NCBI RefSeq assembly: GCF_001418255.1
Contig: NZ_LIPV01000017.1
Location: 1 to 35,539, forward strand
Length of the DNA: 35,539 nt
Direction: 5' to 3'
Source of the DNA: Thiomonas bhubaneswarensis
Lineage (GTDB): Bacteria > Pseudomonadota > Gammaproteobacteria > Burkholderiales > Burkholderiaceae_C
A program made the position numbers and the translations under genes. The notes below the pieces were generated by a model that was not told the DNA's origin, ran no database searches, and was given only the letters and a program-made list of their open reading frames with translations. Below are positions 1 through 35,539 of this stretch, piece by piece. Within the stretch, counting starts at the first letter, position 1. Each line of letters begins with the position of its first letter.

Positions 1-315
1 CGCCATCCGCCGCAGGCCGATCAGGCCACCGTGGCGTTGCACGAGAAGATCGTGGAGATCGCCCATGTGCGTCGGCGTTTTGGCTACCGGCGCATCCACG
101 ATCTGCTGCGCCCGCAGTTCCCCGGAGTCAATCACAAGCGCGTGTACCGCCTCTACCGGCAAGCCAACCTGGCCGTGCGCCGACGCAAGAAGGGCAAACG
201 CCCTGTCAACGAGCGGGTGCCGCTGCAACGGGCACAGAAAGTCAACGAGGTGTGGAGCATGGATTTCGTGAGCGACAGCCTCTCGGGCGGCCGGCGTCTG
301 AAGTACCTCACGGTG
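1..315 (+). pseudogene. IS3-family transposase (OrfB) fragment, cut at both sides
   Basis: The reading frame is open from the window edge and encodes the N-terminal part of an IS3-family OrfB integrase: a helix-turn-helix-like HTH_21 region (GYRRIHDLLR, VNHKRVYRLYRQANLAVRRR) followed by the start of the rve catalytic core (NEVWSMDFVSDSL, with the first catalytic Asp in MDF). Homology stops at about base 315, just after KYLTV. In intact relatives this would continue with a D-D-F type segment and two more catalytic residues. Beyond the junction the same frame stays open to 588 by chance, but that stretch is antisense to a PHP/ATPase gene. The fragment therefore has no complete DDE triad and cannot be an active transposase. 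The IS407-like subgroup is a guess from sequence style. Confidence 0.85.
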
Positions 316-1638
316 CGCCTTCACGTCATCGAGGTCGGACAAGGACTTCACGAGCTTCCGCTGGTTCTCGGTCAAGCGGCGGTGAACGTCAGCGCTCTTC
401 GTCTCATAGTCCCCGTCCTGTGGAAGGAAGCGATCCAGCAACTGCACCCGGCTGGTTTCGTCCTGAGCCAGCTCGTAAATCTCGTTCTGCCCATAAATGT
501 CGATGCCGGGCAGCAAGTCTCTCGGGAGAAGGGTGGAAACGTTGCCGCCCAAGTCACGAACAATCGGCGGTTCACCATAACGCCGTGAGACTGTGTACTG
601 CTTGCCGTTCTGAGATGACGACACCACCACCAGCTCCAATCGGCCCGCCGCGCGGCCAAGGTTCTCCTTGATGATCTCCTGATGGAGCTTCAAGGCTTGC
701 TTGCCCTTGGGTGGAAAGTCCAAGGCATAGCGCAGACATTCGAGCAAGGTCGATTTACCTGTCCCTCGACCGCCGATGACCGTGTTGAGGTGATCGGAGA
801 AGTCCACGCGGACGCCATCCAGGTAGCCACCCGTGACCGTCATGCGGAGCACCTTGCCAATCGGGCTTTCGGCCTGCTGCGAGTTCAAGCGGATGCGCGA
901 CCCTGGGTCAAGGAAGGCCACCTTGAACGCCGCAAAGTTGGGCCGCGTCATCTTGATGAGGCAAGTGGCTCCCGGCTGCTCCAAGTCTTCCGGCTTGGCG
1001 ACATCTTTGGCATTGATGACAGCTATGGGCCGCTCGCGGCGATAGGCATCGTCCTTGTTCAGCAGCACCTTGCGGTAGAAATCGCTTTCCACCCCCGCCA
1101 AGTCATCTACCGCCCCCGGAATCTGGGCCGAGCGCAGCTTGGGTAGCTTCCATACATGATTGAGCCGGTTCTTCAGGAGGCCACTGTCCTGCGTGCAATG
1201 CGCAGCGTAGATGAAGCCGCCAAGCTGATCGACCTTCTCGATCAACTGCTCGGAACTCAATCGAGACGGGCGGACACCATCTGCAGGGTCAAGCAGGTCG
1301 AGATTGCCAAGGTAGCGCTCGAGCTGCTGTCCTGTCGTTTCCTCGGAAAACAGGCAGACATAATGGGTCTTGTCGTTCGAGGCGATCTCAAAGCCGGGGA
1401 ACACCACAATCCCGTGCGGTTGAAGCATCTCACGCAACGCATCGACGCTAGCCACGCTGCCGTGGTCGGCCAAGCCGACTACCGTAATGCCCAGCTCAAC
1501 GCATTTCTGGAGGAGTGCTTGGTTGTACCCCGCCTCATCCAGCCCGTGATCGGCTCCCCGATAGGTACCGTTGTAACCGACGGGATTGACCTGGAGCGCG
1601 CAGCGCCAGAATTTCGCATAGGTGTACTGATCGCTCAT
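316..1638 (-). pseudogene. TrlF-like PHP-domain/SMC-like ATPase, 3' end lost at the IS3 junction
   Basis: Minus-strand frame starting at the ATG at 1638 behind a strong GGGGGGAG ribosome site, about 440 codons before homology breaks. The N-terminal ~200 residues look like a PHP-type metal hydrolase (GITVVGLADHGS, then FPGFEI). The next segment has an ABC/SMC-type Walker A (GGRGTGKSTLLE) and downstream YGQNEIYELAQDE, typical of coiled-coil DNA-repair-like ATPases. This order matches proteins labelled TrlF-family AAA-like ATPases, common in defence and mobile regions, whose function is poorly known. The Walker B/signature half is missing: around base 315 the frame runs into antisense IS3 sequence and stays open to the window edge, so no natural stop is seen. 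It follows the restriction gene by 33 bp and was probably co-transcribed with it. Confidence 0.7.
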
Positions 1639-1671
1639 GCTCCCCCCTAATTCACTTGATTTCGGCAGCTA

Positions 1672-2412
1672 TCAACCCAACCGCGCTGCCTCTGCCGCGA
1701 TGTGACCTGCCAGAGCAGATACGAATGTCCTGAGGCTGGTCATCGACGACAGCTCCGTGAAATCTCCGGTATCCACCGCGCTGCGCTCTGCGGCGATGAC
1801 GGCAGCGGTGGTGTAAAGCTGCTCCTGCACCAGTCGCTGACACAGCAAGTCATACCGCTTGAGGTAGGACGCACCCTTGAACTCATCGAACACTGGGAAG
1901 TGTGGCGACGAATCACGGACAGGCTTGCGCGATTCCGGCGCATCCTCGACCATCATCATCCACCCAACAAAGGGACGCGGTTGCTTGCCGAAAGCCTCTT
2001 CACGGAAGGCGGTCCATAGATCATGGGCCGTCCCGATGGCTTCCTCAGTTCGGTTATTGAAGTTGTTGCCGAACGAGGGGCCTACCTGGCTTTTCAGCTC
2101 AATGGCTGCGATCAGCTCCCCCTTGTAGATCACCAAGAGATCCCACAGCTTCGTCGGGCGGAAATAGCCGGGCAGGGTTAGCATTGCCCGGTTCTGGTGA
2201 ATCTCGGCGTGGGCTAGCCCATTGGCCTTGATGATGTCGAGCACCAAGGCCAAGAACCCATCCATATTCTTGCCAGCGGTAACTCCTGCACGTTCACCTT
2301 GGTCGGCTTTGCCCGACTCAATTTGCTTTTGTCTTGCTGCTTCGCGGTTGCCCCAAAACGCCTTCACGGCCTCGCGGGCTTTCTGTTCGTAGTTGGCGAG
2401 ATCGAGTGCCAT
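1672..2412 (-). CDS. PaeR7I/XhoI-type type II restriction endonuclease
   Basis: A 246-residue protein of the size expected for PaeR7I-family enzymes, which cut CTCGAG. Visible catalytic core: PTKLWDLL (Asp91), then [12 protein letters not shown] with Glu105 and Lys107, a PD-(D/E)xK arrangement, followed by the family-typical [18 protein letters not shown]. The ATG lies immediately after the TAA of the methyltransferase gene (no gap), so the pair is translationally coupled, modification first. The enzyme would act on unmodified foreign DNA in the cytoplasm. CTCGAG specificity is inferred from family resemblance, not shown. The gene looks intact. Confidence 0.88.
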
Positions 2413-4161
2413 TTATTCTCCATTGCCTCCGAGGGCAGATCGTTCTTCGTGACTCAGTCCGTAAAGCTTGAACACAGCCCGGTTGCAGGCTTGCACGTCC
2501 CGCTTGATTGCAGCCTCGACCAGTTCACGGCGCAGCGTCTCGGGCACATCCGCCCAGCGTGGGATGCGAATTCGGCGCAGGTACTGCGCTTGGAAGCGCA
2601 GGAAACCACCCCGCATTTTTGTTGAGTAGGTCGCCACAAACAGACGTGAGACAGCAGACAGCAGCACAGCCTGCAATGCCCGCAAATCCCAGTCGTCTGA
2701 GGTGACGTAGTAGAGGTTGTGATGGGGATACAGCTCGCCGCTTTCAAAGACGATATGCGCCTCACCCTTGATGTCCGGGACCAGGAGCTTCGGCCTCGCA
2801 GCCAGCGCCGGGGTGATGCGGTCAATCGTGCGATACCAGTTGGCCGGAGCTTTCTGCGCACAGTGACGACCAGCAATCGCCTCTCGGCGGGCCTCAAGGT
2901 AACGGCGCAGGCGCGGGTACTCGTCAAGATTGACCAGCCCGCCCAACTCGGCAAAGGGGTTGATGACACCCTGACCGCGCCACTGCACCTCGCCAGTCAT
3001 GATGTCCTTGGTTGTCACCAGCGGCAGCTTCCGGCTTGGCTCGACATCGAGAGCTGAGAAGTCCCCGATGAACGCCTTGTCAGCGCCGGTCGCGACACCG
3101 ATCCCAACCTTGCACCCCGCCTCTTCCAGCAGGGGGAAAGCACCCTCCAGACGGCGAATGAGCGCCATCTGGTCGGATGACTCCAGCAGCCACGGCTCAG
3201 CACCGTTAGTCACGCGGGCCAGTTCGCGCACCAGGCCGGTTCCTTTCGGCAGCATAGGGGCCCTGAGCAAGTCTGCAAGTGTGGTCAGCGTCGCACGGTC
3301 AATAGCCGGACGGTGAGCGATGCGCGTTGCCCCCGACACTTCACGGCTGATGATGGTGATGGCTGGGTAGGCGATCACATCGGAGTGGAAGGCCGGTGTA
3401 TCCACCATATCGACATAGACTTTTAGGTGGAATCGCTCGGCTACGAGGCTGCGCAGCGGCCCGCCATAGCGGTTCTTCATCCAGCGATCCGCGCAGATGA
3501 AGCCCAGGCGGCCACCATCCGACAAGACCGACAGCGACCGTTCGATGAATGGAATGTAGATATCGGCCCGGTCATACATCGTCAGGTAACGGCTGCGGTA
3601 TTCGGCAAGTAGTGGCGCCGGGATCAGTTCCTGACGAACATAGGGTGGGTTACCCACCACGAAATCGAATTGCCCCTCCAGCGGTGCCAGCAGGAAATCG
3701 CCCTGCGACAACCAGCATCCAGCCAAGGCGGTCGCTGCATTCGCGGCGACCCCCTGGCGCTTGAGCAGCGCGATCACAGCGGCTTGGGTGCTGCGAAAGG
3801 TGTCGTGGTGCAGCTCTACCGCTCGGATCGTATTGGCTAGCTCGTTGAGCGCGGAACCGTTCGGCCTTGCCGCCCTCCATGCACTCAATAGCCGTTCAAT
3901 GATCGGCAGCAGGAAGTCGCCGCCACCGAATGACGGCTCCAAAAGCCGCTTTTCGTAAAGCGGTTGATCCTCCGTGTAGCCAGCCAGGTCGAGAATGAAA
4001 TCCACCACCTCAGAGCGCGTGAAAATAGCCCCGCGAGCCTCATGCCCCCCCTCTGTCGCCAAAGCCTCAGTAGCCGCCATGACCGGGCATACAGGGACTG
4101 CAACAGCTCTAGGAGAAACCTTGCTGCGCACGCTGTATGCAGTGTCTAGTTGTTGGGCCAT
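2413..4161 (-). CDS. Adenine-specific DNA methyltransferase partner of the PaeR7I-type enzyme
   Basis: A 582-residue N6-adenine methyltransferase of the gamma/Eco57I-like type. The SAM-binding motif is [10 protein letters not shown] (residues ~74-83) and the catalytic motif is NPPY (171-174) in [12 protein letters not shown]. The C-terminal ~250 residues would be the target-recognition part ([44 protein letters not shown]). M.PaeR7I-type enzymes methylate the adenine in CTCGAG and so protect the host from the nuclease encoded directly downstream. The gene appears complete. It lies 9 bp downstream of the resolvase gene on the same strand, so the resolvase, methyltransferase, nuclease and PHP/ATPase genes may form one transcript. 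Confidence 0.88.
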
Positions 4162-4170
4162 CCCAAGTGC

Positions 4171-4740
4171 TCATTGACGCGGCATGACGACGCCGACGTG
4201 CTTGTAAAGGGTGGTTCGGGACACGCCATACCGGCGGGCTACCTCGGCCACCTGAATATCTGGATCGCGCAACAGGGCTTTGATCTCGCGCACCTGCTGG
4301 TCGTCTAACTTCGGCTTCCGACCACCGGCCCGGCCGCGGGCGCGGGCTGCTGCCAGCCCGGCCTGCGTCCGTTCTCGAATCAAGCCGCGTTCAAACTCTG
4401 CCAATGCCGCGAACACATGGAAAAGCAGCTTGCCCGCCGCGCCGCTCGTCTCGATCTTTTCTGTCAAGCTTTCGAATCCGACGCCGCGCTGCTCAAGATC
4501 GGCCACGATCTGTACCAGGTCGGGCAAACTGCGGCCTAGCCGATCCAGCCGCCAGACGACAAGGGTATCCCCAGCCCGCAGCGCCTTTCGGCACTGCTCA
4601 AGCTCCGGGCGGGCTGCACTCTTACCGCTGGCCGCTTCCTCGTAGATCGCACTGCACCCAGCCCACGTGAGCGCGTCGCGCTGCAGGTCTAGGTGCTGGT
4701 CATCGGTCGATACGCGGGCGTATCCTATTCGTTGATTCAT
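4171..4740 (-). CDS. tnpR: Tn3-type serine resolvase/invertase
   Basis: A 189-residue small serine recombinase. The N-terminal catalytic domain has IGYARVSTDDQ (nucleophile Ser11), LVVWRLDRLGRSLPDL and the FHVFAALAEFERGLIRERT helix; the C-terminal helix-turn-helix is IQVAEVARRYGVSRTTLYKHV. Length and domain order are normal and the gene looks intact. Such enzymes resolve transposon cointegrates at a res site, usually just upstream of the gene. No tnpA transposase is present in the window, so this is either a transposon remnant or a resolvase captured with the restriction-modification genes. It is the first gene of the minus-strand defence patch. Confidence 0.92.
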   Translation of the reverse strand: MNQRIGYARVSTDDQHLDLQRDALTWAGCSAIYEEAASGKSAARPELEQCRKALRAGDTLVVWRLDRLGRSLPDLVQIVADLEQRGVGFESLTEKIETSGAAGKLLFHVFAALAEFERGLIRERTQAGLAAARARGRAGGRKPKLDDQQVREIKALLRDPDIQVAEVARRYGVSRTTLYKHVGVVMPRQ

Positions 4741-5092
4741 TGACGGAATCAGAACACTGAAAAATTGACGGGTATATTAACACTCATCGGCGGCTTCGGC
4801 GATCTAAAACTGGGACTCTACGGAGTGTTCAGAAAACCACCGTTTGACGGACGCCTCGATCCAGAACCCCTGCAAGCATCATCTGCATAGACCAAAAAAG
4901 AGTCATCTGGAATGGGGAGTTGAATGCATCGGGCATGAGTGGCAAGTCTCGACCCCTACCCGTCGTTCGTATCGCCGGTGTTCCAATGACTGGTTCCGGG
5001 GTCGAGCAGCCATACAGCATGTCTATCCGCCGACAGCGTATCGGCCTGATCTGGCATTGGGGCACGCTCGCGCCATGTCAGCACTGACCGGC
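4741..5092. other. Gene-free spacer upstream of resolvase, possible res-site remnant
   Basis: No convincing coding sequence is seen in these 352 bp. The heptamer TTGACGG occurs at 4740-4746, 4765-4771 and 4844-4850, the first two 25 bp apart and close to the resolvase start. This position and repetition would fit a resolvase-binding (res) region, but I do not see the full three-subsite dyad pattern. The part from about 4850 to 5092 holds nothing I recognise; a palindrome GTCAGTGCTGAC (minus strand) lies about 15 bp beyond the dmeF stop. Confidence 0.35.
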
Positions 5093-6379
5093 TTACAAAG
5101 CTATCGGCCTTTTTTCCACCTCAATCGTCAAATGCGACAAATCCCGAAAGCCTTGCAGCTTGTGCCGGTAGTACAACGCATCCCGGGTGGGATCTTTGCA
5201 TTTCACCGCCACGATCGCTCCGAGGTGCCCAGGTCCGAGGCGCCACAGATGCAAGTCGGCCAATTCATCGCCCGCTTCCTGCACGACCTTGCGGATGGAC
5301 TGGCTCAGCGCGGCATCCGGATTGACGTCCAACAGAATGGCGCCGGTATCCCGGATCAAACCGAAGGACCAGTTCGCAATCACCACCGCGCCGACGATAC
5401 CCATCACGGGATCCATAAAGTTCAAGCCGAAGAACTTGCCCGCTGCCAGCCCCACAATGGCCAGCACGGAAACTGCGGCGTCCGCAGCCACATGCACGAA
5501 AGCGGCGCGCATATTGTGATCCCGGTGATGGTCTGCATGACCATGGTCATGGCCCTCAGACTCTGCAAAGTGCAGGGTTCGAGATACCACCGTTGCCCCG
5601 ATGTTCAGATGCAACCGTGCTTCGAAGGCATGCGGCTCCGGAATGGTATCGACCGATTCCCAGTACCCGCCCTGGTCTTGAAACTGAAACGTTTGGTGTT
5701 GCCCGGAAGGACGAATCGTCTCCATCCACATGTGCGACGCCAGCAGGCTTGTGGGTGGGCCTGATTGATCTTGCCAACGCAAGCGAAACCTCGGCGGGAC
5801 GCGATCCTCATGAATCTCGACCCGCACGCGACCTGTGGCAGTGTCCACGAACTGGGCATCGTCCGCGGTTGCCGCGCCATGGACATGACCATGCGCATGT
5901 CCATAACTGTGCTCATTGCCACTGAGCAGCCAGGCACTGAGGATGTTGACGAACAGGCCGAGAAAGGCAATGGCGATGGCAGCATTGAAATCGATGGCCA
6001 CCGGATGGATGAAGCGCGCAATCGCCTCATAGCCGATCAATAAAGCGATCATGGCCAAGATGATGGCGCTGGAGAAACCCGCCAGATCCCCCACCTTGCC
6101 GGTGCCGAAGCTGAAGCGAGCGTCATGGGCATGTTGGCGCGCGTAGTGGTAGGCCATGGCGGCGATCAGCATGGCTGCAGCATGAGTGCTCATGTGCAGG
6201 CCATCGGCGACCAACGCCAGCGAGCCAAAGTGAACCCCATCAGCGATCTCGATGACCATCACCCCGGTACACAGGGCGATGACGGCCCGGGTCTTGCGGG
6301 CATTGCGGTCATGGTCCTGACCGAGAAACACATGCTCATGCTCATGGGTAAACGGGGTCGCGGACATGGATGCGCTCAC
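5093..6379 (-). CDS. dmeF: DmeF-type cation diffusion facilitator (Co/Ni exporter)
   Basis: A 428-residue inner-membrane CDF transporter expected to export Co(II)/Ni(II) by proton antiport. The N-terminus has the DmeF-like FTHEHEHVFLG. TM2 carries the metal-site motif ADGLHMSTH (Asp59, His62, His66) and TM5 carries HVAAD (His296, Asp300). Six membrane segments are recognisable, with a cytoplasmic C-terminal domain (residues ~345-428). Between TM4 and TM5, residues ~155-288 form an unusually long loop: a His-rich stretch (HSYGHAHGHVHG), about 90 residues of soluble sequence (RVRVEIHED to VVSRTLHF), then a second His cluster (GHDHGHADHHRDH). The GTG start at 6379 overlaps the stop of the regulator gene (GTGA); an ATG at 6367 is an alternative. 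The ion choice is inferred from the paired RcnR-type regulator. Confidence 0.9.
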   Translation of the reverse strand: MSASMSATPFTHEHEHVFLGQDHDRNARKTRAVIALCTGVMVIEIADGVHFGSLALVADGLHMSTHAAAMLIAAMAYHYARQHAHDARFSFGTGKVGDLAGFSSAIILAMIALLIGYEAIARFIHPVAIDFNAAIAIAFLGLFVNILSAWLLSGNEHSYGHAHGHVHGAATADDAQFVDTATGRVRVEIHEDRVPPRFRLRWQDQSGPPTSLLASHMWMETIRPSGQHQTFQFQDQGGYWESVDTIPEPHAFEARLHLNIGATVVSRTLHFAESEGHDHGHADHHRDHNMRAAFVHVAADAAVSVLAIVGLAAGKFFGLNFMDPVMGIVGAVVIANWSFGLIRDTGAILLDVNPDAALSQSIRKVVQEAGDELADLHLWRLGPGHLGAIVAVKCKDPTRDALYYRHKLQGFRDLSHLTIEVEKRPIAL

Positions 6380-6654
6380 TTGAAGTATCTGTGCACGACG
6401 TCGATCAACTGGGCGGCAGCCTCGGCCGATTCATCCTGTTGGCCCTTGCGGGGATCAATCAGGTGGGTCTGGATGTGATCTTCGACGACCTCGGACAGTA
6501 AGCTGTTCATCGCACCACGGCAAGCCGCGATGGCATGCATGACTTGCTCACAGCCCGCATCACTCTCCAGAGCACGCTCGATGGCATCGACCTGGCCGCG
6601 AATGCGGCGCACGCGGTTGAGAAGTTTGGTTCTTTCTCGGATGGTGTGGCTCAT
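6376..6654 (-). CDS. dmeR: RcnR/DmeR-type nickel/cobalt-responsive repressor
   Basis: A 92-residue all-helical CsoR/RcnR-family repressor. The start is placed at MSHTIRERTK (6654) and not at upstream in-frame starts, because this puts the metal ligands exactly where RcnR has them: His3, Cys35, His60 and His64. It would repress its own promoter and dmeF until Ni or Co binds. It overlaps dmeF by four bases, so the two are co-translated. No good Shine-Dalgarno sequence precedes the start. Instead a -10-like TATAGT ends six bases upstream of the ATG, so a leaderless or near-leaderless mRNA is possible. The ligand set points to Ni/Co and away from copper CsoR (C-H-C) or FrmR. Confidence 0.9.
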   Translation of the reverse strand: MSHTIRERTKLLNRVRRIRGQVDAIERALESDAGCEQVMHAIAACRGAMNSLLSEVVEDHIQTHLIDPRKGQQDESAEAAAQLIDVVHRYFK

Positions 6655-6658
6655 GCCA

Positions 6659-6680
6659 ACACTATAGGGGGATAGGGTGT
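6659..6680. promoter_or_regulatory. Probable DmeR/RcnR operator (G-tract dyad)
   Basis: An imperfect inverted repeat of half-sites ACACTATA and TAGGGTGT flanks a central G5A run, immediately upstream of the dmeR start. RcnR/CsoR-family operators typically have AT-rich half-sites around a G/C tract, so position and form fit autoregulation. On the minus strand the site overlaps a -10-like TATAGT hexamer. Assignment is by resemblance only. Confidence 0.6.
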
Positions 6681-6763
6681 TTGAATTCATTGCGCTGGTC
6701 TCCATCGAACGGGGACACGATCAGGTGATCATGAGATGGATCGGCATTGGGCGGGGCAGGGGA

Positions 6764-6791
6764 TTGACGAGCAAGGAACCTTCGCTATCAT
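6764..6791 (+). promoter_or_regulatory. Sigma-70-type promoter for the small secreted protein / cus region
   Basis: TTGACG (6764-6769) and TATCAT (6786-6791) are separated by 16 bp, close to consensus. Transcription would start near 6798, so the downstream gene must start at 6811 or 6829 and not at the earlier in-frame ATG at 6736. It points away from dmeR. Confidence 0.55.
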
Positions 6792-6810
6792 CAGCCACCT
6801 TCATCGTCCC

Positions 6811-7248
6811 ATGCACCCATCCAAGCCCATGCGTTCCTTCCGAACTTTCTCCCGCTTCTGGGCGTTCGTTTGCGCATTGGCGTTTCTGCCGTGGATGCAA
6901 GTCGCCATGGCGCGTCCGGTGGTTGTTCCGGCCCCTTGCTGCGCGAATATGCCGGGTATGCCGACCATGGACTCCATGTCCATGGGAGCTGCTGGGCAAC
7001 AAGCACAAGTTTCTAGCCAGGACAGCGCAAGGGTTGAGCGTGCGTTTTGTCAGGCAGCCTGCCAAGACCTGAACGCAGCGGCTCCAGCCAGCACGATCAA
7101 GAGCTTTGGTATTGGCCCCGCCGCGCTGATCCAGCGTGTGATGCTGGTGCCGCAAGTCCGCCCCGCTTTGCTGAACTGGCAAATTCAGCGCATTGAGCCC
7201 CCACCCCCCTCCAGACCGTCTTTCCTCGCGGCGCGTCTCCAAGTTTGA
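6811..7248 (+). CDS. Small exported Cys/Met-containing protein at head of cus locus
   Basis: About 145 residues beginning MHPSKPMRSFRTFSRFWAFV. It has a signal peptide (basic start, hydrophobic FVCALAFLPWMQVAMA, cleavage after AMA), then CCANMPGMPTMDSMSMG with adjacent cysteines and Met-rich steps, then CQAACQDL, and a Pro-rich tail (PPPPSRPSFLAARLQV). The composition suggests a periplasmic metal-contacting protein. It sits 110 bp ahead of cusC on the same strand, and similar small Cys-containing secreted proteins accompany cus/czc-type RND operons. The promoter at 6764-6791 excludes the longer start; 6829 (MRSFRTF) is also possible. No named family is recognised. It resembles in design, though not clearly in sequence, the minus-strand protein at 34532-34945. 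Confidence 0.6.
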   Translation: MHPSKPMRSFRTFSRFWAFVCALAFLPWMQVAMARPVVVPAPCCANMPGMPTMDSMSMGAAGQQAQVSSQDSARVERAFCQAACQDLNAAAPASTIKSFGIGPAALIQRVMLVPQVRPALLNWQIQRIEPPPPSRPSFLAARLQV

Positions 7249-7268
7249 CCCCTTCGGCAGCAAGCAAG

Positions 7269-7332
7269 CCCGGTGAACTTTGACCGGGCGATGCGCGTGT
7301 TCGCCTTGCGATCAACGCTGCAACTCTGCAGC
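7269..7332. other. Two dyads in the cusC leader
   Basis: CCCGGT/ACCGGG (7269-7274 and 7283-7288, 8-bp spacer) and GCTGCA/TGCAGC (7317-7332, 4-bp loop) lie between the small secreted protein gene and cusC. Neither is followed by a T-run, so they are not clear terminators. They could be mRNA processing or attenuation hairpins, or incidental. Confidence 0.25.
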
Positions 7333-7357
7333 GCACCATCTGCCGAAGAGGAAAGCG

Positions 7358-8671
7358 ATGTCCCTCATGTTTCAGTGCCGCCGTGCGTTCGCCCGGCGAT
7401 CTGCCACCGCCTGTTCAAAGCGCAGGGTGGCGGCTCTCCCCTTGATGTTTCTGCTCGGTCCGCTGCTTGCCAGCGTGGCTGCCCAAGCCCAAGATGCACC
7501 CTTGACCCTCAGAGCCGCCGAGGCGCAACTGGCACAAGCCAACCCGAGTCTGGCAGCAGCCACACAGCGCATCCGCGCTCTCCAGCATCAGGCTGCAGCG
7601 GCCACGCACTTGCCCGACCCGCATGTGTCGTTCGACGCGGTCAACCTACCCACCAACAGCTTTTCGCTGACCCAGCAAGGCATGACCATGCTCAGCGTTG
7701 GCGTCAGTCAGAGCTTTTCACCCATCGGCAAGCTGGCCCTCGAAGGGAGCAAGCTGCAGGCGCAAGCCTCGGAGCAACGCTTCAGCCGTGAAGCCAAGCG
7801 GGCGCAACTGGTTCTCGCTTTGCGACGCGCCTGGCTGGTGGCGGTGTACACGCGCCAGGCCATGGCGACCGTGCAACGGCAGCAGTCGCTGGCGCGTGAG
7901 AACGTCGACGCGGCCATGGCCAGCTACCGTGCGGGCAGCGGAGCGCAGAGCGATGTGTTGCGCGCCCGTCTCGCCGAGGACGAATTGCGCAACGACCAAA
8001 GCGCGCTCGCCGCCGATGAAGCAGCGGCCCTGGCCGACATCGCTCAGGCACTCGGCAGCGAGCATGCGCCGCAGATCGATCCTGCCTGGCCGAACTTGGC
8101 GCCTGGTGCGATGACTCCGGAGCAAGCTCCCCCAGGCCAGCCACTGCTGCGCCTGGCCCAGGCCAAGGTGCTGACCGCGCAGGCTGGCGTGCAAGTGGCC
8201 AAGACGAATTTCCGGCCAGCCATCACGGTGGGCGCCTCCTACGGCAAGAGCTTTGTTCCGGGCTCCCCCAACTATTTTTCGGCTGGGGTGTCGATGAATC
8301 TGCCGATCTTCTCCAGCCATCGGCTGGACCAGGAACTCGACAGCGCGCGCGCCCAGGTGATGGAAGCCCGCTACGACGAGCAGGACCAGCGGCTGGCCTT
8401 GCAGCAGCAGATTCGCTCGGCCACAGCGCGCATGCGCAGCCAGCAGGAGAAGTGGCAGCGCCTGCACGCCCAGATGCTGCCGCTGGCGCACGAGGCCTAT
8501 GACTCCACCCTCACCGCCTACAGCAACGGCCGCGCCAGCATGGGCGACGTGCTCAAGGCGCAGCAAGCTGTCTTTGCCCTTGAACTCCAGACCCTGCAAC
8601 TGCGCCGGGATCTGCTGGCCACCCAGGCCGAACTCGACTACCTGACCACGCCTTCGGAGCAGCAGCCATGA
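7358..8671 (+). CDS. cusC: CusC/CzcC-type outer-membrane efflux channel
   Basis: A 437-residue TolC-superfamily outer-membrane factor forming the exit duct of the tripartite CusCBA pump for Cu(I)/Ag(I). The start at 7358 is chosen for the GAGGAAAGCG ribosome site and because it gives a sensible signal peptide (RRVAALPLMFLLGPLLASVAAQAQ). The two outer-membrane-efflux repeats run from about residues 45-240 and 250-435; coiled-coil segments rich in Ala/Gln/Arg are evident. No N-terminal lipobox Cys is obvious after the signal, unlike E. coli CusC. The stop overlaps the cusB start by four bases (ATGA), so translation is coupled. Confidence 0.88.
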   Translation: MSLMFQCRRAFARRSATACSKRRVAALPLMFLLGPLLASVAAQAQDAPLTLRAAEAQLAQANPSLAAATQRIRALQHQAAAATHLPDPHVSFDAVNLPTNSFSLTQQGMTMLSVGVSQSFSPIGKLALEGSKLQAQASEQRFSREAKRAQLVLALRRAWLVAVYTRQAMATVQRQQSLARENVDAAMASYRAGSGAQSDVLRARLAEDELRNDQSALAADEAAALADIAQALGSEHAPQIDPAWPNLAPGAMTPEQAPPGQPLLRLAQAKVLTAQAGVQVAKTNFRPAITVGASYGKSFVPGSPNYFSAGVSMNLPIFSSHRLDQELDSARAQVMEARYDEQDQRLALQQQIRSATARMRSQQEKWQRLHAQMLPLAHEAYDSTLTAYSNGRASMGDVLKAQQAVFALELQTLQLRRDLLATQAELDYLTTPSEQQP

Positions 8672-10272
8672 ATTTGCGAACCTTCACTCTCGGCCTCGGC
8701 CTGTTGCTGGTGGGCCTCGGCGCGGGCCTCTGGAGCAGTCGCTGGCTGCCGCACGGCGCCTCGCAAGCCGAGTCGGCAAACACCGCGGCGGCCCCGGCTT
8801 CCGCAACAGCTTCCGCAGCAGCGCCGGCAAGCCGCCAGGTGCTGTACTGGGCCAACCCGATGAACGCCGCCATCCACGCCGACCACCCGATGAAAGACAA
8901 CATGGGGATGGACTATGTGCCGGTCTACGCCCCGGCTGCGGCGCCGCAGCGCCGGGTGCTGTACTGGGCCAGCCCGATGAATCCGGCGATCCATGCGGAC
9001 CATCCGATGAAGGACAACATGGGCATGGATTACGTGCCGGTCTACGCCCAGGCCGAAACCGGAGGGGCCGACACCGGAGTGCACATCGACCCGCGTCTGA
9101 CGCAAAACCTGGGCGTGCGTCTGACGACCGCACAGATGCGCCCCCTGGGCCAGGCGATCCAGACCGTGGGCACCGTGGCGGTGGACCAGAACCGTGTCAC
9201 CATCGTCACCCCGCGCTTCTCCGGCTGGGTGGTGCAGCTCAAGGTGCGTGCCGTGGGCGATGCGGTGGCGCGCGGTCAGGTGCTGGCGGAGATTTACTCG
9301 CCCGAGTTGTACGCCGCGCAGCAGGAATACAGCATCGCGCGCCAGCTAGCGGGCACGACTGATAGCCACACCGGCAGTCACCCCGACAACCAGGGCTTGC
9401 TGGCCGCAGCCAAACAGCGCCTGCTGCTGCTGGGCCTGCCCGAGGCAGCGCTCAAGCAGTTGGAGGCCTCGGGCCAACCGATGCGCGACGTTCCCATCCT
9501 GGCGCCCGAGAGCGGCGTGGTGACGGCGCTCAATATTCGCCAGGGCAGCTATGTCTCGTCGCAGAACAGCCTGTTCGAGATCGCCAATCTGGATCGGGTC
9601 TGGGTCAATGTGGCGCTGTACGACTACCAGATGCCGTGGGTGCGTCTGGGCGACGGCGTGCAGCTCCAGCTCCCGGCCTACCCCGGCAGGAATTGGGATG
9701 GGCGCTTGAACTTTCTCTACCCCACGCTGGATCCGCAAACTCGCACCATCACCGCGCGCCTGAGCTTCGCCAACCCCGGCGGCATGTTGCGCCCGGGCAT
9801 GTATGCCAACGCCACGGTGCAGGCTCAGGCGCAAACCGCGCTGGCGCTGCCGAGCAGCGCGGTGCTGCGCACGCAAGATGGCGATTACGCCATGCTGGCG
9901 CAGGCGGGCGGCCACTTCCTGCCGGTGCAGGTTGCGCTTGGTCCCGAGGCGAACGGCTGGGTGGTCATCGCCCGAGGGCTCAAGGTGGGTGACCAGGTGG
10001 TGGAAAGCGCCCAGTTCCTGCTGTACTCCGAATCGCAGTTCCAGTCGGTCAAGGCGCGCATGCTCGGCGGTCAAGCCAACACGAGTGGAGCGAGTGGCAT
10101 GCCCGCTACGGGGGCGATGTCAGGCATGCCGCCAGCGAGCTCCCCGCAAGCCGGCGCTGCCGGGCCCATGCCCGCGCCGACGGCTACTCCGCCCGTGAGA
10201 CCAGCAGCAGCGCCCCCTGACGCGGGATCGATGGCCGGAATGAATATGGCCCCTGGCCGGAGCGCCCCATGA
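8668..10272 (+). CDS. cusB: CusB-type periplasmic adaptor with duplicated metal-binding domain
   Basis: A 534-residue membrane-fusion protein linking CusA to CusC and helping pass Cu(I)/Ag(I) to the pump. Order: an N-terminal membrane/signal segment (1-25); an Ala-rich linker; two nearly identical 31-residue heavy-metal-binding segments (58-88 and 97-127, core HADHPMKDNMGMDYVPVY); the barrel-sandwich/lipoyl and hairpin region (~150-310, with FSGWVVQLKVRAVGDAV and ILAPESGVVTALNIRQGSYV); a beta-barrel (to ~400); and the membrane-proximal domain ending near residue 470. A Met/Pro/Ala-rich tail follows (SGMPATGAMSGMPPAS, SMAGMNMAP). One such metal-binding segment is usual, so the tandem copy is notable. 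Four-base overlaps with cusC and cusA mark a tight operon. Confidence 0.92.
   Translation: MNLRTFTLGLGLLLVGLGAGLWSSRWLPHGASQAESANTAAAPASATASAAAPASRQVLYWANPMNAAIHADHPMKDNMGMDYVPVYAPAAAPQRRVLYWASPMNPAIHADHPMKDNMGMDYVPVYAQAETGGADTGVHIDPRLTQNLGVRLTTAQMRPLGQAIQTVGTVAVDQNRVTIVTPRFSGWVVQLKVRAVGDAVARGQVLAEIYSPELYAAQQEYSIARQLAGTTDSHTGSHPDNQGLLAAAKQRLLLLGLPEAALKQLEASGQPMRDVPILAPESGVVTALNIRQGSYVSSQNSLFEIANLDRVWVNVALYDYQMPWVRLGDGVQLQLPAYPGRNWDGRLNFLYPTLDPQTRTITARLSFANPGGMLRPGMYANATVQAQAQTALALPSSAVLRTQDGDYAMLAQAGGHFLPVQVALGPEANGWVVIARGLKVGDQVVESAQFLLYSESQFQSVKARMLGGQANTSGASGMPATGAMSGMPPASSPQAGAAGPMPAPTATPPVRPAAAPPDAGSMAGMNMAPGRSAP
8839..9048 (+). repeat. Tandem duplication of the CusB metal-binding segment
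   Basis: Two 93-bp units (8839-8931 and 8956-9048) encode the same 31 residues with 29 identities (differences Asn/Ser and Ala/Pro), joined by an eight-residue Ala/Pro/Arg linker. They are the only copies of this motif in the window. The DNA has diverged mostly at synonymous positions, suggesting the duplication is not brand new and the protein sequence is under constraint. Confidence 0.9.
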
Positions 10273-13200
10273 TCCGGCGACTCATGGAGTGGTGCTTCGA
10301 GAACCGCAGCCTGACGGTGATCGGCGCGCTGCTGCTGCTGGCCGCGGGCATCCTGGCGGTGCGCAACACGCCGCTGGAAGCCATCCCCGACATCTCGCCC
10401 ACCCAGGTCATCATCAAGACCTCTTACCCCGGGCAGGCGCCGCAGGTGGTGCAGGACCAGGTGACCTATCCGCTGGAGACCACCCTGCAGTCGGTTCCCG
10501 GCGCGCGCGCCGTGCGCGGCTACTCGATGTTCGGCGACTCCTTCGTCTACGTCATCTTCAAGGACGGAACCAACATCTACCAGGCGCGCAATCTGGTGCT
10601 GCAGTATCTCAGCCAGGTGCAATCCAAACTGCCGCCCGGGGTGACGCCGGCGCTGGGTCCGGACAGCTCGGGGGTGGACTGGGTTTACATGTACGCCCTG
10701 ACCGATACCGGTGGCACGCAGGACCTGAGCCAGCTCACCACCCTGCAGAACTGGTTCCTCAAATACCAGTTGCAAAGCATTCCGGGCGTGGCCGAGGTCG
10801 CCACGGTCGGTGGCATGGTCAAGGAATACCAGGTGGTGGTGAACCCGCAGGCCCTACTGGCCTACAACCTCACCCTGCCTCAGGTGGAAGATGCCATTCG
10901 CGCCGCGAACGGCGAGACCAGCGGCTCGGTGGTCGATCTGGGTGAGGCCAGCTATATGGTGCGTACCACCGGCTACATCCGCTCGCTGCGGGACCTGGAA
11001 AACGCGCCACTGGCGGCGCGCGGCGGCGTGCCGCTGACGCTCAAAGACGTCGCCCGCGTGCAGTTCGGGCCGGAGCTGCCCAACAGCGCCGCCGACCTCA
11101 ACGGCGAGGGCGCGGTGGTCGGCGGCATCGTGATGATGAACCAGGGCTCGAACGCCGATGCCATCATTCAACACGTCGAGGACAAGATTCGCGCCATCCA
11201 GCCCTCCCTGCCTCCCGGGGTGAAGATCGTCACCACCTACAGCCAAGCGCCGCTGATCCAGCGTGCCATCCACACCCTCACCGAGAAGCTGCTGGAAGAA
11301 TCACTGATCGTCGCCTTGGTGTCCTTCCTGTTCCTGCTGCGTGCGCGCTCGGCGCTGGTGGCCATCGTGTCGCTGCCGCTGGGCATCCTCGCCGCCTTTC
11401 TGGTGATGTGGGCGCAGGGCATTCCGGCCAACATCATGTCTCTGGGGGGCATCGCCATCGCCATCGGCGCGATGACCGACGCCGCGATCGTCATGATCGA
11501 GAACATGCACAAGCATATGGAGCACGACCCGCATGCCGATCCCTGGATGAAGGCGCGGGTCGCCGCCGCGGAGGTCGGTCCGGCATTGTTTTTTTCGCTG
11601 CTGATCATCGCGGTGTCGTTCCTGCCGGTGTTCGCGCTCGGCGGCGAGGAGGGCAAGCTGTTTCGGCCCCTGGCCTTCACCAAGACCTATGCCATGGCGG
11701 CAGCCGCCATTCTGTCCATCACTCTGGTGCCGCTGCTGATGGCGTGGTTCATTCGCGGGCCGATCCGCCCGGAGGGGAAAAACCCCTTGAACCAGGTACT
11801 GGTCTGGCTCTACCGCCCCTTGATCCACGGCGTGCTGCGGGCTCCCTGGGTGGTGATCGTGCTGGCCATCGTCGCGGTGGCCAGTCTGTATTTCCCCTGG
11901 AAGCATCTCGGCTCGGAGTTCATGCCTCCCCTGAACGAAGGCACCTTGTTGTACATGCCGGTATCGCAGGATCCGTCGATCTCCATCGGCCAATCGGCCG
12001 CGATCCTGCAGCAGAGCGACCGCATCATCAAGACCTTCCCCGAAGTGGAGAGCGTGTTCGGCAAGGCGGGGCGGGCGCAGACCGCGACCGACCCGACGCC
12101 GATCTCGATGTTCATGACGGTCGTGAACCTGAAAGACCGCAGCACTTGGCCGGCCGGCATGACCACCGCCAAGCTGATTGAGAAGCTGAACCAGTCGCTG
12201 CAGATTCCAGGCGTATCGAACACCTGGACCCAGCCGATCAAGGGTCAGGTGGACATGTTGACCACCGGCTTGCAAACGCCGCTGGGCATCAAGGTCACCG
12301 GCAGCAATCTCGACACGCTGAACCGACTAGGGCAGGAAATTCAAGCCGTGCTGCAAACCGTTCCGGGTACGCAGAACGCCTATGCGGCGCGCGCCACCGG
12401 TGGGCGCTACATCGTGGTCGACACCAACCGGCTGGCCGCCGCGCGCTACGGCCTTTCGGTGGCGGATGTGAACCGCCTAGTCGAGACAGCGATCGGCGGG
12501 CAGATCCTGTCCACCGCCGTCAACGGTCTGGAGCGTTTCCCCATCATCTTGCGCTATCCGCGCGAACTGCGTCAATCGCTGTCCACGCTGATGGAAAGTC
12601 GCATCGCCACGCCCGAGGGCAGCCAGATTCCGCTGGCGCAGGTGGCCACGCTGCGCATCGAGGGCGGCCCGCCCATGCTCACCAGCGACAACAGCCGGCT
12701 GAATTCCTGGGTGTACATCGACCTCAAGCCCGGCACCAGCATCGGCGGCTACGTGGCCGCGGCGCAAGCAGCCCTGGCGCAGAAGGTGCATCTGCAGCCC
12801 GGTTTCACACTCGACTGGGTGGGGCAGTACCAGGCGCTGGAGCAGGCCGTGCAGCGCCTGAAGATCGTCGTGCCGGCGGTGATCGGCCTGATCGCGCTCT
12901 TGCTGTATTTCAACTTCAAGAACCTCACCGAGGTCGCCATCATCCTGCTGACTTTGCCGCTGTCGCTGGTGGGCGGATTCTGGTACGTCGACTGGCTCGG
13001 CTACAAGCTCTCGGTGGCGGTGGGCGTGGGCTTCATCGCCACCGCTGGGGTGGCCTCCGAGTTCGGCGTGGTCATGCTGCTGTATCTCGACGCGGCGCTG
13101 GAGCGACGCAAGATTCAAGACCGCCTCAGCACCTGGGACGATCTCAAGCAGACCGTGGTCGAGGGCACCTTGCTGCGACTGCGGCCCATGGCGATGACCC

Positions 13201-13406
13201 TGACCATGGTGGTCGGCGGCCTGCTGCCCATCATGTTCAGCGAAGGCGCTGGCGCCGACGTGATGAAGCGCATTGCCGCACCCATGGTGGGCGGCATGCT
13301 GACCGCCGCCCTGCTGGCGCTGCTGGTGATTCCAGCGGTTTACGCCCTGTGGCAGAAGCAGCGCCTGGGACTGGGCGAGAGTCCCAGGCTGGAGGTGGTT
13401 TCATGA
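10269..13406 (+). CDS. cusA: CusA-type heavy-metal RND efflux pump
   Basis: A 1045-residue inner-membrane proton-driven RND transporter (HME family), full length. It begins MIRRLMEWCFENRSLTVIG with TM1, then the family-typical TPLEAIPDISPTQVIIKTSYPG. The TM4 relay region is SLGGIAIAIGAMTDAAIVMIENMHKHMEH, with the usual Asp. Several Met residues lie in the periplasmic loops, as in Cu/Ag-type pumps (for example GQVDMLTTGLQTPLGIKVTG). It exports Cu(I)/Ag(I) from periplasm or cytoplasm through CusB and CusC. The start overlaps the cusB stop by four bases. Nothing looks broken. Cu/Ag rather than Co/Zn is inferred from the CusF-like gene downstream and the overall resemblance. Confidence 0.94.
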   Translation: MIRRLMEWCFENRSLTVIGALLLLAAGILAVRNTPLEAIPDISPTQVIIKTSYPGQAPQVVQDQVTYPLETTLQSVPGARAVRGYSMFGDSFVYVIFKDGTNIYQARNLVLQYLSQVQSKLPPGVTPALGPDSSGVDWVYMYALTDTGGTQDLSQLTTLQNWFLKYQLQSIPGVAEVATVGGMVKEYQVVVNPQALLAYNLTLPQVEDAIRAANGETSGSVVDLGEASYMVRTTGYIRSLRDLENAPLAARGGVPLTLKDVARVQFGPELPNSAADLNGEGAVVGGIVMMNQGSNADAIIQHVEDKIRAIQPSLPPGVKIVTTYSQAPLIQRAIHTLTEKLLEESLIVALVSFLFLLRARSALVAIVSLPLGILAAFLVMWAQGIPANIMSLGGIAIAIGAMTDAAIVMIENMHKHMEHDPHADPWMKARVAAAEVGPALFFSLLIIAVSFLPVFALGGEEGKLFRPLAFTKTYAMAAAAILSITLVPLLMAWFIRGPIRPEGKNPLNQVLVWLYRPLIHGVLRAPWVVIVLAIVAVASLYFPWKHLGSEFMPPLNEGTLLYMPVSQDPSISIGQSAAILQQSDRIIKTFPEVESVFGKAGRAQTATDPTPISMFMTVVNLKDRSTWPAGMTTAKLIEKLNQSLQIPGVSNTWTQPIKGQVDMLTTGLQTPLGIKVTGSNLDTLNRLGQEIQAVLQTVPGTQNAYAARATGGRYIVVDTNRLAAARYGLSVADVNRLVETAIGGQILSTAVNGLERFPIILRYPRELRQSLSTLMESRIATPEGSQIPLAQVATLRIEGGPPMLTSDNSRLNSWVYIDLKPGTSIGGYVAAAQAALAQKVHLQPGFTLDWVGQYQALEQAVQRLKIVVPAVIGLIALLLYFNFKNLTEVAIILLTLPLSLVGGFWYVDWLGYKLSVAVGVGFIATAGVASEFGVVMLLYLDAALERRKIQDRLSTWDDLKQTVVEGTLLRLRPMAMTLTMVVGGLLPIMFSEGAGADVMKRIAAPMVGGMLTAALLALLVIPAVYALWQKQRLGLGESPRLEVVS

Positions 13407-13590
13407 ACGCCATGAATCGGCCGCAAGCAGACTTGCCCAAAGGGGTCAAGCAAATGCGGCAACGGCCGAGCTTGCCCGCCCTTGAGCAGGGGCAAATCAC
13501 ACCGCTGCCGGGCTCGGCTGCTTCCAGAACTCTGCTGGGCAAACGCCGATCTCAGTGTGCAGGGCGCACGCATTTCAGGAGCTTGCGGCG

Positions 13591-13722
13591 TCAAAGCCTT
13601 GGGCTGGAGAAGAGGTATTTGATCAGCGCCGCCACGCCGAGCGCAATGAAGGCCAGCACCAGCAGTCCGAACAACCCCATGAGGGCCATGCCGCCCCCCG
13701 ACATGCAGACAGAAGTCATCAT
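13591..13722 (-). CDS. Short single-span membrane protein, opposite strand to cus genes
   Basis: A 43-residue protein starting MMTSVCMSGGGMALMG, with one hydrophobic helix (LFGLLVLAFIALGVAALI) and a short basic C-terminus (KYLFSSPRL). A good ribosome site, AAAGGAAA, lies six to seven bases before the first ATG, which is why I regard it as real despite its size. Met and Cys in the N-terminal segment (residues 1-12) hint at metal contact. It is encoded antisense between cusA and the Tat-exported repeat protein gene and diverges from the latter, the two starts being about 50 bp apart. No family is recognised. Confidence 0.6.
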   Translation of the reverse strand: MMTSVCMSGGGMALMGLFGLLVLAFIALGVAALIKYLFSSPRL

Positions 13723-13773
13723 GATCGGTTTCCTTTCGTCGTTTGTTCCGTGTGTTGCAACCAGGAGTTCATC

Positions 13774-14316
13774 ATGCAACGTCGTACATTTTTGACTACC
13801 GTTGTGGGTTTTGTTGGAACCGTCGTGGGCTTTTTGACCGGACGCGGCGCACCGTCCGCCCAGGCCCAGGGCATGATGGGTGGAGGGATGATGGGTGGCG
13901 GCAAGGGCGGCATGATGTCGCCCGAGAACATGAACGGCCCCATGCGCACCGGCATGGAATTGTTCAAGGTTCACCAGCAGATTCAGCGCAAGGTGACCGA
14001 GCTGCCCAACGGGGTGCATGACGTGACCACCTCGGCCGACCCCACGACTGCAGCGCTCATCCAGAAGCATGTGGTGGAGATGTATGCACGGCTCGATCAG
14101 AACCACCCTTTCCCCTACCCCATGAGCAACAGCGTGCCGCAGATGTTCGCCCACCCGACGAAATATCAACGCAAACTGGACATCCTGCCCGACGGCGTGG
14201 CCGTGACCGAGACCTCCACCGACCCGGAGATGGTCGCAGTGATCAAGGCGCACTCGCGCGAGCTCGACCGCTTCGCCAAAGAGGGCATGCCGGCGATGAT
14301 GCGCGGGATGATGTGA
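13774..14316 (+). CDS. Tat-exported Met-rich protein with two internal repeats (unknown function)
   Basis: 180 residues; the ATG at 13774 follows CAGGAG by six bases. The N-terminus is a Tat signal (QRRTFLTTVVGFVGTVVGF...), probably cut after AQA (residue 31) or shortly before. Then comes a Gly/Met run (MMGGGMMGGGKGGMM). The rest is two diverged copies of a ~38-residue unit, residues 70-107 and 131-168, sharing about 15 positions including the pattern QRK, LP-D/N-G-V, T-S, D-P, and a His and Glu near the end. Tat export suggests folding or cofactor loading in the cytoplasm. The position right after cusCBA and before a CusF-like gene suggests a role in periplasmic copper handling. No named domain is recognised. 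Confidence 0.8.
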   Translation: MQRRTFLTTVVGFVGTVVGFLTGRGAPSAQAQGMMGGGMMGGGKGGMMSPENMNGPMRTGMELFKVHQQIQRKVTELPNGVHDVTTSADPTTAALIQKHVVEMYARLDQNHPFPYPMSNSVPQMFAHPTKYQRKLDILPDGVAVTETSTDPEMVAVIKAHSRELDRFAKEGMPAMMRGMM

Positions 14317-14334
14317 GACCTGCATGCGCGGCTT

Positions 14335-14360
14335 GGCAGAACTGGCGACACCAGTCTGCC
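14335..14360 (+). terminator. Hairpin after the Tat repeat protein gene
   Basis: GGCAGA pairs with TCTGCC, and the inner CTGG with CCAG around a CGACA loop, 18 bp past the stop codon. The only T-run (TTTT) comes about 14 bases later, so it may be an mRNA-stabilising hairpin or weak terminator. Confidence 0.35.
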
Positions 14361-14455
14361 TGGCAATACGAAGTTTTCCATCTGGGTTGTCACAGCAGCC
14401 GGCCCCAGGTCTGCTGGATCAGCGCTGCTGCATTTCGATTAACTGGAGCATTGCC

Positions 14456-14659
14456 ATGAAGAAACTGTTGGTCGTCATCACCCCCCTGCTGATGCTGGGC
14501 GCCGCCTACCCGGCGTTTGCTGCGGGCAGCAATGGGGTGCAGGCCCGGGAGGCGCAAATTCAAGCCTGCTTTCGCATGCATGGCCAATTGATGGACAAGC
14601 CAGCCGTGCGCAACCCGTTGGACTGCTGGAGGGAGCATGGATTCTTGATGCAGAAGTAA
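14456..14659 (+). CDS. Small secreted protein with a cysteine pair
   Basis: 67 residues; ATG at 14456 eight bases after a CTGGAG ribosome site. A clear signal peptide (MKKLLVVITPLLMLGAAYPAFA) leaves a mature peptide of about 44 residues with two cysteines in similar settings (ACFRMHGQLM and DCWREHGFLM). Both carry a His and a Met nearby, so the mature protein may be a tiny two-fold module able to form a disulfide or bind a soft metal. It lies between the Tat repeat protein and the CusF-like gene. No family is recognised. Confidence 0.7.
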   Translation: MKKLLVVITPLLMLGAAYPAFAAGSNGVQAREAQIQACFRMHGQLMDKPAVRNPLDCWREHGFLMQK

Positions 14660-14775
14660 CCTCCCCTGTGGCGCATGGCCCTGAGGGTCGTGCGCCGGGG
14701 TGGCCACCACTCGCCGCAGACGAGCCGTGGCTCGCACCTACCCACAAACATCATGGATCAACACAGGAGAACTCG

Positions 14776-15150
14776 ATGAAACGTTTCGACCTCGCCCTCA
14801 TTCTGATCGGTTCCGCGGCAGCCATGTCGCCTACTTTTGCAGCATCGAACGCGATGCCGGGTATGGGCAATATGAATGGTGGGGGCATGGGGGGCATGTC
14901 CGATCCAGCCACCGCGACCAATGGCTTTATGGCTCACGGGGCCATCAACAGCGTCAACGCCGCCACCGGCACGGTGAATATCACGCACCAGGCGATCAAG
15001 GCGCTGGGCTGGCCGGGAATGACCATGGACTTCGGCGTGCGGAGCAAGAGCATGCTCAACGAACTCAAGGCGGGAGAAACAGTGAATTTCGATCTGGCCA
15101 AGGGACCATCGGGACAGTACATCGTCACCAAGATTGCTGTCGTGCGGTGA
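14776..15150 (+). CDS. CusF-like periplasmic Cu(I)/Ag(I) chaperone
   Basis: 124 residues; ATG at 14776 after ACAGGAGAACTCG. The signal peptide (to AAA/SN, residue ~24) is followed by a Met/Gly-rich linker (MPGMGNMNGGGMGGM) and a CusF beta-barrel domain (~50-124). The copper ligands are visible as His71, Trp79, Met82 and Met84 in ITHQAIKALGWPGMTM, with the same spacing as His36, Trp44, Met47 and Met49 of E. coli CusF. It would deliver Cu(I)/Ag(I) to CusB/CusA. It is the last gene of the cus cluster here, downstream of cusA by ~1.4 kb and separated by two small exported proteins. Confidence 0.9.
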   Translation: MKRFDLALILIGSAAAMSPTFAASNAMPGMGNMNGGGMGGMSDPATATNGFMAHGAINSVNAATGTVNITHQAIKALGWPGMTMDFGVRSKSMLNELKAGETVNFDLAKGPSGQYIVTKIAVVR

Positions 15151-15248
15151 CGTCATTCCGACGTGTTGTCGGTTCGTGCGCGTGATGGCGTTCAGCGTGC
15201 TTCCGGCGCGGCTCGTAAACCACACCGCAAGATGGTTATCGTGTTCAG

Positions 15249-15411
15249 AAATCCCTTGACTCTGGACCTCACTCCAAGGTCTAGAGTGCATCCATCGCGA
15301 TGCGGCAGGTCTTTGTTCACCCGGAGATCATGCCAAGACAGATGGGTGTTCAAACGAAGGAGTTCTGACATGGCAACACAACGTCAGGTTGAAGTTTTCA
15401 GCGCCGGGTGC
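15249..15411 (+). repeat. Direct repeat, copy 1 of 2 (163 bp)
   Basis: This segment recurs at 35268-35431 with only two differences that I can see: A/G in CCCGGAGATC versus CCCGGGGATC, and one extra T in GGGTGTTTC in the second copy. It contains a MerR-type promoter, the 5' leader and the first 14 codons of a thioredoxin-like gene. The copies have the same orientation and enclose about 20 kb. Confidence 0.95.
15256..15287 (+). promoter_or_regulatory. MerR-family promoter/operator, copy 1
   Basis: TTGACT (15256-15261) and TAGAGT (15282-15287) are 20 bp apart, longer than the usual 17 bp, as in MerR-activated promoters. The spacer holds a dyad, ACTCTGGACCT and AGGTCTAGAGT (15259-15269 and 15277-15287, one mismatch) around seven bases. 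It drives the thioredoxin-like gene at 15370. The dyad differs from the one at 18206-18222, so its regulator is probably not the MerR protein in this window. Confidence 0.75.
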
Positions 15412-15609
15412 TGTGCCGGGAGCGGTGTCGACGAAGCCGTGTTGCGCGTGGCCTCGCGGCCAACGCGTCCGGTGCTGAAACGCCTTGCAGCTTCAGTCGA
15501 AAATTTCTTTCCAGAACGATTTTCGGCCCGGCATCGGGCCATAGCGCCCCTGATGTTTGCCACCGCCGTGGTGGTCGCCGTTTTGGCCATGACTTTCAGG
15601 CTGTGGTGA
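15370..15609 (+). pseudogene. Internally deleted thioredoxin-like small protein gene
   Basis: The ATG at 15370 has a good AAGGAG site. The first 14 codons (MATQRQVEVFSAGC) are the start of a small thioredoxin/glutaredoxin-like protein often found behind MerR-type promoters. The copy at 35390 shows the normal continuation GVCE, completing the CxxC. Here the Cys is followed directly by CAGSGVDEAVLR, which resembles the C-terminal end of the same family (CCAGxGxDExxLR, from memory). About 50 middle codons thus appear to be missing while the frame is kept. The open frame continues to 15609 only because it runs antisense over the neighbouring zinc-ribbon gene. The active-site CxxC is lost. Confidence 0.7.
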
Positions 15610-15785
15610 TGGGCGGCTCACTTGCTGTGGTGCGCTGGCCGCCTCCTGTTGGTGGTTTCGCTCGATGATCTTGTCAAGCTCGCCGCGATCGAGCCAAACG
15701 CCGCGGTATTGCGGCAGTCGTCAATTTCAATGCCCTGGCGTTCGGTCATCACCAGGGTACTTTCCTTGCAGACGTGGCATTTCAT
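15493..15785 (-). pseudogene. Frameshifted zinc-ribbon (zf-TFIIB-type) protein gene
   Basis: The ATG at 15785 follows AAGGAGATGCCGTC. The frame reads MKCHVCKESTLVMTERQGIEIDDC and then shifts. Restoring one base at about 15713-15715 gives PQYRGVWLDRGELDKIIERN, the hallmark of the zf-TFIIB zinc-ribbon family, then a His/Gly-rich linker (NGDHHGGGKHQGRYG) and the family-like ending KSFWKEIFD, stop at 15493. The total, 293 bp, is one short of 98 codons, as expected for a single-base loss. The fourth zinc ligand, normally Cys in CPxCRGVWLD, is Tyr here (position 15707). Loss of a ligand as well as frame argues for true decay rather than only a read error. Function of the family is unclear (small zinc-binding proteins). 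Confidence 0.8.
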
Positions 15786-15824
15786 GACGGCATCTCCTTG
15801 TTGTGAAACCATGAACCCAGAACA

Positions 15825-18167
15825 TCAAACCGTTGCACGTCGTAGCGACAGCAGCCGCATGCCGTTGAACACCACCAACAGGCTGGCCCCGGCATCGGCG
15901 AACACCGCCATCCACAGGGTCGCCACGCCGCTCAGGGCCAAGGCGAAGAACACCGCCTTGATGCCCAGCGCTAGGGCGATGTTCTGCTTGAGAATTGCGG
16001 CGGTGCGCCGGCTCAAATGGATGAAGTCGGCGATCTTGCGCGGGTCGTCGTCCATGATGGCGACATCGGCGGTTTCCAGCGCCGTGGCGGTGCCGGCCGC
16101 CCCCATGGCAAAGCCGATGTTCGCGCGCGCCAGCGCCGGCGCATCGTTCACGCCGTCGCCGACCATACCGACCGAACCGTAGCGCGCATGCAGTTCGGCA
16201 ACGGCGGCCTGCTTGTCCTGTGGCAGCAGATTGCCTCGCGCATCGGCGATGCCGAGCTGAGCGGCAATGGCCCTTGCCGTGGCCGGGTTGTCGCCCGTCA
16301 ACATGACCGGCTCGACGCCCAGCCCCTTGAGGGCCGCAACCGCCTGCGCGCTCTCTGGCCTGAGGGTGTCGGCGACGCCGAAAACGGCCACGGGGCCAGC
16401 CGCGTCGCACAACACGATGGCGGTCTTGCCGGCACGCTCCAGCACGGCAAGCTGCGCCTCCAGCGCCGCCGAACAGACCCCGATGTCTTCGGCCAGGCGA
16501 TGATTGCCCAGATGCCAGAGCTGGCCGGTGACGCTGCCCTTAACGCCGCGCCCTTGCAGCACACCAAAATCCTCGACGGGCAGCACTGTGGACCCTGGCT
16601 GCTGCGCGCGCCAGCCGGCAACCAGCGCCTGGGCGACCGGATGCGTGCTGTGGTCGTCGAGGCTGGCGGCGATCCGCAAGGCCTGCGCGATGGTCATGTC
16701 GCCAAGCGGGATCGCATCGGTCAGTGCGGGCTTGCCGCGGGTCAGCGTGCCGGTCTTATCGAGCGCCACGGCTTTGAGCAGACGGCCGCCTTCCAGATGG
16801 ATCCCGCCCTTGACCAGGATGCCATGCCCGGCCGCCGCCGCAAGACCGCTGACCACGGTGACCGGCGTGGAGACCACCAAGGCGCAGGGGCAGGCGATGA
16901 CCAGCATGACCAGGGCCTCGTACAGCCAGGAACTCCAGCCTCCACCACTCAGCAGCGGGCCGAGGATGGCCACGGCGATGGCGAAGACCACCACCGCTGG
17001 GGTGTAGTACCGCGCGAATTGATCGACGAAACGCTGGGTCGGCGCGCGCTGTGACTGCGCGCTCTGAATGGCCAGGGCGATGCGGGCCAAGGTGCTGTCA
17101 CCGGCCGAGGCCGTGACGGAGGCTTCCACCACGCCATCGGCCACAATGCTGCCTGCATACAGCGGGTCGCCCACTTGCTTGTCCACGGGCATGCTTTCCC
17201 CGGTGATCGGCGCTTGGTTTAGCGCCGCGCGGCCGGACACGACGCGCGCGTCCAGCGGCACCCGCGCGCCGGTGCGCACCCGGATGCGACTGCCGACGGC
17301 CACCTCGGCCACCGGCTTGGCCTGCCAGGCCTCGCCAGCCTTGACCTCGGCGGTTTCCGGCGCGATGGCCGTGAGCGACTTAATCGCGTTCCTGGCACGC
17401 TCCAGCGACAGCGCCTCGATCGCCTCGGCCACGGCGAACAGGAACACCACCATCGCCGCCTCCGGCCACTTGCCGAGAGCCACGGCCCCGGTCACCGCGA
17501 TGGACATCAGGAAGTAGATGTTGAGGGTCAGGTTCTTGAGCGCGACCCAGCCCTTTTTGATGGTCGGCAGGCCGGCGCTCACGATGGACACAGCGGCAAG
17601 CGCCATCACCATCGATGAGGTCTCTCGCCCGGTCGACCAGGCGATGGCCTCGGCCGCGACCGCGGCGACGCCAGCCACGGCGAGCAGGCCTTTTTGCCGT
17701 GGGCTCAGGGCCGGGGGAAGTACAGACACCGACGCATTGGCTTCCAGCACATTGGGTGCCATGTCCAGCTTGCTCAGCACTGCAGTAATCTCGTGCGGCT
17801 GCTCCAAACGGTGATACACCGTGAGTTCCCGTTGCAGGAGGTTGAAGTCGAGTTGGACGACCCCGGGCATGACCTCCAGCTTGTTGCGGATCAGGCGCTC
17901 CTCGGTGGGGCAGTCCATCTTGTCGATGCGGTAGCGAACCCGGCTGGTCCCTTCGGGTGCCGGATTGGTTTTGCAAACACCCGTCAGACAGTCGGTCTGT
18001 GTCGCCGGGGCGCAGCAGGCATCGGCCCCCGCGTGGGCATGGATATGCGCATCAGGGCCGTGGTCGTGGCCATGATCCTGCGCATGATCGTGGTCACAGG
18101 TGGGTCCATGGTCTTGCGCCTGGGCAGGCAGGCGTAACGCTGTGCTGATGGGGTCGTGCTGGCTCAT
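15825..18167 (-). CDS. P1B-2-type Zn/Cd/Pb-translocating ATPase
   Basis: A 780-residue inner-membrane P-type ATPase of the CadA/ZntA/PbrA type, exporting divalent soft metals. The N-terminus is His/Asp-rich (CDHDHAQDHGHDHGPDAHIHAHAG) with nearby cysteines (ACCAPATQTDCLTGVC). A heavy-metal-associated domain follows with the ZntA-like MDCPTEE. The membrane metal site is Cys426-Pro-Cys428 in VIACPCALVVSTPV; the phosphorylation site is DKTGTLT; also LITGES-like TGESMPV, THPVAQ (HP motif) and MVGDGVNDAP. The last membrane helix has the P1B-2 Asp (FADAGASLLVV). It is divergent from the MerR regulator at 18256 with a shared operator. Pb versus Cd/Zn preference cannot be told from sequence alone. Confidence 0.92.
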   Translation of the reverse strand: MSQHDPISTALRLPAQAQDHGPTCDHDHAQDHGHDHGPDAHIHAHAGADACCAPATQTDCLTGVCKTNPAPEGTSRVRYRIDKMDCPTEERLIRNKLEVMPGVVQLDFNLLQRELTVYHRLEQPHEITAVLSKLDMAPNVLEANASVSVLPPALSPRQKGLLAVAGVAAVAAEAIAWSTGRETSSMVMALAAVSIVSAGLPTIKKGWVALKNLTLNIYFLMSIAVTGAVALGKWPEAAMVVFLFAVAEAIEALSLERARNAIKSLTAIAPETAEVKAGEAWQAKPVAEVAVGSRIRVRTGARVPLDARVVSGRAALNQAPITGESMPVDKQVGDPLYAGSIVADGVVEASVTASAGDSTLARIALAIQSAQSQRAPTQRFVDQFARYYTPAVVVFAIAVAILGPLLSGGGWSSWLYEALVMLVIACPCALVVSTPVTVVSGLAAAAGHGILVKGGIHLEGGRLLKAVALDKTGTLTRGKPALTDAIPLGDMTIAQALRIAASLDDHSTHPVAQALVAGWRAQQPGSTVLPVEDFGVLQGRGVKGSVTGQLWHLGNHRLAEDIGVCSAALEAQLAVLERAGKTAIVLCDAAGPVAVFGVADTLRPESAQAVAALKGLGVEPVMLTGDNPATARAIAAQLGIADARGNLLPQDKQAAVAELHARYGSVGMVGDGVNDAPALARANIGFAMGAAGTATALETADVAIMDDDPRKIADFIHLSRRTAAILKQNIALALGIKAVFFALALSGVATLWMAVFADAGASLLVVFNGMRLLSLRRATV

Positions 18168-18196
18168 GATGGCGGATCTCGGTGAACAATGCGATC

Positions 18197-18227
18197 ATTG
18201 AACAGCCTGTACCTGCTACAGGGTCAA
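18197..18227 (-). promoter_or_regulatory. MerR-controlled promoter of the P1B-2 ATPase gene
   Basis: Reading on the minus strand, -35 TTGACC (18227-18222) and -10 TTCAAT (18202-18197) are 19 bp apart. Centred in the spacer is a perfect dyad CCTGTA-N5-TACAGG (18206-18222). The over-long spacer and centred dyad are the defining layout of MerR-activated promoters. The adjacent divergent MerR gene is the obvious regulator, and it would also repress itself from here. Confidence 0.85.
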
Positions 18228-18255
18228 GTACCTTTAGACGACAGGGGAATGCAAG

Positions 18256-18726
18256 ATGCGAATCGGGGAATTGGCGCAGCGCGGGCACTGCGACGTGGAG
18301 ACGGTGCGTTTTTACGAACGCGAGGGCTTGCTGGACGCGCCCTCTCGCGAGGGCAACGGCTATCGCAACTACACCAGTGATCACCTGGTGCAACTCAATT
18401 TCATTCGGCACTGCCGCTCGCTGGGCATGGGATTGCCCGACGTGCGCGTATTGCTCAGCTTTCAGGAGCATCCTGAATCGGCGTGCGACGACATCAACCA
18501 GTTGATCGACCGGCAGATCGCGCGCATTCATCATCAGGTCGAATCGCTGCGCTTGCTGGAGCAGCAGTTGCACGCGCTGCGCGAGTCCTGTCAGGTCAAC
18601 CGAACGGCGAGCGCATGCGGCATCCTGCAGAACCTGCGACACGCCGCGGCCGGCGAGCCCTGCGAATGCCATGCGGAACCGGTCAATCGGTCCGGAGCGG
18701 ATCATCCAGGTGGCGTGTCGGTGTGA
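18256..18726 (+). CDS. PbrR/CadR-type MerR-family regulator (Pb/Cd-responsive)
   Basis: 156 residues. The N-terminal winged helix-turn-helix (MRIGELAQRGHCDVETVRFYEREGLL) is followed by a dimerisation coiled coil and a metal-binding end. Cys77, Cys112 and Cys121 have the same spacing as Cys78, Cys113 and Cys122 of PbrR; CadR has a slightly different third spacing. A C-terminal EPCECHAE adds two more Cys and a His, a feature of this subgroup. It would bind the dyad at 18206-18222 and activate the divergent P1B-2 ATPase gene when Pb(II) or Cd(II) binds. Confidence 0.92.
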   Translation: MRIGELAQRGHCDVETVRFYEREGLLDAPSREGNGYRNYTSDHLVQLNFIRHCRSLGMGLPDVRVLLSFQEHPESACDDINQLIDRQIARIHHQVESLRLLEQQLHALRESCQVNRTASACGILQNLRHAAAGEPCECHAEPVNRSGADHPGGVSV

Positions 18727-18750
18727 GCGTAGGCGTCGGTCGGCGAGAGA

Positions 18751-18804
18751 TGACAAAGTTTTAATGGCGCTGTCATGAATGGGACAGCGTCGCGGCACTA
18801 AAGT
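18751..18804 (+). promoter_or_regulatory. Probable CopR-responsive promoter of the 19.0-kb multicopper oxidase
   Basis: TGACA-N4-T-N-TAATG-N-CG-N2-GTCAT spans 18751-18776 and matches the element at 27074-27099 upstream of copA at 18 of 26 positions. In both, a -10-like hexamer begins 34 bp after the last T of the TAAT (here TAAAGT, 18799-18804). A perfect dyad GCTGTC-N8-GACAGC (18769-18788) overlaps it. No good -35 is present, as expected if an activator is needed. CopR control is an inference. Confidence 0.55.
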
Positions 18805-18907
18805 GGAAGCACGCTGCACGACAAACTAGAGTCCATCGACTTTTGGCTATTGAGATTTCCAGAATGGGCGACAGACGCAAGGCAGCGCGCAAGGCTCCCC
18901 CTCCGGG

Positions 18908-18930
18908 CCTCCCCCACGAGATGGGGGAGG
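18908..18930. repeat. REP-like perfect hairpin
   Basis: CCTCCCCCA and TGGGGGAGG form a perfect 9-bp stem with a 5-base loop, followed by a G-rich tail (ATTGGGGTGGGGAGAGG). The style is that of dispersed intergenic REP/boilerplate elements in Proteobacteria. It lies inside the leader of the multicopper oxidase gene, downstream of its probable promoter. Confidence 0.55.
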
Positions 18931-19026
18931 ATTGGGGTGGGGAGAGGTTCAGACAGTCACAGATTCGGGAAACATCAGTAGTGCGCAAAGTGCCCATCTC
19001 TGGCGGGAGACGAAGGGAGTATCCAA

Positions 19027-20742
19027 ATGAAGAAGCGCAAGTGTCCTTCCATATCTTCCATGTCCGATTCCGGGACGTCCAATGCTCTTTCCACGCTAAC
19101 CGAATCGGGTTTGCAACTGAGCCGACGCCGTTTGATCGGCACAGCCGCGCTGGCGGTCCTCGCCGCCCCCGCGCTGCGCAAAGGCGCGTCCGCCCAAGCC
19201 ATGGGTGGTGGCATGGGCGGAATGATGGGCATGGAGCCTGGCCTGCTCAAACCCGCGACGATGAACGCAGGAGCTTTCACGCGCCCTCTGGCGATTCCCC
19301 CGCAGATCTCCGGTGAGGAGCGCGCCGGTGTGCTCCACTATGCCCTGCGCATGGGTGTCGGCACCAGCGAACTCGTAGCTGGAACGCGCACCCCGACCTG
19401 GGGATACAACGGCCCGCTGCTCGGCCCGGCGTTGCGCGTGCCGCGGGGGCGCGCGGTGCGCATCGCGGTGACCAACAACCTCGACCAGTCGACCACCACG
19501 CATTGGCATGGCGCCCATGTGCCCGGATCGATGGACGGTGGTCCGCAAAGTCTGATCCTTCCCGGTCAAACCTTCGACTATCGCTTCACCCTGGACCCCA
19601 GCCTGGCGCGACGCTCTGGTACCACCCTCGTCCGGAGACGCGCACGGGGGCGCATGCCTATGCCGGGCTGGCCGGGCTACTGCTCATCGATAACGGAGTG
19701 GACGCTCGCCTCGGTCTGCCGTGCACCTGGGGGGGTGGACGACATTCCGGTGATCGTCCAGGATCGGCGCATGGCCGCCGACGGCCGGCTGCTGTACATG
19801 ACCTCGATGATGGATCTCATGGGCATGAAGGGTGACCGCTTTCTGGTCAACGGCCGCGAGCAACCCTATGCCGCGGTGCCGGCGCAACGGGTGCGTCTGC
19901 GTCTGCTGAACGGCTCCAACGCGCGTTTCTACAACTTTGCATTGAGCGATGGGCGCGCGTTCCATGCGATCGCCACCGACGCCGGCCTGCTGGAACGTCC
20001 GGTGGAGATGCGTCGGCTGGTGCTGGCGCCGGGGGAACGCGCCGAAATCTTCGTCGATCTATCCCGCGACCTGGGTAAGACTCTGGTGCTGCGCAGCGAT
20101 TCGGGTGCCGTGGTCCCGGCCCTCAATGGCGCGCCGATGCATACGGATGGCTGGGACCGCAACGGCTTCGATCTGCTTCAGCTTCGGGTCGTTGCGCCAA
20201 ATGCGGCGAAAACCGTGCTGCCGGCACGGATGGCCGAGTACGCCGCGTTGCGGCCCGATGCGCCTGTACGCCGCTTCACCCTGCAGGGCATACGGATGAT
20301 GGGCGGAGGCGACTCGGGAATGATGCGCATGGGTGGCGGCGTGGAGCGCGGCGCCCCGCCCGACTCGGGTCCGGGCCGCATGAGTCTGGGGATCGGCGGC
20401 GCGAGGCTTTTTTCCATCAATGACCAGTTCATGGACATGGCGGTGATCAACCAGCGCGTGCGTCTTGGCAGCAACGAAGTCTGGGAGGTGCGCAACGATG
20501 CGATGATGGCCCATCCGTTCCATTGCCACGGCACCTCGCTTCGCCTCCTGTCGCGCAACAGCGGTGAGGTACCGGAGTGGGAACAGGGCTGGAAGGACAC
20601 CGTCCTCGTGCGCATCAACGAAACCGTCCGGATGGCCGCGCGCTTTACTCAGCCCGCAGACGATGCACATCCCTTCATGTACCACTGCCATATCCTCGAA
20701 CATGAAGGCAACGGCATGATGGGGCAGTTCACCGTAGCGTGA
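19027..20742 (+). CDS. Tat-exported multicopper oxidase (CueO/CumA-like) with compensated double frameshift
   Basis: 571 residues; ATG at 19027 behind AAGGGAGTATCCAA. Tat signal ([21 protein letters not shown]), Met/Gly-rich segment, then three cupredoxin domains. Copper motifs seen: THWHG (~159-162), HPFHCHG and [14 protein letters not shown] at the C-terminus. The second pair is lost: after DYRFTLDP (residue ~191) the frame slips at a C-run (19596-19599, one C short) and returns at a G-run (19729-19735, one G extra). The alternate frame between them reads [28 protein letters not shown] (split here: [11 protein letters not shown], then [17 protein letters not shown]), the expected family sequence, though even there the usual HPH is HPR. 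As written, the type 2/3 copper site is broken. Two sequencing indels or a decayed gene are both possible. Confidence 0.8.
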
Positions 20743-20803
20743 GAAGCGGCGAAGGTTCCGGTCCGCCAGCGTAGCCACCCAATTTAGGAACAAGACGGTC
20801 CCT

Positions 20804-23212
20804 ATGAACACCACCAGCGTCATCGATGTCTCCGGGCTGGTGTCGAGCCTTTCCGCCCGCGGGGTCGAAAAGAAGCTCCGGCGCCTGCCGGGCGTCGCCG
20901 ACGTGCAGGTCAATTACGTCGCGGGCAGCGCCACGGTTGTGTACGACGCGGCCTTGACCAACCTGGCTGCACTGCAGGCGCAGGTCGAGCGTTGCGGCTA
21001 CCACTGCCGCGGCGAGTCGGTTCCCGACCATCTGTGCGAGCCGCGCGAGGAGCATGCCATGGTGCATGCCCAGGGTGCGCACAAGGCTGGAGTGGTGCAT
21101 GGCGGAGCCAGGCTCCAAGGCGCCGAACGCGACGCCCATTCCGGTCGCACGCCCGGAATAGATGCCATGGCGCACGACATGGGCCATGGTGCCGGCATGG
21201 ACGCGCGTGACATGGCGCGAGACATGCGCAACCGGTTCTGGGTATGCCTGTTGTTCACGGTCCCGCTGTTCGTGTACTCGCCCATGGGCGGGCTGTTCGC
21301 ACCGCCGGCGCCGCCGTTCGGTCTCGCGCTCAAGGACTGGCTGTTCGGCCTGGCCAGCGCCGCGGTGATCTATCCGGCCTGGCCGTTTTTCGTCGCAGCG
21401 GCTCGCGCATTGCGCAACGGCGTGCTCAATATGGCGGTGCTGGTCGTGCTCTCCATCGGCACGGGCTATCTGTTCAGCGTCGGCACGACCTTTCTCTTCG
21501 AGGGGGCGCAGTTCTACGAGGCCGTATCGGTGCTGCTGGTGTTCATCCTGCTGGGGCATTGGCTTGAAATGCGCGCCCGCGCCGGTGCCTCCGAGGCGAT
21601 CCGCGCGTTGATGAATCTGGCGCCGCCCAAGGCGACAGTGCTGCGCAACGGTGCGGAAATCACGGTGGCAACCTCCGCGGTGCTGCCGGGCGACGTGGTG
21701 CTCATCCGCCCCGGCGACAAGATTCCGGTGGATGGCGAGGTGCTGGAAGGCGCGTCGCAGGTCGATGAGTCGATGCTGACCGGCGAGTCGATGCCGGTGG
21801 GGAAAAAACCCGGCGACGCGGTGATCGGAGCGACCATCAACAAGAGCGGCAGCTTGCGCTACCGCGCCACCAAGGTGGGCGCCGACACCGCGCTGGCGCA
21901 GATCGTCAAGCTGGTGCAGGAGGCGCAGAACTCCAAGGCGCCGGCGCAATTGCTGGCCGACCGCGCATCGCAATGGCTGGTGGTGATTGCCGTCCTGATC
22001 GGCGTGGCGACCTTCGTCGCCTGGTACGTCATCCTGGGGCAGCCGCTGCTGCTGGCGCTGGCATTGACCATCACCGTGTTCGTCATCGCCTGTCCGGACG
22101 CCCTGGGCCTTGCCACCCCGATGGCCGTGATGGTGGGAACGGGGCTCGGCGCCATGAACGGCATCTTGTTCAAGAACGCCTCCGCGCTGGAGGATGCGAC
22201 CCAGTTGAACGTGGTGGTTTTCGACAAGACCGGCACGCTGACCCTGGGGCGGCCGGAGGTGGTCGACTTGGTCCTGGCCGCCGGCATCGCCGAAGACGAA
22301 CTGCTGAAAACGGCCGGGGCCGTCGAAAAGCTCTCCGAGCATCCACTGGCGCTTGCGATCCTCGAGAGCGCCAAGGGTCTTGCGCTCGAACCCGCCAGCG
22401 CGTTCACCAACATCGACGGCATGGGCGCCCGGGCCGAACTGGGGGGCGAGGTGGTGCTGCTGGGCAACGACAAGCTGATAGCGCTCGACAAGGCCAACAT
22501 GAACGGCCTCGAGGCTGATTCGCAGCGGCTGCAGGGGCAGGGGATGACGGTGGTGCACGTCGCGCGTGCGGGGCGCTTGATGGGTCTCATCGCCATTGCC
22601 GACGCTGTGCGCCCGACCTCCGCGCCCACCGTGGCGGCGCTCCACGCCAGGGGCGTGCAGGTGGCCATGCTGACCGGCGACAACCGGCCGACGGCGGAGC
22701 GCATCGCCCGCGAGATCGGCATCGACATCGTGCTGGCCGACGTGCTGCCCGGCGACAAAGCGGCCAAGATCAGGGAGTTGCAAGGGCAGGGCAAGCGGGT
22801 CGGCATGGTGGGCGACGGCATCAACGATGCACCGGCGCTGACGCAGGCCGACGTCGGCTTCGCCATCGGCGCCGGAACCGATGTGGCGATCGAAAGCGCC
22901 GACGTGGTGCTGATGAAAAGCGATCCGTTCGACGTCGTCGGCGCGATCGTGCTGTCGCACGCCACCCTGCGCAAGATGCATCAGAACCTGTGGTGGGCAG
23001 TGGCCTACAACGTCATTGCGTTTCCAGTGGCCGCAGGGGTGTTCTACCCCTTCACCATCAGTCCCGAAGTGGCGGCGCTCGCCATGTCGGGCAGCTCGGC
23101 GCTGGTGGCAGTCAACGCCCTGATGCTCAAGCGCACCCGGTTGACCGGCATTCGCATCGGCCCGGCCACGAACGCCGTGGCCGGGCCGCAGGTAGCAACA
23201 GCGCAGGCGTGA
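20804..23212 (+). CDS. P1B-type ATPase, Cu-like, with CPD metal motif
   Basis: An 802-residue heavy-metal P-type ATPase. Standard motifs: [20 protein letters not shown] (Asp474), [26 protein letters not shown]. The TM7 YN ([12 protein letters not shown]) and TM8 MSxSS ([10 protein letters not shown]) are those of Cu(I)-exporting P1B-1 pumps. Two features depart from the rule: the TM6 metal site is Cys430-Pro-Asp432 instead of CPC, and the N-terminal HMA-like domain ([23 protein letters not shown]) has no CxxC. A His/Met-rich segment (~residues 75-140, e.g. [16 protein letters not shown]) precedes TM1. I recall similar CPD-type ATPases in other bacteria but no characterised member. It lies between a multicopper oxidase and a DUF302 gene on the same strand, suggesting copper. 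Confidence 0.85.
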
Positions 23213-23307
23213 CATGCAGCCGACAGAGCCATGCGCCAGACGATGCCATCAAGGACCGTGCACCACCATCTTCAACCCGTTCTTTCCTCAAACCCGGAGA
23301 TTGACCC

Positions 23308-23703
23308 ATGAGTGACTATGTCTTTACCGTGACCAGCCCCAAAGGCTTCGAGGCCACCGTGCAAGCGGCGACCGAAGCGTTGAAACATGAGGGCTTCGGC
23401 GTCCTGACTACCATCGACGTGGCCGCCACGCTCAAGGCCAAACTCGGCATCGAGGAACGTCCCTACCTCATCCTCGGGGCCTGCAATCCGCACTATGCCC
23501 ATCAGGCCCTGCAAGCTGAGCCGGATATTGGCGCGCTGCTGCCCTGCAATGTCGTCGTGCGGGAAGAGGCGGACGGCGGGGTCAGCGTGGTGTTCATGGA
23601 CCCAGCGGCCGTGCTCGGCATGGTCAAACGTCCCGAGGTAGACAAACTCGGCGGTGAAGTGCGCGACAAGCTCAAGCGCGTCGCCGAGGCCCTGCGCGCC
23701 TGA
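23308..23703 (+). CDS. DUF302-family protein
   Basis: 131 residues; ATG after CGGAGATTGACCC. The whole protein is a DUF302 domain: YVFTVTSPKGFEATVQAATEALKHEGFGVLTTIDVAATLKAKLG, read here as a continuous ~125-residue alpha/beta fold with ILGACNPHYAHQAL and LLPCNVVVRE. There is no signal peptide, so it is cytoplasmic. The CNP and PCNV cysteines are typical of the family. Function is unknown; DUF302 proteins often sit beside copper and other metal-efflux or thiol-stress genes. It probably shares a transcript with the ATPase 95 bp upstream. Confidence 0.88.
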   Translation: MSDYVFTVTSPKGFEATVQAATEALKHEGFGVLTTIDVAATLKAKLGIEERPYLILGACNPHYAHQALQAEPDIGALLPCNVVVREEADGGVSVVFMDPAAVLGMVKRPEVDKLGGEVRDKLKRVAEALRA

Positions 23704-23790
23704 GGGCTGCGTCGGTGCCATCATCAAGGCGCTGATTCGGTCCAGCCGGTCGGTGCCTGGTTATTGTGAACATCCAATGGGAGCATGGTC

Positions 23791-24042
23791 ATGGGCTATG
23801 GATATGGAATGATGGGCGGATGGGGCGGCTTCGGTTTGGGCTGGCTCTTCATGCTGGTGTGGTGGGCTTTGATTCTCGCCATAGTTGTGGGCTTGATCCG
23901 ATGGCTGTTCACGGGCCATTCGGGCGATTCCGGGGTGCGATCTGACAGCAAAAGGCACCTGGAGATCCTGAAGGAGCGCTACGCCCGCGGAGACATCGAC
24001 CACGAGACCTATGACCGCATGCGGCGCGAACTGGAAAGTTGA
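23791..24042 (+). CDS. Small membrane protein with SHOCT domain
   Basis: About 83 residues starting MGYGYGMMGGWGG; the ATG at 23791 has better spacing from GGGAG than the ATG at 23785. A Gly/Tyr/Trp-rich start is followed by one membrane helix (WLFMLVWWALILAIVVGLIRWLF) and a C-terminal SHOCT motif (LEILKERYARGDIDHETYDRMRREL). SHOCT segments are short helical pairs found at the end of many small membrane proteins, thought to mediate oligomerisation. It lies ten bases upstream of the next gene, so the two are co-expressed. The YGMM pattern recurs in that next protein. Confidence 0.85.
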   Translation: MGYGYGMMGGWGGFGLGWLFMLVWWALILAIVVGLIRWLFTGHSGDSGVRSDSKRHLEILKERYARGDIDHETYDRMRRELES

Positions 24043-24052
24043 GGCTCAGATC

Positions 24053-24640
24053 ATGAAACCGCTACCGAAGTGGCTGCTTGCACTGGCGATCGTGCTATTC
24101 GCTTTTTACCTACTCTTGATCCCCGAATTCGGCGTCGCCCCCTTCTGGGGCCAGCGATGGGACGCGGGCGCACCGCCCACCTGGCGTGAAAGTTCCGGTT
24201 GGTGGGGGCCACGATCCGGCTACGGCATGATGAACGGCCCGGTCGGGGACTGGGGTGCGCTCGGCGTTCAGAGCGATCACGGCTATGGTGACGACGGCGG
24301 TTATGGCTACGGCATGATGGGCGGGGGCATCTGGCCGGCGGCCAGGGGTTCTTGGCAGGAATTGGTCACGCCGCAGCAGCGCGTGCGGATTGGACAGATT
24401 CAGGCTGAGGCCTTGCGTCAGGAAGGCGCCTTGCAGCCGCAGCTCTACACCGCTCGCGCCAACCTGCTGGCGGTCAACTCCGTGGCCAAGCCCGATCCGG
24501 CGGCACAGGCCAAGGCCGGCGCTGCAGTTGCCGAAATCCTGCGGCAAATCGTCCAAATTCGCCTTCAGGCGGAGCAGCAAATCCAGGTTGCGTTGAGCGC
24601 CCCGCCACTGCCGACGGCTTCGTCCGCGCTCAGTCCTTGA
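24053..24640 (+). CDS. Spy/ZraP-like periplasmic helical protein
   Basis: 195 residues from the ATG at 24053, eight bases after GAGG. An N-terminal hydrophobic helix (WLLALAIVLFAFYLLLI) acts as signal or anchor. A Gly/Tyr/Met-rich middle (YGMMNGPVGDWG, YGYGMMGGG) precedes a helical C-terminal half: LVTPQQRVRIGQIQAEALRQ, read as the LTxxQ-type motif of the Spy/CpxP/ZraP heavy-metal-resistance family, then long helices (ARANLLAVNSVAKP, EILRQIVQIRLQAEQQIQV). Such proteins act as periplasmic chaperones or metal sinks under metal stress. It ends the co-directional run that starts with the multicopper oxidase at 19027. Confidence 0.75.
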   Translation: MKPLPKWLLALAIVLFAFYLLLIPEFGVAPFWGQRWDAGAPPTWRESSGWWGPRSGYGMMNGPVGDWGALGVQSDHGYGDDGGYGYGMMGGGIWPAARGSWQELVTPQQRVRIGQIQAEALRQEGALQPQLYTARANLLAVNSVAKPDPAAQAKAGAAVAEILRQIVQIRLQAEQQIQVALSAPPLPTASSALSP

Positions 24641-24899
24641 AATGCGCGGTCTGACACGTATTGACGTCGAGCTTGCCGAGATTGGCATGACAACCCTTTC
24701 CCAAGGCTCAGGGTTCAAGCTCGTTCTGAATCACGTGGATGGGCTGAGGCTCGTCACGTGAGGCGAAACGTCATTGGCATGAAACCGCCAGCGGAGGGAG
24801 AGACATGCGTACAAGCCTGCCGCGTGAGAAGTTAGCGAGGTAATCGGGCCAGGGCCGCAAATCGCCCGAAAGTCGCTCAAAAGACTCATTGTTAATCAA
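24641..24899. other. Convergent intergenic region
   Basis: 259 bp between the convergent Spy-like and copS genes. I see no supportable gene, no clear terminator hairpin with T-run, and no repeat. Confidence 0.4.
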
Positions 24900-26318
24900 C
24901 TACTTGGCGTGAGTGACTTGAGAGCTGAGATGCGCCCCCGGCAATCGCACGCTGAAGCATGTTTTTCCATTCTCGGACGTGACCTCGACTTGACCGGCAT
25001 GCGCTTCGACGATCGACTTGACGATGGCCAAGCCGAGCCCCGCCCCTTCGCCACGGCGCTGGCGCGAAGGATCCACGCGGTAAAAGCGATCGAACAAATG
25101 GGGCAAATGTTCGGATGGAATGTTGCCGGGATTACATATTTCAATCCTGACCCACCGCTCGTCCTGCGACAAGCGCAGATGGACGGATTGACCGTGCTGC
25201 GTATATCGGATGGCGTTGGCGATCAGGTTGCTGAGTGCGCGGCGCAACATCTCCCGATCACCCTCGACTCGGCCGACTTGCCCGTTCAGTTCGAGCGAGA
25301 CCCCACGGTCCTCCGCCCAGGCTTCGAAGTAGTCGAACAAGCTGCGTATTTCCGCATGCAGGTCAATTCCCGCGGCGTCGCGTCGCATCGGCCCCTGCTC
25401 GGCTTGCGCCAGGAACAGCATGTCGCTGATCATCGCGCCCATACGCTCGAATTCTTCAAGGTTCGAATACAGGATTTCCCGGTAGGCGTCCACGTCCCGG
25501 GCCTTTGACAGCGCGACCTGGGTTTGCGTCGTGAGATTGGTCACAGGGGTGCGCAGCTCGTGAGCGATGTCGGCCGAGACGTTACGCAAACGCGCGAAGC
25601 CTTGCTCGATCCTGGTCAACATGGCGTTGAAGGCGGCCGCCAGATCCACGAGTTCGACTGGAACATGCTTTGGATCGAGGCGTGTGTGCAGCCGCTCAGT
25701 TGTCATTTCTCGCATGCGCGCGCTGATGCGGCGCAGCGGCGCGTGCCCTTGGCGTACGGCTAAGGCTGCGACAAGAACGCTGATGAGGCTTGCCATCAAC
25801 GTCCCCGCCCAAAGAGCATTCTGCAATTCCCGTAAATACTGGAGGTGGAAGTCGATCGCAGTGGCGACGACGACCGTTTTGTTGCCACTACGCAAGACCG
25901 CTCCTCGGTAGACGTGGTGATCGGTTCGCCAGATATGGAGCGTATCTAAAGTCAAATGCGTGGTGGCGGGCACCTTTTCGCCCAAGGCATCGAGATCTGG
26001 TGCAGTCGTTCCGTACAGCAGCCGGCCATTAGCGTCACGGACGACAAAGTACACATCGTGGCCTCCCGCGATCGCGTCGACGAGTTCGTGGGACTGTGCC
26101 ACCCCAGACGAAGAAGCCCCATCTCGATGAAGCGCTGCATCCACCGATGCCCAAGCTGATTGCAGTTCGGCCAGATCCATCCGGGAAAAATGCCGCTGGA
26201 TCGAATATTCGATGCCCCATGCAGAGAGTACGAATATCGCCGTTGTCACCAAGCCAACCAGACTTGTGACGCGAACCGCCAGCGACATGGGGCGGCGTGT
26301 TCGGTTCTCAACGCCCAT
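24900..26318 (-). CDS. copS: CopS/CusS-type copper sensor histidine kinase
   Basis: A 472-residue inner-membrane sensor kinase. TM1 at ~14-33 and TM2 at ~167-187 bracket a ~130-residue periplasmic sensor domain, which carries several His residues ([33 protein letters not shown]). A HAMP segment follows, then the phosphoacceptor helix ([15 protein letters not shown]) and an HATPase_c domain ([31 protein letters not shown]). It senses periplasmic Cu/Ag and phosphorylates CopR. The GTG/ATG region overlaps the end of copR by 11 bases, so they are translationally coupled. The heavy-metal sensor kinase type fits the neighbouring copABI operon. Confidence 0.92.
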
Positions 26319-26991
26319 CGGGGACGTCCAGGGTATAACCCATACCGCGCACGGTCTGGATCAACTTGGGCTCGAAACCATCGTCGACCTTCGCTCGCAG
26401 CCGACGAATGGCAACATCAATCACATTCGTGTCACTGTCGAAGTTCATGTCCCAAACCTGGGATGCGATCAGGGACCGAGGCAGCACTTCGCCCTGACGA
26501 CGGATCAGCAATTCAAGCAAGGCGAACTCCTTGCTGCTCAGGTTGATTCGGGTGCCGGCCCGCGTAGCACGGCGCCGCGGTAAATCGAGCACCAGATCGG
26601 CGACCTCAAGTTGATCGATTTGCGTTGGGGCGCGCCCGCGTCGCAACAGGGTGCGTACCCGTGCAAGCAACTCGGTGAAGACAAATGGTTTGACCAGATA
26701 GTCATCGGCCCCGAGTTCAAGGCCCTTGACGCGATCCTCCACCGCGTCACGCGCGGTGAGGAACAACACCGGCGTATCGTTGCCCGACTCGCGAAGGGAT
26801 CGGAGGATGCGCCATCCGTCGATGTCGGGAAGCATGACATCGAGCACGATCAGGTCATACGGCGCGATCATCGCGTGATGATGGCCATCAAGGCCGTTGC
26901 GCGCCCAATCCACGACGAACCCCGATTCTCTGAGACCCTGCTGTAGATATTCCCCGGTTTTGACTTCGTCTTCGACGATCAGAAGTTTCAT
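26308..26991 (-). CDS. copR: CopR/CusR-type copper response regulator
   Basis: 227 residues of the OmpR/PhoB class. The start is set at [16 protein letters not shown] (26991), eight bases after GAGG; an upstream in-frame extension to 27063 has no homology. Receiver domain: acidic EDE, phosphorylated Asp51 in [19 protein letters not shown] and DDYLVKPF. Winged helix: [25 protein letters not shown] and [17 protein letters not shown]. It would bind the TGACA-containing element between copR and copA and activate copABI, and probably the 19.0-kb oxidase promoter. It is transcribed divergently from copA. Confidence 0.93.
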
Positions 26992-27062
26992 CTGCGTTAC
27001 CTCGCCGGCGCCCCAAGACCGAAGCATACTCTCAATGTAGTTCGCCGAATCTGCCGCGACCA

Positions 27063-27127
27063 TGACAGGACGATGACATCAATGTAATGCCGTGGTCATC
27101 CGCATGAAAGCACACCCTGTCTACGCT
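27063..27127 (+). promoter_or_regulatory. CopR-type site and promoter of copABI
   Basis: TGACA occurs at 27063-27067 and again at 27074-27078, 11 bp apart (one helical turn), as expected for tandem response-regulator sites. The second starts a longer element, TGACATCAATGTAAT then GCCGTGGTCAT (27074-27099), shared in 18 of 26 positions with 18751-18776. A -10-like TACGCT lies at 27122-27127, 34 bp after the TAAT, the same distance as at the other site. The region also contains the copR promoter on the opposite strand. Confidence 0.6.
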
Positions 27128-27168
27128 TCACATTCAAATTTTTCCATTGAACGGGAGCAGCCGAAACC

Positions 27169-28890
27169 ATGCAACGCAATCTCCTCATCCGGCCACAAGG
27201 TGTCCATGTTCAACGGCGGCGCTTCGTGCAAGGGTTGGCTGCTGGCGGCGTCATGCTGGGGCTGGCCCCATGGGCGGCGCACGCGCAAGCGGCGCCCACC
27301 GCAACCGGGACGGCCCCGGAGCTGCGGGGTCGCGAATTCGATCTGACGGTGGCCGAGACTCCGGTCAATTTCACCGGAAAACCTCGGGTCGCGACGACGA
27401 TCAACGGATCGATTCCAGGGCCGACGCTGCGCTGGAAGGAAGGCGACACGGTGACGATTCGTGTGACCAACCGTATGAACCGTTCGACGTCGATCCACTG
27501 GCACGGCATGCTCGTGCCCTTTCAGATGGATGGCGTGCCTGGAATGAGCTTCAAGGGCATCACGCCCGGTGAGACCTTCGTCTATCACTTCAAGGTCCGG
27601 CAGGCCGGCACCTACTGGTACCACTCGCACTCGGGCATGCAGGAGCAAACTGGCATGTACGGCGCCATCATCATCGAGCCCGCGCAGGGCAAGACCATAC
27701 ACGCCGAGACCGATCATGTGGTGCTGTTGTCGGACTGGATGGACGAAGACCCGATGCGCGTCCTGGCCAAGCTCAAGGACGACAGCGGTTTTGACAACTA
27801 CCACGAGCCGACGGCGGTGGACTTCTTCCGCGATGTCTCCCGCGAGGGACTGCGTGCGGCACTCGACAAGCGCGCGATGTGGGAGCAGATGCGCATGAGT
27901 CCGGGCGACCTTTCCGATCTATCGGGCGCCACGCTGACGTATCTCACTAATGGCGTCACCCCTGCCGGCAACTGGTTCGCACCCATCGTGCCGGGCAAGG
28001 TCGCACGACTGCGCTTCATCAATGGCTCGGGTGATACCTTTTACGACGTGCGCATCCCCGGCCTGAAACTCACGGTGGTTGCCGCCGACGGGCAGGACGT
28101 GGAGCCGGTGAGTGTAGACGAGTTCCGCTTCGGCCCTGGGGAAACCTATGACGTGCTGGTGCGCCCCAGAGACGAGGCGTACACGATCTTTGCGCAATCG
28201 ATGGACCGTACCGGATACGCACGCGGCACGCTGGCTGCCCGGCCGGGTCTCGCCGCGCCCGTTCCGCCGATGGACCCACGCCAGCAATTGACCATGGCCG
28301 ACATGATGGGCAACGACATGAGCTCGATGCCGGGAATGGACATGGGAGGGATGAGTATGGACACGGAACCTGCTGTGCGGCACGCGCCGGCCGAATACGG
28401 TCCCGGCGTCGACGCCCGCGTCGACCACCCACGGACAAATCTGGACGATCCTGGCGTGGGCCTGCGCAACAACGGCCGACGCGTCTTGACCCTGGCTGAT
28501 CTGCACACGATCGGTGGCCCGATCGACCCGCGTGCGCCCGGTCGCACGATCGAGATGCATCTGACGGGCAACATGGAGCGCTACACCTGGTCGTTCGACG
28601 GCGTGCCGTTCGGGGAGTCGACACCGGTGCATTTCCGCTATGGCGAGCGCCTGCGCATGGTGTTGGTGAACGACACGATGATGACCCACCCGATGCACAT
28701 GCACGGCATGTGGAGCGAATTGGAGAGCCCGGATGGCCAATTCCAGGTGCGCCGCCACACCATCCCGGTTCAGCCGGCGCAGCAGGTCAGCTACCGCATC
28801 AGCGCCGACGCGCTGGGGCGCTGGGCCTGGCACTGCCATTTGATGATGCACATGGACGCGGGGATGTTCCGCGAGATTCTGGTGTCATGA
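27169..28890 (+). CDS. copA: CopA periplasmic multicopper oxidase
   Basis: A 573-residue CopA-family copper-resistance oxidase, complete. Tat signal (VQRRRFVQGLAAGGVMLGLAP, cut near AHAQA at ~40). All four copper clusters are intact: HWHG (110-113), WYHSHSG (150-156), HPMHMHGMW and WHCHLMMHMDAGMF. A Met-rich insert (DMMGNDMSSMPGMDMGGMSMD, shown in two parts: DMMGNDMSSMP, GMDMGGMSMD) near residues 385-405 is the copper-binding segment typical of CopA. It oxidises Cu(I) to the less toxic Cu(II) in the periplasm and sequesters copper. First gene of copABI, divergent from copRS. Confidence 0.95.
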   Translation: MQRNLLIRPQGVHVQRRRFVQGLAAGGVMLGLAPWAAHAQAAPTATGTAPELRGREFDLTVAETPVNFTGKPRVATTINGSIPGPTLRWKEGDTVTIRVTNRMNRSTSIHWHGMLVPFQMDGVPGMSFKGITPGETFVYHFKVRQAGTYWYHSHSGMQEQTGMYGAIIIEPAQGKTIHAETDHVVLLSDWMDEDPMRVLAKLKDDSGFDNYHEPTAVDFFRDVSREGLRAALDKRAMWEQMRMSPGDLSDLSGATLTYLTNGVTPAGNWFAPIVPGKVARLRFINGSGDTFYDVRIPGLKLTVVAADGQDVEPVSVDEFRFGPGETYDVLVRPRDEAYTIFAQSMDRTGYARGTLAARPGLAAPVPPMDPRQQLTMADMMGNDMSSMPGMDMGGMSMDTEPAVRHAPAEYGPGVDARVDHPRTNLDDPGVGLRNNGRRVLTLADLHTIGGPIDPRAPGRTIEMHLTGNMERYTWSFDGVPFGESTPVHFRYGERLRMVLVNDTMMTHPMHMHGMWSELESPDGQFQVRRHTIPVQPAQQVSYRISADALGRWAWHCHLMMHMDAGMFREILVS

Positions 28891-28917
28891 CCACCGCGGC
28901 CATAGGAGATGAAATCA

Positions 28918-30024
28918 ATGAGACTGCAACACATCAACAAAGCTCTGGCATTGGCGATCGCCGGTCTGGCGATTGCGCCGGTCTGGGCGCAAAGCATGGA
29001 CATGCCAGGGATGAGCATGCCAGGGATGGGATCTCCTGCTGCTTCGGCTTCCTCCCCGGCCGATCACCCCGTTTCGCCGACGAAGGCGCCTGCAATGTCT
29101 GGCGACATGGGCGGCATGAACATGCAGGGAATGGATGCAACCACCCCGTCTTCGTCAAAGGCAATTCCCACGCCCTCTTCAAAGCCCGCGGCAGCGCCGA
29201 ATGACATGAATGGGATGGACATGCCGGGGATGCAGATGCAAGGGACGGGCGCGGCCACGCAGGCGGCGGCTGACGGGAACATGAAGGGGGCGGCTCCCAA
29301 CCAGCCGCGCAGCGCCGATGCGTACTCCGGTGGCTACACGCTGACGACCGGACCCTTTATCCCGCCTGGAGTCAAGCCGCCGCGCCTTGCGGACCAGGAG
29401 AATTTCGGCTCGGTGCTGGTCGATCGCCTGGAGCGCGCCTATACGCGCGACGGCAACTGGAGCGCCTACGACGTGCAGGCCTGGTTCGGCCGCGATTTCA
29501 ACCGCTTGGTGATCAAGGCCGAGGGCGATGTCTCGCAAGGACGCCTGCAGGACGCCCGAACCGAGCTTCTCTGGGGGCACGCGGTTGCCGCGTTCTGGGA
29601 CACGCAGCTCGGTGTGCGTCACGACAACGGCTCCGGACCCGACCGTAACTGGCTGGCGTTCGGGGTGCAGGGCCTGGCACCCTATTGGTTCGATGTCGAG
29701 GCCACAGGCTATTTGGGCAACGCGGGACGCAGCGCGCTGCGTCTGGCGACGAGTTACGACTTGCTGATCACCCAGCGCGTCGTACTGCAGCCGCGCGTTG
29801 AAGCCAACCTGTATGGCAAGGATGATCCGGCGCGTCAAATCGGCAGTGGGCTGTCCGATGCGACCGCCGGGTTGCGCCTGCGCTACGAGTTCACGCGCCA
29901 GTTCGCGCCCTATGTCGGCGTGGAATGGAGCGGGAAATTTGGCCGCAGCGCGGACTACGCGCGCATTGCGGGCGAAAAGACACGCCAGACGGCCATCGTC
30001 GCTGGCTTGCATTTCTGGTTCTGA
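28918..30024 (+). CDS. copB: CopB copper-resistance outer-membrane protein
   Basis: 368 residues from the ATG at 28918; this start is nine bases after AGGAG, while the ATG at 28909 abuts the AGGAG directly. Signal peptide MRLQHINKALALAIAGLAIAPVWAQ, given here as a ~24-residue leader cut at WAQ. A long Met-rich region follows (SMDMPGMSMPGMGS, GGMNMQGM, GMDMPGMQMQG), then the CopB beta-barrel domain (~145-368: LLVDRLERAYTRDGN-like VLVDRLERAY, DVQAWFGRDFNRLVIKAEGD, YVGVEWSGKFG, terminal AGLHFWF). It binds copper and may move it across the outer membrane. It is 27 bp downstream of copA. Confidence 0.93.
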   Translation: MRLQHINKALALAIAGLAIAPVWAQSMDMPGMSMPGMGSPAASASSPADHPVSPTKAPAMSGDMGGMNMQGMDATTPSSSKAIPTPSSKPAAAPNDMNGMDMPGMQMQGTGAATQAAADGNMKGAAPNQPRSADAYSGGYTLTTGPFIPPGVKPPRLADQENFGSVLVDRLERAYTRDGNWSAYDVQAWFGRDFNRLVIKAEGDVSQGRLQDARTELLWGHAVAAFWDTQLGVRHDNGSGPDRNWLAFGVQGLAPYWFDVEATGYLGNAGRSALRLATSYDLLITQRVVLQPRVEANLYGKDDPARQIGSGLSDATAGLRLRYEFTRQFAPYVGVEWSGKFGRSADYARIAGEKTRQTAIVAGLHFWF

Positions 30025-30083
30025 CCCGTTGGTTTTCAACGGATTCGCTGTTGTACTTTTAAGGCTGACGAAAGGATACCCAT

Positions 30084-30737
30084 ATGAAGATGAAGAAAAT
30101 CCGACTGTCCATGCTTCTGCTTGGCGCATGGCCCGTATTTGCGCTTGCCGCCGCGAATGCGTCCGGAGTCGAGAATCCGTCACACGAGGCCACGCCGAAG
30201 CGTGGCGCAAGCGTGTCCTCTGAGGCTGCCGCAATGCCTGGTGCCATGAAGGGCATGAATATGCAAGGTATGAACATGCAGGGCATGGGCATGTCAGGGG
30301 TTGCCGCAAATGCGGCCTCTGCCCCCCACGCATCGGTTCATGCCGACGCGGACGCCGACGCATCTTCCATCGGCAATCCTGGTCAAGCAACGGCCGCCAC
30401 CAAAAACGTGGACATCACGATGGACGACTCGATGCGTTTTACGCCGGATGTCATCCATGTGCAGCCGGGACAAACGATTCGGTTTGTTTTGATCAACCGT
30501 GGCCAAATCAAGCACGAGATGACGATCGGGAGCATGGCCGAGCTCAAGGAGCACGAAAAGATGATGGCGGCTATGCCCGATATGACCGATGGGGCCGAGC
30601 CCAATATGGTCGCCGTACCGCCTGGAAGCAAGGGTGAGCTGATCTGGCGCTTTGGCAAGCCCGGGACCGTCGACTTCGCCTGCACGATGCCCAGGCATAT
30701 GGAAGCTGGCATGGTCGGCAAGATTCTGGTGGAGTGA
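30084..30737 (+). CDS. copI: CopI-like periplasmic cupredoxin
   Basis: 217 residues; ATG after AAAGGATACCCAT. Signal peptide to about residue 23 (ALAAANA), then a Met-rich run (MPGAMKGMNMQG, MNMQGMGMSG), a His/Asp-rich linker (HASVHADADADA) and a C-terminal cupredoxin domain (108-217). Type 1 copper ligands are visible: His144 (KHEM), Cys200, His205 and Met210 in FACTMPRHMEAGM, the normal C-x4-H-x4-M spacing. CopI-type proteins protect the periplasm from Cu(I), possibly passing electrons or copper to CopA. Third gene of the copABI unit. Confidence 0.9.
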   Translation: MKMKKIRLSMLLLGAWPVFALAAANASGVENPSHEATPKRGASVSSEAAAMPGAMKGMNMQGMNMQGMGMSGVAANAASAPHASVHADADADASSIGNPGQATAATKNVDITMDDSMRFTPDVIHVQPGQTIRFVLINRGQIKHEMTIGSMAELKEHEKMMAAMPDMTDGAEPNMVAVPPGSKGELIWRFGKPGTVDFACTMPRHMEAGMVGKILVE

Positions 30738-30970
30738 GCGCTCCACATGAAGTGGCAGGGGTGGCACCCGGCAACAGCGGCTTGGCGTTCTCAAAAATCT
30801 TGCTTGAGTGTCGCCTTCTACCGCTTCGCGCCGCGCCTCCCGCCGCCAAGCAGGGCCGATTGCCCGCGAAAATCGCCTCCATTTCGACGCCGCGGGCCGG
30901 ATGCCTCCGTCCGGCACCTCAGCCTGCAAGGGATGATGGGCCAGTTCGCCGTGGCCTGATCAGGGACTGT
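30738..30970. other. Spacer with a multicopper-oxidase C-terminal remnant
   Basis: 233 bp between convergent copI and the tlpA-like gene. Bases 30930-30959 on the plus strand read GMMGQFAVA-stop, almost the same as the last residues of the oxidase ending at 20742 (GMMGQFTVA-stop), so this is probably the tail of a deleted multicopper oxidase. A dyad GCCGGA-N8-TCCGGC lies at 30896-30915 without a T-run. The rest shows nothing recognisable. Confidence 0.45.
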
Positions 30971-31576
30971 TCAGCGCATCAGGGCCTCGATGACCTGCCG
31001 AATCGCAGGGCTGTCGTAATCCCGCCCGCCGACGGCCTGCCGGACGATCATGCCATTCTTGTCGACCAGATAGGTCGTCGGAATGCCCATCACACCGAAG
31101 GCATGCGCCGCCTCGCTGTGCTGGTCCAGCAACACCGGGAAGGTGGGTGATGGATTGAGCTGGCCCATGTAGGCGAAAACGTTGTTCAGGGTCTCGCCCT
31201 GGTCCAGCGCCAGCACCTCGAAGGGGCGGCCCTTCATCGCCAGGTAAAGCCTTTCGATGGACGGCATTTCCTGCCGGCACGGAGGGCACCAGGTGGCCCA
31301 GAAGTTGACCAGCACCACCTTGCCGCGGTAATCGGCCAGGCGGTGGGTCTTGCCGTTGATGTCCTGCAAGCTGAATGCCGGCGCCGGGCGTGGCGGCTCC
31401 ACCACCGCGAGCGCGTGGTCCTGCGCCGGGTCGGCGGCGCGTGCGGCGCGCGCCGCGCCAACGGCCAGCAGCCCGGCGCCGCCGAGCCAGGACAGCACCT
31501 GGCGGCGCTCAGGGTTGATCAGGCGTGGCCCCCGCGCATTGCGGTCCGGCCAATGTGGCTTGGTGTTGCGTTCCAT
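30971..31576 (-). CDS. TlpA-like periplasmic thioredoxin
   Basis: 201 residues; ATG at 31576 after TGGAGAGAGC. The N-terminus holds a twin-arginine-like membrane or signal segment (NPERRQVLSWLGGAGLLAVGAARAARA), then an AhpC-TSA/Redoxin thioredoxin fold with the active site WCPPC (Cys97, Cys100), the cis-Pro in GIPTTYLVDKNG, and a normal length. It would reduce or isomerise disulfides, or metallate partners, in the periplasm using electrons from the DsbD-like membrane protein of the same operon. Its first 68 bases overlap the end of the upstream gene in another frame. It is the last gene of the minus-strand redox operon. Confidence 0.9.
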   Translation of the reverse strand: MERNTKPHWPDRNARGPRLINPERRQVLSWLGGAGLLAVGAARAARAADPAQDHALAVVEPPRPAPAFSLQDINGKTHRLADYRGKVVLVNFWATWCPPCRQEMPSIERLYLAMKGRPFEVLALDQGETLNNVFAYMGQLNPSPTFPVLLDQHSEAAHAFGVMGIPTTYLVDKNGMIVRQAVGGRDYDSPAIRQVIEALMR

Positions 31577-32081
31577 GCTCTCTCCAGAAAAAAATCAGTT
31601 TGAACCGCGCGCCGCGCGGCAAGTCGACGGTGGTGAACCCCTGGGCCCAATCCCCGGGCTGCAGGGTTTGCTGCGCCGGCAGGACCGACCAGTCCGAACG
31701 CACGCCCAGTGGCTGCCAGCGGTGCAGCCACTGGGTTTTGGTGATCAGCGGGTGCCCCTTGCCATCCGGGGTCACGGCCTTCCAGGCGGCCACGTCATAG
31801 GTGATAGGAACCTTGGCGTTGTTCCGGATCGAGGTTCCGAACACGCAGACCCGGGCAATGGCATCGATGGCCTTGGATGGATAGCCCATGTTCTCGTAGA
31901 AGGCGCGCACACTGTCTGGGCTGAGCTGGATCAACTGCACGGTGAAAGCGTGCCTGGCGTTCGTCCACGACGGTTGCGCCGCACTCGCCGCTGCGGCCGG
32001 GGCGGCATCCGCAGCCAAGGCGCCGGGCGGAAGCACGGCACAGGCAAGTACGACGAGCAAGGGAAAAACACGACCATCCAT
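31509..32081 (-). CDS. Unknown exported protein in the thiol-redox operon
   Basis: 190 residues. Signal peptide MDGRVFPLLVVLACAVLPPGALAADA is split here as MDGRVFPLLVVLACAVLPPG then ALAADA. An Ala-rich linker leads into a folded part with repeated aromatic and Trp-containing stretches (WLHRWQPLGVRSDWSVLP, PGDWAQGFTTVDLPRGARFKLIFFWREHG), which reads like a beta-rich domain. One Cys is central (IARVCVFGTSIRNN) and one near the end (GPQCAGA). The last 68 bases overlap the tlpA-like gene. No family is recognised. Operon position suggests a periplasmic partner of the TlpA/DsbD system. Confidence 0.75.
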   Translation of the reverse strand: MDGRVFPLLVVLACAVLPPGALAADAAPAAAASAAQPSWTNARHAFTVQLIQLSPDSVRAFYENMGYPSKAIDAIARVCVFGTSIRNNAKVPITYDVAAWKAVTPDGKGHPLITKTQWLHRWQPLGVRSDWSVLPAQQTLQPGDWAQGFTTVDLPRGARFKLIFFWREHGTQHQATLAGPQCAGATPDQP

Positions 32082-32150
32082 CGTTCAACTCCGTAAGAAA
32101 AACGCGAGCGGGGCCCGCTCTACGGGCGGAAAAGCGCTGAAGCGATGAGA

Positions 32151-32645
32151 TTATTGGGTCGTCGCAACGATCGTTGCCGGTGGAAGGCATAGCCCTTTGT
32201 CGGCGCAAGCCTGGATTTGCACCTGTATGCGGACATCGCGCAGCCTTGACAGACCTGGCAGAGCGATGCGTGTACCGTTCTCGTAGACCCGTATGGTCTT
32301 GCCGTTGATATGTAGGCCGATGTCTTGACCGGGTGGATAGAGAGGTTGGATCGCTAACGTACGGCCACTGCGTTGCGCGACCACCGTGACAGGAATCAAG
32401 TAGGGCGCCGACGGCGGATTGGCGTAGACATGCCAACCCGCGTCAATGTGCAGCGTCACCACCGCATTGGGGCCATTGATCGCGGCACTGGCACCAACCT
32501 TGGCGGAGGAATCGACCAGATCGCCGGCAGCAGCCGGGGTCAAGCCAGGGTCGGGATACGCGGCATGGAACAGCAAGGCAGCGCCGATCAAGACGGTCAG
32601 GGCAATGAGCGAGACGGCGGCCATGCGCCGGAGTTTTGGTTTCAT
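32151..32645 (-). CDS. Stand-alone DsbD alpha-type (DsbC-like) domain protein
   Basis: 164 residues from the ATG at 32645, five bases after AAGGAA. An N-terminal hydrophobic segment (MAAVSLIALTVLIGAALLF) anchors or exports it. The rest matches the N-terminal immunoglobulin-like domain of DsbD: AGWHVYANPPSAPYLIPVTV, then ACADKGLCLPP with Cys147 and Cys153, the C-x5-C pair equivalent to Cys103/Cys109 of E. coli DsbD-alpha. In most bacteria this domain is fused to the membrane part; here it is a separate gene 10 bp downstream of the one encoding the rest. It would pass electrons from the membrane core to periplasmic thiol proteins. Confidence 0.85.
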   Translation of the reverse strand: MKPKLRRMAAVSLIALTVLIGAALLFHAAYPDPGLTPAAAGDLVDSSAKVGASAAINGPNAVVTLHIDAGWHVYANPPSAPYLIPVTVVAQRSGRTLAIQPLYPPGQDIGLHINGKTIRVYENGTRIALPGLSRLRDVRIQVQIQACADKGLCLPPATIVATTQ

Positions 32646-32655
32646 CGAAATTCCT

Positions 32656-33828
32656 TTATGGTTGGATGGCATTCAAACCTCGGACGAGCGCATCGGCCGA
32701 GAACAGTCCGGAAAGATGGCCGATCTCTCGCCCATGTGGATTCAATATCGCCACGAACGGCAGGCCAGCCCCGCCGTAGGCGGCAAGGAGACTTTGCAGT
32801 TCTGGGTTCGGGCGGGTTAGGTCAACCTGCAAGGGAACGACACCGCGGGTGCGCAGGGCTTGCACAACGCGCGCGTCGCCATAGACGGTTTGCTCCAGAA
32901 ACCTGCAGTTCAGGCACCACTGTGCGGTGAATTCGACCAGCGCAGGGCGATGCAGATTGACAATCTCGGCGATTTGTGTTGCCTCAAGCGGCTGCCAAGG
33001 GATGCCCTGCGATGGGACGGGCCAGATCCCTGCACTCAGATAAACCAAAGCCAGTGCGGGCAAGCTCGAAAGTGGCGCGGCCCAGCGCGAGGCGCGATCT
33101 GTGGCGCGAAGGCTCGTTGCGAGTACCCACAACATCATCCCAGCAAGAAATGCGAACCATAGCGCCTTGTCCACGCTGGCGGGAAACAGACTTTGCGCGA
33201 AAAAAATCGCGGCGCCGGCAAGCAGCCAGCCGAAGCTTTGACGCACGATATCAGTCCAAGCCCCTCCACGTGGCAGCCGATCGAGAAGTCCGGGCTTCAG
33301 AAGCAGAATGGCGTAGGGCAGAGCCATGCCAAGACCAATCGCGATGAATATCATCACGATGTCGACAGTTGGCCGGGTGAGGGCAAACACAAGGATCCCA
33401 CCCAGCAAGGGGCCGGTACAGGGCGTCGACAAAAGGGCACTGACCAGGCCGGAGACCAGCGGCTCGGCGAAACGCCCACCTCCCATTCTCGCGATGATGG
33501 GAGGAATCGGCAAACTGCGCCCCGTGAAATTCATCACCGCCATCACCAGCAGGATGATGACCAGGCCGATCAGCACGGCTCGCGATTGGAACAGCACGCC
33601 CCATTGAAGATGCAGGAGAGCTGTTGCCAGCCCCAGGGGTGTGAAAAACAACAGGGACCCCGCAGCGAACAGACCGGCGGACAAAGCACGTGTCGCCGGC
33701 TTTGCACCGGCGGCGCGCAGGATGGTGCGAACCTTGATTGGAATGACCGGCAGCACGCATGGCGTCAGGTTGAGCAGCATGCCTGCGCCGACCGCGAGGA
33801 GGACTTCGAGGATGAGTGAGATGTCCAT
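32656..33828 (-). CDS. DsbD-like thiol:disulfide interchange protein lacking the alpha domain
   Basis: 390 residues; ATG at 33828 after AAAGGACC, preferred over a TTG at 33846. Eight membrane helices of the CcdA/DsbD-beta type with the two membrane cysteines in NLTPCVLPVIPIK and LLSTPCTGPLLGG, then a C-terminal thioredoxin-like gamma domain with WCLNC (EFTAQWCLNCRF). It carries reducing power from cytoplasmic thioredoxin across the membrane. The missing alpha domain is encoded by the next gene. The layout is like ScsB/DsbD systems linked to copper tolerance. It starts 14 bp after the ResA-like gene. Confidence 0.9.
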   Translation of the reverse strand: MDISLILEVLLAVGAGMLLNLTPCVLPVIPIKVRTILRAAGAKPATRALSAGLFAAGSLLFFTPLGLATALLHLQWGVLFQSRAVLIGLVIILLVMAVMNFTGRSLPIPPIIARMGGGRFAEPLVSGLVSALLSTPCTGPLLGGILVFALTRPTVDIVMIFIAIGLGMALPYAILLLKPGLLDRLPRGGAWTDIVRQSFGWLLAGAAIFFAQSLFPASVDKALWFAFLAGMMLWVLATSLRATDRASRWAAPLSSLPALALVYLSAGIWPVPSQGIPWQPLEATQIAEIVNLHRPALVEFTAQWCLNCRFLEQTVYGDARVVQALRTRGVVPLQVDLTRPNPELQSLLAAYGGAGLPFVAILNPHGREIGHLSGLFSADALVRGLNAIQP

Positions 33829-33842
33829 GGGGCTTGGTCCTT

Positions 33843-34343
33843 TCAAGCGTTTTTAGCCAGTTCGTGCTGGATCAGTCGATCAAGCTCGGGAAAGTCGGGT
33901 TCGCCGAGAATTCGCTTGACGACGTTCCCTTGCTTGTCGACCAGAAACGTGGTCGGCGTCAGGCGGACGTCGTAGAACTCGCGTGCCAGGTGGCCATCCG
34001 CGTCCTTGGCAACCTTGAACGGTAAATGCCGGGTCGAGGTGTAGTCGGTCACATAAGACAGCGGGTCATAGCTCATATCCACCGCGATGAACTCGAAATT
34101 CCTTCCCTCGAATCGCTCGTACGTCTTGACCATTTGGGGCATTTCCTTGATGCAGGTAGCGCAGCTCGTGGCCCAGAAATTCACCAGATAGACCTGGCCT
34201 CGCAGGGAAGAGGTCGAAAGGGTTCTTCCAGTCAGCAGCACAAACGTCGCCTGCGGGACAGCCGGCTTCCTGGCCAGGACAAAATAGGCCATGCCGGCCA
34301 TGACGAACGCCACAGTGGCGGCAATTGTGAAACGCACACGCAT
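33843..34343 (-). CDS. ResA/TlpA-like membrane-anchored thioredoxin
   Basis: 166 residues with an N-terminal signal anchor (FTIAATVAFVMAGMAYFVLA) and a TlpA-type thioredoxin fold. The active site is SCATC (Cys61, Cys64) in VNFWATSCATCIKEMP, with Ser where Trp is usual (WCxxC). The cis-Pro loop is present (RLTPTTFLVDKQGN). It is the first gene of the five-gene minus-strand redox operon; the stop lies 14 bp from the DsbD-like start. Likely role: periplasmic reductase or thiol donor for copper-loaded or oxidised proteins. Confidence 0.9.
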   Translation of the reverse strand: MRVRFTIAATVAFVMAGMAYFVLARKPAVPQATFVLLTGRTLSTSSLRGQVYLVNFWATSCATCIKEMPQMVKTYERFEGRNFEFIAVDMSYDPLSYVTDYTSTRHLPFKVAKDADGHLAREFYDVRLTPTTFLVDKQGNVVKRILGEPDFPELDRLIQHELAKNA

Positions 34344-34531
34344 GATTTCACCTCGATCGATGTTTTCAAGAAGGCTGTGGTGATCGGCTCGCCCAGTTTC
34401 ATCGCGGAACGATGCTCTCGGACCGGGTCCGGAGGCTGGTCGTTGGGACGAGCCGGGGACAGAGGGCGACCTCGCAGATTGACCTGCTGCCGCAGCGCTG
34501 AGGCCGGACGAATGCCGGCTTTGAGGGGTGA

Positions 34532-34945
34532 TCAGACCCTGGGCGGGTGATAAGGGGCGTCAGGCGCCGCACTGGCGACGAAGCGTGTGTGGAATTGCGG
34601 CATGGAAGCTGCGTTCTGTACAAAGTGCCAAGCGAATGGCGCGGAAGCCGTCGCTAAAGCGATACCGCAGGGGACGGGGCAAAGGGCATGTCCGGCTACC
34701 GGGTGGCCCAGGCGGCCGTCCGGCCTCACTTCACGGCTGCGTTCAAAGGAATCGAGGGGATGCTGTGACTGTTGCAGGTCTGTGGCCGACAAGTCTGCGT
34801 GCGATGCCCCCATTAAAGCTTGATCTCGTCCGGGGCAGTGACTCAGCATGGCCGTGAACGTCGTGGCATCGCCCATAGCGGCCCAGCCTTGCAGCGGCAG
34901 CAACGCCAGCAGGACGGTGAGCAGGACGACACGCAAGGTGTTCAT
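34532..34945 (-). CDS. Small exported Cys-containing protein, unknown
   Basis: 137 residues starting MNTLRVVLLTVLLALLPLQGWAA, a strong signal peptide given here in two parts (MNTLRVVLLTVLLALLPLQG, WAA). The mature part has cysteines at SHCPGRD and ALCPVPCGIAL, and a Pro-rich end (APDAPYHPPRV). The layout resembles small periplasmic proteins that accompany RND metal pumps, and in design the 6811-7248 protein. It is 188 bp upstream of the redox operon on the same strand. No ribosome site is obvious. Function is unknown. Confidence 0.6.
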   Translation of the reverse strand: MNTLRVVLLTVLLALLPLQGWAAMGDATTFTAMLSHCPGRDQALMGASHADLSATDLQQSQHPLDSFERSREVRPDGRLGHPVAGHALCPVPCGIALATASAPFAWHFVQNAASMPQFHTRFVASAAPDAPYHPPRV

Positions 34946-35267
34946 GCAATCAGGCTATTGAGAAAAGCAAGGGGATATAAGCGAGCGTCATCATGCAAAT
35001 CGATATTTGAGTCCTGCATGCCTGCCGGAGTTCCAGCAAAAATTGGTTATGGTGCTGCCCTCGTCACGCAGGCGGCTGCGAACATGCGTGCGACGCACCA
35101 CAGCGCATACCGATCCTATTCGATTCAGAGAGGAATTTCTGTGTAAACTTTTTAGGGTGGCATGCTTTGCCCAAACTGCCGCAAAGGCATGACGTCGGCC
35201 GAAAAGTTTCTGTCACTTCGGCGATGAAAATGAAGGCAGTCATCCCGAAGATGAACAGCACGCCAAA
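34946..35267. other. Gene-poor spacer before repeat copy 2
   Basis: About 320 bp. A possible 21-codon frame (plus, 35162-35227) reads MLCPNCRKGMTSAEKFLSLRR with a CxxC, split here as MLCPNCRKGM and TSAEKFLSLRR; on the minus strand a hydrophobic stretch (FFGVLFIFGMTAFIFIAE) is open. Neither is complete or supported enough to call a gene. No promoter or terminator is clear. Confidence 0.3.
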
Positions 35268-35431
35268 AAATCCCTTGACTCTGGACCTCACTCCAAGGTC
35301 TAGAGTGCATCCATCGCGATGCGGCAGGTCTTTGTTCACCCGGGGATCATGCCAAGACAGATGGGTGTTTCAAACGAAGGAGTTCTGACATGGCAACACA
35401 ACGTCAGGTTGAAGTTTTCAGCGCCGGGTGC
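35268..35431 (+). repeat. Direct repeat, copy 2 of 2 (164 bp)
   Basis: Nearly identical to 15249-15411 (two differences seen). The copies share promoter, leader and 14 codons, then diverge: this copy continues with the normal GVCE codons, the first jumps to a C-terminal-like sequence. Confidence 0.95.
35275..35306 (+). promoter_or_regulatory. MerR-family promoter/operator, copy 2
   Basis: TTGACT (35275-35280) and TAGAGT (35301-35306), 20 bp apart, with the same 11-7-11 dyad (35278-35306) as copy 1. It drives the truncated thioredoxin-like gene at 35390. Confidence 0.75.
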
Positions 35432-35443
35432 GGCGTGTGTGAA
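35390..35443 (+). pseudogene. Thioredoxin-like gene, 5' part only, cut by foreign DNA
   Basis: ATG at 35390 behind AAGGAG. The first 18 codons (MATQRQVEVFSAGCGVCE) include the redox motif CGVC, so this copy once had a normal active site. After GAA (35443) the sequence changes to GGGGGCTGTCTGAATTTTTG, which does not continue the family. The gene is therefore truncated here, or its remainder lies beyond an inserted element outside the window. Confidence 0.7.
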
Positions 35444-35539
35444 GGGGGCTGTCTGAATTTTTGTGTTCGAGGCGCTGGGAGACTTGTCCACGGCGTCGGT
35501 CGGCGCTTGCGACGAACCGAACGACGCGGTGGGCAAGTC
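35444..35539. mobile_element. Probable end of an insertion sequence (family unassigned)
   Basis: The abrupt break in the thioredoxin-like gene and a terminus-like start (GGGGGCTGTCTGAATTTTTG) suggest the outer end of an IS. Minus-strand frames are open to the window edge, as a transposase C-terminus would be, but I cannot match a family. The other end is outside the window. Confidence 0.4.

Follow-up and report, generated by a model that had tools for sequence, protein, structure and literature searches.

In this DNA, 20 kb of metal-resistance genes are flanked by two near-identical direct repeats of 163 bp. These do not look like the ends of a 20-kb mobile unit; one appears to be the original start of a gene and the other a recent, broken copy of that start, left where the DNA was rearranged. 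We put a probability of roughly three in four on the reading that the right-hand repeat (copy 2) is the start of a thioredoxin-fold gene in its original place and that the left-hand repeat (copy 1) is a partial, decayed duplicate at a rearrangement junction within a composite metal island. The window, by which we mean the whole stretch analysed, is an entire contig (C17) of 35539 bases from a genome of 3.2 Mb in 23 contigs. Its main features are collected in the table.

Features of the window around and between the two repeats
Feature	Position	Strand	Basis or remark
Left flank of copy 1, 98 bases	15151..15248		no source found among genomes searched
Copy 1, first piece: promoter 15256-15287, leader, 14 codons, ATG 15370	15249..15411	+	sequence comparison
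Fusion ORF, 79 codons: gene head, near-tail, filler, antisense of zinc-ribbon gene	15370..15609	+	
Copy 1, second piece: codon 69 to about 82, after the deletion	15403..15452	+	joined at GCCGGNTGC
Filler between gene fragment and block, about 30 bases	15453..15481	+	31-mer search
Zinc-ribbon gene at left block edge	15493..15785	-	frameshifted here, open in 3As and T. delicata
P1B-type ATPase, Zn/Cd/Pb-like	15825..18167	-	ATPase-IB_hvy, 542 bits (cut-off 346)
MerR-family regulator, CadR/PbrR-like	18256..18726	+	TIGR02047, 148.4 bits, just under cut-off 151.45
CueO-like multicopper oxidase	19027..20742	+	PRK10965, 333 bits, under cut-off 525
Copper-type P1B ATPase, CPD motif	20804..23212	+	TIGR01511, 598 bits (cut-off 397)
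Two-component pair, copA-copB-cupredoxin, divergent redox (TlpA/DsbD-like) operon, copy 2	24930..35444		3As locus B order
Copy 2: original gene start, ATG 35390, cut at 35444	35268..35444	+	3As context
IS256-family element, first 95 bases; contig ends inside	35445..35539		identical to C5:288088-288182

The repeats and the gene they come from

The two copies lie on the same strand with their starts 20019 bases apart, and the stretch of copy 2 that copy 1 shares runs from 35268 to 35431. Aligned, they are identical in 162 of 164 columns, the exceptions being one substitution and one 1-base gap, with exact runs of 76, 23 and 63 bases; similarity of this kind is far above chance (E 1.7e-77). Each contains a TTGACT-N20-TAGAGT promoter (at 35275-35306 in copy 2), which we take to be of the MerR type, followed by a leader and the first 14 codons of a small gene. 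What sets the right-hand limit of the shared stretch is the deletion in copy 1 and not the insertion in copy 2; copy 2 itself extends a further 13 bases. A search of the whole 3.2-Mb genome returned these two places and no third, and the 163 bp are present in only 3 of the 100 genomes searched, counting their own; we therefore reject a dispersed repeat.

Copy 2 is interrupted by an insertion sequence whose remainder opens another contig, C5, where a transposase at C5:2-1249 matches NF033543 at 398 bits against a cut-off of 150. The nine bases TGTGTGAAG at 35436-35444 occur again at C5:1303-1311 as a target duplication. IS256-family elements usually duplicate 8-9 bp of target, and the transposase together with the 9-bp duplication places the element in that family; its inverted ends, judged by eye, are likewise similar, and nothing notable differs. 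Because TGTGTGAAG flanks the insertion on either side, C17 can be paired with the beginning of C5. Two right ends of the element occur in the 827 kb of own sequence compared; the other of them, at the end of C6, is flanked by different sequence. From gene continuity and the target duplication, both taken from the assembly rather than from reads, we infer with good support that the insertion sequence bridges C17 and C5. There is a second copy of the element at the ends of C5 and C6; it apparently sits within a terminator-like palindrome and has no perfect target duplication. A composite transposon was considered and rejected, as the element stands at the right only and no copy was found left of the block within the window.

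The remainder of the gene and its operon (C5:1303-2986) is 92-93% identical to both Thiomonas sp. 3As and T. delicata DSM 16361. To the left of copy 2 lies the redox operon, as in 3As, with window positions 31403-35444 matching at 91% over 4 kb. In T. delicata, 298 bases of the copy-2 left flank match at 92%, but only 121 bases to the left of the repeat remain next to the gene; the redox operon of this species is inverted and lies elsewhere within the same 60 kb. Copy 2 thus stands in its 3As context on both sides, and copy 1 alone is misplaced.

The intact gene encodes 88 aa with a thioredoxin fold and is present once each in 3As (G006) and T. delicata (G044); the 3As product matches Thioredoxin_3 (PF13192) at 35.8 bits. 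No intact copy was found in the own assembly. A 409-bp query of promoter and gene matched 85 of 399 family genomes, themselves a draw from a larger group, and six did so at E <1e-17 (the own genome, G006, G044, G299, G364 and G315); the remaining 79 matches were left out as short and weak. A scan of named genomes gave at least 8 loci. The TTGAC-N20-TA spacing recurs in 3As, in T. delicata and at two of five more distant loci examined (Sulfuritalea MAGs, L073 and L074), and was not found at the other three (L075, L076 and L077). Downstream of the gene remainder on C5 there follow a MerR-family gene (C5:1598-2023; ZntR-like, under cut-off), a small thioredoxin-like gene and a DsbD/ArsG-like membrane gene, and by DNA match the MerR, thioredoxin and DsbD-like genes also follow in 3As and T. 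delicata. The locus therefore resembles the MerR-regulated thioredoxin-fold sets of 3As, T. delicata and the Sulfuritalea MAGs in its promoter spacing, but differs from those of 3As and T. delicata in two ways: an insertion sequence interrupts its first gene, and a second, broken start of that gene is present 20 kb away.

Copy 1 and its junctions

Copy 1 consists of the promoter and two pieces of one gene, fused to unrelated flanks. Its first piece is identical to 3As in 155 and to T. delicata in 154 of 166 columns. After codon 14 there is an in-frame internal deletion of 162 bp (54 codons) bordered by 9-bp GCCGGNTGC repeats; in both 3As and T. delicata the spacing of these repeats is 162 bp. 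The deletion removes the second cysteine of the CxxC motif, presumably the active site. The earlier note had described two same-orientation, near-identical copies with two differences, each holding a MerR-type promoter and the first 14 codons of a thioredoxin-like gene, the left one with an internal deletion and the right one cut by foreign DNA; all of this is borne out, with exact coordinates, and the many dispersed copies that it named as contrary evidence were not seen.

The pairwise differences suggest when the duplication occurred. Between the two copies there are 2 differences in 164 columns. Against the relatives, over 166 columns, copy 1 shows 11 differences from 3As and 12 from T. delicata, and copy 2 shows 9 and 10. 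On these counts the duplication would postdate the separation of this lineage from 3As and T. delicata, although gene conversion between the copies could lend an older duplication the same appearance. The second piece lends recency no support, since its last 43 bases are equally near to 3As and to the own C5 (41 of 43 identical in each case; 40 of 43 for T. delicata).

Neither flank of copy 1 has a recognisable source. On the right, a search with the 31-mer at 15453-15483, allowing up to 3 mismatches, gave no further match in the own genome, in 3As or in T. delicata. On the left, positions 15140-15262 match only themselves and one metagenome-assembled genome, MAG REEB268, among five genomes searched that included the own genome, 3As, T. 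delicata and G005. The left flanks of copies 1 and 2 show no detectable homology, with 99 of 500 shuffles scoring equally high, and a DNA hairpin at the copy-1 junction is not supported (z -0.53).

MAG REEB268 matches the window from 4949 to 15740 with 3 mismatches in 10792 bases, and contains the filler 31-mer once. The possibility that copy 1 is an assembly artefact was rejected because both of its junctions are present in this separate record, though not necessarily a separate sample. The REEB268 contig ends at window position 15740, just inside the block; copy 2 was not found in the bin and the rest of the block gave only matches of 84% or less, which may reflect incomplete binning. At position 4949, between a serine recombinase gene and a cation-efflux gene, REEB268 and the window part sharply, and this point reads as a strain-variable left edge of the metal region. 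A literature search by name found no mention of MAG REEB268, and a search of titles and abstract openings found no description of the copy-1 junction.

The 79-codon fusion ORF that results from these joins is likewise open in REEB268 and is probably accidental. It is conceivable that the unchanged MerR-type promoter of copy 1 still responds to metal and drives both the chimeric peptide, which has a hydrophobic stretch, and antisense transcription of the zinc-ribbon and ATPase genes, so capturing metal-responsive control of the ATPase, but we consider this very improbable.

The block and its island setting

The gene content that the earlier note gave for the block holds for the genes scanned, the copS/copR-like pair and copB being confirmed by family matches. 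The zinc-ribbon gene at the left edge matches Zn_ribbon_TFIIB in its 3As form (74.3 bits). For the left ATPase the best model is PRK11033, at 570 bits and under its cut-off of 1005. The membrane motif of copper-type P1B ATPases is usually CPC; the copper-type ATPase of the block, with CPD in its place, is about 90-92% identical to a 3As relative at one locus (locus A) and 64% to another at a second (locus B). No counterpart of the multicopper oxidase (19027-20742) turned up in the stretches compared, two from 3As and one from T. delicata.

Comparison with these relatives breaks the block into parts. At 3As locus B, near 3.01-3.04 Mb, the window stretches 35444-31403, 31184-24930 and 18680-15482 follow in the same order at 91-93% identity (91% for 31403-35444 and 93% for 24930-31184) and cover 13.5 of the 20.2 kb. 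At locus A, near 1.95-1.98 Mb and so about 1 Mb from locus B, are found matches of 81-95% to 20757-24629 and to the RND operon and CusF gene that lie left of the block in the window (6831-15150). The left ATPase (15849-18811, 90%) and a section of the redox operon (32169-34196, 84%) also have relatives there, and thus at both 3As loci. As pieces of the block match two separate 3As loci, the 20 kb are not one unit but a mosaic, as is the window. At locus A some 22 kb contain the RND operon together with relatives of both ATPases, and the RND operon/ATPase neighbourhood in the window may therefore be old. T. delicata holds 15482-18680, 24930-31184 and 31403-35155 at 89-91%, partly inverted relative to 3As. 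Both relatives have a single, intact copy of the gene, and neither has a gene fragment at the edge equivalent to 15482; beyond that far end, 3As locus B carries an ORF with a transposase domain (DUF772). Among plasmids, 35 records contain relatives of the block and none covers 80% of it.

These comparisons bear on the larger claims of the earlier note. That the repeats bound the block is contradicted by locus B, where 13.5 of the 20.2 kb stand with one gene copy and no fragment at the far end. Relatives carrying the block without the repeats, which the note had named as evidence against itself, do exist for about two thirds of the block. Of its proposal that the block was made or inserted by duplication or recombination at this gene, the duplication of the gene stands; that the block arose from the gene, was inserted at it or is bounded by it does not.

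The window probably lies in a larger composite, conjugative metal island. Metal genes, namely the RND operon and cation efflux, are also present left of copy 1, and conjugation genes begin on C5 1.9 kb past the insertion breakpoint: beyond C5:2986, trbL, trbJ and trbE score above their curated cut-offs and trbI, trbG and trbF below. Further along C5 are a MobA-type relaxase, a TraG-type coupling protein and a tyrosine integrase (C5:46751-48001), so that type IV secretion genes, relaxase, coupling protein and integrase, the components of a conjugative integrative element, are all found on C5, which is joined to the window by inference. The integrase lies 263 bases from the 3′ end of guaA (C5:48264-49868), a possible island boundary. 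A 27-mer from the guaA end has a single occurrence in the own genome even when 3 mismatches are allowed, the 827 kb of own sequence compared gave no second long match that could serve as a second att site, and no tRNA that might mark an island end was found in C5:1-60000.

Three further observations were made to the left of the block. A 117-base tandem duplication (8813-9046, the units 81% alike) in the RND adaptor gene doubles a His/Met-rich motif, and 3As locus A matches both units. Genes for an XhoI-type restriction endonuclease (364 bits), an Eco57I-type methylase and a serine recombinase occupy 1672-4740 on the minus strand. The contig opens (1-588) in an ORF with an HTH_21 domain, which we assume to be IS3-type transposase-like and which seemingly cuts a long minus-strand ORF.

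Composite metal islands are described for Thiomonas, as the ThGEI series of 3As and RGP19/ICE19 of CB2, and trb genes are reported there on islands (PMC2829063; PMC4589449). The present region resembles them in its mosaic metal content, its insertion sequences, its combination of tra/trb and metal genes and its strain-variable gene order. ICE19 is described as bounded by 49-bp repeats, with circularisation shown by PCR (PMC4589449). Whereas the repeats of ICE19 are thus the ends of an element that was seen to circularise, those described here are an internal partial gene duplicate.

Origin of the repeats and its meaning

In the explanation that we favour, the 5′ part of the gene would have been copied to the left edge of the block after the split from 3As and T. 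delicata. Copy 1 is perhaps the junction of a transient head-to-tail duplication, or of the block in circular form, with later loss of most of that intermediate; the orientation of copy 1 and its position at the very edge of the block fit either. Slippage between the 9-bp repeats would then have taken 54 codons, including those of the CxxC motif, from copy 1, and separately an IS256-family element would have cut copy 2. With copy 1 decayed and copy 2 cut by the insertion sequence, no intact copy of the gene is left in the assembly. We infer the step of duplication followed by deletion; no other trace of a second block copy was found, and the copy-1 left flank shares no homology with that of copy 2. 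A tentative alternative is that the block was never duplicated and that break repair placed a copy of about 200 to 370 bases of the gene start straight into the RND/ATPase junction. Only a piece of the gene is present on the left, one of its junctions carries filler of the kind that end joining can leave, and no trace of a larger duplicate was found. Ectopic copying of so short a piece accounts for the pattern almost as well as the route through a duplication or circle, although it fails to explain why copy 1 sits exactly at the block edge in head-to-tail placement.

That the 20-kb block was inserted or amplified at the gene as a unit by homologous recombination, for instance by a single crossover of a circle, with the repeats as its true ends, is unlikely. 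The direct orientation, the near identity of the copies and the contact of copy 1 with the very edge of the block would all be expected. However, a single crossover should split the original flanks between the two copies, whereas copy 2 keeps the 3As context on both sides; copy 1 stops within the gene, with filler after it; the block is a mosaic whose parts match two 3As loci; and in 3As and T. delicata about two thirds of the block are present beside a single copy of the gene. Still more improbable, to the point that we give it hardly any weight, is that the repeats are site-specific (att) repeats of an integrative element. The conjugation genes and tyrosine integrase on C5 could be cited in its favour, as could the direct repeats reported at Thiomonas islands (10 to 112 bp, PMC2829063; 49 bp, PMC4589449). 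The present repeat is nevertheless a promoter and coding start inside an island, and no integrase was recognised beside either copy among the ORFs scanned: the tyrosine integrase lies about 47 kb along C5, and a serine recombinase lies 10 kb to the left of copy 1. We reject the repeats as att sites or outer ends of the island, because metal genes continue to the left of copy 1 and the operon and conjugation genes to the right of copy 2.

An original gene start and a partial, misplaced duplicate of it represent a kind of event that is already known, and the present case is a fairly ordinary instance. It illustrates how a metal island of this group can be assembled, with pieces that match two loci of a relative fused together and one gene partly duplicated and then broken twice by different means. 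It also cautions against assuming that a resistance block ends at the near-identical repeats on either side of it. Judging from the sequence, loss of the 20 kb by recombination between the 163-bp repeats is possible in principle, and if they do recombine, the strain could lose much of its complement of copper genes in a single step.
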